64,000 bases of DNA, from contig NZ_KE340297.1 in NCBI RefSeq assembly GCF_000413315.1, positions 747,698-811,697 of the forward strand. The letters run 5' to 3'. Shown one piece after another: positions 1 through 64,000 of this stretch. A program made the translations under genes and the position numbers. Numbering within the stretch: the stretch's first letter is position 1; each line of letters starts with the position of its first letter. The notes under the pieces were generated by a model. That model saw only the letters and a list, made by a program, of their open reading frames with translations, was not told where the DNA came from and made no database searches. The stretch comes from Propionibacterium sp. oral taxon 192 str. F0372. GTDB lineage: Bacteria; Actinomycetota; Actinomycetes; Propionibacteriales; Propionibacteriaceae.

Positions 1-1
1 G

Positions 2-958
2 AGCCAGGCACAGGCACGCGTGGAAAGCACACTCAACGCCCGGTTCGGTGATCAGATTCCCCGCGATGCCCTGGCACGGATCCACGCCATACCAGGGGAC
101 ATCACTTCCTCAATGCTCGGCATGTCCGAAGCGGCCCTGTCCTTCTGCTCCGGAGTGGACACGGTGATCCATGCCGCCGCTGACGTCTCCCATTTCGCGG
201 CTCCGGGTCTGCTCACCGAGGTGAATGGCAATGCCATGCGGAATGTCATTGAGGTTGCCCAAGCACTGGAGAGCAACTTATTCCATGTATCCACATCGCA
301 AGTCATGGGCATCGTCGAGGGGAATCAAGGGATCTTTGGTGAACTGAGTCGGGACGTGGGACAAACATTTATCGACCAGTACTCGTCGAGCAAGTTTTTG
401 GCGGAACAGATCTGTTTCAAGGCCTTTGATGCTGGCTTGGGCGGTGCCGTCATGAGAGTGGGCAATCTCGCTTTCGACTCCCGAACCGGAGCGACACCCG
501 ACAACCCACTGGAGATCACCTTCACGGCACTCCTTTCAATTATCACCAGGCTGAATGCGCTTCCCGACAACTTGGCGACCATCGCGGATCTATCCTACGT
601 CGACGTCGCTGCCAAGGCGCTGACAACCTTGATCCATGCAGAAAGCCTACCGAACAGTCGCGTGTTCCATATCATGAACGGGACACGCCCCGAACTCGGG
701 ATCATCCAACAGCTCGCGGGAGCCCCTTCGACACCCGTTCCGGCCAAGCAATTCCGGGCCATGGTGGAACGAGAGTTCGCAGATCACCCCGATGATGAGT
801 GCCTGCGAAACTGCCTACTGAATGCCCATATCTGGGACGGGAACTACGGGATGGCCTTCTCAAGTAAGGAAACAAACAAATTACTGGCCTCATTGGGAGT
901 GCATTGGCCGTCACCGCAGACCGTCGTCCCACCCGCGCTCGCCTTGATCGGAGTCTGA
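2..958 (+). CDS. Thioester reductase (R) domain, C-terminal part; 5' end outside window
   Basis: This is an NAD(P)-binding SDR-fold protein of the thioester-reductase type found at the end of NRPS, PKS and carboxylic-acid-reductase enzymes, where it releases a carrier-bound acyl chain as an aldehyde or alcohol. The motifs VDTVIHAAADV and YSSSKFLAEQI are visible; the second carries the catalytic Tyr and Lys. The frame stays open to the first base and reads through the GTG at 20, so the protein almost certainly begins outside the window, probably behind adenylation and carrier domains. It points toward the minus-strand cluster genes. A free-standing epimerase-like protein starting at 20 is possible but less likely. 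Confidence 0.75.
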   Translation, partial: SQAQARVESTLNARFGDQIPRDALARIHAIPGDITSSMLGMSEAALSFCSGVDTVIHAAADVSHFAAPGLLTEVNGNAMRNVIEVAQALESNLFHVSTSQVMGIVEGNQGIFGELSRDVGQTFIDQYSSSKFLAEQICFKAFDAGLGGAVMRVGNLAFDSRTGATPDNPLEITFTALLSIITRLNALPDNLATIADLSYVDVAAKALTTLIHAESLPNSRVFHIMNGTRPELGIIQQLAGAPSTPVPAKQFRAMVEREFADHPDDECLRNCLLNAHIWDGNYGMAFSSKETNKLLASLGVHWPSPQTVVPPALALIGV

Positions 959-965
959 TAACCTG

Positions 966-1205
966 GGTTTTTGCAGATGCGAGTGTGGGTCGGTGGCGGT
1001 GTCGGGTGTGGATGCGGGCCGAGGTCTTTAGGTGATGGAAGTTCCTACGCTGGCTCACCAAAGACCTCAAAGTGCCCCACGCTACCTTCCTTCACCTAAC
1101 CTGACCACGTTGCGCCGTCTCGACAACCCCTGTCTGATCGTCGTCGGCCAGCATTTGTCCGGTCAGCGGATTCAGACCCGACCCACACCCCGACCTGCAA
1201 AAACC
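966..1205. repeat. 240-bp element with imperfect 28-bp terminal inverted repeats (MITE-like)
   Basis: The left end (966-993, starting ggtttttgcag and ending gtgtgggtcgg) is the reverse complement of the right end (1178-1205) at 24 of 28 positions. The element fills the space between the reductase and the ACP gene, which converge. No convincing protein is encoded inside, and no clear target duplication is visible. It may be a miniature inverted-repeat transposable element or an IS remnant; a very long terminator stem is the alternative. Confidence 0.55.
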
Positions 1206-1233
1206 ACCAACCTTCTTAAAGGCAAACCGCCAG

Positions 1234-1464
1234 TCAATCGGCATTCAGGGCCCGGTTGACCACCGAATTAAGATCGCCGACGGTTGCGATACCATTCAGT
1301 TCATCTACATCGATGCCCTTCCCTGTAGCCATCTCAAGATCACCCAAAGCTTGGATGAGGTCGAAGGAAGTCATTCCAAGATCTGTCACGAGATGCAAGT
1401 CCTCGCTCAGCTGGGTACCTGGCTCGCAGTACGCACCCAGTGCATCGATTAGGTGCTGGTTCAT
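1234..1464 (-). CDS. Free-standing acyl/peptidyl carrier protein
   Basis: A 76-residue four-helix carrier protein. The 4'-phosphopantetheine site is Ser33 in DLGMTSFDL, where the usual DSL is replaced by TSF. It starts at ATG 1464 and lies 40 bp downstream of the acyl-AMP ligase gene on the same strand, so the ligase is its most likely loading partner. The adjacent Sfp-type transferase at 5.9-6.7 kb would activate it. The acyl substrate cannot be told from sequence. Confidence 0.85.
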   Translation of the reverse strand: MNQHLIDALGAYCEPGTQLSEDLHLVTDLGMTSFDLIQALGDLEMATGKGIDVDELNGIATVGDLNSVVNRALNAD

Positions 1465-1504
1465 TGTGTCTTTTCCTTTCTCTAAAACCCGTTGGATGCA
1501 GCGT

Positions 1505-3034
1505 TCACCGTTGCCAAGTCAACTTCCGGCGAACGATCTTTCCCAGATCTGAACGGGGGACATCGCTTGGGGCGACACGGACAACCCGTATCTGACGATA
1601 GGCAGGCGCTTGGCTGTTCACCGCAACCACCGCACTGACAAGTGACTGCGGCACCCGGCCGACGACCCTAATCCCCGGATACTCACTGACCTCGACATCC
1701 GCTATCTCGTCGCACACGCACGTCGCTGCGAGCACGTCGCGCCCACCCAGCCCCAAAGGCTCGGCAGTGACGACGGCCTCGACGACAGACGGAAACTCCG
1801 TCAGTTCCCTCTCGATCTGCTCGGGTGACACATTGTTCCCGTCACCGAGGATGATGATGTTCTTGCTGCGGCCGGTGAGGATGATCTCTCCGTCTGGCCG
1901 GATCTCAGCCAAATCTCCGGTGGCGAGCCACCCAGAGCTGACCGGAGAACAATCCGGTTTACCGTCCACGAGATATCCGGACATGAGTGTGGGACCGGCT
2001 ACCTGCAACTGTCCATCCACAACGCGAGTACGGATGACCTCACCCATGGAAAGCCCAACACCCCCGACCGGCTCCTCGGGGCTGGTCTGGCACGACACCA
2101 CTCCGCTGCACTCGGTCATACCGTATCCATTAAGGACCCGGATCCCATTGGCCGACAAGCTGCTGATGAGCAGACTCGGAAGTGGGGCAGCCCCACACAC
2201 CAAGTACCCCACATGCCCGCCCAATAACTCCTTGGGCCCCATTCCCGCAGCCTTCATCCGGGCCGACTGTGACAGCTTCCAGATCCCTTCGACGATCATT
2301 GGCACCGTCACCAGGATCCGCGGCTGATAGTGCTGCATGACAACTGGCATGTTTTTCATATTGTGTGCGCACCCCAAGGTGCAGCCATGCTCCATAGCGG
2401 TCAGCACCGCAGCCACAGTGCCCAAGACATGATGCGCAGGAAGCAGCGGCACAGTGACACTTCCAGGGGCGAGATCCAGCTTGCCCAAAATCTGCTGGTT
2501 GGTGATAGCGACACCGGTGAAGACGGCTTCATGGGTGAGCACGGCGACTTTGGGCAGACCACTGGTGCCGGATGTTCTGAAGTAGGATGCGACATCGTCT
2601 GGACGCTGTTCCCCAGGCTCGGCGTTGCTGGGCTTCCAAGCTGCCGGAGGCAGCACCTTTACGTTCGCTGCACCGGGAAGGTCGATCCCATCAGCACGTA
2701 CTGCCACTGCACCGAGCTGAACCGCCGTGTGCGCGAGTACTTCCACGCTCGTGTTCGGAGGCACCGGATGAACTATGGCCCCAGCGCACAGCAATGCAAG
2801 CAGATCGACGATGAGGTGCTCGTCGAGGGCTCCTCGGACGAGCACAACACGCCCTCGCAGATCATGTTCCCACCGAGCAGCAGCGGTGAACACAACGCGC
2901 GCCAACTGCGAGTAGGTGAGGGAGCAATCGCCATCGAGAGTATTGACAACCGCCGGGATGTCGGGAAACCGCTCAGCGCATCCACGAACCAGTTGCTGGG
3001 CGGTCGGGAACTTAAGCAGATCAGATGAAATCAT
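1505..3034 (-). CDS. Acyl-AMP ligase / acyl-CoA synthetase (ANL superfamily)
   Basis: A 509-residue adenylate-forming enzyme that activates a carboxylic acid as acyl-AMP and passes it to CoA or, more likely here, to the adjacent ACP. Visible motifs are the P-loop TSGTSGLPK, NGYGMTECSG, GWLATGDLAEI, the hinge region LTGRSKNIIIL and a C-terminal Lys in DLGKIVRRK. The chosen ATG at 3034 has an aggaggt-like site at 3043-3048, eight bases upstream, which favours it over an in-frame start at 3085. It overlaps the previous gene by 14 bp. Substrate is unknown; a fatty or aromatic acid starter unit is plausible. Confidence 0.8.
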   Translation of the reverse strand: MISSDLLKFPTAQQLVRGCAERFPDIPAVVNTLDGDCSLTYSQLARVVFTAAARWEHDLRGRVVLVRGALDEHLIVDLLALLCAGAIVHPVPPNTSVEVLAHTAVQLGAVAVRADGIDLPGAANVKVLPPAAWKPSNAEPGEQRPDDVASYFRTSGTSGLPKVAVLTHEAVFTGVAITNQQILGKLDLAPGSVTVPLLPAHHVLGTVAAVLTAMEHGCTLGCAHNMKNMPVVMQHYQPRILVTVPMIVEGIWKLSQSARMKAAGMGPKELLGGHVGYLVCGAAPLPSLLISSLSANGIRVLNGYGMTECSGVVSCQTSPEEPVGGVGLSMGEVIRTRVVDGQLQVAGPTLMSGYLVDGKPDCSPVSSGWLATGDLAEIRPDGEIILTGRSKNIIILGDGNNVSPEQIERELTEFPSVVEAVVTAEPLGLGGRDVLAATCVCDEIADVEVSEYPGIRVVGRVPQSLVSAVVAVNSQAPAYRQIRVVRVAPSDVPRSDLGKIVRRKLTWQR

Positions 3035-4037
3035 CACGTCGTACCTCCGGGAAGATCGAGGCAGCTTCATCGAAGCTGCGAACACAGCCGATGCACTTCG
3101 CCTTGCCGGTCGTTCGCTGCAACCCGGCCACGCAGTGCTGAAAATAGGTGAAATTGTTGTGGAAAAGAATCTGAGCGAGACCTTGGACTAGGACGCTGTA
3201 CATGGACGGGGGCCACAGGGTGGAACACAATAGGCCCCGAGCCTGACCATGATGACCTGATACCCATCGCCAGATGGGAGTGAATGCGCGCACTGCCATC
3301 GCGGTGACTTGAGAATTCGTGGTTCCGGAAAAAGAGCCAACAGGAACTGGATGAGCTGTCGTTACACCGTTTTCTACAAAACTGGGTGCGCTCACCCGAA
3401 CCGTTCCGATCCCTTGCAGCACACCATTCCGATCAAAAGCGATGGAACCTGGGTCGAGTTCTGCATTCACAGTGACTTCGGTGCATCGATCCATGCATTC
3501 GATCACATCGAACAATTCCAGGCCGGTGTCGGTCCGATGACTTATGGTCGACTCCTGGAACAGCCCCGTTTTTTCCTGCCGCTCTTGGAGAAAGGCCTTG
3601 AAGCCAGCGAGTCCGTAAACGAGTTCGAAGACATGTCGGCATCCATAGTTGGTCGGCTCAACAAGGGCCGGCTCCCGAGTACGCAGGGGAACACCCACGA
3701 CATGAGCACGCGTCCTGCGCTCGATGAAGGACCGAGAACAGGTGATTCCTTGACTTCCTTGGAATGACTCGTCGATGTCGAAGGATTTGACCACACCTGC
3801 CTCATCCCACCTCATGGACAGCATCAGCGGAAAAGCAACATCGAAGCGTTCGGCATCAGCCATATTGCACATCCAAGCGGTCCCGACTATGCCTTGATCG
3901 CTCTCACCGATCCAATAGCCGACCAACCGCCCGCACAGACCTCCATCCAAGTCGCAAGCCGCTACACTGTTTCTGATGATCTCCATGTCCCAGGGCTGCG
4001 AGGGGTTCGCCAATCCTGTGGCAACAACCGTACTCAT
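3021..4037 (-). CDS. Unknown cluster protein with DUF2889-like signature
   Basis: A 338-residue soluble protein without clear catalytic motifs. It starts at ATG 4037 in an ATGA overlap with the upstream ligase and overlaps the next gene by 14 bp, so it belongs to the biosynthetic operon. The segment GCRHVFELVYGLAGFKAF resembles the Gly-Cys-x-His-x-x-Glu-Leu core I associate with DUF2889 proteins, and a Cys-containing segment (CIGCVRSF) lies near the C-terminus. This family link is from memory and weak. A role in modifying or condensing carrier-bound acyl groups would fit the position but is inference. Confidence 0.5.
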   Translation of the reverse strand: MSTVVATGLANPSQPWDMEIIRNSVAACDLDGGLCGRLVGYWIGESDQGIVGTAWMCNMADAERFDVAFPLMLSMRWDEAGVVKSFDIDESFQGSQGITCSRSFIERRTRAHVVGVPLRTREPALVEPTNYGCRHVFELVYGLAGFKAFLQERQEKTGLFQESTISHRTDTGLELFDVIECMDRCTEVTVNAELDPGSIAFDRNGVLQGIGTVRVSAPSFVENGVTTAHPVPVGSFSGTTNSQVTAMAVRAFTPIWRWVSGHHGQARGLLCSTLWPPSMYSVLVQGLAQILFHNNFTYFQHCVAGLQRTTGKAKCIGCVRSFDEAASIFPEVRRDDFI

Positions 4038-5866
4038 AACGCAGCCCCCTTCGCCCATCCAAAGACGACTTGCTGATCACCCGGAATACCATTGATGGCC
4101 CAGTCAACGAGCGCCTTCTTATCAACCTTCCCGGCGAGGATGATGGGCACCTGGGCAACGACGTGGTATTCATCCGGCTGCTTGTAGTCCGCGATCCGAG
4201 GCCTCATCGCCCTGGCCAATGTTCCCGAGGTCATCTCCTCCCCTGGTAGCGGGACAACGAAAGCGACGAGTTTCTCGCCCAGGATATCGTGCGGTATACC
4301 AACCACAGCGGCGGTCTGCACCCCCGGCAGCTGCAGCAGTTGCTCCTCAATATCGCTGGGATACACATTGAACCCGCCGCGGATGACCATATCCTTGCAG
4401 CGTCCCACGATGCTGATGTTCTCCTCATCGTGCCAGCGCGCCAAGTCCCCCGTGTACAACCATCCGTCGTCATCAACTACCTCAGCCGTCTTATCAGGCT
4501 TTCCGTAATATCCCTTCATGACAAACCCCCGAACGGCCAGTTCACCGGTGGCGCTCGCACCCCGAGGGATCTCCCTGCGATCAGCGTCAACGATCTTGAT
4601 CTCGACCCCCGGGACAGGTCGACCGACCGTCCGGAGGCGTACATCCTCGGGATCACCAATCCGGGTCATAGTGGCGATCGAACAGGATTCGACCAGCCCA
4701 TAAGCATTGAGCAGCTCGCAACCTAGCCTGTTCTCGATCTGCCGTGCCAGTTCGGGGCTGCATACCGATCCGGAGACGACTAGCCGCTCCAATCCCTCGA
4801 ACCGAGCGAAGTCCATCTCCCGGGAGTGCAGCATGAGGGACCACATGGTCGGCTGCGTGTGGATGCACTGTTCCTGCCCAGTCGAGACCTGCCGGAGAAT
4901 GTCATTGGGATTGAATGTCGACAGCATATGGAAACCGCATTCACGAGCAAAATTCTCGAACAACCCGATGAACCCCTGAGCCGAGTAGAGGGGCGCGATA
5001 GACAATGCCTCCAGACCCGAAGCCGCAAAAGTGTAGCAGGTACTCAATGAGATAGTCACGATGTCTCTGTTGCGAGTGACGACACCTTTCGGGGAGCCGG
5101 TCGTTCCCGAGGTGTAGGAGATCATCGCAGCATCCTCACCAGCGATGGGCTCCAGTCGTGGCTCCCCTGCATTCTTCGTTGCATCGGTGTATCGAACGAA
5201 CGGCGCCGGTACCTCATCTGCGATGACAATGCACGCGGTCAGTGGTAAACCCTCGGCGACCAAGTTTTGGACCATCTCGAGGTATGATCTACCCGCCCCT
5301 CTTTCCTGAAAAATCATCCCCATGGCTCCACAGTCCTCAAGAACGTTACGTATCTCGCGTTCCTGCCAACGGCTGTTCAGAGGAACAGGCAGAGCTCCCA
5401 AGACGAACAGGGCAAAATAGGAGTAGATGTATTCCAACCGGTTCTCCATCAACAAGGCGACCCGGTCACCGGCGTGCACATCCAAACGCTGGAGTCCCTC
5501 GGCCAGGGTCATGACGGCGGCGTGCAGGTCATCATAGGTGACAACCTCATCATCGAACCTGAGAGCGATCTCATTTAAGTGACGGTGGCAGATATCAAGG
5601 AACATGTCGCGTACGGTCATGTCGGATAGCCCCAACGCGGCGTTGATCGCATGGACCCACCCGACGATCGTGTCATCGCCGGTCGGGGCGGGAAGGGCCT
5701 CGACGGGCACATCCCATCGTCGGGCCACCGCGTCACCGAGGATGATACGCCTTTCCTCGTCGAGGATGCCCATACTGGTCATGGGAAGGGTGAGGGGAAT
5801 ATCGGTTAAATCTGGAAAGAGCTCTTTCGCTAATGCAGACAACTCTTCTTCCCGAACAATGGTCAT
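4034..5866 (-). CDS. Acyl-AMP ligase with N-terminal carrier-like domain
   Basis: A 610-residue protein. Residues about 1-80 look like a degenerate carrier domain: predicted helices surround PMTSMGILDEER, with Ser31 at the place of the phosphopantetheine serine. Residues about 90-600 form an ANL ligase with the P-loop SYTSGTTGSPKG, NAYGLVESCS, DGWLYTGDLARW, GRCKDMVIRGG and a C-terminal catalytic Lys in LAGKVDKKAL. ATG 5866 is preceded by ggagaag at good spacing, better than the in-frame start at 5920. It heads the ligase/DUF2889/ligase/ACP group. It may self-load its own carrier or use the free ACP; which acid it activates is unknown. Confidence 0.75.
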   Translation of the reverse strand: MTIVREEELSALAKELFPDLTDIPLTLPMTSMGILDEERRIILGDAVARRWDVPVEALPAPTGDDTIVGWVHAINAALGLSDMTVRDMFLDICHRHLNEIALRFDDEVVTYDDLHAAVMTLAEGLQRLDVHAGDRVALLMENRLEYIYSYFALFVLGALPVPLNSRWQEREIRNVLEDCGAMGMIFQERGAGRSYLEMVQNLVAEGLPLTACIVIADEVPAPFVRYTDATKNAGEPRLEPIAGEDAAMISYTSGTTGSPKGVVTRNRDIVTISLSTCYTFAASGLEALSIAPLYSAQGFIGLFENFARECGFHMLSTFNPNDILRQVSTGQEQCIHTQPTMWSLMLHSREMDFARFEGLERLVVSGSVCSPELARQIENRLGCELLNAYGLVESCSIATMTRIGDPEDVRLRTVGRPVPGVEIKIVDADRREIPRGASATGELAVRGFVMKGYYGKPDKTAEVVDDDGWLYTGDLARWHDEENISIVGRCKDMVIRGGFNVYPSDIEEQLLQLPGVQTAAVVGIPHDILGEKLVAFVVPLPGEEMTSGTLARAMRPRIADYKQPDEYHVVAQVPIILAGKVDKKALVDWAINGIPGDQQVVFGWAKGAAL

Positions 5867-5928
5867 GGTCTTCTCCAGAGGTCTGAGGGTTTTGCGGGGA
5901 TGGGGGGAATGGGTGAACATTGGGAATT

Positions 5929-6696
5929 ATGGAGACGAAGCTCCCCGAGCACGGGGCGGAGGTGGTGCTGTGCGCGGTCGGTGCTGCGACATCATGGGCC
6001 GAGTCGCTGCTGACGCGAGAGGAGCTTGAACGCGCATCCGCGTTCCGCCACGAGGTAGACCGTCGACGTTTCGTGATCGGCCACGGAGCAGTGCGTGTAC
6101 TCGCAGCTTGCCACTTGGGTATGGAGAGCTCCGAGGTGCCCTTCTTGCAGGACCGGCGGGGTCGTCCCGAACTGCCGGGAACTGGGCTGGAGTGCTCGAT
6201 CTCCCACAGCGGCGACCTCGTCGCCGTCGCAGTGGCAGATGATCGCATCGGAGTCGACGTGCAACACCATCCCGAGGAAATCCCGCTCGGATGGCAGTTG
6301 GTGGCGATTGATGCGGAACTCGAACCCACCGGGCCCAACCCGCGCACGCATTTTCTCCATAGATGGACCCAAATGGAAGCGATTATGAAGGTCACCGGGC
6401 TGGGCCTGGCACTTCCCAAGACTTCGCGCACGCTCATCCGCGACACGGGACTTCAATCCTGCTATGACACGCCCTTCGGGATGGCGAATTGCATCACGCT
6501 TGAGCTCGACGATGATCATGCCTTGTCCGTGTGCACCATCGAGAACCTCACCTGGTTCCTCTCGGCTGCCGTGGCTGACCTTGTATCCGGGGAGTTGCCC
6601 GTTCTCCGGTCGTGGAGGGGTGACAGGACCGTTCCCAACTCGTCGCCGGATGACAGACAAGTCCAACCGCCTTCGGTTCAGCCGAAGACACACTGA
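5929..6696 (+). CDS. 4'-phosphopantetheinyl transferase, Sfp type
   Basis: A 255-residue Sfp-type transferase that moves phosphopantetheine from CoA onto carrier serines. The Mg-binding motif RIGVDVQHH and the second motif RWTQMEAIMKVTGLGL, the equivalent of the family WxxKEAxxK, are both present. The Lys before Glu is replaced by Met but the metal-binding Glu is kept. It is divergent from the ligase operon, so the two share a promoter region of about 60 bp. Start is ATG 5929; an in-frame TTG at 5920 is possible. It presumably activates all five carrier domains of this cluster. Confidence 0.88.
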   Translation: METKLPEHGAEVVLCAVGAATSWAESLLTREELERASAFRHEVDRRRFVIGHGAVRVLAACHLGMESSEVPFLQDRRGRPELPGTGLECSISHSGDLVAVAVADDRIGVDVQHHPEEIPLGWQLVAIDAELEPTGPNPRTHFLHRWTQMEAIMKVTGLGLALPKTSRTLIRDTGLQSCYDTPFGMANCITLELDDDHALSVCTIENLTWFLSAAVADLVSGELPVLRSWRGDRTVPNSSPDDRQVQPPSVQPKTH

Positions 6697-6790
6697 CCCT
6701 GGCGAAGACCACTCTTGAACTCGGCCCACGACAGGAACAACGACGCTGATCAGGCCTGCGGCAACACCTCGTGACAGAGATGCGAGAGCC

Positions 6791-7048
6791 TCACGATGCC
6801 TGGGCTGACTCATCATCTGCTGTGAGCCTCTCGATGAGAGCTTGAAAGTCACCTATCGTTCGGCACTCGACGAGATCAGATGCGGGAAGCACCACCCTGT
6901 ATCGGTCCTGGATCCTATCGCCGAGGGTCACAAGTCCCAACGAATCTATGCCGAATGTCGAGGTTAAGTCCATGTCCGGGGTCAACTCATCGGCGGGCAG
7001 ACCGTAACTCTCGGACAGGAAATTAACAATTTCATCAAAGGTAATCAC
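6791..7048 (-). CDS. Free-standing acyl carrier protein
   Basis: An 85-residue carrier protein with the canonical site FGIDSLGLV (Ser36) for phosphopantetheine. It lies 16 bp downstream of the type II thioesterase in the NRPS-PKS operon and is that operon's last gene. It is distinct from the ACP at 1.2-1.5 kb, so the cluster has two free carriers. It may carry the extender or starter acid for the PKS, which lacks an acyltransferase domain. Confidence 0.88.
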   Translation of the reverse strand: MITFDEIVNFLSESYGLPADELTPDMDLTSTFGIDSLGLVTLGDRIQDRYRVVLPASDLVECRTIGDFQALIERLTADDESAQAS

Positions 7049-7064
7049 TGATTACTCCTCATTT

Positions 7065-7763
7065 TCAACAAACCATCGATTCACGTTCATTCAGTCGGCT
7101 GGCCAAATATCGAGGAACTTCTTCGTTCTCATAGAAGAAGAAATGATCTCCCACGAAGGTGTACTCTTCACACCGGTCGGCGGTGAGAGAGCTCCAATCA
7201 GCATCACCCGATGCAGTTAACGGATCGACTGATCCATACAAGGCGATGATCGGGCATTCCAGTACGATCTCTTCACAACAAACGTACCTGTCGAGGACAC
7301 TGAAGTCAGACCTCAATGGCTCAAAGAAAACGCTACGCAACTCAGGCCTGCAGAGTATCTCCACAGGAATGCTGGTGTAGCCCCTGACCGACTCAAGGAA
7401 AGCCTGGTCACTGACCGACTCCGTCATATCTAATTTGGGAACTGTCCTCGGTCTCGTATTACCCGAGACCACCAACACGGCTGGTCGGGGTAAACCCATC
7501 CGATAGAGTGCTGCAGCCACCTCGTAGGCCTGCCACGCACCCATGCTGTGACCCAGCAGACCAAATGGCTCATCCAACGCTGCATCCATCTGTTTGATGG
7601 CGTCTTGCACATAATCCTCCATCGATTCCAGCAGAGGTTCGGCCAGTCTGGTTCCGTGGCCGGAACGCTCTACTGGAACCAACGCACAACCGTCGACACG
7701 CTTGATGACCGAACCGAACGATGCGGCGGTACCACCGGCATGAGCAAAACAGAAGAGTTTCAT
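7065..7763 (-). CDS. Type II thioesterase (editing)
   Basis: A 232-residue alpha/beta hydrolase of the stand-alone thioesterase family that removes wrong or stalled acyl groups from carrier domains. The catalytic Ser sits in LLGHSMGAWQ, the Asp in YGSVDPLTA and the His in FVGDHFFFY. The N-terminal KLFCFAHAGG is typical. Start is ATG 7763, in an ATGA overlap with the PKS stop; the longer in-frame start at 7796 would lie inside the PKS gene. Coupled translation with the megasynthase genes supports a housekeeping role for that assembly line. Confidence 0.9.
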   Translation of the reverse strand: MKLFCFAHAGGTAASFGSVIKRVDGCALVPVERSGHGTRLAEPLLESMEDYVQDAIKQMDAALDEPFGLLGHSMGAWQAYEVAAALYRMGLPRPAVLVVSGNTRPRTVPKLDMTESVSDQAFLESVRGYTSIPVEILCRPELRSVFFEPLRSDFSVLDRYVCCEEIVLECPIIALYGSVDPLTASGDADWSSLTADRCEEYTFVGDHFFFYENEEVPRYLASRLNERESMVC

Positions 7764-10762
7764 CGCTGAACTCCCGTCGTCAGTTGGGAAAGCCATTCAT
7801 CAACCCGGTTCGCGACCGCAGCCAAGTTGGTTCCCGTCATCATCGACATGTGGTTACCATTGACGGTAGTTAGGTGGCATACCCCATCGATGTAGTCTGA
7901 CCAGAGTCGGCGAGGGTGTTCCACGATGCCCATCTCGGCGAGGACATCTCGAGGCATCTTCTCCCGGGCGCATACGACAGTCACATCCCCCGGAAAGCGT
8001 TTCGGCGGATTGTAGGCCAGGATTCTGTGGTTCATGAGCCATTTATCGACGATGTCCTGGCTCTCGGTCTGAGTTAATCCCCGGGAGGTTAACAGTTTCT
8101 GGATAGCTTGCTCATCATGAGCGACACTGTCATCAAATTTTTCTGGCTCAAATCCCATGACTTCCAGGAGAAAACTCCGCATCCCCTGAGGGATGCTGCT
8201 TCCTGGATCAGCATCCGCATAGCTCAACGGAGGTAGGGGATCTATAAGAACTGGAGGAACGACCACCCTCCCTTGCTCAGCAAGAATCGTCGCAACTTCA
8301 ACGGTAATGTTCCCGCCTGCGGAGTACCCCCCGAGTCTTACCTCACCACACGGCCAGAAGTGGTCGATTTGTCGAGCGTACAGATCGGCCAGAGAGCGTA
8401 GATTCTGGTAATCGCGGTAGTCATCTGGCAAGGAGATGCCCACGAGACGCATAGGGGTCATCATCATCCGGCTCATCGCCCGGTACTGGAACACCGTGCC
8501 GCCGGCAGGATGAATGAGGAAGGTCGGTGTCGCTTCGTCTCCCGCATCGTTGCGAAGCACGGCGAAATTCTCAGGAAGAACTGGGTGAGATCGCCCGGAT
8601 GCAGCTTCGGCCTCGATGATCTCCGCAACATTACGTAAATTCGATGCCCCAAGAAAGCTTGCCAAGCTTAAACTAGGGTATTCCTCCCGCAACAGGTCAA
8701 GAACCTCGATTGCTTGAAGCGAGTCACCGCCAAGAGCAAAGAAATCGCTGTCTGGTGCAGCCGCCACTTTGAGTACCTCGCTCACCGCTGACACCACCCG
8801 ATCAAGCACAGTGGGCACCCATCCGACACGCACACTTGAGTGAGCATCCGAACTGCTCATCGGTGCCCATTCAGAACGGGTAGTATCCTCGGGTCCGACC
8901 CAATGCTTGATGCGTGCTAATGGATAGTGGGGTATCGGTACACGAACCGCCCCAGTACCTGCGAACAATGGCATGAGATTTTTATCCCCGCGTGTACCCA
9001 GGAGAAACCCCAGCAGAACGCCGAGCGCATCCACAGCATCGCACCCGACCGGTCTATTCCACAGCTGAGTCTCAGCGGGTGGCAAAAACTTGATGACTTG
9101 GGATGCTTCCTCCTCCAAACCCAACTGAGCCACTATGGGATCTTGAGGGCAGACCATTGCCACCAAAAGGAGGACAGCTGCCTCGGTTTCAGCATGCCCC
9201 GGAAGCAAGTGCCGCTCGATGACTGCCCGGCGGCACGCGTCCAAAACGGGGAGCAAACCGGGTGTGGTGACACTTGTATAGGAGAGCAACCTGTCCAATG
9301 CGACGTCACCGGGGATGTCTCCGCCGAGGGACGCGAATCCATCACAACTCATCCGTCTGTCGTTGCGCAGGGCCGAATAGGCTACGTCCCAAGAGTCAGC
9401 TCCGGACTCGACCGTGCACCGCAGGTCATCGAGTCTCCGCTCCACATCCTGAGGACGCACGGCAGAGACATGAACCAACGTCGGCAGCTGTACAACAGAC
9501 ATCCTGTCGGCATGCGTTCGACCTGTATGAGCACTGACGATGGCATGAGTATTCGTCCCTCCGATCCCAAAGGAACTGATGCCGATATGGCGCAGTTGAT
9601 GATTCTTCTCGATCTGCGTCGGGAATCTGAAGGTTCCCTTACTATTATCAATCTCCGGATTCAACCCAGTGAAATTGATGAGGGGTGGCATGATGCCGGT
9701 GCGGAGCATGCTGATTACCTTCACCAAGGAGGCCAGCCCGGCAGCACAGTCGAGATGCCCAATGTTGGCCTTGATACTCCCTACAGGAAGTCCCACGGTC
9801 TGTGAATCAAAGACGCGTGCAAGGGCACGGATCTCGATCGGATCACCCAACGCCGTACCGGTTCCGTGAGCTTCAAGATAGTCAATGTCACAAGGTTCAA
9901 GACCGGCGAGGGACAACGCCTCCCGAATCACCTCCTCCTCACCGTTAATACTGGGAGCCGTGTATCCGACCTTATCGTCACCGTCGTTGTTAACAGCAAC
10001 GGCATCGATGACAGCCAAGACCGGATCATGGTCGGCGATGGCGTCCTCAAGTCGGCGCAACACCACTGCACTACATCCATTGCCTTTGATCGTCCCTGCG
10101 CCGCTGACATCGAAAGGCCGACAGTAACCGTCAGCGGAGAAAATCGACTCCCGCATGTGTCGTCTGGTCCCTCGTTGCGGGATGGTCAATGAGCAAGCTG
10201 CCACAACGGCGCCATCGCACTCATAGTCCAGAAGACTCCGGCAAGCAATTTCCAAGGATACTAAGGACGAGGAACAGGCTGTCTGGATAGTCATCGCCGG
10301 GCCTTGGAGATTGAGCCGATAGGCAAGTCGAGTGGCCGCACTATCCGGGATGTTGCCAATCATGGTGAGCATGTTCGCCCCCTGAATGAGATCCGGGCGC
10401 GCAGTCATCACATTGTTGAGCAGATAGGTACTGAAAGAGGTCGACGCGAACACTCCCCAACGACGCGGGATTCCATCTCCATATCCCGCATCCTCTAGAG
10501 CGCGGAAAGCGCATGTCAGCATGAGTCTCTGCTGCGGATCGGTGAGGTCTGCCTCGGCCGACGACATTCCGAAGAATTCATGATCGAAATCTGCTACATC
10601 AGCTACTTGAGGGACCCGCGGAATGTGACCCTGCGGAATCGGCTGGTCCGCATCCATATTCAGTTCACGACCCTTGACAAGAGCTTCCCAGAGTTCATCA
10701 GGAGATGACACGCTGCTGTACCGCCCGGCTGTAGACACTACAGCGATGTCGAATCCGCTCAT
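7760..10762 (-). CDS. Polyketide synthase module KS-(AT relic)-T-TE
   Basis: 1000 residues. Residues 1-410 are a ketosynthase with Cys163 (TACSSS), His299 (EAHGTGT) and His336 (NIGHLDCAAG), so condensation looks intact. Residues 411-605 lack any GHSxG acyltransferase site, yet 606-623 (VRVPIPHYPLARIKHWVG) match the linker that normally follows an AT. Residues 650-720 are a carrier domain with Ser681 in LGGDSLQAIE. Residues 745-1000 are a type I thioesterase with GYSAGG (Ser814) and a late His in NGNHMSM. The start overlaps the NRPS stop (ATGA). It extends the NRPS product once and releases it. Extender loading must come in trans. Confidence 0.88.
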   Translation of the reverse strand: MSGFDIAVVSTAGRYSSVSSPDELWEALVKGRELNMDADQPIPQGHIPRVPQVADVADFDHEFFGMSSAEADLTDPQQRLMLTCAFRALEDAGYGDGIPRRWGVFASTSFSTYLLNNVMTARPDLIQGANMLTMIGNIPDSAATRLAYRLNLQGPAMTIQTACSSSLVSLEIACRSLLDYECDGAVVAACSLTIPQRGTRRHMRESIFSADGYCRPFDVSGAGTIKGNGCSAVVLRRLEDAIADHDPVLAVIDAVAVNNDGDDKVGYTAPSINGEEEVIREALSLAGLEPCDIDYLEAHGTGTALGDPIEIRALARVFDSQTVGLPVGSIKANIGHLDCAAGLASLVKVISMLRTGIMPPLINFTGLNPEIDNSKGTFRFPTQIEKNHQLRHIGISSFGIGGTNTHAIVSAHTGRTHADRMSVVQLPTLVHVSAVRPQDVERRLDDLRCTVESGADSWDVAYSALRNDRRMSCDGFASLGGDIPGDVALDRLLSYTSVTTPGLLPVLDACRRAVIERHLLPGHAETEAAVLLLVAMVCPQDPIVAQLGLEEEASQVIKFLPPAETQLWNRPVGCDAVDALGVLLGFLLGTRGDKNLMPLFAGTGAVRVPIPHYPLARIKHWVGPEDTTRSEWAPMSSSDAHSSVRVGWVPTVLDRVVSAVSEVLKVAAAPDSDFFALGGDSLQAIEVLDLLREEYPSLSLASFLGASNLRNVAEIIEAEAASGRSHPVLPENFAVLRNDAGDEATPTFLIHPAGGTVFQYRAMSRMMMTPMRLVGISLPDDYRDYQNLRSLADLYARQIDHFWPCGEVRLGGYSAGGNITVEVATILAEQGRVVVPPVLIDPLPPLSYADADPGSSIPQGMRSFLLEVMGFEPEKFDDSVAHDEQAIQKLLTSRGLTQTESQDIVDKWLMNHRILAYNPPKRFPGDVTVVCAREKMPRDVLAEMGIVEHPRRLWSDYIDGVCHLTTVNGNHMSMMTGTNLAAVANRVDEWLSQLTTGVQR

Positions 10763-13700
10763 TGCTTTGTCCTTCTTTCTCGTATAGCAAGTGCGTCGCG
10801 ACGCCGCTGCGCGCGCCGCTGAAGGTCACGATCACGGCGCCTCTGCCGGTCGAGCTCTTTAGTACGTTGCGCCTCTTCCGCTTCCTCATCGTCCTGCACC
10901 CGGTTGTGTCTGATACGTGCAGCGATGGATTCCACCGTTGGATGCTGAAAAAGATCGACGATGGCCAGATTTGCGTCTGGGAAATCGCGGTGTAATTGGT
11001 CGAAGAGATCCGTGAGGCTCAGTGAAGTGACCCCGATGTCGAATAAATTCTCCGAGCAGGTGAAATCCCGCGAACCGATGACTTGCGACACTGCATCGTG
11101 GACACGTGCCTGCATCGGATCGGAGATCACAGGGCCTTCGGCGAGATGTGCTCCGGTGATCTCCTCGGCCAACACTGCTAATGTCGCGACATCGACCTTC
11201 CCGTTGATGTTCATGGGCAGGGCCGGAACCGTGACGATCCGCTCAGGGACCATGTACCAAGGGACCACGCGACGCATTGCGGACCGCCAGCTCTGCACTG
11301 GGGAGTCCTCATCCGCGACAACCGCGGCGATCAGCCTCGTCCGCTTTTTGGGATCAACGAAGGCAACCGCGCTGGAGGCCCCGCTGACACGCCGAAGCGC
11401 ACTGCTTACCTCACCGAGTTCAATGCGGTAGCCACCCACCTTGACCTGATCATCTGTCCTCCCCAGGAAGGCAAACCTGCCATCGGAATTCACCCGGACA
11501 AGATCACCAGTTCTGTACCACCTACCGGGCAACCCCACTAGATTGGTCACGAAAGCACGACGAGTATTCTTCTCCCGGTTGAGGTAGCCGTTAGCGAGGC
11601 AAGGGCCACTCACCACCAACTCGCCAACGACACCCTGTGGAACGCGCCGTCCGGCTGAATCGATAACGGCCGCCCCTGCCTGGGCGAGCGGACGTCCCAG
11701 GGGAACCAACCCGTCACGATCGAGCAGATCGGCAGCAGCCACTTCTCCGGCGACGCAGATGACCGTTGCCTCCGTCGGCCCGTAGACATTCATAATGCGG
11801 TGTCTTGGATTGCTCACGCAGGCAGCCCAGTTGGACGCGACTGCCGAAGGGACCGCCTCAGCACCCAACAAGGTTGTGCGCAGATCCGGGACGCCGCTCT
11901 GAGGCAAGAACGCCTTCACCTGGTCAGCGAAGCTTGGGGTGATCATCAGACAAGTTGCGCGCGACCTGACGAGCACATCCGCGAACTGCTGGGCATCACG
12001 AATCTGCTCTTGCTCCGGAAGATGAACAGCTGCGCCCAACGCCAGGGGTGTGAGGATCTCGACCACGGAGACGTCGAATGCAAGGTGATGAGTGCGTAGG
12101 TATATGTCACCGGGTTCACAGGAGACGAACCCTCTCCAGCCTCGAATAAACGTCGACAATGCCCGGTGGGGCACCTCCACCCCCTTGGGCTGACCTGTCG
12201 AACCCGATGTGAAGATCACATAAGCCGGATCATCGTCGTGAGCTTGCACACGCAAGGATGAAACGGGCTGAGTGGGCTCCAACTCTTCGAACGCGACAGC
12301 CTCCATCCCTTGAGCCGCCAGCAACTGCGACGTACACGCATCACCGATGATCGGAACCTTCCCGAGGTCCTTGAGAATGGACGGCACCCGAGTCATCAGA
12401 TCTGGGTCCACGGGGACATAGGCCTTGCCGCTCTTCAGCACCGCGATGACTGCACTTACTTCGTCAACACCCCACGAATGGCAGATGACCACGTATCTGG
12501 CCAAAGGCCATCGCTGTTGGATGGCTGCTGCGAGTCGATCCGTCCGGTCGTCGAGCTGGCCATAAGTCACCTCTCGCTCACCAGTGATCAGCGCGATTCG
12601 CTCAGGTTCCTGTTGGGCCTGGCGCCGAAGACTCGTCACCATGTCCGGAGCCTGACCGATCACGGGTTCGATCAGAGCACTCCGATCCGCGTCATACTCA
12701 TCGGTCCCGACCAAGCTCATCGTTCCGAGAGGAGCTAAGGGTGCGGCCAGCAGCTGCTGGATGATCGACCGCAGGGTGCTCGCGATGTCGATCCCATCCG
12801 CCCACCGGCCCACCTCCACGATGAAACGATGCCCGAGCCCGTCAATGCTGCGAAACGTCGACGCGACGATGCACAGGGGAAAGGAGACGAAATCGCTCGG
12901 GAAGAACACCGGCGTCACCGTCGCATCCCCCAGCGTGCCCGACGGCTCTTCACCCTGAAACGTGAAACACGAGGCCAACGTGCCCATTCCGGGTCGGACT
13001 CCAGTCAAAGAATAGTCGACATCGCGGCGTCGCAGACACTCGATGATGGATGTATAGGCGCTGCGAGCCAGTTCCACCACGTCCATCTGATCATGGACCT
13101 TGATAAGAACCGGAAGAGTATTGACATGACAGCCGCAGTCCTCGGAAGCGGTGCGAGTGTTCACCGGGCATCCAATGACCACCGACTCCGTGTCGAGCAA
13201 CCGCGCTTGGAACAGAGCCGATATCGCCATGAACAAGGCGCTTGGAGGAAGATGATGATCCTGACACACCCGGCCTACCCCAGCGCCGAGCTCACCGTCC
13301 ACGATAATCTCCACCCGGCGCCCAGGCAGACGACCAAGGTCATCCCGAAGGCTCGGCATTCTCTCATGCCCGAAGGAGACCAATCCTTCGAAGGCCTTTC
13401 CGAAGAAGTCGGCGGCGGCAACGGCACGCTCCCTGTCAGCATGGCTGGGCTCAAGCCCCGTAGCCTGCTGGCGCCCCTTGGCGTAGGGGTCACGACCCGC
13501 ATAGACCTCCGAAAGCCTCCGTACAACCACTACTCCCGTCTGCGCATCCCATACGAGGTGGGAAGCCCAGAGCAAGATATGAGTGACCATTCCGTGGCTG
13601 GTGAGTAGTTCCACTTGCACCAAGGGTGAACGGTCAACCTCCATGGCCGACTTCTGCCGGGCCCGAGCCCTGAGCTTCGCCTGCCGATCCGGATCATCAC

Positions 13701-14031
13701 CGATCTCTACCATTCGGCAGGTCTGCTGGGGATGGGATCCGAGGAGCCGACGCCAACCCGACGTGGTCCGTACCATCCTCATCGCGATGCCCGGTTCATT
13801 CTGCAGGACACTATCCACCGCTCGCTCCAAGCGAGCGGTGTCCACTTCACCGGACACCCTGATCAACCGGACGATGGTCAGCGCCGGATCCTGAGGGTAC
13901 AAGTCAATCTGCCTCAAAAGAATCTGCTGAGGCCAGGTCGGCTCTTCGGCCCCATCCCCATCGGCTATGACAGCGACGTCATGGGTTCTTTCGTCGTGAG
14001 AGATTCCGGTGGATGATACGGGGATATTCAT
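10759..14031 (-). CDS. Non-ribosomal peptide synthetase module C-A-T with charged C-terminal tail
   Basis: 1090 residues. The condensation domain (about 25-430) carries SHLVWDA in place of HHxxxDG, keeping the second His and the Asp. The adenylation domain (about 450-950) shows FTSGSTGQPKG, NVYGPTEAT, WYRTGDLVR, GRTDDQVKVGGYRIELGE and NINGKVD. A rough specificity reading by eye is D-V-V-I-L-G-V-V-I-K, hydrophobic and not matched to a known amino acid. The carrier (about 970-1040) has Ser in DIGVTSLSL. The last 45 residues are Arg/Glu/Gln-rich and probably helical, as in docking tails. It starts in an ATGA overlap with the permease and sits directly before the PKS. Confidence 0.9.
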   Translation of the reverse strand: MNIPVSSTGISHDERTHDVAVIADGDGAEEPTWPQQILLRQIDLYPQDPALTIVRLIRVSGEVDTARLERAVDSVLQNEPGIAMRMVRTTSGWRRLLGSHPQQTCRMVEIGDDPDRQAKLRARARQKSAMEVDRSPLVQVELLTSHGMVTHILLWASHLVWDAQTGVVVVRRLSEVYAGRDPYAKGRQQATGLEPSHADRERAVAAADFFGKAFEGLVSFGHERMPSLRDDLGRLPGRRVEIIVDGELGAGVGRVCQDHHLPPSALFMAISALFQARLLDTESVVIGCPVNTRTASEDCGCHVNTLPVLIKVHDQMDVVELARSAYTSIIECLRRRDVDYSLTGVRPGMGTLASCFTFQGEEPSGTLGDATVTPVFFPSDFVSFPLCIVASTFRSIDGLGHRFIVEVGRWADGIDIASTLRSIIQQLLAAPLAPLGTMSLVGTDEYDADRSALIEPVIGQAPDMVTSLRRQAQQEPERIALITGEREVTYGQLDDRTDRLAAAIQQRWPLARYVVICHSWGVDEVSAVIAVLKSGKAYVPVDPDLMTRVPSILKDLGKVPIIGDACTSQLLAAQGMEAVAFEELEPTQPVSSLRVQAHDDDPAYVIFTSGSTGQPKGVEVPHRALSTFIRGWRGFVSCEPGDIYLRTHHLAFDVSVVEILTPLALGAAVHLPEQEQIRDAQQFADVLVRSRATCLMITPSFADQVKAFLPQSGVPDLRTTLLGAEAVPSAVASNWAACVSNPRHRIMNVYGPTEATVICVAGEVAAADLLDRDGLVPLGRPLAQAGAAVIDSAGRRVPQGVVGELVVSGPCLANGYLNREKNTRRAFVTNLVGLPGRWYRTGDLVRVNSDGRFAFLGRTDDQVKVGGYRIELGEVSSALRRVSGASSAVAFVDPKKRTRLIAAVVADEDSPVQSWRSAMRRVVPWYMVPERIVTVPALPMNINGKVDVATLAVLAEEITGAHLAEGPVISDPMQARVHDAVSQVIGSRDFTCSENLFDIGVTSLSLTDLFDQLHRDFPDANLAIVDLFQHPTVESIAARIRHNRVQDDEEAEEAQRTKELDRQRRRDRDLQRRAQRRRDALAIRERRTKQ

Positions 14032-16364
14032 TCCGCCTCCTTTAGTGCGTCGACCATATTGATCCCGGCTATCCTGCTGCCCAAAGCGATAGTCGTGACC
14101 AGTGCGGAGGACACGGCAATCACCACTGCAAGCGTCACTGACAAAGATGTGATGTAGGGGAGGTATTGAAGGCGAGGGCTCGCAAACTGAGCCAAGTAGA
14201 GATCCAGGAACCAGGCCCCACCGGGAATCCCGAGCACCACACCAATCAAAGCTGAAGCCACGACCTCTACAGAGGACAACCGCCGCAGTTCACCAGGAGA
14301 CATCCCCAACACACTCAATGTAGCATACTGGCGTTGACGTTCATCGAAAGTGAGACTCCCCAGCGAATAAAGCACGATGATGCACAGCAGGATTGCCATC
14401 ACTCTCATCAAATTGAAGATGTCACCGAGGCTTTCTTTGATATTGAGGGAATTGGACTGCTGATCAGCCCTGGACACAACATCCAGCACTCGCGGGTCAT
14501 CAAGTACCTGAGTGACATCGGCATCCGATCCCACGAGCATCGACGTCGGGGAGAAGACCATCCCCAGTGATTCCCAGCCCTGTCGGCTCATGAAGAATCC
14601 TTGGGGCATTTCCGCTGAGACGATGCCACTGACGGTCAGATCGAGATCACCGAGACCACGTGGAAGCCTCAGCCTCACCGGGGAACCAGCGTCGAGACGA
14701 AGCCGCTCCGCAGTGTCGCTGGTCACCCACAGTCCATCCCCCACCACGGCTTGGTCATCTTGGGTTCGCAGATGGAATCGATCGTTCTCGTCCAGCACGG
14801 TGATGACTCGGTCATACCCATCAGAAGGGTCAGTCATGACAGGCATCTGCATGATAGCTTGTGGGTTGGATCCCAATCCCTCAATGGGAGTGGTCACCTG
14901 GGGAAGGCCACCCATATCTACTCGGAAGTCATAGTCCATGGAGTCGGCGCTGAATGACGATTCGGCTCTGTTTTGCATGGTGTCGGGTAGCCCAAACCCG
15001 GTGAACAGCAGCATGAGACAACCAGCGACTCCGATTATTCCCATCAGAAATCGTGCGATGTTGGATGCGGTGTCACGGATCGCCCACCGAATGCCATAGC
15101 GATGGCCATTACCCAGACGACGCAACCTGGTGGCTGCACGAGAGGCCCGGACCAGCCCCGGACGCATCAACAACGCGGGAGACCGGGTAAGTGCTGACCC
15201 TGATGCAAGATAGCCCCCGGCCACGCATGCCACCACCACGAGGACGGCAACGAGTAGTGGTGCCCAGGTGTACGCAACACGCCAATGCGGTAGATCGAAC
15301 TGGGTCGACTGTGAGCGCAGCACGACGCGCGACAAGAGCGGCGCCACGGCGAGCCCCACGACGGAACCCGCCACACCGGCCAGCATGCCAAACATTGAAA
15401 AGTGTAGGCGCAATTCACCACGCCCGTAGCCCATGGATTGGAGGGTCGCAATTGTCTTGAGCTCGCTGTCTACCAAGCGCCTCGTCGAGGAGTACATAGC
15501 CAGTACCCCGACCAGGAGGAAAAGCGCAGAAAAGAGCATCGACACATTGCGAATCACGGTGACTCTGTCATAGGCAGCAGAGATGTGACTGTCGGTCTGG
15601 CGTGTGGTAATACGCAATCCCTGCTCGTCGAAGCAGTCCCACAGTTCGTCCACTGTCCCCGAGGAATCATCACCACTTACCAAAATGCTGTTACTTGCTG
15701 CATCTTCCCACGAAGGGCCCCACAACTTCTGAGCAGTGGCAGGCGTGATGAAGCCGTAGCTGAACATGCCTGGTTCCGGAACCAAGAAGAGTGACTCCTT
15801 GACGTCATAGAGCTGATCGGGGGACTGCACGATTCCTCGGATAGGTACCGTCACCTCTCTCCGTCCTCCGGGGGCAGCTACCGTCAACGTCAGTTGATTG
15901 CCTTGGACTAGTTCGTTCGCGTCGCGATACCGCGGACTCACCCAGATCCCCTCACCGGCATCCGTGACTGGTTCCCCGTCAACGACCGAGGGAACGCTGA
16001 CCCGCCACGAGTCGGCATTCGCAGTCGAAGTGAGGGACAGCCAGGAGGTGTCCCCATTGTCCGATGCCACCTCGGCAGATCGGATAACACGTTTCTCCAC
16101 AGCATCGACCCCGGGGATTTTTTTGGCCTCGTTAAGTTGCGCTTCCTCGACGTGAATAGCTTGGATCCACACTTTCGCCATGGATGATGACTCGGCATAG
16201 TCCTGAAGACTCACCTGCATTCCCCGCCAGCCACCTTCGAGTCCAGTATATGCGAGAACACTGAGAGTAGCCATGCAGAAAACCGCAATGAACTGTGCCC
16301 ATGAGTGGAGCAGACCACGCCGTAACATGGCTACCTTAAATTTCATTCCACTAGATTTACTCAT
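14028..16364 (-). CDS. ABC transporter permease, FtsX/MacB type
   Basis: 778 residues with an N-terminal membrane helix, a large extracytoplasmic domain, three helices around residues 270-390, a second extracytoplasmic domain and three C-terminal helices. This is the ten-helix double-FtsX layout of actinobacterial exporters. ATGA overlaps join it to the ATPase upstream and the NRPS downstream. Co-translation with the synthetase suggests it exports the product or protects the producer, but the substrate is inferred only from position. Confidence 0.88.
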   Translation of the reverse strand: MSKSSGMKFKVAMLRRGLLHSWAQFIAVFCMATLSVLAYTGLEGGWRGMQVSLQDYAESSSMAKVWIQAIHVEEAQLNEAKKIPGVDAVEKRVIRSAEVASDNGDTSWLSLTSTANADSWRVSVPSVVDGEPVTDAGEGIWVSPRYRDANELVQGNQLTLTVAAPGGRREVTVPIRGIVQSPDQLYDVKESLFLVPEPGMFSYGFITPATAQKLWGPSWEDAASNSILVSGDDSSGTVDELWDCFDEQGLRITTRQTDSHISAAYDRVTVIRNVSMLFSALFLLVGVLAMYSSTRRLVDSELKTIATLQSMGYGRGELRLHFSMFGMLAGVAGSVVGLAVAPLLSRVVLRSQSTQFDLPHWRVAYTWAPLLVAVLVVVACVAGGYLASGSALTRSPALLMRPGLVRASRAATRLRRLGNGHRYGIRWAIRDTASNIARFLMGIIGVAGCLMLLFTGFGLPDTMQNRAESSFSADSMDYDFRVDMGGLPQVTTPIEGLGSNPQAIMQMPVMTDPSDGYDRVITVLDENDRFHLRTQDDQAVVGDGLWVTSDTAERLRLDAGSPVRLRLPRGLGDLDLTVSGIVSAEMPQGFFMSRQGWESLGMVFSPTSMLVGSDADVTQVLDDPRVLDVVSRADQQSNSLNIKESLGDIFNLMRVMAILLCIIVLYSLGSLTFDERQRQYATLSVLGMSPGELRRLSSVEVVASALIGVVLGIPGGAWFLDLYLAQFASPRLQYLPYITSLSVTLAVVIAVSSALVTTIALGSRIAGINMVDALKEAE

Positions 16365-17047
16365 GGGAGACTCACCACGTTATTCCTGACAACCTCAGCG
16401 ATTCGACCATCGCGAAGGCGAATCAGTTGGTCCGCCAAGCCGACATATCCCTCGTTGTGTGTGACGATGACCACCGCAGTGTTGGAGGTATGGGCAGATT
16501 CACACAGGGTTGCCATCACCTCGTCACCAGTGACAGAGTCGAGCGCCCCAGTCGGCTCGTCACACAACAGCAGAGCCGGCCTCTTGGCGAGGGCTCTTCC
16601 GATCGCAACCCGTTGCATCTGGCCACCCGATAGCTCGTGCGGGAAAGACGACTCACGCCCTTCCAGACCAAGTTGAGCAAGGATCTGAGATGGGTCGATG
16701 GGCGACTCGACACCACGACTGGCAATTCCGATATTCTCAGCAGCGGTAAGCGTGGGAATGAGATTGTAGAACTGAAAAACGAATCCAACACTCTCACGTC
16801 TGTATCTCGTCAATCCCGAGTTCGTCATCTCCTCAATCCGAACCCCATTACACTCAATAGTCCCAGAAGTGGGTTGGTCCATACCACCCAGTATGTTCAG
16901 TAAAGTAGATTTTCCTGATCCGGAGGGACCCACAATGATCGACACTTCACCATTATGAATGTCGAGTGACACGCCGTCCAGCGCACGGACATCAATATTC
17001 CCAGTCCGGTAGACACGTTGAACATCTCGAGCAGAAATCAATGACAT
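16361..17047 (-). CDS. ABC transporter ATP-binding protein, LolD/MacB type
   Basis: 228 residues with Walker A GPSGSGKST, Q-loop near FQFYNLIPT, signature ELSGGQMQR, Walker B LLLCDEPTGALD and switch His in VIVTHNEGY. It is the first gene of the long leftward operon and partners the FtsX-type permease, with which it overlaps by ATGA. Expression probably starts in the intergenic region shared with the divergent TetR gene. Confidence 0.93.
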   Translation of the reverse strand: MSLISARDVQRVYRTGNIDVRALDGVSLDIHNGEVSIIVGPSGSGKSTLLNILGGMDQPTSGTIECNGVRIEEMTNSGLTRYRRESVGFVFQFYNLIPTLTAAENIGIASRGVESPIDPSQILAQLGLEGRESSFPHELSGGQMQRVAIGRALAKRPALLLCDEPTGALDSVTGDEVMATLCESAHTSNTAVVIVTHNEGYVGLADQLIRLRDGRIAEVVRNNVVSLP

Positions 17048-17159
17048 GGGGTTTTCCTTGGGTCGACAGAGTGCAGCAAACCGTCACACAATGGGAACAC
17101 ATTCCACACAGCAGGCCTTCCTACAAAATGAATGGAATCCCCTTGGCTAAGGTTTGACA

Positions 17160-17190
17160 TCAATAACGGCATGTGCGTCAATAACGCATG
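17160..17190. promoter_or_regulatory. Direct repeat upstream of exporter/NRPS operon
   Basis: The word tcaataacggcatg at 17160-17173 recurs as tcaataacgcatg at 17178-17190, one base shorter, 18 bp apart. They lie about 115 bp upstream of the ATPase start codon. The spacing is near two helical turns, which suits a dimeric DNA-binding protein. Function is inferred only from position. Confidence 0.35.
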
Positions 17191-17737
17191 ACTGTGCAGC
17201 CCAAACTATTCGAGGGCACGCAATAACCTACAGTCTTCCTCAAAGTGATCACCGACGAGCACCAAGGTAGACGTCAAGGTCAGAAGGACATCACAGCAGG
17301 TGATGCAAGAAGTCAGGCTCTGTGCAATTTGGTGGGCCTGCACCCACGATTCCCGATATCTCATGCGCTCTCATGGCATGTCCTCACTGTTCTGGATGCG
17401 ATTCAGCAGCGAAACGCCATCATCTTCCCGTTGCCGGGGAGAACTGACGCGCTTGGCACAGGTTGTATACACAACCGTGCCGCAACACTCTCCGAGCTGG
17501 GATGCTTCAGAAGCCTGGCCAACCTGCTCCGACCGTCGTAGTCGCGCCCCATACACAGCTCAAGGTGGGATGCAAGGATGACGCGAAACCCCGAACATGG
17601 ATCACCCGGATACTCAGCACCCAAGCGACTTCGCCCCAGCTGGCAAGGAGTGGCAGCACGATCGACTGGTGCCCGCACAAGTCGCTTGCCCCGTGCGTCA
17701 TGCGTTGTCATGACACCACCCTCTTCGCTGGTGCTTT

Positions 17738-17754
17738 CACTACTAACGGTAGTG
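17738..17754. promoter_or_regulatory. Inverted repeat, candidate TetR operator
   Basis: cactac-taacg-gtagtg is a perfect 6-bp inverted repeat with a 5-bp centre, 38 bp upstream of the TetR-family start codon. Autoregulation through a palindrome next to the gene is typical of the family. Whether the same protein acts on the exporter operon 690 bp away is unknown. Confidence 0.5.
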
Positions 17755-17792
17755 TAACACGAAGAGCTCATACCAGAGCCTAAAAGGAGAAC

Positions 17793-18392
17793 ATGATGAC
17801 GCCACCAGGACGACCCCGGGATCCGCAGATCCAGGAACGGGTCATGACCACGACCCTTCAACTGCTTGCCGACAAGGGGTACGCCAATGTGCGTATTGAC
17901 GAGATCGTGAAACTGTCAGGCGTAGCCAAGACGACCATCTACCGCAGGTGGCCCTCCCTGCCACACTTGGTGGTCGAGACGATCGCCAGCACCATCGGCG
18001 AGCGCACGATGATCCAATCCGATGATCCGGTGAGCGATCTCCGTCTTGCCTGCGCAATGCTTGTCGGTTCAGTGAATGCTGGCCGCGACTCCTGGCTGGC
18101 GGTGGCGATGGACCTGCATCGTCAGCAGGATGAGACCCTACGCGCCTACTACCGGAACCGAATCGTCGAGCCGGCCCGGCAGCTCCTTGTGACGGCATTG
18201 CAGCGAGTCTCCGCCGCAGGGGAGCTGCACTGTGCTGTCCCCTGCCCAGATCTGGCCGACCTGCTCATCGGCGGTGCCATCTACAGGCTGGCGATGCTGC
18301 ACGAACCCATCACCCAAGAACAGCTCGACACCATCATCGACGGGCTGCTCACACCCGAACCGGGGGCTTCGGGCCTTACCTCGCAGAACTGA
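17793..18392 (+). CDS. TetR-family transcriptional regulator
   Basis: 199 residues. The N-terminal HTH (about residues 12-58) includes GYANVRIDEIVKLSGVAK and TTIYRRWPS, typical of TetR proteins with a C-terminal effector domain of the AefR/TetR_C_11-like kind. ATG 17793 follows aaggag at good spacing. It is divergent from the ABC exporter and NRPS-PKS operon, so it is the natural candidate to sense the product or a precursor and control export. Confidence 0.9.
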   Translation: MMTPPGRPRDPQIQERVMTTTLQLLADKGYANVRIDEIVKLSGVAKTTIYRRWPSLPHLVVETIASTIGERTMIQSDDPVSDLRLACAMLVGSVNAGRDSWLAVAMDLHRQQDETLRAYYRNRIVEPARQLLVTALQRVSAAGELHCAVPCPDLADLLIGGAIYRLAMLHEPITQEQLDTIIDGLLTPEPGASGLTSQN

Positions 18393-18423
18393 GCTGAACC
18401 AATGGGCGTTCCGGTCACGTTGC

Positions 18424-19164
18424 CTAAAAGCAATCCGTCAGCGCCTTCCGGGCATCCACCATGGCGGGGCCATACCAAAACAGTGCGCGCCCTGGCAGGC
18501 ACACGGTTCTGGTCGCACTGGATAACTCCGGGCAGTTATCGCGGGTGAACGGGTAAGGTTCGTCAGGCAGCAAAACGAGGTCCGGGTGGTGCCGGAGGAC
18601 CTCGCCGGGGTCGAGATGCGGGTAGCGGGAAGCGGTTACTACATTGTGCGCCCCGCTCCGGCGCAGCACGTCGTCTGGGTAGGTGTGGGCCCCCACCCAG
18701 ATCCACGGGTCCTTCCACACCGGGACCGCCACCCGTAGTGGTGGGAACTGCGCCGGTGCTTTCCACACGGTTTGGGCCCGATCCAGCCACCCCGGAACGC
18801 CGACCGAGCAGACTTCGGAAAACAACCTGCCCATGCTGTCCAGCGCGCCGGGCACGCTATCAATCCGGGTGACCCAGACCGGTATTCCTGCTGCGCGCAG
18901 CCTGTCCACGTCGGCACGCCGGTTCTCCTCCTGGTTCGCTACGACGAGATCCGGGCGCAACTCCCGGATACCGTCCAGGTCAGGATTCTTCGTCCCGCGC
19001 AGCCGTTTCACCGTCAGGCCTGCGGGATGGGTGCACCAATCAGTGGCACCGATCAGAATCCCAGGAACCGTGAGAGCTAGGGCCTCGGTGAGGGAAGGGA
19101 CCAGCGACACCACCCGCCGAGGAGGTGTCACTGACCCGAGATCGAAACCGAGATCGTCGTACAC
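18424..19164 (-). CDS. BtuF-like cobalamin/metal-complex binding protein without signal peptide
   Basis: 246 residues of the helical-backbone metal-receptor fold: RRVVSLVPSLTEAL near the start, then LRPDLVVANQEENR and HPDLVLLPDEPYPF. BtuF and FhuD relatives share this pattern, but here no signal peptide or lipobox is visible and no BtuC or BtuD lies alongside. It starts at GTG 19164, 69 bp after mdh, so it may be the last gene of the pdu operon. A cytoplasmic corrinoid-handling role would fit the B12 demand of the locus, as inference. Confidence 0.7.
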   Translation of the reverse strand: MYDDLGFDLGSVTPPRRVVSLVPSLTEALALTVPGILIGATDWCTHPAGLTVKRLRGTKNPDLDGIRELRPDLVVANQEENRRADVDRLRAAGIPVWVTRIDSVPGALDSMGRLFSEVCSVGVPGWLDRAQTVWKAPAQFPPLRVAVPVWKDPWIWVGAHTYPDDVLRRSGAHNVVTASRYPHLDPGEVLRHHPDLVLLPDEPYPFTRDNCPELSSATRTVCLPGRALFWYGPAMVDARKALTDCF

Positions 19165-19233
19165 ACGACCATTCTCCTTCCCGGCCCCACCGAACTGGAC
19201 GACGCCCCGTCTGGCATGCAGCGAGGCAGCAGC

Positions 19234-20211
19234 TCAGGAGACGAAACCGAGTTTCTTCACCGCAGCGGCCTCGCTGGCCAACTCGGCGACCGAGATATCG
19301 ATGTGGTGGCGTGCGAATGCGGAGACCGGAAGGTCCGGCACGATCCGCCACTGCCCGTCGCCGGTGGTGACCGGGAAGGAGGAAACCAATCCCTCGGGCA
19401 CCCCGTAGGAACCGTCGGAGACCACGCCCATCGAGGTCCAATCACCCTCGGGGGTTCCGGCGAACCAGTCGTGCACGTGCCGGATCGTCGCATCGGCCGC
19501 CGACGCCGCGGAAGACGAACCCCGGGCGGCGATCACCGCGGCCCCGCGCTTGGCGACGGTCGGGATGAAATCAAAATTGATCCACGCGTCGTCGCCCAGC
19601 CACGTGGCGGCAGGTTTCCCGTTAATCCTGGCGTTGAACACGTCCGGGTACTGGGTGGAGGAATGGTTCCCCCAGATCGTCATATTCGACACCTCACCGA
19701 CCCCGCGTCGCGCCTTATCGGCAAGCTGTCGCAGGGCGCGATCGTGGTCCAGCCTGGTCAGCGCGGTGAACCTCTGCGCGGGAATCCCATCGGCATTGCG
19801 GTGGGCAATCCAGGCATTGGTGTTGGCTGGGTTACCGGTCACCACCACGCGGATATCGGAAGCCGCCCGGGCCGCCAGCGCCCGCCCCTGTTCCCGGAAG
19901 ATCGCACCATTCGCACCCAGCAGGTCGGAGCGTTCCATCCCCTTCTTGCGCGGGGAAGCACCAACGAGCATAGCGACGTTGGCCCCGTCGAAGACCTGCT
20001 CGGCAGAGTCGCCGATCTCCACTCCTGCAAGAGTCGGGAAAGCGCAATCCTCAAGTTCCATGGCCACGCCCTCAAGCGCTTTCACCGCACCCGGGATTTC
20101 TAGCAGGCGCAACTGCACCGGCTCATCACCGAAGAGTTCCCCGGATGCGATGCGGAAGACCAGCGCGTAACCGATCTTGCCGCCCGCCCCGGTGATCGCG
20201 ATCTTCCTCAT
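19234..20211 (-). CDS. mdh: Malate dehydrogenase (NAD)
   Basis: 325 residues, usual length. The Rossmann motif [22 protein letters not shown] with the substrate-gripping Arg, [24 protein letters not shown] and the catalytic His in [11 protein letters not shown] are all present. It interconverts malate and oxaloacetate with NAD(H). It overlaps pduP by ATGA, so it is translationally tied to the microcompartment operon, which is unusual. No encapsulation peptide is visible at either end. In propionibacteria the enzyme belongs to the Wood-Werkman cycle, so a link between diol breakdown and that cycle is possible. Confidence 0.9.
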
Positions 20212-21629
20212 CGGATATTCAATTCCCCGACGAGCACGCAGCGACGACGGCGCGCGAAGGACCGGGCCGAGGTCAGGCCCTCACCGGTTGGCCCGGCGAT
20301 GGTGAAGGTGGGATACCCCTCACCGGTGATGCCCAGCCCGGCGAAGGAAGGACCGTTCTTCACGAAGATCGTGGTCTGGATCAGCTTGCCCATCCGGGTG
20401 AGCTTGGTGACATCCTTCGAATGCATGATCGCGGTGTGCCGGTTACCGTGCTCGGCCTGGACGGCCAGGTCGATGGCGGTGTCCACATCCGGAACCCGCA
20501 CGACGCCCAGAATCGGCATCATCAGTTCGGTCTGCACGAAGCAGTGCTCGAAGGGCACCTCGGCGATGATCAGCCGGGTACCGGCCGGGGCCTGGATACC
20601 GATCTGCTCAAGCAGCACAGTGGCCGGTTTGCCCACCCATGCGGTCTGAGCCGCATGCTTGTCGTGATTGACCACGATGTCGGCGAGTTGCTTGGCCTGC
20701 TCCAAGGTGATCTCGTAGGCGCCGTTCTCCACCATCTTGAACTTCAGCAGGTCGACGATGTCGTCGACCGCCAGGCATTCCTTCTCCGCGGTGCAGGGCA
20801 GGTTGTTGTCAAAGGAAGCCCCGTCGACGATCGACTTCGCGGCCAGATCAATGTCGGCGGTGGTGTCGACGACAACCGGCGGGTTGCCCGCACCGGCGCC
20901 GATGGCCTTCTTGCCCGAGGAGAGCACGGTCTTCACGATGCCAGGCCCGCCGGTAGCCACCAGCATGCGCACCTTCGGGTGAGCCATCATCTTGTTGGTG
21001 TTCTCGATGCTGGGCTCGGCCACGGTGACGATCAGGTTCGCCGGGGCGCCAACCTCGGCCAAAGCCCGGTTCAGGGTGCGCACCTGCCACAGCGACAGAT
21101 TCTTGGCGCGCGGGTGCGGGGAGAACACGACAGCATTTCCGGCAGCCAGCATGCCGATCGAGTTGCAGGTGATGGTCTCGGTCGGATTGGTGGTCGGGGT
21201 GATGGCTCCGATCACGCCGAACGGCGAGTACTCCACCACGGTCAGCCCGTCGTCGCCCGACCATGCGTCGGTGACCAAGTCCTCAACCCCCGGGGTCTCC
21301 AAGGCAGCGATCTTGTTCTTCAGGTATTTGTGGGCGGCATTGCCCATGCCCGATTCCTTGACCGCCTGCTCAGCCATGTAGGTGAGATGTTCCTCGTTCG
21401 ACATCGCGTCGCGGATCGCCTGCACGTAACGACGCCGGTCGGCCAGCGAGCAGTCCATGTACTCGCGCCATGCCTTATCGGCGGCCTCGACAGCGGAGTC
21501 CATGTCGTCGAAGATGCCGTCGGCCCCACCAGCGACCTCCTTTGCTGCCGGTGCAGAGGTCTCCCCGGCGGAGTAGCTGGCCAGAACGTCACGAATGACC
21601 TTCTCCAGCATTGCGGTGTCGATGCTCAT
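20208..21629 (-). CDS. pduP: CoA-acylating propionaldehyde dehydrogenase
   Basis: 473 residues of the PduP/EutE aldehyde dehydrogenase family, converting propionaldehyde, NAD+ and CoA to propionyl-CoA in the microcompartment lumen. The catalytic Cys is in [24 protein letters not shown] and [13 protein letters not shown] are family motifs. Residues 1-18 ([18 protein letters not shown]) form an amphipathic helix of the encapsulation-peptide type, followed by a flexible Ala/Pro linker. It overlaps pduO (ATGA) upstream and mdh downstream. The eut-locus paralogue has its targeting helix at the other end. Confidence 0.93.
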
Positions 21630-22687
21630 CGGTTATCTCCAATCACTGTCGAGAGTGCGTGTTCAAGAATTGCGAGATCTTCCTCGTCGGATCCACCAGA
21701 AACCCCAATGCCTCCGATGATCCGGCCGCGGACGGTCAGCGGTACCCCTCCGGGGAACATGATGACCCGGCCTGAATTGGTCGATTCGAGGCCCTTGAGA
21801 TCGTCGGCATGTTTCTTCAGATCGGCGGTGGGCCGCTTGAAGGCGAAAGCCGACCAGGCCTTGTTCATCGCGACGTCAATCGAGGCCAGCAGCGAATCGG
21901 GCTGGCGATTGAGCAGCAGCAGCGCACCGCTGCCATCCACCGCCGCGAAAACCACTGCCACCCCCATCTCGTCAGCCTTGGCCAAGGCCGCGTCGCACAG
22001 CCGCTGGGCCAAGGCCAGGTCGAGGCTGTCGATCCGGGTGGGAACCGGCCCGGAAGGTGCCTTGCCAAGGCGACTCCCATCGGTCGCCTTGCCGAGGGAA
22101 CTGTCATCGGGTGTCTTGCCGAGGATCTTCTCGACGGCGGCCACCACGAGTTCCCGGATGTGCTGCTCGTCGTGCCAGTGCTCGGCCAGCCTGGCCAGCG
22201 AATAGACGGCATCCGAACAGCGGTTTAAGTATTTGATGAGCTCGGGGCGCAGTTCCTCCACCTCGGCCAAGCGCAACATCTCCCGCTCGGCGCGGCGCAC
22301 CACGGTGCGGGCCTGGTGGAAGGCCGCCGAGCGGTGGTCACGACCCGGCACGACGAAGGCCCGCTGCGGGCCGGTGATCGCCAGGCAGTCGTCGATCAGG
22401 TGCTCCAGGTCGGCGATGTCGGTTCCCGAGATCTTGTCGCCGATGGTGGCCCGGCCTTTTTCATCGGAAGCTACCTCGGCGGCCAGCACGAATAGCCGCA
22501 GCTGCATGTGCTGGATGCGATCCCACCACTCGCCGCGCTCCATCCAGGCCTTCGCGGCACCGATGGCGGCATTCGCCTCGTCGATAGTGCCGTATGCCTC
22601 GACGCGTAGGGACTGCTTGGGCACTCGCGACCCGCCGAACAGCCCGGTGTCGCCCTTGTCACCGGTGCGCGTGTAGATGGCAGGCAT
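21626..22687 (-). CDS. pduO: Cob(I)alamin adenosyltransferase fused to GlcG/HbpS-like domain
   Basis: 353 residues. Residues 1-185 are the PduO-type adenosyltransferase (YTRTGDKGDTGLF, VVRRAEREML, YLNRCSDAVYSLAR), which makes adenosylcobalamin for the diol dehydratase. A linker at about 190-215 repeats LGK-x3-D/G units. Residues about 220-352 are the GlcG/HbpS-like domain seen in full-length PduO. ATG 22687 shares its A with the pduN stop (TGATG); an upstream GTG at 22690 is possible. Both domains look intact. Confidence 0.93.
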   Translation of the reverse strand: MPAIYTRTGDKGDTGLFGGSRVPKQSLRVEAYGTIDEANAAIGAAKAWMERGEWWDRIQHMQLRLFVLAAEVASDEKGRATIGDKISGTDIADLEHLIDDCLAITGPQRAFVVPGRDHRSAAFHQARTVVRRAEREMLRLAEVEELRPELIKYLNRCSDAVYSLARLAEHWHDEQHIRELVVAAVEKILGKTPDDSSLGKATDGSRLGKAPSGPVPTRIDSLDLALAQRLCDAALAKADEMGVAVVFAAVDGSGALLLLNRQPDSLLASIDVAMNKAWSAFAFKRPTADLKKHADDLKGLESTNSGRVIMFPGGVPLTVRGRIIGGIGVSGGSDEEDLAILEHALSTVIGDNR

Positions 22688-22956
22688 CACATCTCCATTT
22701 CCACGGTATCCACGATTCCCACGATGGCCGCGTCCAGCGGCGCCTGTTCCCGGCCAGCGGCGTGCCGGGCACCACCCGAGCGCACCACGATGACCACCTC
22801 ACCAGCACCGGCGCCGACGGTGTCGACGGCGATCTCCAGTTCCCCGATGTAGTTCTCGTTCTCGTCGATCTTGCGGATCAGCAACAGCTTGAAGCCGACG
22901 AGACGCTCGTCCTTGCTTGTCGATACCACATTGCCGACAACCTTGGCCAACTGCAT
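22687..22956 (-). CDS. pduN: Microcompartment vertex protein, BMC-P
   Basis: 89 residues of the EutN/CcmL family, whose pentamers cap the vertices of the shell. MQLAKVVGNVVSTSKDE, a core ending VDTVGAGAGEVVIVV and the Asp-Ala-Ala-Ile-Val-Gly-Ile-Val-Asp stretch match the family. It starts one base after the flavoprotein stop and overlaps pduO. A paralogue (eutN) lies at 53.7-54.0 kb. Confidence 0.93.
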   Translation of the reverse strand: MQLAKVVGNVVSTSKDERLVGFKLLLIRKIDENENYIGELEIAVDTVGAGAGEVVIVVRSGGARHAAGREQAPLDAAIVGIVDTVEMEM

Positions 22957-22957
22957 G

Positions 22958-23686
22958 TCAGCTCCTCCTCAAGATCGTGATGCCTTGGGCCGCGGCTTCC
23001 TCTTTGGCCAGGGCGGTGATGACGGTGTGCGCTCCGATCTGCAGCTGGGTACCCGGTGCCAGCCCACGCAGGTCGGTGGCCGACAGCACCTTGGCGTCGA
23101 AGCCGACCATCTCCGAAGGTGCCGTCCAGGCATCCATGACGACGGAATCCAGCGTGCTGGCGGAGGTCAACCGGACCCCGAAGGAGGCCAGCTTTGTGAG
23201 ATTCTCGCGCATCATCGCCGCATATCCCTCGGGCAAGGTGGGGAACCAGCGGCGCTTGCCGGGGCTGTCCGGGCAAGCCGCGTCGCGGGCGGCGATGACG
23301 GGTTTGCCCGCCATGATGAAATCGGCGGTCACATTGGAGGCCATGCAATCCCCGATACCGTTGACCACCTTGCCCACCAGGTTCGCGGTGAGCGACGCGA
23401 TGATGAGCATGTCATGGCCACAGACCAGGCCCTGCTCGACGGGAGTCATGCCGATGCGGGCGATGGCCTGCTGGTCGAGGATGCGCTGGGCCGACGGGGT
23501 CTGGATGATGTCCAAATCGGCACTGGCCGATAGCGCGGTCAGCGAGGTGAGGGCGTCCTCGAAGCCGACCAGGGCACCGGTGAACAGCACCAGCGCGCTG
23601 GGACGCTCCTCGGCGACGGCCTGCTCGGCAAGCACCTGCTTGACGATGGCGGTGACCAGTTCTTTAAGCTCCCCGGGAGTCATCAT
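22958..23686 (-). CDS. Microcompartment-associated flavoprotein (pduM position)
   Basis: 242 residues. After a short amphipathic helix (TPGELKELVTAIVKQVLAE), which looks like an encapsulation peptide, comes a Rossmann-like flavoprotein domain with ALVLFTGALVGFEDAL, LIIASLTANLVGKVVNG and FIMAGKPVIAARDA. Similar FMN-binding proteins occupy the pduM place in pdu loci of lactobacilli. The start is ATG 23686, in an ATGA overlap with eutJ. The role is unproven; electron transfer during cofactor repair in the lumen, such as reduction of cobalamin for PduO, is a reasonable guess. Confidence 0.75.
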   Translation of the reverse strand: MMTPGELKELVTAIVKQVLAEQAVAEERPSALVLFTGALVGFEDALTSLTALSASADLDIIQTPSAQRILDQQAIARIGMTPVEQGLVCGHDMLIIASLTANLVGKVVNGIGDCMASNVTADFIMAGKPVIAARDAACPDSPGKRRWFPTLPEGYAAMMRENLTKLASFGVRLTSASTLDSVVMDAWTAPSEMVGFDAKVLSATDLRGLAPGTQLQIGAHTVITALAKEEAAAQGITILRRS

Positions 23687-24489
23687 GGCCTCCTCATGGC
23701 TACCCCGAGCGGGGTCGGGAATAGTGGTTCGGCGGGACATTCCACCGGGTGACCAAGCACCTGGGAGAAGACGCCGGTCGCATTGGGCAGCGAGGCCGCG
23801 CCACCAACCAAGGTGATCGTTCCCGGGTCGCGTCCCTCAAGAGCCCTGGCAGCAATGGTCGCCATCTTCTCCAGGGTGGGACGCACCAGTGGCCCGGCAA
23901 TATTGGCGTTCTTGGCCGTCTTCTTGAATTTCTCGGCCTCCTCGTAGTCGACGCCCATCGCGCCGGCGATGACCAGGGTCATGTGGTGGCCGCCGGTGGG
24001 TTCGTCGATCGACAAGGTGACCTTCCCATCGTTGAGCAGTGAGACACCGGTAGTGCCGTGGCCGACGTCGATAATGGTGCCGTCGGTGATACCTAGGGCG
24101 GTCGCGGCGGCGACGGGCTCGTCGACCACCTCGTCGACCTCTAGGTCGGCGGCCTGCACCACATTGGCGAAGACCTTGACGGTAGCCTCATCAATGCCGG
24201 GCGGGATGGTGAAGGCGGCCCGGTCGAATGCATGACCGGTGGAGGTGGTCAGTTCCTCCTTGAGTTCCTGCACCGCGCGCACCGCGCCCAGCCAGTCGAC
24301 GACGATCCCGTCGCGCACCACGGTGGAGTGCCGCCAGGCACCAGCGACGGGATTGTTGGAGCCGTCCACCACCGACAGCACGATATTGGCGGTACCCAGG
24401 TCGATGCCGAGACGGTATTCACCGCTGCCCTCGACGACCTCACCGGTGCGCACCATCTTCGCGAATTTCTTCAGTGCTTGACGACCCAT
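23683..24489 (-). CDS. eutJ: EutJ-type actin/Hsp70-fold protein
   Basis: 268 residues of the ASKHA (actin/Hsp70) fold: RLGIDLGTANIVLSVVDG (phosphate 1), GTIIDVGHGTTGVSLL (phosphate 2), VDEPVAAATALGI and ITLVGGAASLPNATG (adenosine loop). EutJ proteins are microcompartment-associated and thought to be chaperones or reactivase-like factors, but their function is not settled. It lies 9 bp after pduL and overlaps the flavoprotein gene, the same order as in lactobacillar pdu loci. Confidence 0.9.
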   Translation of the reverse strand: MGRQALKKFAKMVRTGEVVEGSGEYRLGIDLGTANIVLSVVDGSNNPVAGAWRHSTVVRDGIVVDWLGAVRAVQELKEELTTSTGHAFDRAAFTIPPGIDEATVKVFANVVQAADLEVDEVVDEPVAAATALGITDGTIIDVGHGTTGVSLLNDGKVTLSIDEPTGGHHMTLVIAGAMGVDYEEAEKFKKTAKNANIAGPLVRPTLEKMATIAARALEGRDPGTITLVGGAASLPNATGVFSQVLGHPVECPAEPLFPTPLGVAMRRP

Positions 24490-24498
24490 GGTTAGTGC

Positions 24499-25131
24499 TC
24501 ACTTCCCCAAGATGAGCGCCCAGTCACCGCTGCGGGCGCTGACTGCATTGCCCTCGTCGGTGTCCAGGTGGAGTTCCAGAAGGTAGGAATCCTTGACCCG
24601 TACCAAGAAATTGTCCAGTCGCGCGGCGCGGTCACCGTCGAACTGAACCGACACCCGGTCCTGGTCCTCCAGCCTCAGGGCCGCCGCGTCGGAGGGGCTC
24701 ATGTGGATGTGACGCCCGGCGATGATCGCCGCATGCTCGCACTCCACCTGTCCCTCGGGGCCGATGATGGTCACCGGGGCGGCCTGGGCCAGCTGCCCGG
24801 ACTGGGCCATCGGCGCCTTCACCCCAAGCGCACGGGCGTCGGTGGCGGACAGTTCCACCTGGGTGGCGCTGCGGTTGGGGCCCATGACCCGGACGCGTTC
24901 AAATCTCCCCTTGGGCCCGACGACGGTCACCGACTCCTTGGCCGCGAATTCGCCGCGCTGGCGCACCATCTTGTACACCTGCGGGGCCTCGTAACCGAAT
25001 AAGGTGCGGAAATCAGCGTCGCACAGGTGCACGTGCCGGTTGGAGATACCCACCTTCACACGGCTGGGGTCAGCCTCGAAGATCTTGTCGACGACGACAT
25101 CGACGATCTGCTCGACAAGCTTGTCAGCCAT
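24499..25131 (-). CDS. pduL: Phosphotransacylase, PduL type
   Basis: 210 residues. PduL converts propionyl-CoA and phosphate to propionyl-phosphate and recycles CoA inside the shell. Two beta-barrel repeats each carry zinc-binding His residues: GISNRHVHL near the start and IIAGRHIHMSP in the second half. The first 20 residues form an amphipathic encapsulation helix (ADKLVEQIVDVVVDKIFE). The length is typical. It lies 4 bp after pduJ. No propionate kinase gene is found in the window to complete ATP formation. Confidence 0.95.
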   Translation of the reverse strand: MADKLVEQIVDVVVDKIFEADPSRVKVGISNRHVHLCDADFRTLFGYEAPQVYKMVRQRGEFAAKESVTVVGPKGRFERVRVMGPNRSATQVELSATDARALGVKAPMAQSGQLAQAAPVTIIGPEGQVECEHAAIIAGRHIHMSPSDAAALRLEDQDRVSVQFDGDRAARLDNFLVRVKDSYLLELHLDTDEGNAVSARSGDWALILGK

Positions 25132-25134
25132 CGA

Positions 25135-25407
25135 TCAGGCCTTCGGGAGGATGGTTTCGACGTCGCCGTGAGGACGCGGGATCACATGCTGGGAAATCAA
25201 CTCCCCCACCTTCGTCGCCGCAGCCGCACCAGCATCAACAGCAGCCTTCACAGCGCCCACATCACCACGCACCATCACCGTCACAAAACCAGCACCGATC
25301 TGCTCCTTGCCGATCAGCGACACATTCGCCGACTTCACCATGGCATCAGCCGCCTCAATGCTGCCGATCAGACCCTTGGTCTCAACCATGCCGAGTGCTT
25401 CACTCAT
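25135..25407 (-). CDS. pduJ: Hexameric shell protein BMC-H
   Basis: 90 residues, one BMC domain: [20 protein letters not shown], then the pore loop around [17 protein letters not shown]. It would form flat hexagonal tiles of the shell with a central pore. It is almost identical to pduA at 31.9 kb: 261 bp differ at one base. Position before pduL marks it as pduJ. Start ATG 25407. Confidence 0.95.
25141..25401. repeat. 261-bp direct repeat, copy 1 (inside pduJ)
   Basis: This segment matches 31950-32210 at 260 of 261 positions, offset 6809 bp, same orientation. The only difference I see is G at 25168 against A at 31977, in the codons near the protein C-terminus. Both copies fall inside BMC-H coding sequence, and identity stops close to both gene ends. 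Confidence 0.95.
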
Positions 25408-25426
25408 GATTCCTCATTCCTCCTGC

Positions 25427-26041
25427 TCATTTCTTGATCTGCTTGGGACGGGCCCCACCCGTGGCGGGTTTGGCCGCTGTGGTCTTGGGTTCGGATTCCG
25501 TTTCGGTGTTCTTGGCCACCTTGGCCGGGGCATCTCCCTTGCTGGGGGCCGGTTGCTTCTCCGCGGCGGGGGTCTTTTCCTGTTCACCGGGCACCTTGGG
25601 CTGCTCGTTGTCCACCGGTTCCTTTGTGGCGGTCTTCGGCGCCTCGGCGGCAACGGCCCCGGATTGTGGGCTGGGCTTTTTGGCCGCGGGCTTCGATGCC
25701 GGGGCGGACTGCGCGACGGCGGGCGCGGCAGCCTTGGAAGCCGGGGCGCGAGTGGCCCACCCAACGGTCTTCGGGTTGCGGACCATCAATTCCAGTTGCT
25801 CGCTGGGGCGGGGTATCACCGAGATCCCCGCAACCCGGCCAACCAGACTGGCCGCAGCCTGGGCGGCCTGGATGGCGGTCTGCACCGAGGCGACCTGGCC
25901 CTCCACCTTCACCACAACCAGGCCACCGCCCTTGGTGAGTTCATAGCCGACGAGGTGAATGTCAGCCGTCTTGCAGGCGACGTCGGCGGCCTCGATGGCG
26001 GCCGCGAGACCGACTGTCTCAATGGTTCCCAGCGCCAGCAT
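25427..26041 (-). CDS. pduK: Shell protein BMC-H with long Ala/Pro/Lys-rich C-terminal tail
   Basis: 204 residues. Residues 1-92 form a BMC domain (LALGTIETVGLAAAIEAADV, GGGLVVVKVEGQVASVQTAI, GISVIPRPSEQL). Residues about 100-204 are a low-complexity Ala/Pro/Lys/Glu tail, presumably disordered. PduK family members have C-terminal extensions, in some cases with an Fe-S motif; no Cys cluster is seen here. ATG 26041 is preceded by gagaggag at good spacing, so the longer frame to 26116 is not used. It overlaps the pduH 3' end by 23 bp. The tail may bind other proteins or position the compartment. Confidence 0.88.
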   Translation of the reverse strand: MLALGTIETVGLAAAIEAADVACKTADIHLVGYELTKGGGLVVVKVEGQVASVQTAIQAAQAAASLVGRVAGISVIPRPSEQLELMVRNPKTVGWATRAPASKAAAPAVAQSAPASKPAAKKPSPQSGAVAAEAPKTATKEPVDNEQPKVPGEQEKTPAAEKQPAPSKGDAPAKVAKNTETESEPKTTAAKPATGGARPKQIKK

Positions 26042-26402
26042 GTGGGCTCCTCTCGATGGGTAGCAGCGGGTTCCGCTTGACCAACCGGGCGGCATTCGCC
26101 CCGATATTGCGGTCATTGGCGGCGGAAAGGTTCAATCCGGTGATCAGATAGGGGGCACCATCGGGAAGTTTGCTGGTGGTCACCGCGATGTCTTGGGTGT
26201 CGACTCCAATCCCGATCTCCAAGGTGGCCTGCACGGATGCCTGGTGGGCGAGGTGGGCGGCGTCGCCATCGCTGGTCACCTCGACGAAGACCGGCACGGC
26301 TTCCTCCTCGATACCCAGCACGAGATCACGCAACCTTGGCAGGTCGACGTGCTCGTTCACGTGCAGCCGGATGACCGGGCGTTCCTGAGTGGCTTGCGGC
26401 AT
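26019..26402 (-). CDS. pduH: Diol dehydratase reactivase small subunit
   Basis: 127 residues of the PduH/DdrB family, with PVIRLHVNEHVDLPRLRDLV, EEEAVPVFVEVT, GIGVDTQDIAV and a C-terminal GANAARLVKRNPL. Together with PduG it exchanges damaged cobalamin from diol dehydratase. ATG 26402 overlaps the pduG stop (GTGATG arrangement), showing coupled translation of the two subunits. Confidence 0.93.
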   Translation of the reverse strand: MPQATQERPVIRLHVNEHVDLPRLRDLVLGIEEEAVPVFVEVTSDGDAAHLAHQASVQATLEIGIGVDTQDIAVTTSKLPDGAPYLITGLNLSAANDRNIGANAARLVKRNPLLPIERSPHAGAGNH

Positions 26403-28219
26403 CACTGCTCACCCCACGACAGGGCCAGGCCAGTAGCCACCGCGTTGCGGGGCCCCTCGGTGCCACGAATATTCGCCCGCCCGGCGACAACCCGGTACTC
26501 GGCCAGCGCCTTGGTCACCAGCTGCGGAATCTCGAAGTCGAGGGCTGAACCGCCGACGAGCACCACGAAATCGATATCGCGCACGTTGTCGGTGGGTGAC
26601 ACCCGGCGCAGGGCACGCACCGCATTGGCGACGAAGACCCTCTCCTTGGCCCGGATGCGAATGTTGCGGATGGCATCCACCGGCAGATCGACGCCGATGG
26701 GTACCAGCCCCTCTTCTGGCTTGATGACCACCACCCTGGCATACAGGTGCGGGGGCAGCGGTTCATCGAAGAATTGCACCGACCCGTCCTCATGACGGAT
26801 CGAGAAAACGGTTTCCACCTTGGCTAGCGGGTGCCGTTTGACATCCTCGGCGGCATCCCAGGCGTCCAGGCCCAGTTCGGTCTGGATCATCAAGGTCACC
26901 ATATTCCCGGCCCCTGCCAGGTGCGTGGAGACTCCGGTGCCGTCGGCACGCATCACCGAGGCGTCGGTGGAACCGGCCCCCATGTCGAGAATCGCGATCG
27001 GGGCGCTGGTTCCCGGGGTGGTGAGCGCACCACGAATGGCCATATCGGCTTCGACGCCACCGACCTCGACCGGGATCCGGATCTGGGCGGCGATGTCCTG
27101 GGCGATGGCCTGCATCTGGAGGCGATCAGCCTGCACCATGACCGCGATGCCGACTGCGTTTTCCATGGAGAACTCATTGGCCAGCCCACCGGAGACCTGC
27201 TTGGGGGTCATGGTGTCGACCGCGATCATGTCGGTGATCTTGATGTCGCGGGGATGCTGGCTGGTCAGCTGGCCCATGGTGACCCGGACCTTTTCCATCA
27301 TCCCACCGACATTGGTTCCGGGTTCACCGGTGATGTCGTGGATTTCCCGCATCCGGGAGGCGGCCTGCATGATCTCATCGGCGCCAGAGTCGACGTCGAC
27401 CACGATCTCGGTGGCCGCGGTGGCGGTGATCCCGTGGAAGGTGAGAGACCCTGCCGGGATGCGACGTTCCTTCACGTCGCCGGCGGGGGTTTTGATGACG
27501 ACCGCCGACCTGTTGCCCACCAGAGCGCGAGCCAGCGGAACAACCTGTTTGGTCTCCTCGGGGCTCAGCTCGAAGAGGGTAGCGATGCCGTAGGGGTTCG
27601 ACAAAACCTCGACGATCCTGCCGGTCTCGGCGACCTCGACGGCCGCCTTCATCCCGATCGGCACCTTGTCGATGAGCCCAACCTCGTCGACGATCGGGAT
27701 CATATGGTCGAGCCGGTTGTTGACCAGCACACCGTCATTGAGTTCCATCACCGCGGCAGTCACATTGACCCGGGCCGCGTTGATGGTGGCAGCCACCTCG
27801 GCGAAGTCGTGGGAGCGAGACACGACGACGACGTAGTCGCCCGCACTCGCCGCGCCCAGATCCTCAATCCTGATGGTGATGCCCACTCCGGTGCCCACAC
27901 CGCCGGGAGTAGAGGGATTGTGGCCGATCATCGTCGATTCGGTGATGATCGTCTCGGTGATCGTCTCCATCGCGACGTCGCCGATGACCGGGGCGGCCTC
28001 GTTGATCCGGATCAGTTCCAGTTCTTCGAGTTTGCGTCCGGCCTTGTCCAAGGCGATGGACAGAGAGTGGAAGACCCCCTTGATGTTGTCCTTGGTGCCC
28101 TTGATGCCGGTCGTGGGAGTGGTGGCCGATGCGAGGAACCGCATCCCGGCTCCCTCACGCACCGCCAGCGCGACTTCGGTGGTCGCGTTGCCGATGTCGA
28201 TGCCTGCCACCATTCCCAT
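26402..28219 (-). CDS. pduG: Diol dehydratase reactivase large subunit
   Basis: 605 residues, matching the usual length of about 610. It has an ASKHA ATPase fold: VAGIDIGNATTEVALAV, IAILDMGAGSTDASVM, GAGNMVTLMI and LVGGSALDFEIP. It uses ATP to release inactivated cobalamin from the dehydratase. ATG 28219 is preceded by aaaggag. It lies 24 bp after pduE and is coupled to pduH. Confidence 0.95.
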   Translation of the reverse strand: MGMVAGIDIGNATTEVALAVREGAGMRFLASATTPTTGIKGTKDNIKGVFHSLSIALDKAGRKLEELELIRINEAAPVIGDVAMETITETIITESTMIGHNPSTPGGVGTGVGITIRIEDLGAASAGDYVVVVSRSHDFAEVAATINAARVNVTAAVMELNDGVLVNNRLDHMIPIVDEVGLIDKVPIGMKAAVEVAETGRIVEVLSNPYGIATLFELSPEETKQVVPLARALVGNRSAVVIKTPAGDVKERRIPAGSLTFHGITATAATEIVVDVDSGADEIMQAASRMREIHDITGEPGTNVGGMMEKVRVTMGQLTSQHPRDIKITDMIAVDTMTPKQVSGGLANEFSMENAVGIAVMVQADRLQMQAIAQDIAAQIRIPVEVGGVEADMAIRGALTTPGTSAPIAILDMGAGSTDASVMRADGTGVSTHLAGAGNMVTLMIQTELGLDAWDAAEDVKRHPLAKVETVFSIRHEDGSVQFFDEPLPPHLYARVVVIKPEEGLVPIGVDLPVDAIRNIRIRAKERVFVANAVRALRRVSPTDNVRDIDFVVLVGGSALDFEIPQLVTKALAEYRVVAGRANIRGTEGPRNAVATGLALSWGEQ

Positions 28220-28243
28220 GACCGGACTCCTTTCCTTCGTTCC

Positions 28244-28771
28244 TCAGTCCTCGCGCAGACGGCCGCGGCGCTCGTATTCGTCGGCGGCCTCCCGCACGAA
28301 TGCCGAGCACACCTTGGCGCCGTAGGTGCCTTCGAGTTCCTCGGCAATCGCGTACAGCTCCGCCTTGGTGGAGCGGTAGGGGCGAAGGGCGTTGTAGATC
28401 TCCAGAACCCGCTCGTCGGGAACGGAGATCAGCTCGGCGGCGCGACGGAAATTGCGGCCCAGGGTCGGGCGTCCGGCGGCGTCGGCGATCTGCGCCTGCT
28501 TTTCGAGAGTATCGGCGGAGATCTTGAAATCGTCGGCGCTCAATCTGCCGGCCTTGACGTCGGCAAAGGTCAGGTCCTTGAGGGCCTTGCCGGTGTTCGA
28601 TGTCACGAGATCCGCGTGCTTCTCGGCCAGCGGGTAGTCCTCACGACGGAGCGTACCGCCGACGGGAGCAGCCGCGGCAGGCGCAGCGGTCTTCGTGAAT
28701 GAGACCTCGTTGTTGTCGAGGTTCTTGAGAACCTCGCCCATGATCTGGCGAATCAGAGATTCCTGGTCCAT
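28244..28771 (-). CDS. pduE: Diol dehydratase small subunit
   Basis: 175 residues. The N-terminal DQESLIRQIMGEVLKNL helix is an encapsulation or association peptide, followed by an Ala/Pro linker. The conserved small-subunit core begins DYPLAEKHADLV and continues GRNFRRAAELISVPDE. The subunit completes the B12-dependent diol dehydratase that turns 1,2-propanediol into propionaldehyde; glycerol may also be a substrate. Confidence 0.95.
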   Translation of the reverse strand: MDQESLIRQIMGEVLKNLDNNEVSFTKTAAPAAAAPVGGTLRREDYPLAEKHADLVTSNTGKALKDLTFADVKAGRLSADDFKISADTLEKQAQIADAAGRPTLGRNFRRAAELISVPDERVLEIYNALRPYRSTKAELYAIAEELEGTYGAKVCSAFVREAADEYERRGRLRED

Positions 28772-28779
28772 GACCTCTC

Positions 28780-29445
28780 CTAGTTGAACGAGACCTGGAC
28801 GGCCTGCGGCTTCTTGGACTTCTGGGTCAGCTTGGTCTCCTTGTTATGCAGGAGAGCCGCGACTGCCTGGTACTTCGGCCTGGCCATCTGGTCGTTACGG
28901 ACCGGCACCGGATCGGGAGACATCCCCTTCGCGTACTGGCCGGCGTTACGGCCGATGGCGCGGAAGGTGTCGAGCTCAATGAGTGGTGCCTGAGAGAACA
29001 GCTCCAGGTTCGACAGCGGCGGTAGATCCTTTTGGTGGATAACCGTCGTGCCACGCGACTGGATGCCAATGCCGATGCCGGAGCCCGAGGCCTTGGCGGC
29101 CTCGTGGGCGACGAAGCCGACGTCGGCGGTCTTGTAAACCCGGATGAACCGGAACTTCAGCCCTTCCTCCTCAATACCCGCGCAGATCTGGCGCAGGACA
29201 TCGGAGTGCTTGAGGCCGATGATCGTCTCGTGGATGGTACTGGAGAACGCTGGGGACAAAGCGATCACGACCTCCTTGGGATCGGTGCCGCGGGTGGCGT
29301 CACCGTTCTCGGTGAGGGTCATTTCCCCAGAGCCTGCGACCGAACTGGCCGCAGGAACCTGGGCTGCAGGGACTGCCTGGTCCTGGGCGGCAGCCACCTC
29401 ACGAATCGCCTGCTCGATGATCTTGCGCAGTGCTTCTTGGTCCAT
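28780..29445 (-). CDS. pduD: Diol dehydratase medium subunit
   Basis: 221 residues. The N-terminal DQEALRKIIEQAIREVAAA is a typical encapsulation peptide, then a linker, then the core EVVIALSPAFSSTIHETI and GSGIGIGIQSRGTTVIHQ. It contributes to the cobalamin-binding face. ATG 29445 is seven bases after a gaggt site; a GTG at 29454 in frame is less well placed. It follows pduC closely. Confidence 0.95.
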   Translation of the reverse strand: MDQEALRKIIEQAIREVAAAQDQAVPAAQVPAASSVAGSGEMTLTENGDATRGTDPKEVVIALSPAFSSTIHETIIGLKHSDVLRQICAGIEEEGLKFRFIRVYKTADVGFVAHEAAKASGSGIGIGIQSRGTTVIHQKDLPPLSNLELFSQAPLIELDTFRAIGRNAGQYAKGMSPDPVPVRNDQMARPKYQAVAALLHNKETKLTQKSKKPQAVQVSFN

Positions 29446-29455
29446 CGTTGCCACC

Positions 29456-31117
29456 TCAGATGCTTTCCGGGCTGACAGCGTTGCGAATGGTCGAGATCTG
29501 CTTCCAGCGCTCGTCGGAGATCTGGTAGCCGGTCTTCGGACCCTCGTAGCTGTTCGGGTAGTTGACCGCCGAGTTCACTTCCCACTTCTCGTTGAAGATC
29601 GCGGAGGTGTGCAGGTAGTCACCGGCGCAGCGCACACGCAGCAGGTTGAAGATCGCCTCGGCGGTGTCCTCGATACCGGCCCGTAGCAGGGCCTGGCAGA
29701 CGTCCAAGCCGGTCACATTGCGCTTCATCATCTCGTCGGCGGCCTTCAGGTCTTCGACGACATTGCGGTGCGGCATGTCCTTGGTGCCATGGGCGTAGGT
29801 GGCGGCCTCAACCTCTTCGTCGGTGATGGCCGGCAGCCCCAGCTCACGGAAGACGGCCTGCAGGGTGCGGGCGGCCTTGCGGCGGATCGCCACGACGTCA
29901 TCTTCGACGGCCGGGGTCAGGCCACCGTCAACCCTCAGGTCGCGCTGGATGATGGCCCAGTCGTCGAAATCCTCGGCATCCCAGTTCGAACCGGCGAACA
30001 TGTTGTCGTAGTTCGGGGTGGCCGAGTAGCCGGAGCAGATGAAATCTGTACCGGGCACGAACTGCATCAGTGAACGGGCCACGCGACGCAGGTCCGAGTG
30101 GGTGAAGGTCTGGTCGTTCGACGATGCGCATTCCAGATCCAGCATGGTGGCGATGAGGTTCTCGGCGAGCACCGCACGGATGCCACCGGGGACCGCAGCG
30201 GGAACACCGATGCAAGAAACCGAACCGTTCTGGGTGCCCTGGGAACCGGCGGCCTTGGTGAAGGCCAGGCAGCGGGCTTCCAGGTAGAGCATCGACTTGC
30301 CCTCGGCGAAGCCCATCTGCACCTCAGAGCCGGTGCCCGAGGTGAAGCGCATCTTCAGGCCACGGGAGGCATAGGAGGAAGCCAGGAAGGCCTTCGACCA
30401 CGGGGTGTCGTCGCCGTCCATGAAGACGTCCTCGGTGCCATAGACCGACACGGTCTCGGCATAGGCGGTCAGCCCGCGCATGCCAAGCTGCAGCTCGGTG
30501 GCCTCCTCGACGGAGCACTGGGTCAGGATGCCGGGACGGCCAACCTGGGCACCCACGAGGATGGACAAGGCGTTGAACGGGTAGTAGCGCACCACACCGA
30601 CGGTGGTCTCTTCTTCGGCGAAGCCGCGAAGGGCCGCCTCGGCAGCATCGGCGGCCAGCTGAACAGGGTTGTCACGGGTGTTGGTCACGTGGCACTGGTT
30701 GGCGGGCTGCAGACGGGCACGCATCTTGTTGACGGCCATCATCATTTCCAGCACGGTGAGCTGGTTCACGACTTCGGTCAGCTTGGCCGGGGTGAACGCG
30801 GTGGTGTACTTCACCAGCTCGGAGCGCGGGACGTTGATGTCGACCAGACGGCGGGCAAACTCCAGGGAGTCGACCTTCATGGCCTCCTCGGCAAAGTCGA
30901 GGTTGATGCCGTAGCGGGCGACGAAGGAGTCGATCAGGTCGAACTCGGCGGCCTTCTTGCCGTCAAGCTCGACCACGACGCCGTTCTCGATCCGGATGGA
31001 CGGGGTCGGGTCATTGGGCGAGTCGACGGCGATCAGACCAACCTCGGCCCACTCGGTGACGTAGCCGTCCTGGTTGACTGGACGCGCGTCCAGTACTTCA
31101 AAACGCTTTGATCTCAC
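29456..31117 (-). CDS. pduC: Diol dehydratase large subunit
   Basis: 553 residues, the family's usual length. The TIM-barrel catalytic subunit carries VGVVRYYPFNAL, TELQLGMRGLTAYAETVSV, GSGSEVQMGFAEGKSMLY and ECASSNDQTFTHSDLRR, which are active-site segments of diol/glycerol dehydratases. It starts at GTG 31117 after gaagg. The sequence alone does not decide between propanediol and glycerol preference; the surrounding pdu genes favour propanediol. Confidence 0.96.
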   Translation of the reverse strand: MRSKRFEVLDARPVNQDGYVTEWAEVGLIAVDSPNDPTPSIRIENGVVVELDGKKAAEFDLIDSFVARYGINLDFAEEAMKVDSLEFARRLVDINVPRSELVKYTTAFTPAKLTEVVNQLTVLEMMMAVNKMRARLQPANQCHVTNTRDNPVQLAADAAEAALRGFAEEETTVGVVRYYPFNALSILVGAQVGRPGILTQCSVEEATELQLGMRGLTAYAETVSVYGTEDVFMDGDDTPWSKAFLASSYASRGLKMRFTSGTGSEVQMGFAEGKSMLYLEARCLAFTKAAGSQGTQNGSVSCIGVPAAVPGGIRAVLAENLIATMLDLECASSNDQTFTHSDLRRVARSLMQFVPGTDFICSGYSATPNYDNMFAGSNWDAEDFDDWAIIQRDLRVDGGLTPAVEDDVVAIRRKAARTLQAVFRELGLPAITDEEVEAATYAHGTKDMPHRNVVEDLKAADEMMKRNVTGLDVCQALLRAGIEDTAEAIFNLLRVRCAGDYLHTSAIFNEKWEVNSAVNYPNSYEGPKTGYQISDERWKQISTIRNAVSPESI

Positions 31118-31133
31118 GATTCACAGCCTTCGA

Positions 31134-31922
31134 TCAGATGTAGGGAGTGGTGGTCGAGACGACGTCGCCACCAAAGGCGCCCAGCAGGGTCTTGCCGACC
31201 TCACGGGCGGCGATGACCGCCTGACGGACGGCGCCGGAGTCGCCGGAGAAGGTCATGGTGACCTCGTTGGAGAACGACTGCCCGTGCTGCGGGGTCGCGT
31301 AGGACACGACGTCAATCGTCGAGGCCTTCACCGCGGTATCGGCTAGGACGATGCCGATGGCGGCCGGGGCGCCGACAGTGATGCCGAAGGCCTTGCCGAT
31401 CGGGGCTCCGAAGACCTTGTTCAAGGCATAGGACGCGCGGGCGGTGTACTGGAATTCCAGATGCCCGGCATCGGTGCCGTAGACGTCGCCGAAGGTGCGC
31501 TCTAGCTCCTTGAGGGTCACCTCGACTGCGCGCCGGGCATCGGAGACATCCTCGGCGGCGAAAACGATCAACGAGCCGTGACCGGCGCCACCCTTGGTGT
31601 CGCGGGGCAGCTCGGCGAGCACGATCTCGGTGTTGGTGGCCTTCACGGCTTCATCGGCGGCGAACAACTGCGGACCGGCACCGGTGCGACCACCGATGAT
31701 GCCGATGGAGCGGTACTTCGGGTCGATGTTCATCTTCTCGGTCAGCGCGGGATCAACATTCGCGATCACCAAGCCGATGGTGTCGCCCAGCCCGGTACCG
31801 ACGAACTCGGTGCTCTGCGGACGGACACCAGGAGTGACGGCCGCCGGGGCAGCCTGAGGGGCGGATCCACCGACCTTCTTCAGGACCTCGGCCATCACCT
31901 GGTCGACGAGTTCATTGGACAT
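31134..31922 (-). CDS. pduB: Trimeric shell protein BMC-T
   Basis: 262 residues with two fused BMC domains: EFVGTGLGDTIGLVIANVD, ELPRDTKGGAGHGSLIVF and a second half with VTMTFSGDSGAVRQAV. The first 19 residues (SNELVDQVMAEVLKKVGG) are an amphipathic helix like that of known PduB, which anchors enzymes to the shell. I see no ATG or GTG at the place where a short PduB' form starts in other species, so probably only the long form is made. Confidence 0.94.
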   Translation of the reverse strand: MSNELVDQVMAEVLKKVGGSAPQAAPAAVTPGVRPQSTEFVGTGLGDTIGLVIANVDPALTEKMNIDPKYRSIGIIGGRTGAGPQLFAADEAVKATNTEIVLAELPRDTKGGAGHGSLIVFAAEDVSDARRAVEVTLKELERTFGDVYGTDAGHLEFQYTARASYALNKVFGAPIGKAFGITVGAPAAIGIVLADTAVKASTIDVVSYATPQHGQSFSNEVTMTFSGDSGAVRQAVIAAREVGKTLLGAFGGDVVSTTTPYI

Positions 31923-31934
31923 CTGTCAATCCCC

Positions 31935-32216
31935 TTACTTCGCGGACTTCTTCGGGAGGATGGTTTCGACGTCGCCATGAGGACGCGGGATCACATGCTG
32001 GGAAATCAACTCCCCCACCTTCGTCGCCGCAGCCGCACCAGCATCAACAGCAGCCTTCACAGCGCCCACATCACCACGCACCATCACCGTCACAAAACCA
32101 GCACCGATCTGCTCCTTGCCGATCAGCGACACATTCGCCGACTTCACCATGGCATCAGCCGCCTCAATGCTGCCGATCAGACCCTTGGTCTCAACCATGC
32201 CGAGTGCTTCTTGCAT
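31935..32216 (-). CDS. pduA: Hexameric shell protein BMC-H, first gene of the pdu operon
   Basis: 93 residues, one BMC domain ([20 protein letters not shown]; pore loop [10 protein letters not shown]), with a C-terminal tail two or three residues longer than pduJ. ATG 32216 follows gaaggagt. Its coding sequence is nearly identical to pduJ. As the first gene of the minus arm it depends on the divergent promoter region at 32.2-32.4 kb. Confidence 0.95.
31950..32210. repeat. 261-bp direct repeat, copy 2 (inside pduA)
   Basis: Partner of 25141-25401, differing at one base. Recombination between the copies would delete pduB to pduL, about 6.8 kb, so both copies are either very recent or kept alike by gene conversion. 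Confidence 0.95.
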
Positions 32217-32375
32217 CAGGACTCCTTCGTCAGTTGGGGCCAACTGTGGTCACCCGCAACTCAGCCTATGACCAGCTGCCATACATGGAACAACCAGCGT
32301 TGTACACATTTCTGCCCCGAAGATTGAGTCATTCGTGTATCCATCGATAATCTGTGCAAGACGAGGAGGTCTGAT
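32217..32375. promoter_or_regulatory. Divergent pdu promoter region
   Basis: On the plus strand ttgagt (32324-32329) and gataat (32346-32351) are 16 bp apart and lie upstream of pduU, a plausible sigma-70-type promoter. On the minus strand ttgttc (32288-32293) and cataggc (at 32265-32270) are 17 bp apart and face pduA. A perfect 7-bp inverted repeat cagttgg-gg-ccaactg at 32231-32246 lies just upstream of the pduA ribosome site, as a leader hairpin or operator. PocR, encoded nearby, is the likely activator; its exact site is not identified. Confidence 0.55.
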
Positions 32376-32732
32376 ATGAGCGACGAGGCGCCCGGCAAAC
32401 AGCGCATCATCCAGGAGTTCGTCCCTGGCAAACAGGTGACCCTGGCCCATGTGATTGCCGCCCCCACCCCGGATCTACACCGCGCCATCGGGCTCACCTC
32501 CGAGTACTCAGGAGCCATCGGCATTCTCACCATCACACCAAGCGAAGCCGCCATCATCGCCGCCGACATCGCCTCCAAGTCGTCGTCGGTAAAGCTCGCC
32601 TTCGTCGACCGTTTCTCTGGTTCGGTGGTGATCACTGGCGAACTGGCCGACGTCGAATCCGCCCTGCGCTCGGTGATCTCTGGGATGCAGCAGATCCTGG
32701 ACTTCACCCCGGCATTGGTTACCCGCACGTGA
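32376..32732 (+). CDS. pduU: Circularly permuted shell protein BMC-H (PduU/EutS type)
   Basis: 118 residues. The N-terminal RIIQEFVPGKQVTLAHVIAA is the hallmark of the PduU/EutS permuted BMC domain, which builds a beta-barrel over the hexamer pore. The rest contains AIGILTITPSEAAIIAADIA. It starts at ATG 32376 after gaggaggt and is the first gene of the plus arm. No other eutS/pduU is present, so it may serve both compartments. Confidence 0.92.
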   Translation: MSDEAPGKQRIIQEFVPGKQVTLAHVIAAPTPDLHRAIGLTSEYSGAIGILTITPSEAAIIAADIASKSSSVKLAFVDRFSGSVVITGELADVESALRSVISGMQQILDFTPALVTRT

Positions 32733-33175
32733 ATCGCAGCATGTACAAGATCCTGCTCACCGGAAGCATCGGCGCCGGGAAGACGACGCTCACCCAGCGT
32801 CTGTCGGGAATGCCCATCGAATACGCGAAGACCCAGTCGATCCAGGCCGGGGAGGAGATCACCGACACCCCTGGGGAGTATTTCGACCACCGCGTCTACT
32901 GGTCTGCCCTGCGGATCAGTTCCAACAACGTCGACCGGGTGTTACTGCTGGCGGATCCAACCGATCACGACCTGCGCATCCCACCTGGGATCGCGACCAC
33001 CTTCCCCCGACCGGTGACCGGCGTGGTCACCAAGAAATCACTTGCCACCCCCGAACAGCTCGAGATGACCGAATGGAAACTGCAACAGGGCGGGGTTGAC
33101 CGTGTCTTCGTTGTGGATTCCATCACCGGTGAGGGAATCGACGATCTGGTCGAGGTGCTGGAATGCGCAAAGTAG
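32729..33175 (+). CDS. pduV: PduV/EutP-type small GTPase
   Basis: 148 residues. P-loop LLTGSIGAGKTTLTQRL, switch region ITDTPGEYFDHRVYW, and a late G4/G5-like portion (GVVTKKSL, DSITGEGIDDL). PduV is a Ras-like protein linked to compartment positioning or association with the shell through PduU. GTG 32729 overlaps the pduU stop (GTGA); ATG 32741 is an alternative. It overlaps pocR by 13 bp. Confidence 0.88.
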   Translation: MNRSMYKILLTGSIGAGKTTLTQRLSGMPIEYAKTQSIQAGEEITDTPGEYFDHRVYWSALRISSNNVDRVLLLADPTDHDLRIPPGIATTFPRPVTGVVTKKSLATPEQLEMTEWKLQQGGVDRVFVVDSITGEGIDDLVEVLECAK

Positions 33176-34497
33176 TTGCTCTTCATCCGAGTCTGGCCAG
33201 CCCAGACCTGCGCTCCCTGGTGGATTCCGCCGATCTGCAACGAATCCAAGATGAGATGGCCGCCGAAACCGGGCTGGCGATCATCATGGTCGACTCGGTG
33301 GGCACCCCGGTAACCAACGGCTCCCAGTTCTCAGGCTTCTGCCAGCTGCTGCGCAGGGATCCGCGGATCCGCAAGCTATGCATGTCTTGCGACGCGCACG
33401 GCGGGCTGCAGGCCGCGATCGAAGGACGCCCGATCGTCTACAAATGCCACGCCGGGCTGGTCGATTTCTCCATCCCGATCCTCGTCGGCGATTCCTACAT
33501 CGGGGCCATTCTCGCTGGTCAAGTGCTGAACTCCCGGGAGCAGCAGGCAGAGGCGATGGGGGAGTTGAACCGTCAGCTGCAGGTGGCTGGCGACGATGCC
33601 GAAAAGCTCATGCAGCAGATCAACGTGGTGCATGTCGATCGCCTCTATCAAGTGGCCGACCAGTTGATCCAGCTCACTAACCAAGCCCTGGGGGTCTCCC
33701 CCGGCACAGTGCACACCCGATTCGGCGCTCATTTGGGGGCGGCCCGGCAGACGGCGAGCACGGATCATGGCACCGGGGAACCGCAGCTGTTCGAGGTAGA
33801 TGGCCTGCCAGCGCTCAACCACATCGCGACCCCCCATCCGAAACCATTGATCGATCAGGACGAGATGCTGCGCAATCTGATGGAGCGCAACATCTCGGGG
33901 AACCTGGACATGCTGAGCCGTTTCCTCGACGACGTGCTCCCCCACTGGTCGATGAAAATCAAACCCAGTCAACTCACCGGGTTCGAGGATGCCATCATCG
34001 GGTTGGCGAGGACGGACGGGCCGATGGTCGCCGGGGAGATCTCCCGCATGGTGACGAGCAACCGGGCCAGGCGCCACGGCGCCATCAACCGCTACGAGTG
34101 TCAAGTGTATTGCGAGCGGTTGTTGGTGAAGATGCACAATCTGATGGAGCCCGATCTCGCCGATCAGGATCGTTCGGTGGCCACCCTCATTAACGAGATC
34201 GAGAAGGATCCGACGAGTTTCCTCACCGTCGGCAAGGCCGCCGAATACCTCAACTGGTCGGAATCCCATTTCTCCCGGCGGTTCAAAGACGAGACCGGTC
34301 TTTCCTTCATCCAGTTCGTCAAGGACAAACGACTGGAAAAGGCGAAGCTCATGCTCGTTCACACCACCAGACCCGTTTCCCGCATCGCCAATCAGCTCGG
34401 TTTCCGCCCAGAGAACTACTTCTCCCGGGTCTTCAAGAAACAAACGGGCATGACTCCCGGCGAATACCGTGACAAGTACACCGAAGAGGTTGCCTGA
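33163..34497 (+). CDS. pocR: PocR-type AraC-family activator
   Basis: 444 residues. The N-terminal PocR sensory domain (about 15-175) has the Cys signature LCMSCDAHGG and VYKCHAGLVDFSIPI. The C-terminal AraC HTH pair (about 345-440) includes AAEYLNWSESHFSRRFK and the motif IANQLGFRPENYFSRVFKK. In Salmonella PocR responds to propanediol and activates pdu and cob genes. Its place between pduV and pduQ, beside the divergent promoter, suggests positive autoregulation and control of the minus arm. Confidence 0.92.
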   Translation: MRKVVALHPSLASPDLRSLVDSADLQRIQDEMAAETGLAIIMVDSVGTPVTNGSQFSGFCQLLRRDPRIRKLCMSCDAHGGLQAAIEGRPIVYKCHAGLVDFSIPILVGDSYIGAILAGQVLNSREQQAEAMGELNRQLQVAGDDAEKLMQQINVVHVDRLYQVADQLIQLTNQALGVSPGTVHTRFGAHLGAARQTASTDHGTGEPQLFEVDGLPALNHIATPHPKPLIDQDEMLRNLMERNISGNLDMLSRFLDDVLPHWSMKIKPSQLTGFEDAIIGLARTDGPMVAGEISRMVTSNRARRHGAINRYECQVYCERLLVKMHNLMEPDLADQDRSVATLINEIEKDPTSFLTVGKAAEYLNWSESHFSRRFKDETGLSFIQFVKDKRLEKAKLMLVHTTRPVSRIANQLGFRPENYFSRVFKKQTGMTPGEYRDKYTEEVA

Positions 34498-35594
34498 TGG
34501 AGAACTTCCACCTGAACACCCGCGTGCGAATGGGCGCCGACGCCCTCACCGCGCTCGACGAGTACCGGGACAAGCGTGCCCTGATCGTCACCGATTCCTT
34601 CCTTGCCACAACCGAGCATTTCGCCCAGGTGCGTGCTCATCTGGGCGAAGTCGTCGTCTTCGACAAGGTGCTGCCCAATCCGACGACCTCTCTCGTCGCA
34701 GAGGGGACTCAGTTGGCCGTGGTCTGTGAGCCGTTTGTGATCATCGCCTACGGCGGTGGTTCGGCGATGGACACCGCCAAGGCGATCCACATGATCACCA
34801 CCGAACACGGCATGGCAGCTCCCGGCGGGTTGATCGCGATCCCCACCACGTCCGGGTCCGGTTCTGAGGTGACCTCCTATGCAGTAATCACCGACGACGC
34901 CACCCATGCCAAGACGGCATTGGTCTCCCCTGACCTCGTCGCCAAGTTGGCGATCCTGGATCCCACGGCCGTCGCCGGGTGCCCGCCACGGACCACCGCA
35001 GATTCCGGCATGGATGTGTTGACCCATGCCGTCGAGGCGCATGTTTCCTCGGGGGCCTGCGATTTCTCCGATGCCTTGTCGGAGAAGGCCGTGCGGTTGG
35101 TCTTCGAGAATCTGGAGAGGTGCTACCGCAATGGTGGTGATCTAGCCGCCCGCACCCACATGCACAATGCATCCACCCTCGCTGCAGCGGCCTTCGACAA
35201 TGTCGGGCTGGGGATCGTGCATTCGATTTCGCATGCCGTCGGCTCCCACTACCCGGTGGCCCACGGGCGGCTGAACGCGATCCTGCTGCCACACGTGATC
35301 TCCTTCAACGCCGAGCATTCCGAGCACGCTGCCGCCCGCTATGCGCAGCTGGGGCGGATTGTCTCTCCCTCGTCAACGGGGCGGGCTGCGATTTCCACGC
35401 TCATCGCGCGGATCGAGAAATTGAACCGGGCCCTGGACATTCCGGCTCGGCTGACCGAGGCTGGGGTGGACCGCGACGTCGTGCGGATCGCATCTGAGAT
35501 CACCGGGGCGGCCCTGGCCGACACCTGTACCAGAACCAACCCGGCTAAGGTGGATGCGAGCGATCTTGAGCGCATCATGATCGCTGCTTTGTGA
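34497..35594 (+). CDS. pduQ: Iron-containing alcohol dehydrogenase, propanol-forming
   Basis: 365 residues of the class III (iron) alcohol dehydrogenases: YGGGSAMDTAKAIH (NAD), IPTTSGSGSEVTSYAV, DVLTHAVEAH and HSISHAVGSHYPVAHGRLN with metal-ligand His residues. It reduces propionaldehyde to 1-propanol and regenerates NAD+ for PduP. Its ATG shares a base with the pocR stop. No clear encapsulation helix is seen; PduQ is usually drawn in through other proteins. Confidence 0.92.
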   Translation: MENFHLNTRVRMGADALTALDEYRDKRALIVTDSFLATTEHFAQVRAHLGEVVVFDKVLPNPTTSLVAEGTQLAVVCEPFVIIAYGGGSAMDTAKAIHMITTEHGMAAPGGLIAIPTTSGSGSEVTSYAVITDDATHAKTALVSPDLVAKLAILDPTAVAGCPPRTTADSGMDVLTHAVEAHVSSGACDFSDALSEKAVRLVFENLERCYRNGGDLAARTHMHNASTLAAAAFDNVGLGIVHSISHAVGSHYPVAHGRLNAILLPHVISFNAEHSEHAAARYAQLGRIVSPSSTGRAAISTLIARIEKLNRALDIPARLTEAGVDRDVVRIASEITGAALADTCTRTNPAKVDASDLERIMIAAL

Positions 35595-35867
35595 GCTATG
35601 AACAGCCTTGTGACCTTGTGGTTTCGGGGCCGTGAACTGCATTTCGCTGCCTGCGGGCACCACACCCGTTGGGTACCCGGCGATTGGCCACGCTGCCCGT
35701 AGGTCCGGATTTCCTTCACAAAACCGCCCTGTTGGTGCACAAAACTGCGTCTTGCGCTGCAGAGGACTTCTGGACTTCCGGCAAGCTGCCCTAACATCAG
35801 AGCATCGACGCGATGTTGCGTCTGAACCGTCGCGCACTTGTGCGCTTGTCGAAGAATGGTGGAAAAA

Positions 35868-36581
35868 ATGGCTGACGAAACCGTGGCCGCCGGACCGAGT
35901 TTGGTCAAGCGCCTGGCCGCAGAGTTCATCGGTACCGCTCTCCTGCTTGCCGTAATTATCGGCTCGGGCGCCCAGGCTCAGGCACTCCAGATTGCCAACA
36001 AGACTCCCTTCGCTGATCTCGGAATCCAGGTCCTCGTCGTGGCGGTGTGTACTGGCCCGGTGCTGACCGCCCTGATCTGGCTGTTCGGCCCGATCTCCGG
36101 GGCGTCTTTCAATCCGGTGGTGTCGATCATCGGTGGGCTGCTCGACCCGAAGAATGCCAAGTGGGGTGAGATCGGCGCTTACATCGTGGCTCAGCTGGCG
36201 GGTGCCTTCGTCGGTGCCGTGGTGACCCAGTTGATGTTCTCGTTGCCTGCAGTGGAGATCTCCACGACAGCCCGCAATACTCCCGGCTTGTGGATCGGCG
36301 AGGTGGTCGCGACCTTCGGTCTGATGCTGGTGGTCTTCGTCACCGGTCGTGCGGGAAATGGCCAGTACGTGCCGCTGGCCGTCGGCTTCTACATCCTGGG
36401 TGCGATCTTCTTTACCTCCTCGACGTCCTTCGCAAACCCGGCGGTGACCTTCGGGCGTATCTTCACTGACAGCCTGTGCGGCATCGCTCCGAGCTCTGTT
36501 CTGATGTTCATCCTGATGCAGCTCATCGGTGGCGGACTCGCCTTCGCAGTGATCAAGTTCCTGACTCCCGACCCCAAGTGA
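35868..36581 (+). CDS. MIP-family (aquaporin-like) channel
   Basis: 237 residues with six predicted membrane helices and two NPA-type boxes: SFNPVVS, an NPV variant, and SFANPAVTFGR. The second-half motif SSTSFANPAVTFGRIF is one I associate with a branch of actinobacterial MIP channels often placed near arsenic genes, rather than with GlpF or PduF; no ars gene is seen here. ATG 35868 is the best-placed of several. A 273-bp gap separates it from pduQ, so it may have its own promoter. Uptake of propanediol or glycerol is plausible from context. Confidence 0.82.
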   Translation: MADETVAAGPSLVKRLAAEFIGTALLLAVIIGSGAQAQALQIANKTPFADLGIQVLVVAVCTGPVLTALIWLFGPISGASFNPVVSIIGGLLDPKNAKWGEIGAYIVAQLAGAFVGAVVTQLMFSLPAVEISTTARNTPGLWIGEVVATFGLMLVVFVTGRAGNGQYVPLAVGFYILGAIFFTSSTSFANPAVTFGRIFTDSLCGIAPSSVLMFILMQLIGGGLAFAVIKFLTPDPK

Positions 36582-37389
36582 GCCACACGCACCCATGAGA
36601 TGGGGTCGGGCATCCACGATGGATACCCGGCCCCATTTCTCATGCTGAACCCATACCGAGTGGCGCGTGCTGAGGTCGATTACCCGCGGTAGCCGATCCA
36701 TAACCCACCGCGAACACCAAACAGACTGTGCCGTAATCTTTCGTCATGCAGCATCCTTCCCACCCGGGCTTTAATCCCGGACCACCTGCACCGGCGCAGG
36801 CCCCTCAACCTCAGTGGGGAAACCAACCCGCACAAATGCCCCATGCACCGCAAAAAGCACGCTCCGTTTTAGGGTTTATCCTGGTGCTGCTCGGTCTCAT
36901 TGGTTCGGTGGTGGGGTTCTCCTGCCCGTGGTACAAAGCTACACGTGGCAGACCACGGAAGGCAGGATAGGAGACATGGTGATCTCCGATTGGCAGAACG
37001 GCTGGCAGGTCGTCCACGCGTTGATGGATTCCAGCCTGGCACTGGGATTGCTGATGTACCTGAGCCTCGGGCTGGCCCTTGTTGGTGCTGTTCTGGCCAT
37101 CGTAAGCGCCGCGCGCTGTCTGACCAAGAGCAGCCAGGGAGTGAAAACGGCAGTGGTAAGCGGGTACGGGGTGATGCTGTTCATCGCCGGCGCCGCGGCA
37201 CCCGCGTTCTACTTTCTCAGCTCGGTTAGCACGACGAGTTGGGCGATATGGCTGCACTGCGTCGCCCTCGTGCTGTGCACGGTCGGAGAAATTCTCCTGA
37301 AGATAGCGCATTACCCCGCACAGCCTGTTTCTATGCAGCCTGGCTTTGCACAGCCCTTCACCACCGCCCAGCCCAACGGCTACCGCCTC
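36548..37389. repeat. Duplicated block, copy 1
   Basis: From the last codons of the MIP gene through the hairpin and a membrane-protein gene, this stretch is paralogous to 38449-39430 (offset 1901 bp at the left end). Similarity is near-complete around the hairpin and lower in the gene. Copy 1 lacks a Pro/Gln-rich stretch of about 40 codons present in copy 2. Genes at 37.5-38.3 kb separate the copies. Confidence 0.85.
36595..36643 (+). terminator. Hairpin terminator after the MIP gene
   Basis: The sequence from atgagatggggtcgggcatcca pairs with tggatacccggccccatttctcat with few mismatches around a 3-base loop. The stem is GC-rich with no strong T-run. It lies 14 bp after the MIP stop codon. 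Confidence 0.7.
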
Positions 37390-37413
37390 GCTGGTCAGGA
37401 CCGGAGACGGTGA
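36746..37413 (+). pseudogene. Frameshifted copy of the Pro/Gln-rich four-helix membrane protein
   Basis: The first frame (36746-36970) encodes QHPSHPGFNPGPPAPAQAPQ up to FSCPWYK, then leaves the reading frame. The second frame continues YTWQTTEGRIGDMVISDWQNGW with three more membrane helices to 37413. Comparison with the intact paralogue at 38.6-39.4 kb shows that one base is missing near 36934-36936, in a run of A. It is either a true single-base deletion or a homopolymer sequencing error. Confidence 0.75.
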
Positions 37414-37470
37414 TGAAACGTTGGTAGTGGGATCCCGTCGGCTATCCGCCGCCCATTCCCACAGGAGAAG

Positions 37471-37854
37471 GTGAATAGAAAAGCAATGAAGAACTTCAGT
37501 AACTCGGACAAGCAGAATCCATCCATTTCAGGATTCGAGAAAGAGCACCATTCCTCAACGGATTCGTTGGGATGGGTCACACTGGAATCGAGCCCCCAGG
37601 TCACAGTTCGCTTGTCCTCACGGACCGGCCTCAACAAGACAACGAGGGCCAGTTTGGAAGCCGCATTCACCGAAGCGTTGACTGCGCTCTTGGCGCAGGA
37701 CAGTCCATTCGCCCGTACCCTCGTCACCGGGATCCAGTCGCGGTTGGGTTTCGACGATGTGCAGGAGCAGTTGCTGGCCAGAGGAAAGGTTCTGCAGGAA
37801 CGAAGCTCCGCACTGCAGGACAGGATTGACCGACGGCGGGGTCGCCGAGCATGA
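37471..37854 (+). CDS. Hypothetical protein
   Basis: 127 residues, soluble, with no motif that I recognise. The C-terminal half is Arg/Gln-rich and probably helical (VQEQLLARGKVLQERSSA, then DRIDRRRGRRA). The start is unclear: GTG 37471 is only three bases after aggag, while ATG 37486 is rather far from it. It overlaps the next gene by ATGA, so the two probably work together. It lies between the two copies of a duplicated block. Confidence 0.6.
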   Translation: MNRKAMKNFSNSDKQNPSISGFEKEHHSSTDSLGWVTLESSPQVTVRLSSRTGLNKTTRASLEAAFTEALTALLAQDSPFARTLVTGIQSRLGFDDVQEQLLARGKVLQERSSALQDRIDRRRGRRA

Positions 37855-38330
37855 TTCGCGCCACGTACCCTCGCGTCCTTATTCTGGGAGGGATTGGTCT
37901 GGTCTGCGCCGCCATCGCTCTCGTGAGAGTTCTTCAGATTCTGGTCCGATCCTTCACGTGGGGCAACATCTTCACACTGGCTATCGTCGTGACCTGGGGA
38001 CTGTTCGGGTTGATGTACGTGGTACGTTCACGGGTTCGCCTGTCCGTGACTGCCGACGGCGTGGAACAACTGGGCTTCAGCGGTTGGCGGTTGTCCTGGC
38101 ACGAGATCCAAGCCGCTTGGATCACTGACTCCGAGTTCGTCATCAAACCCACCAAGCGCGCTCTCCAACGGAACAGGATCCGCGATGCCGCGTGGTGGAG
38201 CCGCATGTTCGCTGCGGGTCGACATGAGCGCCGGGTCATCGTTTTCTCTCACCCGGTCATTGACGCATCTGCCATGCAGTACCTTCTGGAACACGATACG
38301 CAATACATTCCGCCTGCCCCGAGCAGTTAG
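37851..38330 (+). CDS. Small membrane protein with PH-like cytoplasmic part
   Basis: 159 residues. Two hydrophobic helices (about 8-30 and 38-60) are followed by RVRLSVTADGVEQLGF and LSWHEIQAAWI, which resemble the start of bacterial PH-like domains found after two membrane helices. It is translationally coupled to the 127-residue protein upstream. Function is unknown. Confidence 0.65.
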   Translation: MIRATYPRVLILGGIGLVCAAIALVRVLQILVRSFTWGNIFTLAIVVTWGLFGLMYVVRSRVRLSVTADGVEQLGFSGWRLSWHEIQAAWITDSEFVIKPTKRALQRNRIRDAAWWSRMFAAGRHERRVIVFSHPVIDASAMQYLLEHDTQYIPPAPSS

Positions 38331-38448
38331 CAGTTCCGCTGAGGAGGTAGGTCGTAGCAGACCTGGACCAGTGAGGTGCGGGTGGGGTCTGATCTGTGTC
38401 GCATCACCACAGCGGCGCAGAACGAAGCCGGATATCAGCACCCCTACC

Positions 38449-39430
38449 AGTGATCAGGTTCCTGACTCCCGAACCCAAGTGAGCCACACACACCCATGAG
38501 ATGGGGTCGGGCATCCACGATGGATACCCGGCCCCATTTCTCATGCTGAACCCATACCGAGTGGCGCGTGCTAAGGCCAATCACCCGCGGTAGCCGATCC
38601 ATACCCCACCACGAACACCAGGACGGCTGCACCGTAAGCTTTCGTCATGCAGCATCCTTCCCACCCGGGCTTTATTCCCGGACCACCTGCACCGACGCAA
38701 GCCCCACAACCTCAATGGGGAAACCAACCCACACAAATGCCCCATCCACCGCAGCAACAGATGTATTACCCGCAGTCACAGGCGTCATGGCCACAACAGC
38801 AGGCCCCTTACCCACAGCGAGCGATCTCACCTCAGATGGCCCCGGCCCCGTGGGGCAATCAGCCGGTTCCCGCACCTGTCAGTTCACCGGCCCACGGCGG
38901 AAAGGCACGCTCCGGCGTGGGGTTTGTCCTGGTGCTGCTCGGCATCGTTGGTTCGGCGGTGGGGTTCTTCTGCCCGTGGTATAGGAACTACACGTGGGAG
39001 CCAATGGACGGTGGTGGGATAGGCATGGTGCCCGCCGATTGGCGGAACGGCTGGCAGCACATCCAAGCACTGATGGGTTTCAATCCAGCCATGGGATTGC
39101 TGATGTACCTGAGCCTCGGGCTAGCCGTTCTTGGTGCTGTTCTGGCCATCGCAGGTGCCGCGCGCTGTTTGGCCAAGGGCGGTCGGGCAGCGAAAGCGGT
39201 AGCAATAATCGGTTCCGTGGTGGGTCTGGTCGCCGCCGGTGCCGTGGCACCCGGGTTCTATTTCTTCAACTCGGGTGACATGACGAACTGGGCGACGTGG
39301 TTGTATGGCTTCGCCTTCGCGCTGTGCTTAGTTGGCGCAATTCTCCTGAAGACGACGCGCTACCCCGCACAGCCTGTTCCCATGCAGCCTGGCTTTACAC
39401 AGCCCTTCGCTGCCCAACCCAACGGCTACC
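38449..39430. repeat. Duplicated block, copy 2
   Basis: It begins with a relic of the MIP gene tail (agtgatca, then gttcctgactcccga and cccaagtgagcc) that no longer has a gene body upstream. This shows the duplication arose from the copy at 36.5 kb and included the end of the MIP gene, the hairpin and the membrane-protein gene. Confidence 0.85.
38496..38544 (+). terminator. Duplicated hairpin
   Basis: It is the same hairpin as at 36595-36643, offset 1901 bp. It follows the 159-residue gene by about 165 bp and precedes the intact membrane-protein gene, so it may now end transcription from the small operon. Confidence 0.6.
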
Positions 39431-39435
39431 GCTGA
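38647..39435 (+). CDS. Four-helix membrane protein with Pro/Gln-rich N-terminus
   Basis: 262 residues. Residues 1-90 are Pro/Gln-rich (QHPSHPGFIPGPPAPTQAPQ, then Gln/Tyr/Pro repeats) and probably disordered. Four membrane helices follow: GFVLVLLGIVGSAVGFFCPW, LLMYLSLGLAVLGAVLAI, IIGSVVGLVAAGAVAPGF and WLYGFAFALCLVGAILL. The C-terminus repeats a QP-x-PMQPGF motif. This is the intact copy of a duplicated gene whose sister is frameshifted. No function is known. Confidence 0.75.
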   Translation: MQHPSHPGFIPGPPAPTQAPQPQWGNQPTQMPHPPQQQMYYPQSQASWPQQQAPYPQRAISPQMAPAPWGNQPVPAPVSSPAHGGKARSGVGFVLVLLGIVGSAVGFFCPWYRNYTWEPMDGGGIGMVPADWRNGWQHIQALMGFNPAMGLLMYLSLGLAVLGAVLAIAGAARCLAKGGRAAKAVAIIGSVVGLVAAGAVAPGFYFFNSGDMTNWATWLYGFAFALCLVGAILLKTTRYPAQPVPMQPGFTQPFAAQPNGYR

Positions 39436-39556
39436 GATCTTTTCGTGGCGATTCCTGCTGCCACGATCATCGGGTCTGTCTACAGACTCACTCCCGAGGT
39501 TCCTCAGGTTTGACCATCAACGCTCACCCACGAACGAGGCCGGGTGGGCGACGAGG

Positions 39557-41776
39557 TCACTTCTCCGTTGCCTTGTTGTCGCTTGTCATCTTCGCGGCTT
39601 CCTGGCCCTTGAGGACGAGCCGCATGATAATACTGGGGCGAGACGTCGTCGCCAGCAAGCCTAGGTCTTCATCATTGAGACCGGTGCGCTCTTGACCTCC
39701 CTTTTTCCAGTACTCTTCCAGTTCATCGAGTACCTCCGAGGCCTTTTTGCTCAGCCGTTCCCGACTGAGCCATGTCTTGTCGGTGAGCCCCAGACGTTCC
39801 GCGATGACCCGAGACACTCCACCGAACCCTCCCGCAATATAGAGTGGTTTCCCAGCCTTCACCGCCATCCATACTTCTTCCAGGATGCCGGGAAGTTTAT
39901 CCTCAGATTTATCATCGTGATGAAACCGACCACCCATAACAATTTGAATATCGCTTTCTTTGATCAGGACTTCTCTCATTTTAGTCAAGCACTCATGGTT
40001 GGGGTGATTTTCTGCAGGATAGTCGCCTCTAAACAAGACCTCGCGAGCAGAATCTAGATCCCTGCAATTGCCATCTGGGTCAGCAACAAAGAACTTCACA
40101 TCGGGATAGAAACGATCCTGGAGTACGTCAAGACGATCAGCTATCTCCTTGCTATATTTACTCCATGCAAAAAAATTTTCAAAGACTGGTCGACATCCCG
40201 TATCGTCCGGTTCAGTCTCATCAGACCCTTCCTTCGGATCTCTGATGCCATTACCGTAACGCTTCGCCTCCTCGCCGAGCACAAGCATGAGATCATGCGG
40301 TTTGTCCTCATCAAACAACCGGCCTCCATAAACGAGAGTCCCGCCTTGAACAAACACATGGCGCGCAAGCTCAGCAACAGCACTGTCCATATGCATCGCA
40401 TCCATACCCATTCTTCGCAGGTCATCACTCATCGATGCCGAGATTCCAATCCTCACCCCACAAAGACTGCCAGCCGACACAGGAATCTGAGGATCAGATC
40501 CTATTTGAAGAGAACCTCCACGAGTATCCAGTTCTCGTGGTGTCACGATCGTGAGTTTCGATTTTTTGAAGCCTGCCAGATTGCTCATTTCTCGAAGAAT
40601 TTCCCATTCCTCGGAAGTGATTGGCGGATCGGGATGCAACACCCACAAGTGACGATCCTCGCCAAGTCGCTTCTTCTTCTGCAACCAATCCATAATGGTG
40701 GTAGGCTCAGGCGCACGCAAAGACACCCAGTCAAAATTTGCCCTCACGTAGGCCTCCACCGTATACTCCCAGACCGCCTTTTTGAGGCACTCATCAACCA
40801 GACGCAGAAGTGCACGCAACACAGCGTCCCTCTGCGGAACATCAGCATCTTCCTCCTCATGCGCAATCGCATCAGCATCTTCCTCCTGAGGCGCAATCGC
40901 ATCAGCATTACCAACAGGGAATGCAGGGAAGGGGATCGTCGGAACATTATCGAGCATGAAGCACCCATACTGATCTCCGCTCGATAAGGCAGAAAGAGCA
41001 ACGATGGGGACCTCGTTCTGCTTGGCAAGCCGGACCTCTCGCTGAGTCCAGCGTCGTTTCGAATAATGATCCGTGCGCACCACGAGCAGGGCTCGCTTAG
41101 ACGCCTCCGAATCAATTTTTTCTTTCCATTGCGTGGTAGTCTGAATACTCTCCGCGTCGAAGAACCTACCCAATCTAGTCCTTTGCAACTCCTTCCTGAC
41201 GAGCTCAGCCACATCAGGCGCATCAGATCCAAGCTGCCTAGTATGACTTATAAATACTTTTAACGGCTCCAAGTCATTCTCCCCGTTGCTCTCATTCGTC
41301 ACTTGACGAGCAACAACATGTCCCACTTCAAGAGAAAGCATATACCGATCTGATACATCCGCTGCGCATCCACTCTTGTCATAGTCAATATCAAGCCCGA
41401 TCGACTCTCTATCCCTCCAGATGGCCTGCTTCTTTTTCATTAATTTCAAGGGATCAGAGACCAACTCGACACCACCGGCACAAACTGGACAGATGATGAA
41501 TCTCGTATTACTTGGAGGGCAGTTCTCCCGTTGAAGGAGATTATTGAGATACTTGCCCCATTTAGTAGTCTTATCACATGCAGCCTCGTCCAGTTGTCGT
41601 GACATAACCGGAATGACAACTGTCAGCGCAGCCGGTTGACGGCCATCCTCAATGACAGGAAGCGGAAGACCATCTGGATCATCCCATCCCTTGCTGCGAG
41701 CGAAGACCTGGATACCTTCCCCGGCGAGACCAGAGAAGGCATCGGAATGATAGTGGTTCAGCAGGGAACTGCACAA
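39557..41776 (-). CDS. TIR-SLOG protein, probable NAD-directed defence effector
   Basis: 739 residues from TTG 41776. Residues 172-263 are a TIR domain: PLKVFISHTRQLGSDA, FFDAESI, and SKRRWTQREVRLA with Glu247 at the NADase position. Residues 291-312 hold two acidic ADAIA-x-x-EED repeats. Residues 441-660 fit a SLOG domain: VRIGISASMS, GGTLVYGGRLF, IQIVMGGRFHH and YIAGGFGGVSR. In other defence systems SLOG domains bind NAD-derived signals and TIR domains cleave NAD+. The N-terminal 100 residues are a damaged sensor-like domain: an in-frame TGA (41783-41785) lies just upstream and the homologous start of the domain is missing. No CBASS or Thoeris partner adjoins. Confidence 0.7.
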   Translation of the reverse strand: MCSSLLNHYHSDAFSGLAGEGIQVFARSKGWDDPDGLPLPVIEDGRQPAALTVVIPVMSRQLDEAACDKTTKWGKYLNNLLQRENCPPSNTRFIICPVCAGGVELVSDPLKLMKKKQAIWRDRESIGLDIDYDKSGCAADVSDRYMLSLEVGHVVARQVTNESNGENDLEPLKVFISHTRQLGSDAPDVAELVRKELQRTRLGRFFDAESIQTTTQWKEKIDSEASKRALLVVRTDHYSKRRWTQREVRLAKQNEVPIVALSALSSGDQYGCFMLDNVPTIPFPAFPVGNADAIAPQEEDADAIAHEEEDADVPQRDAVLRALLRLVDECLKKAVWEYTVEAYVRANFDWVSLRAPEPTTIMDWLQKKKRLGEDRHLWVLHPDPPITSEEWEILREMSNLAGFKKSKLTIVTPRELDTRGGSLQIGSDPQIPVSAGSLCGVRIGISASMSDDLRRMGMDAMHMDSAVAELARHVFVQGGTLVYGGRLFDEDKPHDLMLVLGEEAKRYGNGIRDPKEGSDETEPDDTGCRPVFENFFAWSKYSKEIADRLDVLQDRFYPDVKFFVADPDGNCRDLDSAREVLFRGDYPAENHPNHECLTKMREVLIKESDIQIVMGGRFHHDDKSEDKLPGILEEVWMAVKAGKPLYIAGGFGGVSRVIAERLGLTDKTWLSRERLSKKASEVLDELEEYWKKGGQERTGLNDEDLGLLATTSRPSIIMRLVLKGQEAAKMTSDNKATEK

Positions 41777-42600
41777 GCCCTTTCACCACAAGACCTGCGA
41801 GTTCTGATACGCGACGAGTTGCCATCAGCTTATGTCTCATCCTCATCCAACCCCGTGAGGCTTGGGTTGTCAATTCTTTGATCTCGTCAACGAGATCGCG
41901 GCATCCGGTACTCCTGTCTATAGGAACTGATGGCTTGCAGCAACACCGGAAGCGTGAACTCCAGATTGAGAAGGGTGGCGAGCAAGGCCACAGTTCCACC
42001 AAGCCCGTCGGCCACGTAAAGTCAAGTGTGCAGGGCTTCCTCCTGATAGGCGCAGGATGGCCGAAAAGGGTGCTGGTTCTGTCGGCAACCGGATGGGGTC
42101 CCCGATCACGCCATCGGCTGTGTGGATGGGGGCAGGTTGGCTGTCGCGCTCAGGGGTCACGGCATGGGATCGTCCATAGACTTCGATGGCGCTCCCAGCC
42201 AGTCCAGCGAAAGCCTCCGAATGGTAGTGCCGGAACAAGGCATCACAGACGCCTTCACCTTCTGTATCATCCGGATGCCACAGGACGAAGACATCAAGCA
42301 GGGTCGGGGCAGGTGCACTGACCCGTTGAGATCCGAGGGCAGGCGAGACCATAGCCACATGCTAGTTGGCGCGCTCCTTGCTGACCAGTGCACGACGGGA
42401 TTCAGCCTGAAAAGCCTGGGTGGGCTGTGCGTGCTTCACGACAAAGTAAAGCCTGGTCAGCACAGTTCACGTCTCGCCATCGACGTTTGGCTCGCAAACC
42501 AAAGGCTGAGATTGGAAGAGCTCTGAATAAGTTTTCGAGAACAACACGTTCGATGGTGACCGATCACCAACTACAGATTCTACCTCACGCGTTCAATGGT
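41777..42600. other. Degenerate stretch upstream of the TIR-SLOG gene
   Basis: Coding fragments in different minus-strand frames are broken by stops. One is the paralogue fragment at 41918-42358. Another (about 41886-42020) encodes DGLGGTVALLATLLNLEF and more before a stop, and has protein-like composition. Nothing convincing is seen from 42361 to 42600. The pattern is that of decaying tandem defence genes. Confidence 0.5.
41918..42358 (-). pseudogene. Fragment of a paralogue of the TIR-SLOG N-terminal domain
   Basis: The frame encodes LDVFVLWHPDDTEGEGVCDA followed by LFRHYHSEAFAGLAGSAIEVY. This matches the start of the neighbouring 739-residue protein (LLNHYHSDAFSGLAGEGIQVF). After about residue 75 the likeness ends and composition turns Arg/Ser/Pro-rich, as in a wrong frame. 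It seems to be the front part of a second copy, cut short, and it shows what the intact N-terminus of the family looks like. Confidence 0.6.
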
Positions 42601-43551
42601 TCACGCTTTCTGTGGTACGTAGCCGGATAGTTGGTCGGAGTATTTCATCATGTCGCCGGTGTCTGTGGTGCCTGCTTCCCAGAACAGCTCGTTGCCTTTT
42701 TGGTAGAAATCGATCGAGATCATCGCAGATTGGTTGAGGTTGGGGTTGTTCCGCACCCCGGACACGGCAGCGGCGATGTCTGCTGCATCATATTCGTCGA
42801 GGTTGAAGGTGATCGTCGCGTCTTGGGGGAAATCCTTGTCATCGCAGAACATGGGGAATAACGTGGAGGGCTCGTCCCATCTAATACTCGTTCTTGCTAG
42901 GCAGGGTTCCCCTAACGTGTTGGTGACCTGTAGTCCACCGATTTGGAGGCTATGATCGCCTTCAAAACCGTATGAGAAGGTTTGGATTTCTGCGGAACCG
43001 AAGTAGTCAGTGTATGCTTTCTTGAAGGCTTCCACGTCGGAGGCTGACTCGAAATCAAGAGCCGGAAGAAACGCGGGCTGGCCATCAAGCTTCGACCGTT
43101 CATGCAACTTCCGGATTCCGGGCTCACCCTTCTTATCACAGTCGACTCTGGTTTCGATCTTCCCGGACGGCCCCACCCGGGCATCAACCCGGGTAGACGT
43201 GCAGTTCTCCTCCTTGAAAACAGCCCTAGCCTCAGCCACAAGAGCATCCACTCCAAACCTGTCAAGATCGACTGGACCAGACGATGGGAAAGGCTGATCC
43301 CGATCCTCGGTGACCAGCTCACCAGAGCCGAACCATGTCGAGGTCAATCGGCCATCACGAACCCATTCGACTGACACAAGTGTGTTCGGCACATCATCCA
43401 GCTCGCCAACCCTCAAAGCGACAATCTGCCTGCCGCCGATCTCAGCCAAAATCTTGTCCAACTGCTCATGGACATCCATCTGAAACAACCGACACCCCGA
43501 CAACAAAGACACCACACCCACCACCGCCAACACCACACACCAAAACCGCAT
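42601..43551 (-). CDS. Predicted lipoprotein of unknown function
   Basis: 316 residues. The N-terminus has a hydrophobic signal ending in the lipobox LLSGC, so the mature protein should be attached to the outer face of the membrane. The rest is soluble and acidic, with several Cys residues (such as DCDKKGE, EPCLART, FCDDKD). ATG 43551 is seven bases after gggagag. It lies 29 bp after eutA on the same strand and might be co-transcribed, but it is not a known eut gene. No family is recognised. Confidence 0.75.
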   Translation of the reverse strand: MRFWCVVLAVVGVVSLLSGCRLFQMDVHEQLDKILAEIGGRQIVALRVGELDDVPNTLVSVEWVRDGRLTSTWFGSGELVTEDRDQPFPSSGPVDLDRFGVDALVAEARAVFKEENCTSTRVDARVGPSGKIETRVDCDKKGEPGIRKLHERSKLDGQPAFLPALDFESASDVEAFKKAYTDYFGSAEIQTFSYGFEGDHSLQIGGLQVTNTLGEPCLARTSIRWDEPSTLFPMFCDDKDFPQDATITFNLDEYDAADIAAAVSGVRNNPNLNQSAMISIDFYQKGNELFWEAGTTDTGDMMKYSDQLSGYVPQKA

Positions 43552-43580
43552 CACACCACTCTCCCATCACCACACACTAG

Positions 43581-45017
43581 TCAAACATTGAAAACCAGCG
43601 TCTTCACCACCACCGGCACGGCACGACCGTCACCAACCGGAAGACCGATGTCGATGTAATCACCAAGAGCGGTGTGCACCCCGTCGATGCAGATCAGGTC
43701 GTCCTGGCGGCCACGCTTCACCGCCAGCGACTGCCCGAGCACCTTCGCTCGGTCGTGCTCCAGCACCACCACCAGCGGTTCCGGGCCCTCCAGCACCGAC
43801 CGGGCGCCGGCGATGATCGCGTCGGCCAGATCCTGCACCGCGGCAAACGAATCCAAACCCGCACCGGTCATGGCGATGGCCACGCTGCGCGACGGGTCAT
43901 CGGGGTGATGCAGGCGTAACCGTTCGTCGATGGTTCGCGACAAGGCGAGGGAATCGGCGGTCTCCTCGTCGTCGATCCTGATGATCGGCACATTGAGCAT
44001 TGGCAGCAGCCCAGCCGCATAGGAGATGGTCGAACCGGAGATATCCGTGGTGTGTACCCCGGCGCCAACCACCGTCGCGCCGATGGTCTCGACCCCATGG
44101 AAACGTTCCACGAGAGAAAACGCGGAATCTTCGGCGATGGCCCGGCCCAGCAGCGGGCCGATATCCCCGTAGCGGAAGGGATCGCCAAGCTCGGGGGCGT
44201 CGATCAGATCAGCCACTCCACCGGAGAAGGAGATCACCTTCGGGGCGATCGACGACGCCAGCGGCACCCCATCGTTGGTGTACATCAGCGGCTGCATCTC
44301 ATCGGGAGGCACCAGACCGATACCCATCGCCAGCTGGCGGGCCATCACCCTAGTCAGCGCGCGCAACCGCTCCATGTCTGGGCGGTCGCCAACCTCAATC
44401 GTGATCCGGTTCGCCTCGGCCAGGCGCTTGGTGGCCCGCGAGATGTAGGAGATACGCCCGTCGGTGATACGCACCAGCCGCCCACCGATATCAAGACAGG
44501 ATGTCCCCAGCAGTTTCCCGTGCTGGTAGGCGGCGATATTCGTCGTTCCGCCGCCGATGTCCAAATTGGCGATCACCTGGTGGTTCACCAGTTCCCGCGA
44601 CCACGTATCGATGCCAGCCCCGCGCGCAGCGAGCACTGATTCCAATTGCGGCCCAGCGGTGGCGACGACGAACTCCCCGGCCAGGCTCGACAACGCCTCC
44701 AGCACCGAGGCCGCATTGTCCGCGCGGGCCGTCTCGCCAGTGATGATCGCGGCCCCAGTACCGATATCAGCGGGGGTGAACCCGCCATTGCGATATTCCT
44801 GCTCGACGATCGCCCGCAACGCCTCCACGTCGATCAACTCCGGGCTGATCAACGGAGTCATATGGATCTTTGACCGGTGAACGACGGTTTTGCCGACGAT
44901 CTCGACCCGCGGCACGACAAAAGCCCCGGCGACGTTCTCAATGGTCAACTCGGAGAAAACCAGCTGCGTGGTGGAGGTGCCGACGTCGATGCCGACGCTG
45001 AGGATCTTGTCGCTCAC
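43581..45017 (-). CDS. eutA: Ethanolamine ammonia-lyase reactivase
   Basis: 478 residues of the EutA family with an ASKHA fold: LSVGIDVGTSTTQLVFS, IANLDIGGGTTNIAAYQ, KVISFSGGVADLI and VGAGVHTTDISGSTISY. It uses ATP to swap inactive cobalamin out of ethanolamine ammonia-lyase. It starts at GTG 45017. Unlike most eut operons, where eutA precedes eutBC, here it is the last recognised eut gene, after pta. Confidence 0.94.
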   Translation of the reverse strand: MSDKILSVGIDVGTSTTQLVFSELTIENVAGAFVVPRVEIVGKTVVHRSKIHMTPLISPELIDVEALRAIVEQEYRNGGFTPADIGTGAAIITGETARADNAASVLEALSSLAGEFVVATAGPQLESVLAARGAGIDTWSRELVNHQVIANLDIGGGTTNIAAYQHGKLLGTSCLDIGGRLVRITDGRISYISRATKRLAEANRITIEVGDRPDMERLRALTRVMARQLAMGIGLVPPDEMQPLMYTNDGVPLASSIAPKVISFSGGVADLIDAPELGDPFRYGDIGPLLGRAIAEDSAFSLVERFHGVETIGATVVGAGVHTTDISGSTISYAAGLLPMLNVPIIRIDDEETADSLALSRTIDERLRLHHPDDPSRSVAIAMTGAGLDSFAAVQDLADAIIAGARSVLEGPEPLVVVLEHDRAKVLGQSLAVKRGRQDDLICIDGVHTALGDYIDIGLPVGDGRAVPVVVKTLVFNV

Positions 45018-45063
45018 CGCCCCACCCCTCCCGGTCCGCGGATGACCGCCCAGCCCGGGCTCA

Positions 45064-47115
45064 TCACTTCATACCCGCCTGGATCGCTGTGATGGCGACG
45101 GTGTTCACGATGTCGGAGACCAATGCCCCACGCGACAGATCGTTCACCGGCTTATTCAACCCCTGCAGCACCGGCCCGACGGCCAAGGCATTCGCCGAAC
45201 GCTGCACCGCCTTATAGGTGGTATTCCCGGTCTTCAGGTCGGGGAAGACGAAGACCGTCGCCCGCCCGGCCACCGGGGAATCCGGCATCTTGGTGCGCGC
45301 CACCGATGGGGTGGTCGCCGCGTCGTACTGCAGCGGCCCGTCAACCAGCAGATCAGGGGCCTTCTCTCGCACCAACCGGGTCGCCTCGACGGTGGCATCC
45401 ACATCCGGGCCCGATCCGGAACTGCCCGTCGAATAGGACAGCATCGCCACCCTGGGGGTGATGCCGAACTGCTCGGCGGTCCGCGCCGAGGAAATGGCGA
45501 TGTCGGCGACCTGGTCTGGGGTTGGGTTCGGGTTCACCGCGCAATCGCCGAAGACCAGCACCCGGTCGGCGAGACACATGAGGAAGGCCGAGGAGACCAC
45601 CGAGGTGCCAGGCGCGGTGCGGATCACCTCAAGAGCCGGGCGGATGGTGTGGGCGGTAGTGTTCACCGAACCCGAAACCATGCCGTCGGCGAGATTCTCC
45701 AGCACCATCATCGTGCCGAAATAGGAGACGTCGGCCACCTTGATTCTGGCCTGATCGAAGGTGACCCCCTTCTTGGCCCGCAGTTCGGCGTAGCGGCGGG
45801 CGAAGGAATCCAGCAGTTCGCTGGTTGCCGGATTGATGATCTGCACCCCATCCAGACACAGCCCCAACTCGGCTTGGCGGCGCTCGATCACCTCCGGATC
45901 ACCCAGCAGCGTGAGCCGACAGATCCGGTCTCGCACCAGCCGGTCTGCGGCCTTGAGAATGCGCTCCTCGGTGCCCTCGGGCAGCACGATGTGCCGGTCT
46001 GCCTTGCGTGCCTCCGACAGTAACCGGTGCTCGAACATCATCGGGGTGACGACGTCGTCATCGCCCACGACGCCCTTCGCGGAAATCAGGCAGGCGATGT
46101 CCACCTGGGCGCCGACGATCCGCTTCGCCTCGGCACACTGCACCGCAGTGAACCAGGAGGCGCACCCACCGGCGGCACGACAGCTGGCAGAGGTCTCAGC
46201 CACGTCGCAAGGAGTCGACAACAGCGGCACCGGTACCTTCAGCCGGTCCCACAACCGCACCACCTCACCGGCGGCACCGGCACCTGCCATGACGACCGCA
46301 CCCGGGTGGGTGAACCCACCTGCGGTTAGCCCAATCGCCAGGCCCAGCCCGAGATCGGTACGCGCAGCATCGCAGATCACCGTCTGACCAGGCTCAATGA
46401 CATCCAGCAGATCGGCCAACCCACCGTCGGCGACGAGCACGTCCCCGGTATTCCAGTCGGTGGCTGCGGGCCCGGCAAGCAAGGTCGCGTCAACGGTAGG
46501 GCAGTCATCCGTGCGCTGGCCCAGCCCCTGCGGGGTGATCCGATCGACGACGAAACCCGGGACGCAGGTCTGCCCCAGGTCCTCGGTGGTCAGGCAGTCG
46601 TGGGCGCTGCGAACAGTGATGAACCCGGCCACCCGGGCATGATTGCGCAGGGCCTCGTCGACCGCGGCATTGACGCGTTCGTTGATGCGCTGGGCGCCAC
46701 CGGCGCAGGGAACGACCAAGGTCAGCGGAATGCCGAGATTCGCGGCAATGCGGGTATGCCAGGCGAACCCGACAGGCGCTAGCGGCCCGTCGAACTCGGA
46801 GCCGATGACCACCATCGCCTCGTGACGAGCCGAGATCTGTGACCAAGCCTCGATAATCCGGGCCATCGCCGCATCCGGATCGGCCAGCAGCTCCGCAGCA
46901 CTCACCGGCTGCGGGCCGACCTCAATGCGGGTGCCCAGCTGCTGGGCGATGGCCGCAGCGAGGGGGTCAACGGGGCTCGGGGTGATGGGACGGAACACTC
47001 CCACCCGCCCGCGGTCACCGAGATGGGCGCCCACCCCGACGGCGAGTGCCAGGAGCTGATCGCATTCTCTGGTCGGGCACAGGTAGACGACGGGCCCGGA
47101 CTGGATCACATCCAT
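45064..47115 (-). CDS. pta: Phosphate acetyltransferase, full-length type
   Basis: 683 residues. The N-terminal part (about 1-330) has the P-loop-like and DRTGG-type regulatory halves of long Pta enzymes. The catalytic part (about 360-683) includes IVLPEGTEERILKAADRL, DGMVSGSVNTTAHTIRPAL, YSTGSSGSGPDVDATVEA and FPDLKTGNTTYKAVQR. It converts acetyl-CoA to acetyl-phosphate. In this eut operon it replaces the short EutD or a PduL-type enzyme. No encapsulation peptide is evident, so it may work in the cytosol. Confidence 0.94.
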   Translation of the reverse strand: MDVIQSGPVVYLCPTRECDQLLALAVGVGAHLGDRGRVGVFRPITPSPVDPLAAAIAQQLGTRIEVGPQPVSAAELLADPDAAMARIIEAWSQISARHEAMVVIGSEFDGPLAPVGFAWHTRIAANLGIPLTLVVPCAGGAQRINERVNAAVDEALRNHARVAGFITVRSAHDCLTTEDLGQTCVPGFVVDRITPQGLGQRTDDCPTVDATLLAGPAATDWNTGDVLVADGGLADLLDVIEPGQTVICDAARTDLGLGLAIGLTAGGFTHPGAVVMAGAGAAGEVVRLWDRLKVPVPLLSTPCDVAETSASCRAAGGCASWFTAVQCAEAKRIVGAQVDIACLISAKGVVGDDDVVTPMMFEHRLLSEARKADRHIVLPEGTEERILKAADRLVRDRICRLTLLGDPEVIERRQAELGLCLDGVQIINPATSELLDSFARRYAELRAKKGVTFDQARIKVADVSYFGTMMVLENLADGMVSGSVNTTAHTIRPALEVIRTAPGTSVVSSAFLMCLADRVLVFGDCAVNPNPTPDQVADIAISSARTAEQFGITPRVAMLSYSTGSSGSGPDVDATVEATRLVREKAPDLLVDGPLQYDAATTPSVARTKMPDSPVAGRATVFVFPDLKTGNTTYKAVQRSANALAVGPVLQGLNKPVNDLSRGALVSDIVNTVAITAIQAGMK

Positions 47116-47256
47116 CGGATGACCGCCCCCACCAGATGCTTCCCGAAGACGACCGCGCGTCCCATGCCTTGCTCCTCACGATATTGTTCTGGCGTGCGCG
47201 GCATCGCTGCCTCGCCCACCGCGGATCCGGTCACCGGCGTGCACCCGGAGGTGCAT

Positions 47257-47958
47257 TCACCGGGTGGTGTCCCCCTTCAGTTCCAGCTGAAGGCATTCAA
47301 CGACGGCGCCCAGTTGGTGCAGGCCCTGTCGAACCGCCATGGCCCACGCCGACGGGCGCGGACCGAAGCCCTGACGGGCCAGTACCTCGATCTCCCGGAT
47401 CTCGCAGCGCACCCGGTTTAACCGGTGCTGCAGGAGCGGGTCTTCGACCCCCACGATAGGCGGTGGCGTTGTGGGGCAGTCTTCGCCGCCCGGCGATAGG
47501 TCGTCGCCGGGCGCAGCGAGCCCATCGACCAGCTGGCTCGTGGCCTCGGCTGCGATGAGCAGCGAGCAGAAATCGGCGAGCGCACCGAGGCTGGAACACA
47601 GCTGTGCCCGGCCCTCGTCGTGTGCGGCCCGCTGGATGAACAGGATCGTCGCATGCACGGTTGCGAGCCGGGCACCGAGCATGGCGCGGGCGACACCCTG
47701 CGGGGAGTCGTCGAATGTACCGGGATCATCTGGCACGACCCGGCCACCTGCCCCGGCAATGCGATCCGCACTCCGGTCTGGGGGAAGACTTGCGTCGGCG
47801 ACCAGTCCCGGTTCGTCGCCGGGAATCAGCACGACATCCCACTGTTTCACAAAGTCAGCAGCCGAAGGCGTGAGCCGCGCCCCGGCCGGAACGGTCACTG
47901 ACTGTCCCGGTCGGGGGTGACGAATCCACGACCTGAGGTCCGCCTCGGTGATGATCAC
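47257..47958 (-). CDS. eutT: EutT-type corrinoid adenosyltransferase
   Basis: 233 residues. The start IITEADLRSWI, then VTVPAGARLTPSAADFVKQW, matches EutT proteins, and the C-terminal helical region RLNRVRCEIREIEVLARQGF fits the ATP- and corrinoid-binding helices. EutT makes adenosylcobalamin for ethanolamine ammonia-lyase. The His...CCxxC metal-binding motif of enterobacterial EutT is absent; Cys residues are scattered. GTG 47958 overlaps the eutQ stop (GTGA). Confidence 0.85.
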   Translation of the reverse strand: MIITEADLRSWIRHPRPGQSVTVPAGARLTPSAADFVKQWDVVLIPGDEPGLVADASLPPDRSADRIAGAGGRVVPDDPGTFDDSPQGVARAMLGARLATVHATILFIQRAAHDEGRAQLCSSLGALADFCSLLIAAEATSQLVDGLAAPGDDLSPGGEDCPTTPPPIVGVEDPLLQHRLNRVRCEIREIEVLARQGFGPRPSAWAMAVRQGLHQLGAVVECLQLELKGDTTR

Positions 47959-48623
47959 CCGATCTGGTCCTCCCAGTTGGCGGGGAAGGTCACGTAGACA
48001 AACTTCGCCCAGCTGGGGGTGCCGAAGGTGATGCTGGAGCCTTTGGGCACGTACAGCACGTCACCGGGTCGGCCAACCTTCCCACCAGCATCACCGCCGA
48101 GATGCAATTCGCCCTCAAGCACGATCTGCACCTCGTCATAGGTGAGTGTCCAGGGGAACTCGCCCGCGGTGATCTCCATGTACCCGGCAGCCATCGGGGC
48201 ACCGTCATCGCCAGTGACCACGTCGCCGGTGCGCACCTGCATACCCGGGGGCGGTCCCGGGTAGGGGAAGGGCTCCATCGTCGCATCGGTCTGCGTCGCA
48301 TGCTTGACCGGATGGCGGCGGGTGACGGGCGCGGGAGTCACGGTCTCGCCCCGGGCCATCACCGAAGCGACGATCGCCCGGATGCGATCGGTCAGTTCAT
48401 CGGTGTCTGCGACCCGATCGGCAGTGGTGTCCGCCCGGGCAGGAGCCGGGACGGAGGCCGCCGGTTCCGGGACCGGCACGTTCCCCTCCACGATGGTCAC
48501 CCCGAGATCCTTGGCCAGATCCGCTGCCAAGGCGGTGACCAGGGTTCCCGGTCCGGCGTGCAGCACCCCACCGCTGCTTGCGGCGTTCTTCACGTCGGTG
48601 GCGGTCAGCACCTGTGCAGCCAT
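47955..48623 (-). CDS. eutQ: EutQ, cupin-fold acetate-kinase-like protein
   Basis: 222 residues. The N-terminal helix-rich part (VLTATDVKNAASSGGVLHAG) is linked by an Ala/Pro stretch to a C-terminal cupin, with VRTGDVVTGDDGAPMAAGYM, WTLTYDEVQIVLEGEL and GRPGDVLYVPKGSSI. EutQ has acetate kinase activity in Salmonella, so it could complete ATP formation from acetyl-phosphate made by the adjacent Pta. ATG 48623 has a strong ggaggaggt site. Confidence 0.92.
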   Translation of the reverse strand: MAAQVLTATDVKNAASSGGVLHAGPGTLVTALAADLAKDLGVTIVEGNVPVPEPAASVPAPARADTTADRVADTDELTDRIRAIVASVMARGETVTPAPVTRRHPVKHATQTDATMEPFPYPGPPPGMQVRTGDVVTGDDGAPMAAGYMEITAGEFPWTLTYDEVQIVLEGELHLGGDAGGKVGRPGDVLYVPKGSSITFGTPSWAKFVYVTFPANWEDQIG

Positions 48624-48661
48624 GTGGTTTCACCTCCTCCTGGTTCCCCCACGAGAACCTG

Positions 48662-49132
48662 TCAGCGAGAAGGAAGGATGATCTCGACGTCGGAATGCGG
48701 GCGCGGGATGACGTGCACCGAGATGAGCTCGCCAACCCGGGCAGCGGCAGCCGCACCGGCATCGGTGGCAGCCTTCACTGCGCCGACGTCGCCACGGACC
48801 ATGACGGTCACGTAACCGGCGCCGATCTGCTCCTTGCCGATCAGCTTCACGTTGGCGGCTTTGACCATGGCGTCAGCCGCCTCGATGCTGCCAATCAGAC
48901 CCTTGGTCTCGACCATGCCGAGAGCAGTCATATTGATGTCAGCCACTGGAGTGCTCCTTTTCTCTTCCTCTGTTGAGGTCTTGGCTTTTGTTGTCGTTGT
49001 CCCGGCGGGTGCCGGGGCTTGTTTGTTTTCCTTGCTGGTCACCGGTGCCTCCCCATCGGTGACCGGGGCCTGCTTCGCACCGGATGCCTGCTGGCCGGTT
49101 GTCGTCTGCTTGCTGCTGGTCGTCGCTGCCAC
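48662..49132 (-). CDS. eutM: Hexameric shell protein BMC-H with 62-residue N-terminal extension and internal start
   Basis: The long form (156 residues) begins at GTG 49132, seven bases after a perfect aggagg site (49140-49145). Residues 1-62 are Thr/Lys/Ala/Gln-rich and probably disordered. Residues 63-156 are a standard BMC-H domain ([20 protein letters not shown]; pore loop [10 protein letters not shown]). A second GTG at 48946, seven bases after aaaggag (48954-48960), opens a normal-length 94-residue protein. Both forms are probably made. The domain is close to PduA/PduJ in protein sequence but well diverged in DNA. This is the only standard BMC-H gene in the eut operon. Confidence 0.88.
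48944..48960 (-). promoter_or_regulatory. Internal ribosome binding site and GTG start within the eutM gene
   Basis: aaaggag (48954-48960) is followed by a 7-base spacer and GTG (48944-48946). The short product starts [15 protein letters not shown] after its Met. The spacing is the same as at the upstream start. Confidence 0.7.
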
Positions 49133-49143
49133 AACTCACCCTC

Positions 49144-50646
49144 CTACTTCCGCAGTTCCGCAAGAATCCGCTGCACAACCTGTTCGATCACCTGGGAGTC
49201 TGAGGGGGCCGGGGCAGCCTCAGACGCATCGGTGGGCGAACCGTCAACGATCCCTGCATGGGCGCGAGCCTCGGCAGGAGGATTGTTCAGATGATAAGCG
49301 ACCCGCTTCACGTTGAGAACGTGCTCGACGGTGATGTTGTCCGACACCGACGCCCCGCCGATACCGCCGGGGGCCAAGGTGAGCGAGGGGCGGATGCCGG
49401 TGGTGAAACCGACTCCACCCAGCGATCCCCAGGTGTTGACCATCATGCGGAAGGCCGGTTTCTCGATGGCGAAGGCCATGATGGCCTCCTCATCGCGGGA
49501 GTGGATGGTCAGCGAGTGTCCGTCACCACCGAATTTCAGCAATTCGATGGCCAGTTCGCAGCCGGCCCGCCAACCGTCGGCCTCCATCCACCCCAGCACC
49601 GTGGTGAGTTTCTCGCGGGACAGCGGATGCTTCGGCCCGATTCCATCCAGCGGCACGACGAGGATCCGGCTCCCCGGATCGACATCGATACCCACGGCCT
49701 TGCCCAGCGCCTGCGGGGTGCGACCGACGAACTCGGCGTTCATCATCCCGTTGGGCCGGAACATCACCTTGGCCAGCCGATCGGCCTCCTCTCTGGAGAG
49801 GAACTGGGCCCCGCGGGCCTGCATCTCCTCCTTGAGGCGTGCGGCGATCGGACGGTCGGCGATGACGGTCTGCTCGGTGGCGCAGATGGTGGAGCAGTCG
49901 AAAGATTTCGATTCCACGATCATCTGGGCCGCCCGCACCACATGGGCGGTGCGGTCGACGTAGCAGGGTCCGTTGCCGGGCCCCACTCCCAGGGCTGGCT
50001 TGCCCGTGGAGTGAGCGGCCTTCACCATGCCGGGACCGCCAGTAGCCAAGATCATGTTGATCGCATAGTGGTGCATCAGCTCATTGGTTCCGGCCAAGGA
50101 GATCTCGGTCATGCAGGAGATCATTCCCTTGGGCAAGCCAGCGGCCTCGGCAGCCTCGGCCATCACCCTCACCGCCGCAGAGGTGGACTTCACGGCGGTG
50201 GGATGGGGAACCACGACGATGGCGTCACGCGCCTTGATGGCGATCAAAATCTTGTAGATCGCCGTCGAGGTCGGATTGGTCGACGGAGTGAGCGCGCACA
50301 GCACACCCACCGGCCAACCGATTTCCACCACCTTGTTCTTCTCGTCACGACGCAGCACTCCGCAGGTGGGGACATCTTTGATGTCGTCCCACACTCCCTG
50401 GGCAGCGAACTCGTTCTTGAGCTTCTTGTGGGCCGGGTATCCGAAACCGGTCTCGTCGTGGGCCATCTGGCCCAGACGTCCAGCTTCGCGCATGGCGGCC
50501 GCCACCATCGCTTCGCAGATACGGTCGACCTGCTGCTGGGATGCGAACTGGAAAGACCGCATGGCCTCCCGGGCCGCCACGGCCAGGTCACGTGCCTGCT
50601 GAACGGAACGCAGATCCTTGTCAATCGTTGCTTCGGTCATCTCCAC
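49144..50646 (-). CDS. eutE: CoA-acylating acetaldehyde dehydrogenase with C-terminal encapsulation peptide
   Basis: 500 residues. It oxidises acetaldehyde to acetyl-CoA. Motifs are LTPSTNPTSTAIYKILIA, GGPGMVKAAHSTGKPALGVG and the catalytic Cys in FDCSTICATEQ. After a flexible linker the last 18 residues (DSQVIEQVVQRILAELRK) form an amphipathic targeting helix. It differs clearly from the pdu-locus enzyme, whose helix is N-terminal. GTG 50646 follows gaggg; ATG 50640 is possible. Confidence 0.92.
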   Translation of the reverse strand: MEMTEATIDKDLRSVQQARDLAVAAREAMRSFQFASQQQVDRICEAMVAAAMREAGRLGQMAHDETGFGYPAHKKLKNEFAAQGVWDDIKDVPTCGVLRRDEKNKVVEIGWPVGVLCALTPSTNPTSTAIYKILIAIKARDAIVVVPHPTAVKSTSAAVRVMAEAAEAAGLPKGMISCMTEISLAGTNELMHHYAINMILATGGPGMVKAAHSTGKPALGVGPGNGPCYVDRTAHVVRAAQMIVESKSFDCSTICATEQTVIADRPIAARLKEEMQARGAQFLSREEADRLAKVMFRPNGMMNAEFVGRTPQALGKAVGIDVDPGSRILVVPLDGIGPKHPLSREKLTTVLGWMEADGWRAGCELAIELLKFGGDGHSLTIHSRDEEAIMAFAIEKPAFRMMVNTWGSLGGVGFTTGIRPSLTLAPGGIGGASVSDNITVEHVLNVKRVAYHLNNPPAEARAHAGIVDGSPTDASEAAPAPSDSQVIEQVVQRILAELRK

Positions 50647-50658
50647 GGTTCCCAGCCC

Positions 50659-51315
50659 TCAGTACTGCTTGGGCGCCGAGGCGACATCAAGAACGGCGGA
50701 CTGGAAGGCCGCGCAAGCAGCGCGGCAGGCGCTTTGCGAGCCGGTGAGTAAACCACCAGAGAAGTTGGTCTCGCTCGGGGGCGCGAAATGGACCTTCATA
50801 TCGACATCGGCGGCCTTCATCGCCAAATCCAGACCCCAGGTCGCCTCCAGCGGCGGGGCGATGAGATAGGCCAGCGATTCGCCGGGGTTGATGCCCGCCT
50901 CCTTGGACAGGTAGGTGCCCGTCGCGGAGATCAGGTGCGGGAAGAAGGCCAGCTCGCCCGCCTCGTCGGCGGCGTAGAACCAAGCTTTCTCCTCGGCATG
51001 GGCGACGCAGGCGTCGATGCCGGAACGGACCTCTGCCGGGGTGGGACCGGCGAGCATGCCGATGATCTCGCCCGACAAGGGACCCGATGCATGTGCTGAA
51101 CCGGCATAGAAGCTCTTGGCGTAGACGACGTCCACCTCGGCGAATTTGGTCGCCTCGTCGAGGGACACGTACAGCGAATCGTCGATATCACAGGTGATGA
51201 TGCCCAGGGCCCGGTGATGGTCCTGCAGATCCAGGAACTCGGCGAACCCGCGGTCGACGTTGGAGATCAGACGTACGGCCAGAATGGTCGGTTTGATCGG
51301 TTCAAGGATTCCCAT
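50659..51315 (-). CDS. eutL: Trimeric shell protein EutL, BMC-T
   Basis: 218 residues with two fused BMC domains: LAVRLISNVDRGFAEFLDL, DEATKFAEVDVVYAKSFYAG and a second half with GLDLAMKAADVDMKVHFAPP. EutL trimers form gated pores in the shell. ATG 51315 is seven bases after aaggaag; a TTG at 51321 in frame is less likely. It sits between eutC and eutE as in most eut operons. Confidence 0.94.
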   Translation of the reverse strand: MGILEPIKPTILAVRLISNVDRGFAEFLDLQDHHRALGIITCDIDDSLYVSLDEATKFAEVDVVYAKSFYAGSAHASGPLSGEIIGMLAGPTPAEVRSGIDACVAHAEEKAWFYAADEAGELAFFPHLISATGTYLSKEAGINPGESLAYLIAPPLEATWGLDLAMKAADVDMKVHFAPPSETNFSGGLLTGSQSACRAACAAFQSAVLDVASAPKQY

Positions 51316-51331
51316 TGTCAATCTTCCTTAC

Positions 51332-52234
51332 CTAGTCCTTGGCCACTTCGCGAAGCTGCACACCGGATGCCGAATGCTGGATCATCCGTTTGATGAAATC
51401 GACGATGTAGGCACCGGCCTCCAGCGGGTTGGTTCCGCCATGAGTGGTGATCATGCAGATCAGGTCACGATCGGCGTCCGACTTACCCGGCTGCGGGTCG
51501 TAACCCATGTAGGCGCTCATGGCGTCGGCGATACCCAAACCAGGACGTTCACCGATAAGCAGGATGAGCACCTTGGCACCGATGATCGAATTGACGTCGT
51601 TCATGATGCCGACGCGACCGTTCTCGATGAAGAACGGGGTGCCGATGGACAGGCCAGCCGACTTCAGGCCCTGTTCGATGACCGGGTAGATGTTCGGCAG
51701 GTTGTTGTCGATGGCCGCAGCGGACAACCCGTCGGCAACGCAGATCTGGACGTCGGGGTGCTTGACGCATTTCTCCTCGATGGTCTTGCGGGCCTCGTCG
51801 CTCAGCTTGCGGCCTAGATCGGGACGCAGCAGGTATTCGGCACGGTCGGCCACCTGGGAGGTGACGGTGAACAGGCTGGAACGATCCCGAAGGTCCTCGC
51901 TCACCACACCATAGATGGCATCCTGGGTGACGCCGTGATCGGCCTGGAAGAGCAGGGCTGTTGCGGTCTTCGGACGGGCACCCGCACGGCCGACGGCCAA
52001 GCGGGCCGAGGTCGAGCTGACCATCTGGCGCAGCCCCTCGATGTCCTTCGGGTTGTCGACCAGGATCGCGTGCCGAGCTTCGGGGTCGGTGGGATCAGGA
52101 AGATCGATCACCAGTTCGCCGGAAGCCTCGGCAGCGCGGGCCGGTGCTGGGTCAGCGGTTGCGGCTGGGGCGAGACCCTCGCGGGACAGCTCGGCCAGCA
52201 CGCGCGAAACGATGTCTTCAATCGACTGGCTCAT
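51332..52234 (-). CDS. eutC: Ethanolamine ammonia-lyase small subunit
   Basis: 300 residues. The N-terminal SQSIEDIVSRVLAELSR is an encapsulation helix followed by an Ala/Pro linker. The core has ARLAVGRAGARPKTATALLF, FQADHGVTQDAIYGVVSED, NNLPNIYPVIEQGL and GERPGLGIADAMSAYMGY. It completes the B12-dependent lyase with EutB. ATG 52234 is preceded by ggaggt at seven bases; the GTG at 52243 overlaps the eutB stop. Confidence 0.95.
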   Translation of the reverse strand: MSQSIEDIVSRVLAELSREGLAPAATADPAPARAAEASGELVIDLPDPTDPEARHAILVDNPKDIEGLRQMVSSTSARLAVGRAGARPKTATALLFQADHGVTQDAIYGVVSEDLRDRSSLFTVTSQVADRAEYLLRPDLGRKLSDEARKTIEEKCVKHPDVQICVADGLSAAAIDNNLPNIYPVIEQGLKSAGLSIGTPFFIENGRVGIMNDVNSIIGAKVLILLIGERPGLGIADAMSAYMGYDPQPGKSDADRDLICMITTHGGTNPLEAGAYIVDFIKRMIQHSASGVQLREVAKD

Positions 52235-52239
52235 CACAG

Positions 52240-53607
52240 TCACCTCCGCAGGAACAAGGACGCGTCGCCGGCGATGTCAGTGAGGTGTCCGTCCTTCCAC
52301 AGCCCCACATCCTCCATCCACTTCTCAAATTCGGGCAACGGACGCAACTCCAGGGCCTGCCGTAGGGCGGGGGCGTCGTGGAAGCTGGTCGTCTGGTAGC
52401 TGAGCATCGCATCGTCGCCCATGGGGATGCCCATGATGAAGTTGATGCCGGCCGCGGCCAGCAGCACCGCCAGGTTGTCGTTGGAGTTCTGGTCGGCCTT
52501 TGCGTGGTTGGTGTAACACACGTCGCAGCCCATTGAGACGCCGGCCAGCTTGCCCATGAAATGGTCCTCCAAGCCGGCACGGATGATCTGCACCGAATCA
52601 TAAAGATATTCGGGGCCGATAAAACCGACCACGGTGTTCACTTGGTAAGGATTCCAGCGACGGGCGATGGCGTAGTTGCGGGCCTCCAGCACCAGTTGAT
52701 CGGCACCATTGTGGGCGTCGGCCGACAGGGCCGAACCCTGTCCGGTCTCGAAGTACATGTAGTTCGGGCCGGCCGTCCAGCAATACTTTTTGGCCAGCTC
52801 GTAGGCCTCGTCGAGCAGGCCGACGGACACCCCGAAGGATTCCATGGCTTTCTGCGAGCCCGCGATGGACTGGAAGATCAGACCGGCCGGGGCGCCACGA
52901 CGCAGGCACTCCATCTGGGTTGTGACGTGGGCCAGCACGCAGTTCTGGGTCGGTACCTCCCAGGTCTTGATGACGTCGTGGGTCATCTCCAGCAGGCGGG
53001 AGACCGAGCCGACGGTGTCGTCGGAAGGGTTGATACCGATCACCGAGTCGCCGGAACCGTAGGACAAGCCCTCGTAGGTGGCGGCACGGATGCCCTCCAC
53101 CGAGTCGGTCGGGTGGTTCGGTTGCAGGCGCGAGCCGATAGTGCCCTTGAGACCCATGGTGTTTTGGCAGTGGGTGACCACGCGGATCTTGCGGGCCGCG
53201 TAGACCAGGTCAAGATTGCCCATCAGCTTGGCGACGGCCGCGATCATCTCGCCGGTGAGAGAGCGTGAGATCCGGGCGATGTCGGCCCCGGTGGTCTTGT
53301 TCGACAACAGCCACTCGCGGAACTCGCCGACGGTCCATCCCTTGATCTCCTCGTAGATGGTCTCGTTGATCGCATCGTCGATCGCCCGGGTGACCTCGTC
53401 CTGGTCGTAGGGAACCACCGGGTTCTCCCGAAGGGCGCTCAGCGGAACTTCGGCGAGCACGTATCGTGCGGCCACGCGTTCGGCGGCCGAGCGAGCAGCA
53501 ATTCCTGCCTGCTGGTCTCCGGACTTCTCCTCGTTGGCCTTTGCCAGAAGCTCTTTGAGATCGGCGAATTCGTAGGTGTGCCCGAACAGCTTGGTTCGCA
53601 ACAACAT
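52240..53607 (-). CDS. eutB: Ethanolamine ammonia-lyase large subunit
   Basis: 455 residues, the family's usual length. The TIM-barrel catalytic subunit includes EIKGWTVGEFREWLLSN, IGSRLQPNHPTDSVEGIRA, YGSGDSVIGINPSDDT and MGCDVCYTNHAKADQNS. It converts ethanolamine to acetaldehyde and ammonia with adenosylcobalamin. ATG 53607 has a ggaggt site. Confidence 0.96.
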   Translation of the reverse strand: MLLRTKLFGHTYEFADLKELLAKANEEKSGDQQAGIAARSAAERVAARYVLAEVPLSALRENPVVPYDQDEVTRAIDDAINETIYEEIKGWTVGEFREWLLSNKTTGADIARISRSLTGEMIAAVAKLMGNLDLVYAARKIRVVTHCQNTMGLKGTIGSRLQPNHPTDSVEGIRAATYEGLSYGSGDSVIGINPSDDTVGSVSRLLEMTHDVIKTWEVPTQNCVLAHVTTQMECLRRGAPAGLIFQSIAGSQKAMESFGVSVGLLDEAYELAKKYCWTAGPNYMYFETGQGSALSADAHNGADQLVLEARNYAIARRWNPYQVNTVVGFIGPEYLYDSVQIIRAGLEDHFMGKLAGVSMGCDVCYTNHAKADQNSNDNLAVLLAAAGINFIMGIPMGDDAMLSYQTTSFHDAPALRQALELRPLPEFEKWMEDVGLWKDGHLTDIAGDASLFLRR

Positions 53608-53669
53608 CTACTTCACCTCCTGACGGTAGCGATCCATGTTTCCTGTCCTCTCGGAATTCAATGGTGACA

Positions 53670-53696
53670 CCTTTCCGCCAGCCACTGCCGGAAAGG
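53670..53696. other. Stem-loop between eutN and eutB
   Basis: cctttccg (53670-53677) pairs with cggaaagg (53689-53696) around an 11-base loop, within a 129-bp gap in an otherwise tight operon. Direct repeats gtgtcagccctt lie next to it, toward eutN. It may be a processing or partial-termination site that sets eutHN expression against eutBC; no T-run follows. Confidence 0.5.
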
Positions 53697-53736
53697 GTTG
53701 AACGTTGTTCAGTTGTGTCAGCCCTTCACAGCAGTG

Positions 53737-54027
53737 TCAGCCCTTGCGGAAGGTGACTTCGCCGGAAACCTCCATGGAATCCAGGATGGCCATGATCACC
53801 GCATCGACGGGCGTGTCACGCGTAGTGGCGGTGAATCGCCCAGCGCTGCCAGCAGAGACGAGCACCAGCTCACCCTCACCAGCACCGACGGCATCCACCG
53901 CCACATAGGGTTCACCGGTGATCTGGTCGTCCACCGAGGCATCCCGCACGACAAGTAGCTTCGCTCCGCGCAGGGAATCCTCCTTGATGGTGGAGACGGC
54001 CGAACCGACCACCCGGGCGATCCTCAT
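53737..54027 (-). CDS. eutN: Microcompartment vertex protein, BMC-P
   Basis: 96 residues of the EutN/CcmL family (RIARVVGSAVSTIKEDSL, then VAVDAVGAGEGELVLVSAG). Its pentamers close the shell vertices. It follows eutH by 3 bp. Together with pduN the locus encodes two vertex proteins, which suggests two distinct shells or shared assembly. Confidence 0.93.
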   Translation of the reverse strand: MRIARVVGSAVSTIKEDSLRGAKLLVVRDASVDDQITGEPYVAVDAVGAGEGELVLVSAGSAGRFTATTRDTPVDAVIMAILDSMEVSGEVTFRKG

Positions 54028-54030
54028 TGC

Positions 54031-55218
54031 TTAGGCCTCCTGAGCCTGTGCCGCAGCGGATTCCTCCGCAGCACCCGATGCAGGGAAGGCGTTGCGGAAC
54101 ATCAGCAGGGCCAGGGCCACCGCCGCGATGCCCGCAACGAGCTTGCCGGAGATCATCGCGGCGATCATGTCGGGCATCACGCCTGCGGTGAAGCCCAAGT
54201 GGTCGCCGAAAGCAAAGGCCGCCGACACGGCAAAGGCCGCATTGAGGATCTTGCCGCGGGCATCCATGTTCTTCATGATCTCGAACATCGCGATGTTGTT
54301 GGCCAAGGTGGCGATGAAGCCACCGGCAGCGGTGTCGTTGACACCCATCAGCTTGCCGACGGCCGCCAGCGGCTTCCTGCCGAAGGTAACGATGAGGTGC
54401 ACCGCGGGGAAGGCGCCAGCCAAAGCCATCGCGATTGAAGCAATGATGCCGAAACCTTCGGTCGCGGGCTTCATCACCCAACCGGATGCGTCCTGGGCCC
54501 CGAAGAGCACGAACAATTCATTGCCGTCGGCATCGGTGATCGTCGGGAAAACTTGGAGCACACCCTGGAAGATGCACAAGATGAGACCGATCGAGATCAT
54601 AAACACCAAGCCCTTGCCGAAGGCCTCGAATCCGCGAGTCATCATGTCGGGCTTGAACCACAGGCCGACGGCCAACAGGATCGCGACCAGCACGATCGGA
54701 ACGGTTTGGCGCAGCACGAAGACCGGGCTCATACCGGCGACCAGACCGGAGACGACCACACCGATCGGGATGGTGACGATGCCAGCCATGACCCCGCGGG
54801 CCAGGAAGCCACGATCCTCCTTGTTGATGATGCCCAGGGCCACTGGAATGGTGAACACGATGGTCGCACCCATCATGGCGCCCAAAATCAGACCGGAGAG
54901 CTTCTGGGCATCGGGGTTTCCGGTCAGCGCCTGGGCCAGCGGCCAGCCACCCATGTCGTTGGCCAGCAGGGTGCCGGCGAACATTGCCGGATCGGCTCCC
55001 AGGAATTCATACACGGGGCGGATCACGACACCGAGTACTTTGGCCAAGATCGGAGACAAGGAGTAGACGCCCACCATCGATAGGGCCAGCGGACCCATCG
55101 CATTGATGCCCTCCTCGAATTTCTCTCCGAGACCGAATTTGTTGCCGATCGCGCGATCCAGACCGCCCAGCACCATGCAGATCATCAAGATCCACATGAT
55201 CACTTCATTAATGCCCAC
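54031..55218 (-). CDS. eutH: Ethanolamine permease
   Basis: 395 residues, ten or more predicted membrane helices. VIMWILMICMVLGGLDRAIG at the start, AGTLLANDMGGWPLAQAL and AFAFGDHLGFTAGVMPDMIA are EutH family segments. It imports ethanolamine across the membrane. It is the first gene of the leftward eut operon, downstream of the repeat-rich region at 55.2-55.35 kb. Confidence 0.94.
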   Translation of the reverse strand: MGINEVIMWILMICMVLGGLDRAIGNKFGLGEKFEEGINAMGPLALSMVGVYSLSPILAKVLGVVIRPVYEFLGADPAMFAGTLLANDMGGWPLAQALTGNPDAQKLSGLILGAMMGATIVFTIPVALGIINKEDRGFLARGVMAGIVTIPIGVVVSGLVAGMSPVFVLRQTVPIVLVAILLAVGLWFKPDMMTRGFEAFGKGLVFMISIGLILCIFQGVLQVFPTITDADGNELFVLFGAQDASGWVMKPATEGFGIIASIAMALAGAFPAVHLIVTFGRKPLAAVGKLMGVNDTAAGGFIATLANNIAMFEIMKNMDARGKILNAAFAVSAAFAFGDHLGFTAGVMPDMIAAMISGKLVAGIAAVALALLMFRNAFPASGAAEESAAAQAQEA

Positions 55219-55237
55219 CTAAGCCCCTCAACTCTGA

Positions 55238-55343
55238 AAGGAAACCACTTATGACAAGAAGGAAACCACTTATGACAAGTAAATTCTGGCAAGTGAACCA
55301 CTTGTTCCATGACAACTTGCCATAGACGAGCACTACCGTAGTG
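55238..55343 (-). promoter_or_regulatory. Repeat-rich regulatory region upstream of eutH
   Basis: A 21-bp unit, aaggaaaccacttatgacaag, occurs twice exactly in tandem (55238-55258, 55259-55279). A third related site (accacttgttccatgacaa) follows at about 55297. The sequence caagtg-aac-cacttg (55290-55304) and cactac-c-gtagtg (55331-55343) are inverted repeats. Such iterated motifs in front of a substrate-induced operon suggest binding sites for a regulator that is not in the window. The tandem repeat lies about 20-60 bp upstream of the start codon, where it could also affect the mRNA leader. Confidence 0.55.
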
Positions 55344-55505
55344 GCCCTGCTCACCTTGATGCAAGACTGAAATAAAGTGTTCCCTCAGGAGAAATGATCT
55401 TGCAGTCCACGGTTCAAGCAACCCGCTGCCCACTTGGCTCAATCTGCTTTGATGGGGCGCATCAGCGGGGCGCACCCCGAGCGTTCACATGACAGGAACC
55501 GGCCC

Positions 55506-55790
55506 ATGCCCGAACTTAACCTGATTGACAACACCGCAGCTTTCCGATACGAGGCCTACGAGGATGGCGAACTCGTGTGCCAGATCGACTACCTGCTCGA
55601 CGGGAACGTTGTTTCCTTCACCCACACCGGCACCCCGGTTGCCCATCGTGGGCGCGGGCTGGCGAGCAAGTTGACATCCTTCGCCCTCAACGACGTGCGT
55701 CGCCGGGGGCGCAAGGTACGCCCGCTATGCCCTTACACCGCCCAGTACATCAAGTCACACCCGGCCTACCGCGATCTCGTTGTCGGCTGA
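55506..55790 (+). CDS. Small GNAT-like N-acetyltransferase (YjdJ type)
   Basis: 94 residues of the short acetyltransferase family with one acyl-CoA-binding core: VSFTHTGTPVAHRGRGLASK, then RRRGRKVRPLCPYTAQYIKS. The Cys in LCPYTAQYI is typical of this family. ATG 55506 is used rather than the longer frame from 55434. It is divergent from the eut operon and probably unrelated to it. Substrate is unknown. Confidence 0.85.
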   Translation: MPELNLIDNTAAFRYEAYEDGELVCQIDYLLDGNVVSFTHTGTPVAHRGRGLASKLTSFALNDVRRRGRKVRPLCPYTAQYIKSHPAYRDLVVG

Positions 55791-55808
55791 GTGCCCCGGC
55801 GCTCATGG

Positions 55809-56900
55809 TCACGACGCCCAGCCGCCAGTTCCGTACTGCCACGCCCACCAAGCCATCGTCGCCACATCGGCGAGCACCAACGCGCCACCAACCAACCAGC
55901 GGGTGATGCGCGAACCGACGCGTCTGGACAGCAGATCGCCGATGAGCACGAAGGTCGGGAACCACAACAGCACAGCTCGGTTCACCGAGATGAACCATCC
56001 GGAGCAGGACAACGCCAGCACCGCCGCACCCACCCAGGCTGCTTCAGCCCAACGACGCCTGACCAGGCACCAAACCACCGTCACATAACCAACGATCACA
56101 GAGACGATCTCCCAGCGGAACATCGCGGCGACGGCATCGCTGCGCGGAGCCCAGTAGGCCTGGCTGGTCATCGGCCAGGTTGCCCGCAAGCCCTCCCACG
56201 GCCACGCCAAACTACGTTGCCAGCCGCTGTTCTGGGCAGAGTACCAGGCACCCCAGTCCCCGGTGAGCCGGTAGAGGAAGACCGCGTGGGCGCCCAACAC
56301 CGCGGCGGGCACCAACAACCAGGCTGCGTTGCGGATACGATCCAGCATGCGTTCGTCTTGGACGAGGGCCATGATGCCCAGCCCGGCGATGAGGAACAGC
56401 CCAGAGACCCGCAGGGTACAGGCGAGTCCGGCCAGGGCGGCTGCCTGGCCCCAGCGACGGGCGTCGGCTCGCTGCCAGGCCCAGAACCCGGCGGCGGCGA
56501 AGAAAGACTCGGTGTAGCCGACCGCGGTGAATACCCCCATCGGGGCTAGACACCACAGACAGGCCACCGTGCTGCCGAAGAGCCGGTACAAGGCCCACAC
56601 GGCAAGAAGTGATGCAATATTGGCGGCGATCGCTGCACCGATCACCATGTTGATGCCGAAGGCGTCGAGGAGCCTCATCAGCAGCGGCAAGCCGGGGAAG
56701 AAGGCCTGGTTGGCCTGCTGCACATAGCCCTCGGTAGCGATGCCGGTGAAATGCGCCACATCCCAATTCGACAGCACATCGACCACGCTGCGCCGACTGG
56801 TCTCGACGATGCGAAAGAGCACGAGCAGATACACCACTCGCGTCATCAACCATGTGATGACCACTAGTTTCGGATCATCACGGCGTTTCTCAAGAGTCAT
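55809..56900 (-). CDS. Membrane mannosyltransferase, PIG-V-like
   Basis: 363 residues with about eight to ten membrane helices. The early loop NWDVAHFTGIATEGY, then QAFFPGLPLLMRLL, corresponds to the acidic catalytic loop of GT-C enzymes of the PIG-V (GPI mannosyltransferase 2) family found in actinobacteria. It probably transfers mannose from a polyprenol-phosphate donor outside the membrane. The start is uncertain: ATG 56900 or GTG 56924. Confidence 0.75.
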   Translation of the reverse strand: MTLEKRRDDPKLVVITWLMTRVVYLLVLFRIVETSRRSVVDVLSNWDVAHFTGIATEGYVQQANQAFFPGLPLLMRLLDAFGINMVIGAAIAANIASLLAVWALYRLFGSTVACLWCLAPMGVFTAVGYTESFFAAAGFWAWQRADARRWGQAAALAGLACTLRVSGLFLIAGLGIMALVQDERMLDRIRNAAWLLVPAAVLGAHAVFLYRLTGDWGAWYSAQNSGWQRSLAWPWEGLRATWPMTSQAYWAPRSDAVAAMFRWEIVSVIVGYVTVVWCLVRRRWAEAAWVGAAVLALSCSGWFISVNRAVLLWFPTFVLIGDLLSRRVGSRITRWLVGGALVLADVATMAWWAWQYGTGGWAS

Positions 56901-56945
56901 CGTGATGACACCGCCACTCGTCACAACGCCTGCGGACGACGACGC

Positions 56946-58358
56946 TCATCGCCTGGCTCTCCAGCCACGTAACTGCGACACCCGGGCGGGGCGACGACGC
57001 TCGTTGAGAATGACCACCCAGTCGGCGTCCAGGGCGTGGTCGAGCACACCGCCGTGTGGGTCGTCGGTATGTGGAATGCGCACCGGATCCTCCCAGGGCC
57101 GCATCATGTCGTCAATCACCCGCAGTCCCACCCACACCTGGATGACGACGCGGAAGATGATCGCCAACCAGTAGAGGATCTCCCCGTCGGTGCCGATGCC
57201 GAGGGCTCCCTGGAGCATGCCCCACACGCTGAAGTTGTAGATGACCTCGCCGACGCTCCATACCGCGACATCGGTGAACTTCGGGCGGGCCAGCACCACC
57301 AGGGGCAGCAGCCACAAGGCGAATTGTGGTGAATAGACCTTGTTGAATATCAGGAAAACGATGACCAGCAACAACCCCACCTGGGCCACCCGGGGGCGCC
57401 GAGGGGCCTTGATCACCAACCAGGCTATGCCAATGCCGCCGAATGCCATGAGGGCAAAAGCGATGCCGGAGACCCCAGGGACGTCGAAACCCATCAGCGA
57501 GATGACGTACCACAGGGAGCCCAGATCGGCCTTGCGGTCGGCGTTAAACGACCAGAAATAGACCCACCCGGACCAAGAAATGATCATCATCGGGGCATTC
57601 ACCGCACCCCAGGTGAGTACGGCGGCAACCCACATCACCACCGCCTGCCGGTGTTTGGCGGCCCGGATGCACAACAGGGTGATGGCCACGAGCACGAGCA
57701 ACGGGTAGAACTTCGTCGCGAAGCCCACTCCCAGCCATATACCGGCCCAGCCCGGGCGTGACCGGGACCAGGCGAGCAACCCCAGGGAGGTGAAGACCAG
57801 CACCAGCAGGTCCCAGTTGATCAGCCCGTTGAGCAGCACCACCGGGGAGGCCGCGATGAACATGGCGTCCCAGGAGAAACGGTGCGACTCATCGCGGGAG
57901 GGCCGTCCTAGGCGCAGGTGAGCCCAGCACAGCACCATGAAGGCGGCGAAAAGGAAGATGGCATTCCACTGGAAGAAAATCTGCGAGGCGGCCACCTGTC
58001 CCGTGCTGCTACCGGCCCCGCCCAGACTGGCGAAGGGCGCAGTCAGGGCCCGCATGGCCATGATGAAATAGCCGATGACGACGGGATACTCCAGGTCAAT
58101 CGAGGTATAGATACCACCAGACTCAATCATGTGCCGGTTGAGGAAGAGCGTCCAGATATCCGAATAGCACACCCGCAGGTAGGGGTTGGGGAAATGCCCG
58201 TCGATCATCCGGCAGGGCAACTGGCGGGCGATGAGCACCAACCAGAACACCCCTGCGACCATGTAAGTCCACACCCGTGGATCACGCCACAACCCACCGG
58301 TGGCCGCTCGCGTGCCGAGCGGTCCACCGATACGCCGGGTCAGTACCTCAGGAATCAC
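56946..58358 (-). CDS. Polyprenol-phosphate-mannose-dependent mannosyltransferase, GT87 family
   Basis: About 470 residues, strongly hydrophobic, with many membrane helices. The extracytoplasmic loop YSDIWTLFLNRHMIESGG, then IYTSIDLEYPVVIGYF, resembles the GT87 (DUF2029) mannosyltransferases of cell-envelope glycan synthesis. It lies next to the PIG-V-like gene on the same strand, so the two may act on one glycan or lipoglycan. The start is uncertain; GTG 58358 gives the best N-terminus, with 58406 the longest option. Confidence 0.75.
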   Translation of the reverse strand: MIPEVLTRRIGGPLGTRAATGGLWRDPRVWTYMVAGVFWLVLIARQLPCRMIDGHFPNPYLRVCYSDIWTLFLNRHMIESGGIYTSIDLEYPVVIGYFIMAMRALTAPFASLGGAGSSTGQVAASQIFFQWNAIFLFAAFMVLCWAHLRLGRPSRDESHRFSWDAMFIAASPVVLLNGLINWDLLVLVFTSLGLLAWSRSRPGWAGIWLGVGFATKFYPLLVLVAITLLCIRAAKHRQAVVMWVAAVLTWGAVNAPMMIISWSGWVYFWSFNADRKADLGSLWYVISLMGFDVPGVSGIAFALMAFGGIGIAWLVIKAPRRPRVAQVGLLLVIVFLIFNKVYSPQFALWLLPLVVLARPKFTDVAVWSVGEVIYNFSVWGMLQGALGIGTDGEILYWLAIIFRVVIQVWVGLRVIDDMMRPWEDPVRIPHTDDPHGGVLDHALDADWVVILNERRRPARVSQLRGWRARR

Positions 58359-58462
58359 GAGGCAATTGTGCCCCACGCTGTAGGCCGCCCTCGCACCGGG
58401 CGACAATCCGCGTCACGATTCGGTGATGTCATGACCTGGTACTGAGCCACGAACAGCCAGGG

Positions 58463-60706
58463 TCACCCGGCAGTGCGTGGTCCGGCCGGTTCTCCAGCTG
58501 AGACACTGGGCTGCGGATACTCGACCGAGGGCACCGTGGTTGCGGTCTCACTTGGCAGCTCGGTGGGCTCCGGGGCCATGGTTACCGTCTCGGTAGGCTC
58601 CGGGGCCGCAGTCGCAGTCTCGGTGGGTTGCGGGGTCTCTTCGGTCACAGAAGGGCTCGGTGCCTGGCTCGGTGGGTTCGCGACCGTCGGCTGGATGTTC
58701 GCTGCGGGCGGGAACTCGGTACGGTCGGTCTTCTGAGTGGCCACCGCCATGTAGTCGTTCCAGATGTCGGTCGGGTAACCCGCGCCATAGAAGGCCGCCT
58801 GCCCGCTCTTGGCGTAGACGTCAAGGTTCTCCTGACCGGTCTCGCCTGCAGCCATCATGACCGCGGTGGAGATCTTGGCAGTGTAGCCGCACAGCCATCC
58901 AGCGCGGGTGAGCTGGCGAGCGGAGCCCCCCTGACCGACCGCTATGCCCTCGGTGCCGGTCTTCCCCGCGACGTCGCGCCCATCAACCGCAGTGCGCTGG
59001 GAAGGCTCCGCGGACTGGCTGAGAGCGTAGGTCACGTCTGCGGCCACATCGGCCTCGATGGTCTGTTCCCCAGAAGTGCTTCCTTCATAGACAACGGTGC
59101 CTTTAGCATCGATCACCTGGGCGACGACATGGGCCTCGTTACGCTTTCCCTTGTTGGCCAGGGTTGCGAAGGCGTTGGCCTGGTCAAGGACGGTAACCTC
59201 GCCCTCCCCCAACACCATGCGGTCGCCTTGCTCGCGCCATGATGGATCCTCGACCAAACCACCGTCGGTAGCCGCGTCGACCAGCTGCTCCGAGCCGTTG
59301 TCAATGCGGGTCATCAAATCGACGAAGGCGGTATTCATCGAGTACTGGGTGGCCTTGAGCAGGGTGGTCTGCCCGTAGTTGGCACCGGAGTCGTTGTGCA
59401 CCGGGACAGATTCCCCAGGCGGGGTGAAGGTCGATCCGCGCAGCACCGAGGTGAGCCCGAAACCGTTGCGCAGGCCCGCGACGATACCCCACACCTTGAA
59501 GGTGGATGCGGCATAGTGGTTTGTCGTTGCCCAGTTCAGCGAGGACTTGATGAAATCCGGGCCGCCGTAGAGAGCCAGCACTCCACCGGTGCCCACCTCG
59601 ACGGAAGCCAGGCCGGTTTTCAGCCCTTCAGCGGTGGGTTCCACCCAATTGCCCGCTTCGTCGCGGTAGCGGCGGGCATTCTCTGCCGCCTTCTTGGTGT
59701 TCTTCTGCACCGAATCAACGGCAGCGGCCTGCATGGCCGCGTCGAAGGTGGTGATGATCTTGTAGCCGCCACCGTTGATCTGGTCAGCGGTGAAGCCATT
59801 GGCCTCCAGTTCGCTGGTGGCCATGCTCATCAAGAAGCCATTAGATCCTCCGTAGGCTTCCGAGGTCTGGACCTGCGGAAACTGGGGCAGGGTGCCGCGC
59901 AGTTGGTCGGCCTCGGACTGGGAGATGTTCTTGGCCAGCACCATGCCGTCGAGCACATAGTCGACGCGCTCGGTCAGGCCCGCTATAGCCTTCTCACCGT
60001 TGGCCGGGTCGAAGGCGGAGGGCTGGTTGATCAGCGCGGCAAGGGCTGCGGACTGATGGAGGCTGAGCTGGGCGGCACTGACACCGAAGTAGGTCTGGGC
60101 AGCGGCCTCAATGCCATAGGCGCCGCGCCCGAAGTAGATGGTGTTCAGGTAATCCTCAAGCACCTTCTCCTTAGGCAGTTCCTTATCCATCTTGATGGCC
60201 AAGGCCAGCTCGGTGAATTTGCGGCTGAAGGTCTGCTCCGAAGTCAGGTAGCGGATCTTGATGTACTGCTGAGTGATCGTCGACCCGCCACCGGTAATCT
60301 CCTGATTGGTGGCAATTCCGAACACCGCCCTGGCCAAGCCCTTGAAGTCGATGCCCTGGTTGGTCCAGAAGGAACGGTCCTCGGCTGCAACGACGGCATA
60401 CTTGATCGACTCGGCCATCTGATCATAGCTGACGACGGTACGGTTCTGCACGGCCAAGGAACCCAGTTCGGTAGTACCGTCACGGAAATAGAGGCGGGTA
60501 GTTTGGGTACCGAAATCGGCATTTGGATCAGGCAGTTCGGTGCGTTTGTAGAAGGCGTATCCAGCGACGGTGCCCGCCAAGGCCAGCACTAGTACCAGGA
60601 TCGTCGTCACCTGGAAGAACCTCTTGATACGTGGATGTTTACCACGCCCGCGTCGTCCCCTGCCCGACGCATCGGCACGCCGCGCGTTCGAGTTGGTCTC
60701 AACCAT
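58463..60706 (-). CDS. Class A penicillin-binding protein (transglycosylase-transpeptidase)
   Basis: 747 residues. A basic N-terminus and one membrane helix (about 30-52) precede a GT51 transglycosylase (VAAEDRSFWTNQGIDFKG, GGGSTITQQYIK). The transpeptidase has catalytic Ser in AASTFKVWG (SxxK), YSMNTAF (SxN) and AGKTGTEG (KTG). The C-terminal 90 residues are Pro/Thr/Glu-rich. It polymerises and cross-links peptidoglycan. ATG 60706 follows ggaggac and overlaps the DUF5318 stop by 8 bp. Confidence 0.94.
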   Translation of the reverse strand: MVETNSNARRADASGRGRRGRGKHPRIKRFFQVTTILVLVLALAGTVAGYAFYKRTELPDPNADFGTQTTRLYFRDGTTELGSLAVQNRTVVSYDQMAESIKYAVVAAEDRSFWTNQGIDFKGLARAVFGIATNQEITGGGSTITQQYIKIRYLTSEQTFSRKFTELALAIKMDKELPKEKVLEDYLNTIYFGRGAYGIEAAAQTYFGVSAAQLSLHQSAALAALINQPSAFDPANGEKAIAGLTERVDYVLDGMVLAKNISQSEADQLRGTLPQFPQVQTSEAYGGSNGFLMSMATSELEANGFTADQINGGGYKIITTFDAAMQAAAVDSVQKNTKKAAENARRYRDEAGNWVEPTAEGLKTGLASVEVGTGGVLALYGGPDFIKSSLNWATTNHYAASTFKVWGIVAGLRNGFGLTSVLRGSTFTPPGESVPVHNDSGANYGQTTLLKATQYSMNTAFVDLMTRIDNGSEQLVDAATDGGLVEDPSWREQGDRMVLGEGEVTVLDQANAFATLANKGKRNEAHVVAQVIDAKGTVVYEGSTSGEQTIEADVAADVTYALSQSAEPSQRTAVDGRDVAGKTGTEGIAVGQGGSARQLTRAGWLCGYTAKISTAVMMAAGETGQENLDVYAKSGQAAFYGAGYPTDIWNDYMAVATQKTDRTEFPPAANIQPTVANPPSQAPSPSVTEETPQPTETATAAPEPTETVTMAPEPTELPSETATTVPSVEYPQPSVSAGEPAGPRTAG

Positions 60707-61172
60707 AGATGTCCTCCACAGTCCTCTGTCGTCTCGGCGGCGGTCGCCGCACCCCGTCGCCCAGCACATAGGTCTCGATCAGATGGTTCCAGTTGCAGTC
60801 GGGGCAAACCTCCACGACGCGCACCTTGAACTCACCGACCTCGGTCTCCATCTCGCACAATTCCTCGGCAGATTTGATCCGCCCCGAGAATTGACCAAGC
60901 TGGTCACCGAAGACATAGTTGAGCACCATCAATCTCTGCGAGGTGCAGACCGGGCAGTCACGGGCAGCTAGCACACCGTGGTGCAGGGCCGACCGGACGA
61001 GCAGCGGGTCCGCGTCACAGGGATCGATACCGCTCAACAGGGCCGCTGGGCGACGCATCGCCTCAAGAGTGGCCCGACGTTGCAGGGCATGGCTGACCCG
61101 TTCGCGCTGGGTGCGGAACGGTGGACGAACCATGCGCACCAGCCTAGGGCGTGGAGCAAGGTCCGTGGTCAT
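60699..61172 (-). CDS. DUF5318-family protein
   Basis: 157 residues. Two Cys pairs, CPVC and CPDC, are spaced about 48 residues apart and could bind zinc. The family occurs in actinobacteria, typically beside a class A PBP gene as here. It overlaps that gene by 8 bp. The start is uncertain (ATG 61172, or 61133, or 61250). The role is unknown; coupling suggests a cell-envelope link. Confidence 0.75.
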   Translation of the reverse strand: MTTDLAPRPRLVRMVRPPFRTQRERVSHALQRRATLEAMRRPAALLSGIDPCDADPLLVRSALHHGVLAARDCPVCTSQRLMVLNYVFGDQLGQFSGRIKSAEELCEMETEVGEFKVRVVEVCPDCNWNHLIETYVLGDGVRRPPPRRQRTVEDIYG

Positions 61173-61339
61173 CACCCAGAAACATACGCCCGGCTTGCCC
61201 GCAGACGGTCGTGATCTGTCCGGCTGCGCTCCCAAGCCCACCACCATCACTGTGCTGACGACGCATCCACTGGAAATGAAGTGCGCGTTGCCAATAGATG
61301 CGTTGTCAATAGGTTTGGTGCGATGATATGATCAGACAT

Positions 61340-61429
61340 CCACCAGGATCCAGGAAGCCGGATCAAGCCGGCACGGTCGCGCCACTGTGACCGTCTTACG
61401 AGACGGAAGTCAGAAACTGGCTCTGGTGG
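61340..61429 (+). ncRNA. Cobalamin riboswitch
   Basis: The conserved B12-riboswitch elements are visible: gccggcacggtcgc, then gccactgtgaccg, and ggaagtcagaaactggc. The ends ccaccag (61340-61346) and ctggtgg (61423-61429) pair to close the aptamer. It lies 49 bp upstream of cbiM, so high adenosylcobalamin should lower cobalt import. No such element is seen in front of pdu or eut. Confidence 0.9.
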
Positions 61430-61478
61430 TGCCTTTCGTCGACGGGACGCATGATCCCGAGAAAGGAGTGACTTTCGC

Positions 61479-62165
61479 ATGCACATTGCAGAAGGCATTC
61501 TTCCTCCTATCCAGTGCGCGGCGTGGTATGCCGCCTCCGCGCCGTTCGTCGTGCACGGCGCACGCCAGGTGATCAAGGAGGTGAAGGAGCGTCCGGAGAA
61601 CCGGCTGCTGCTGGCAACCGCCGGTGCCTTCACCTTCCTGTTGTCATCAATCAAACTGCCGTCGGTGACCGGTTCCTCGTCGCACCCGACCGGAACCGGA
61701 GCCGGAGCGGTGATCTTCAAACCACCGGTGATGGCCTTCATGGGCACCGTGGTGCTCATCTTCCAGGCGTTGTTGCTAGCCCATGGCGGCATCACCACCC
61801 TGGGCGCGAACGCCTTCTCCATGGCAATCGTCGGACCATGGGTCGGCTACGCGTTCTACAAGCTGACGATGAAGGTGGGCGGCCCGAGTTGGCTGGCGGT
61901 GTTCCTGTGTATGGTCTTCGCCGACCTATCCACCTACTGCGTCACCAGCATCCAGTTGGCCCTGGCCTTCCCTGATCCGTCGAGTGGTATGGCTGGTGCT
62001 GCGGCGAAGTTCCTGTCGATCTTCGCGGTCTCCCAGGTGCCATTGGCGATCATGGAGGGTTTCCTCGGCATCCTGCTGTTCCGCTTCCTGGTGAAGGTGG
62101 CGGCCCCCCAGCTGGATTCTCTCGGGCTGGATCTCGGTATCGCGAAGGAGCACGCTCATGTCTGA
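61479..62165 (+). CDS. cbiM: Cobalt ECF transporter substrate-binding membrane subunit
   Basis: 228 residues. The N-terminal HIAEGILPP supplies the metal-binding His of CbiM proteins (Met-His-Ile). [19 protein letters not shown] and [19 protein letters not shown] are family segments. Several membrane helices follow. Start is ATG 61479 after gaaaggag. It overlaps cbiN by 8 bp and is controlled by the riboswitch upstream. Confidence 0.96.
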
Positions 62166-62547
62166 TGTGCTGACCAGCAATCGCAAATGGGTCACCCCGG
62201 CGCTCGTGGCCGCCGTCGTGGCGATCTTCCTGGCCTGCCTGTTTATCGGAACCCATGCTGCATCCGGTGAGGAGGAAGCCTTCGGCGGCACCGACGGGGC
62301 AGCCACCACGGCTGCCGAGGAGGCCGGCGCTGAACCATGGTTCAAGCCGCTCTTCGAGCCGGCGGGCGAGGTCGAGTCCGGACTGTTCGCCATGCAGGCC
62401 GCCATTGGCTCGGGTGTCATGTGCTTCGCCATCGGCTGGATGGCCGGGAACCGCAGGGGCGCCAAGCATGCGACCACCACAGCTGATACCGGCGCGGGGC
62501 CCGATCCGACCAACGAGGCCGGGAACGAGCAGACACCGGTGGACTGA
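62158..62547 (+). CDS. cbiN: Cobalt ECF transporter small subunit
   Basis: 129 residues with two membrane helices (about 12-33 and 78-97) and an extracytoplasmic loop rich in Gly, Ala and Glu. [19 protein letters not shown] before the second helix is the CbiN signature. CbiN works with CbiM in metal loading. The C-terminal 30 residues are a hydrophilic tail, longer than in many family members. Confidence 0.92.
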
Positions 62548-62552
62548 ACCCC

Positions 62553-63344
62553 ATGCATCTACACATCGGATCCCTCGATGATGCCGCCTGGTATTCCCCC
62601 TGGCGGCGTCACCGGGTGGGGGAGAAGGTATTCTGCTCCATGAGCTTGGTGGCCACCGCGCTGCTGGCACCGACGTGGCCGGGCACCTTGCTGGTCTCAC
62701 TGGCCGCCGTCGCATTCATCTGCGGGTGGGCGCGCATCCGGCCCGGGGTACTGCTGGCCGCGATATCGGCCCCAGTGGTTTTCCTATTGCTCGGCGCAGC
62801 CTCGGTGTTGCTGTCCGTTGGCCAGTCAGCAGTCGATGCGTGGTGGCAGTTGGGCTGGTTGAGCATTGGTGAGACCTCGATGCGCCAGGCCGCCAAGCTA
62901 TTTGCCCATGGAATCGCGGGGACCTTGGCGGTGATGGTGCTTGCCACGACGACTCCCATGGTTGACCTGCTCACCTGGGGACGTCGGCTGCGCATTCCCG
63001 ATCCGCTGCTGGAGATCGCAAATCTCACCTACCGGCTGTTGTTCGTTTTGCTGGACACCGCGATCACGGTATTCGAGGCGCAGCGTTGCCGCCTGGGCGA
63101 CGACCCGGTGGGCCCGGGTGCGTTCCGGCGGCGCTGGTCGAACCTAGCTGCCGGGATCGGACAGGTGGGGGTGCTGGCCTGGAGCCGGGCCTCGGTGCTG
63201 AACGAGGGCCTGACCCATCGGGGCTTCGAGGATTCGTTGGTGACATTGCCGGTTGCCCGGCCCGCGTCACCGAAGCTTTTGGGAGGCAGTGCGGCTGTGG
63301 TGGCAGCCATTTGGGCAATCAGTTTGGTGGTGACCAACCTATGA
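62553..63344 (+). CDS. cbiQ: Cobalt ECF transporter permease (T component)
   Basis: 263 residues with five or six membrane helices. The coupling helices include [19 protein letters not shown] and AQRCRLGD, with the Ala-Arg-Gly motif replaced by related sequences ([15 protein letters not shown]). It couples CbiO ATP hydrolysis to CbiMN. ATG 62553 lies 5 bp after the cbiN stop, and the stop overlaps cbiO (ATGA). Confidence 0.93.
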
Positions 63345-64000
63345 ACACTGTGTTGCAGGCACGCGGCCTGGTGGCCGGGTACCCAGGCCGGGAGAAGGTA
63401 CTGGATGGAGTCGAGCTGTCCATCAAGGCGGGTTCCCGCATGGCGCTGCTGGGGGCGAATGGTTTCGGCAAGACGACGCTGATGAGCGTGCTGTCGGGCT
63501 CCCTGAAGCCGACCGCCGGTGAGGTGCTGCGCGAGGATGGGCCCGTCGACTGGTCTCGCAAGGGGCTGCGGCAGCATCGTCGCGCGGTGCAAATGGTGCT
63601 GCAGGATCCGGATGCCCAATTGTTCAGCGCGGATGTCATCCAGGATGTCTCCTTCGGGCCACTGAACCTCGGACTCGGTGTTGACGAGGTGCGACATCGC
63701 GTCGATGAGGCCTTGGAGTTATTGGGGGCCTCCCATCTTGCGGAGCGCGCGACCCACCATCTGTCATACGGGGAACGCAAACGGGTAGCGACTGCCGGGG
63801 CGGTGGCCATGCGTCCACAGGTGCTGTTGCTGGATGAGCCGACAGCCGGGCTGGACCCACTGGGCGTTCGACAAATGCGGGCGGCACTGGACCGGCTGAC
63901 CGATCACGGCACGACCATCGTCATGGCCACCCACGACGTCGCCCTGGCCCTCGACTGGGCCGACGAGGCCGCGGTGGTGTGCGATCACCGGGTGACCCAG
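63341..64000 (+). CDS. cbiO: Cobalt ECF transporter ATP-binding subunit, cut by window end
   Basis: 220 residues are visible. Walker [11 protein letters not shown]-loop [11 protein letters not shown], signature [11 protein letters not shown], Walker [13 protein letters not shown] and switch His in VMATHDVAL are present. Energy-coupling-factor ATPases share the DPDAQLF stretch. The frame is open at base 64000, so the C-terminus lies outside the window. Confidence 0.95.

Follow-up and report, generated by a model that had tools for sequence, protein, structure and literature searches.

The left end of the window (the whole 64,000-nt stretch of DNA analyzed, whose positions are used throughout, negative ones lying to its left) is read here, with modest confidence, as carrying a hybrid NRPS/PKS cluster, in which sequence and analogy with characterized systems point to an acyl-ACP-primed tetramate synthase with its own exporter, accompanied by a thiazole-forming, reductively released module. 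The predicted product is most likely a fatty, ring-shaped and exported molecule, the adjoining gene set making a sulphur-containing ring, and the combination is most likely an unusual variant of known chemistry. Fatty ring molecules of this kind are weapons against neighbours in some oral and food bacteria. The features are the following:

1 to 958, plus strand: end of a Cy-A-T-R NRPS (PCP-R linker and R domain; PF07993 and motifs)
966 to 1205, no strand: imperfect inverted repeat between the convergent units (28-nt arms, 86% complementary)
1234 to 1464, minus strand: free ACP (ACP2), GMTSF (PF00550, 26.4 bits, cut-off 20.8)
1505 to 3085, minus strand: acyl-AMP ligase 1 (ANL1; PF00501, 136 bits)
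3021 to 4058, minus strand: orphan protein of 345 residues, no family match
4034 to 5920, minus strand: acyl/aryl-AMP ligase 2 (ANL2; PF00501, 234 bits; PF13193, 54.5 bits)
5929 to 6696, plus strand: Sfp-type phosphopantetheinyl transferase (PPTase; PF22624, 28.9 bits, cut-off 27; motifs GVDV and WxxxEAxxK)
6791 to 7048, minus strand: free ACP (ACP1), GIDSL (PF00550, 49.3 bits)
7065 to 7796, minus strand: type II (editing) thioesterase, GHSMG (PF00975, 95.5 bits)
7760 to 10762, minus strand: MucE-type PKS, KS-ACP-TE (Pfam; alignment to the Lactiplantibacillus plantarum muc-like PKS)
10759 to 14031, minus strand: MucD-type NRPS, C-A-T (Pfam; C motif SHLVWDA)
14028 to 16364, minus strand: FtsX-type exporter permease (PF02687)
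16361 to 17047, minus strand: ABC exporter ATPase, LolD/MacB type (Pfam)
17793 to 18392, plus strand: TetR regulator (PF16859 and PF00440)

The genes form two convergent transcription units. The 275 bases between them contain a large hairpin, and the inverted repeat there (fold z of –4.19, a single copy in the sequence examined) is possibly a bidirectional terminator or a small mobile element. On the minus strand the spacings range from –65 to +16 bases, so that the genes overlap or abut, apart from the surroundings of the PPTase gene, which is nested on the plus strand inside the minus-strand run, 94 bases from the ACP and 8 bases from the ligase gene. This PPTase, absent from the initial annotation of the region, matches that of the L. 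plantarum muc-like cluster (E 1e-9) and reaches 23.4 bits with PF01648, below the cut-off of 25; an ORF on the opposite strand (5992 to 6852, minus) was dropped in its favour. The G+C content of the cluster, 0.57–0.60, is below that of most of both flanks (mostly 0.61–0.65).

The part list of the initial annotation was confirmed in part: its single PKS module, two acyl-AMP ligases, two free ACPs, R domain (PF07993, 129 bits), editing thioesterase and dedicated exporter are all recovered by the Pfam searches, while its one NRPS module proves to be two, the C-A-T protein inside the window and the Cy-A-T-R protein that reaches to its left. Its DUF2889-like assignment of the orphan protein is unsupported, since the DUF2889 model (PF11136), searched against the whole genome at E up to 10, returned nothing; this model is weak in controls, with matches in three of 14 control genomes and none above the cut-off. 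Nothing in Pfam matches the orphan protein below E 0.19; it has no NCBIfam match, and its PDB matches are all at E 0.15 or worse; relatives were found in one of 394 genomes of the class, its own, and in none of 72,556 plasmid records, and AlphaFold2, run on it without an alignment, gave a mean pLDDT of 37.5.

The tetramate reading depends on the C-A-T and KS-ACP-TE proteins, whose genes overlap by 4 bases both here and in a genome of another genus of the same family, the Propionibacteriaceae (G156). They reproduce the published MucD/MucE architecture for reutericyclin and mutanocyclin: MucD is C-A-PCP and MucE is KS-ACP-TE, the two with malonyl-CoA yield an N-acyl pyrrolidine-2,4-dione in vitro as well as in vivo, and the MucE TE performs the ring closure (PMC10161427). 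In the KS-ACP-TE protein the KS Cys-His-His residues, GGDSL and GYSAGG are all present, and no acyltransferase was matched by Pfam, even when the search was repeated at E up to 10; in the C domain HxxxD motif, S157, H158 and D162 are invariant across four aligned C domains. The KS-ACP-TE protein aligns over its full length with the PKS of a muc-like cluster on an L. plantarum plasmid (L038; acetylation trio, C-A-T, KS-ACP-TE and PPTase) at 34% identity (KS 41.5%, TE 28.3%), and L038 gave the longest two-piece KS-to-TE match among the matches listed (1335 plasmid records with a match). The C-A-T protein is only 23–26% identical to the muc-like and G156 NRPSs over the whole alignment and, together with the 28% of the TE, this leaves lactam closure a prediction. 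In the KS tree, built from 35 of 38 candidate rows (L007 and L034, fragments, and L029, with an internal stop, were left out), this KS is united with that of L. plantarum at weak support (91/29), and the wider fork that takes in G156 has 94/81, neither being starred by the tool.

The core recurs as a unit, as indicated by G156, where a stretch of 12 kb carries, in sequence, the ACP, ligase, C-A-T, KS-ACP-TE, ABC, FtsX and PPTase genes; Cy-A-T-R is absent from the 20 kb examined. With the KS-ACP-TE profile (A4), KS-to-TE coverage was found at least in this genome and G156 among 197 family genomes and at least in this genome among 396 phylum genomes, both being lower bounds because the best four (family) or two (phylum) candidates per genome were scored. 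The FtsX profile was matched in five of the 197 family genomes, two of which (G034 and G021) have no ligase or assembly-line gene adjoining FtsX in the flanks read. The ligase profile (A7) was matched in nine of the 197: besides this genome and G156 there are seven, of which five had their flanks read (G100 and G086 were left out), and four of these carry a free C domain together with the exporter and PPTase genes, the flank reading of G075 giving ligase and ACP only. In locus L065 an ACP 40% identical to ACP2 (L065:2388-2576, E 8e-8) precedes a ligase with 28% local identity to ANL1 (E 1.5e-39), and we propose that ANL1 loads ACP2. The ABC ATPase is 57% identical to that of L065, and the FtsX permease 43% to that of L065 and 63% to that of G039; a TetR regulator adjoins the exporter in G039 and L051 too.

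In the thiazole half, the Cy-A-T-R protein (1425 residues, L003:6681-10958) starts at position –3319, i.e., 3,320 bases before the window begins, and carries the Cy motif DxxxxDxxS (DLFFLDGPS, residue 140), GADSL, GATGxLG and YSSSK. It opens directly with Cy and lacks a separate loading domain; its A-domain motifs SGDWIPVDLP and GGATEGAIWSIW, compared by eye with Cys codes, may be of the Cys type. Its best solved structure is the BmdB Cy-A-PCP, a Cys module (E 5.9e-170). Directly upstream lies a SagB-type oxidase (TIGR03605 above cut-off) whose best solved structure is BmdC (E 9.1e-31, residues 10–323), matched over the full length including the N-terminal extension, which places it among the stand-alone oxidases of the nitro-FMN reductase superfamily with such an extension. 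The BmdB/BmdC pair is known to form a thiazole (PMC8795117). A scan of genome contigs with Cy-A-T-R as query gave no relative and a second one, with an alignment as query, gave one, L051; the relatives found are two, both broken and neither beside a whole core. G039 carries an insertion, of IS256 type by eye.

The genes, domains, catalytic motifs and gene order above are observed, and the reactions and product class below are transferred from relatives. In the first half, ANL1 would activate a fatty acid onto ACP2, the C domain of C-A-T would couple the acyl group to an amino acid predicted to be hydrophobic (the adenylation codes being assigned by eye), and the AT-less KS-ACP-TE would extend the acyl-aminoacyl chain by one malonyl unit, supplied in trans, probably via the fatty-acid malonyltransferase; the TE may then close the lactam, giving a tetramic acid (an N-acyl pyrrolidine-2,4-dione) that lacks the C3-acetyl group and would be exported by ABC/FtsX, with misloaded carriers presumably cleared by the type II thioesterase and the carriers armed by the nested PPTase. 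In the second half, ANL2 would put another acid on ACP1, Cy-A-T-R would couple it to cysteine to give a thiazoline, the SagB/BmdC-type oxidase would convert this into a thiazole, and R would release an aldehyde or alcohol. ANL2 may be either a fatty-acyl or an aryl ligase: its nearest solved structures, with close scores, are a salicylate-AMP ligase, a DHB-AMP ligase and fatty-acyl ligases, and its N-terminal extension resembles, by eye, a carrier domain without the serine (E 0.001 against ACP1). Part of the initial interpretation stands: the ACP/ligase pair, the C domain that opens the NRPS and the joint occurrence of these genes in another genus support a small acylated product, and an aldehyde is possible, given the R domain and its motifs, but not as a product of the NRPS/PKS line inside the window, since R belongs to the separate Cy-A-T-R protein and that line has its own TE.

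The relation between the two halves can be seen otherwise. That an N-acyl tetramate cluster and an unrelated thiazole cluster merely adjoin is possible but doubtful; it agrees with the convergent units and the hairpin in the gap between them, with G156, which has the tetramate half only, and with two Deinococcus plasmids (NZ_CP092189.1 and NZ_CP097152.1), in which Cy-A-T, R and, in one of the two, SagB occur without the core, but SagB-Cy-A-T-R lies within 10 kb of TetR and ABC genes also in G039 and L051, loci so closely related that they add one lineage at most. A single line, in which acyl-ACP would feed C-A-T and then Cy-A(Cys)-T-R and end in the aldehyde or alcohol of an N-acyl-aminoacyl-thiazole (the aldehyde lipopeptide of the initial interpretation) while KS-ACP-TE would extend an earlier chain or a side chain, is rather unlikely: convergence speaks against it, as do the 4-base overlap, the TE that KS-ACP-TE has of its own and the C-A-T of G156, adjoining KS-ACP-TE with no Cy-A-T-R in the stretch examined, whereas a Cy-A-T-R protein that starts with Cy and the clustering of Cy-A-T-R, oxidase, C-A-T and exporter genes here and, reordered, in G039 would suit it.

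Even within the first half the ring may be questioned, because closure is unreadable from sequence and the TE is so distant from the muc-like one; a linear N-acyl beta-keto acid, decarboxylated to an acylamino ketone, is nevertheless quite improbable given the tri-domain layout shared with MucE, whose TE closes a ring (PMC10161427). The preferred reading is of an N-acyl tetramate and a thiazole. Their union in one hybrid product, a thiazolyl tetramate scaffold built by two short convergent units, is very improbable; in it the orphan protein would join the thiazole aldehyde from Cy-A-T-R to the acidic C3 of the tetramate, or a thiazole acid as its N-acyl group. If the preferred reading holds, the MucD/MucE tetramate route extends to the Propionibacteriaceae, where it has ACP-based priming of its own, a dedicated exporter and a thiazole module beside it. 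The seven core genes would then form a compact system in which an N-acyl tetramate lacking C3 acetylation can be tested, and the locus would be a candidate for the union of two short assembly lines.

The initial view that the locus matches no recognised cluster holds for the thiazole half, which has no counterpart in muc, and fails for the core. As in muc/rtc (mutanocyclin, reutericyclin), a C-A-PCP NRPS is followed by an AT-less KS-ACP-TE with a PPTase nearby, and a fatty-acylated starter, here only expected, is shared. The C3-acetylation genes MucA-C (3-oxoacyl-ACP synthase, thiolase and zinc-ribbon protein), present in L038, are not among the genes read around this locus, which is therefore a relative of the MucD/MucE core only and not a member of muc/rtc; its own extras are the starter ACP/ligase pair, the ABC/FtsX exporter, ANL2/ACP1, the orphan protein and Cy-A-T-R with its oxidase. 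With bacillamide (BmdB/BmdC) it shares Cy-A-T with putative Cys-type motifs and an adjoining stand-alone oxidase of BmdC length, but its single module ends in R where BmdB has a further C domain, and no Ala-loading module or tryptamine enzyme was seen here. The Deinococcus plasmids likewise have a Cy/adenylation protein and a separate thioester reductase, with a SagB/ThcOx dehydrogenase in one of the two, but aminotransferase and GNAT genes follow downstream and no C-A-T and KS-ACP-TE core lies in the annotated stretch. A limited literature search found no account of this combination of tetramate core and thiazole module, which is not a claim of its absence from print. Also close are the mini-clusters of four genomes of the same family (G106, G145, G064 and G168), of which we know no printed account: they share the ANL1-like ligase, ABC and FtsX, the ACP (three of four) and the PPTase (four of four), but a stand-alone condensation domain replaces C-A-T and KS-ACP-TE, so that a ligase-ACP-PPTase-exporter cassette recurs in the family, bearing either a free C domain or an entire NRPS/PKS line.

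The window (bases 747,698-811,697 of contig 1, in a genome of 2.71 Mb) was examined together with the 20 kb to its left; the span flagged by the initial annotation begins at window base 1. On the minus strand the genes are transcribed in the order ABC ATPase, FtsX permease, C-A-T, KS-ACP-TE, type II thioesterase and ACP1, and beyond ACP1 and a plus-strand PPTase the minus strand goes on with ligase 2, a 345-residue orphan protein, ligase 1 and a second ACP:

1234-1464, minus strand, ACP2

Since ACP2 is present, the two ligase/ACP pairs of the initial annotation are borne out; what it observed, a compact assembly line, was mostly right, while the chemistry it proposed, a small acylated or aldehyde-bearing product, was half right. 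In a motif check, the catalytic motifs of the KS, ACPs, TEs, PCPs, R domain and PPTases were all present. Roughly 10 kb to the left of the window, a second Sfp-type PPTase (L002:9869-10579, minus strand) has an MFS transporter gene and one for a TetR-like regulator as neighbours; a large imperfect inverted repeat (window 966-1205, fold z-score -4.19), single-copy in the sequence examined, lies between the convergent units, and to the right a propanediol-utilisation-like operon was recognized by eye.

The gene ending at 958, whose 5' part lies left of the window, encodes 1425 residues composed of a condensation-type, an adenylation, a carrier and a thioester-reductase domain (Cy-A-T-R), of which the first bears the heterocyclization motif DxxxxDxxS (here DLFFLDGPS), and immediately 5' of it is a gene for a 328-residue SagB-family oxidase (TIGR03605, 93.6 bits, cut-off 78.4). 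Among solved structures, Cy-A-T-R comes closest to BmdB in its Cy-A-PCP module (E 5.9e-170), and the oxidase, over residues 10-323, to BmdC (E 9.1e-31); PMC8795117 describes BmdB and BmdC as forming a complex, with BmdC as the bacillamide thiazoline oxidase. From motifs judged by eye the putative substrate is cysteine, and the R domain would release the product of this half as an aldehyde or alcohol. At E <= 1e-150 the Cy-A-T-R profile matches 4 of 396 phylum genomes, with no full-length match in the others. Two Deinococcus plasmids (L085 and L086) carry genes for a type I PKS, a Cy/adenylation protein, a thioester reductase, an aminotransferase, a GNAT and a ketoacyl-ACP synthase III, and one of them a SagB/ThcOx gene. 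A second NRPS cluster in the source genome (G000:C1:1947651-1968000; L058:2652-19998) encodes an AMP ligase, a GFO/IDH/MocA oxidoreductase and two condensation/adenylation proteins, one of 1434 aa and one of 2869 aa that also has methyltransferase matches; it looks like a pyochelin/yersiniabactin-type siderophore line.

In a same-genus genome (G039) genes of the thiazole half and of the C-A-T/KS-ACP-TE core sit together, in permuted order: a KS fragment, C-A-T, FtsX, ABC, TetR, a dehydrogenase, an HXXEE protein, the oxidase and Cy-A-T-R, in a broken copy: the KS ends after ~204 aligned residues, and the R domain is split by a 413-residue transposase-like gene (L035:10332-11573, IS256-like by eye), beyond which the rest resumes. 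In the 40 kb compared, ligases, ACPs and PPTase were not found, and G039 gave no match to ligase 2 at E <= 1e-40 or to ligase 1 at E <= 1e-60. The sole named relative of the locus found, the metagenome-assembled Propionibacterium sp. AS27yjCOA_218 (L051, JAAYVB010000001.1), has the oxidase and Cy-A-T-R with TetR and a truncated ABC, no C-A-T in its 24 kb, and an in-frame stop that leaves Cy-A-T-R as two ORFs, one of 963 residues and one of 449. Several genes give equal identities to G039 and L051, and the two are close relatives, so a single additional lineage, a decaying one, supports the association of the halves. G+C is low over both halves (about 0.57-0.60, position -3999 to 18 kb), which fits joint acquisition and is no proof of it.

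The core recurs in a genome of another genus of the family (G156, 69% complete), where ACP, ligase, C-A-T, KS-ACP-TE, ABC, FtsX and PPTase follow in succession on a single contig. Its ACP is 40% identical to ACP2 (E 8e-8), its FtsX 43% to the FtsX of the window, and its ligase matches ligase 1 (28%, E 1.5e-39) better than ligase 2 (E 3.5e-22); the 20 kb read held no counterpart of the thiazole half, ligase 2, ACP1, the type II thioesterase or the orphan protein. This gene run, with its ACP2 and ligase 1 homologues, links the pair to C-A-T, and hence to N-acylation. In four more family genomes a free C domain (46-71% alike) is accompanied by ligase, ABC, FtsX and PPTase, and in three of the four also by an ACP:

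L106:8821-16469, mini-cluster
L107:2122-9467, mini-cluster
L108, mini-cluster
L109, mini-cluster

These are possibly N- or O-acylating systems with an exporter, and because they pair priming and export genes with a free C domain, such genes form a cassette combined with different condensing enzymes.

For the window's own genes, an exported N-acyl tetramate with no C3 acetylation is the best-supported product class. The thiazole half forms another short line, and its putative joining to the tetramate half would if true be the surprising part. The architecture and logic of the core are already known: the C-A-T and KS-ACP-TE pair are the same two tri-domain proteins as MucD (C-A-PCP) and MucE (KS-ACP-TE) of the muc cluster, as given in PMC10161427. 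A muc-like cluster was found on a L. plantarum plasmid, whose PKS aligns with that of the window from KS through TE at 34% identity overall (KS 41.5%, linker 21.4%, ACP 27.5%, TE 28.3%). The KS tree groups the window's KS with those of L. plantarum and G156 at moderate support (94/81, four rows, bootstrap not settled), and the fork with L. plantarum stands at 91/29 (bootstrap likewise not settled); the likeness to muc is therefore one of architecture first, and only moderate in sequence.
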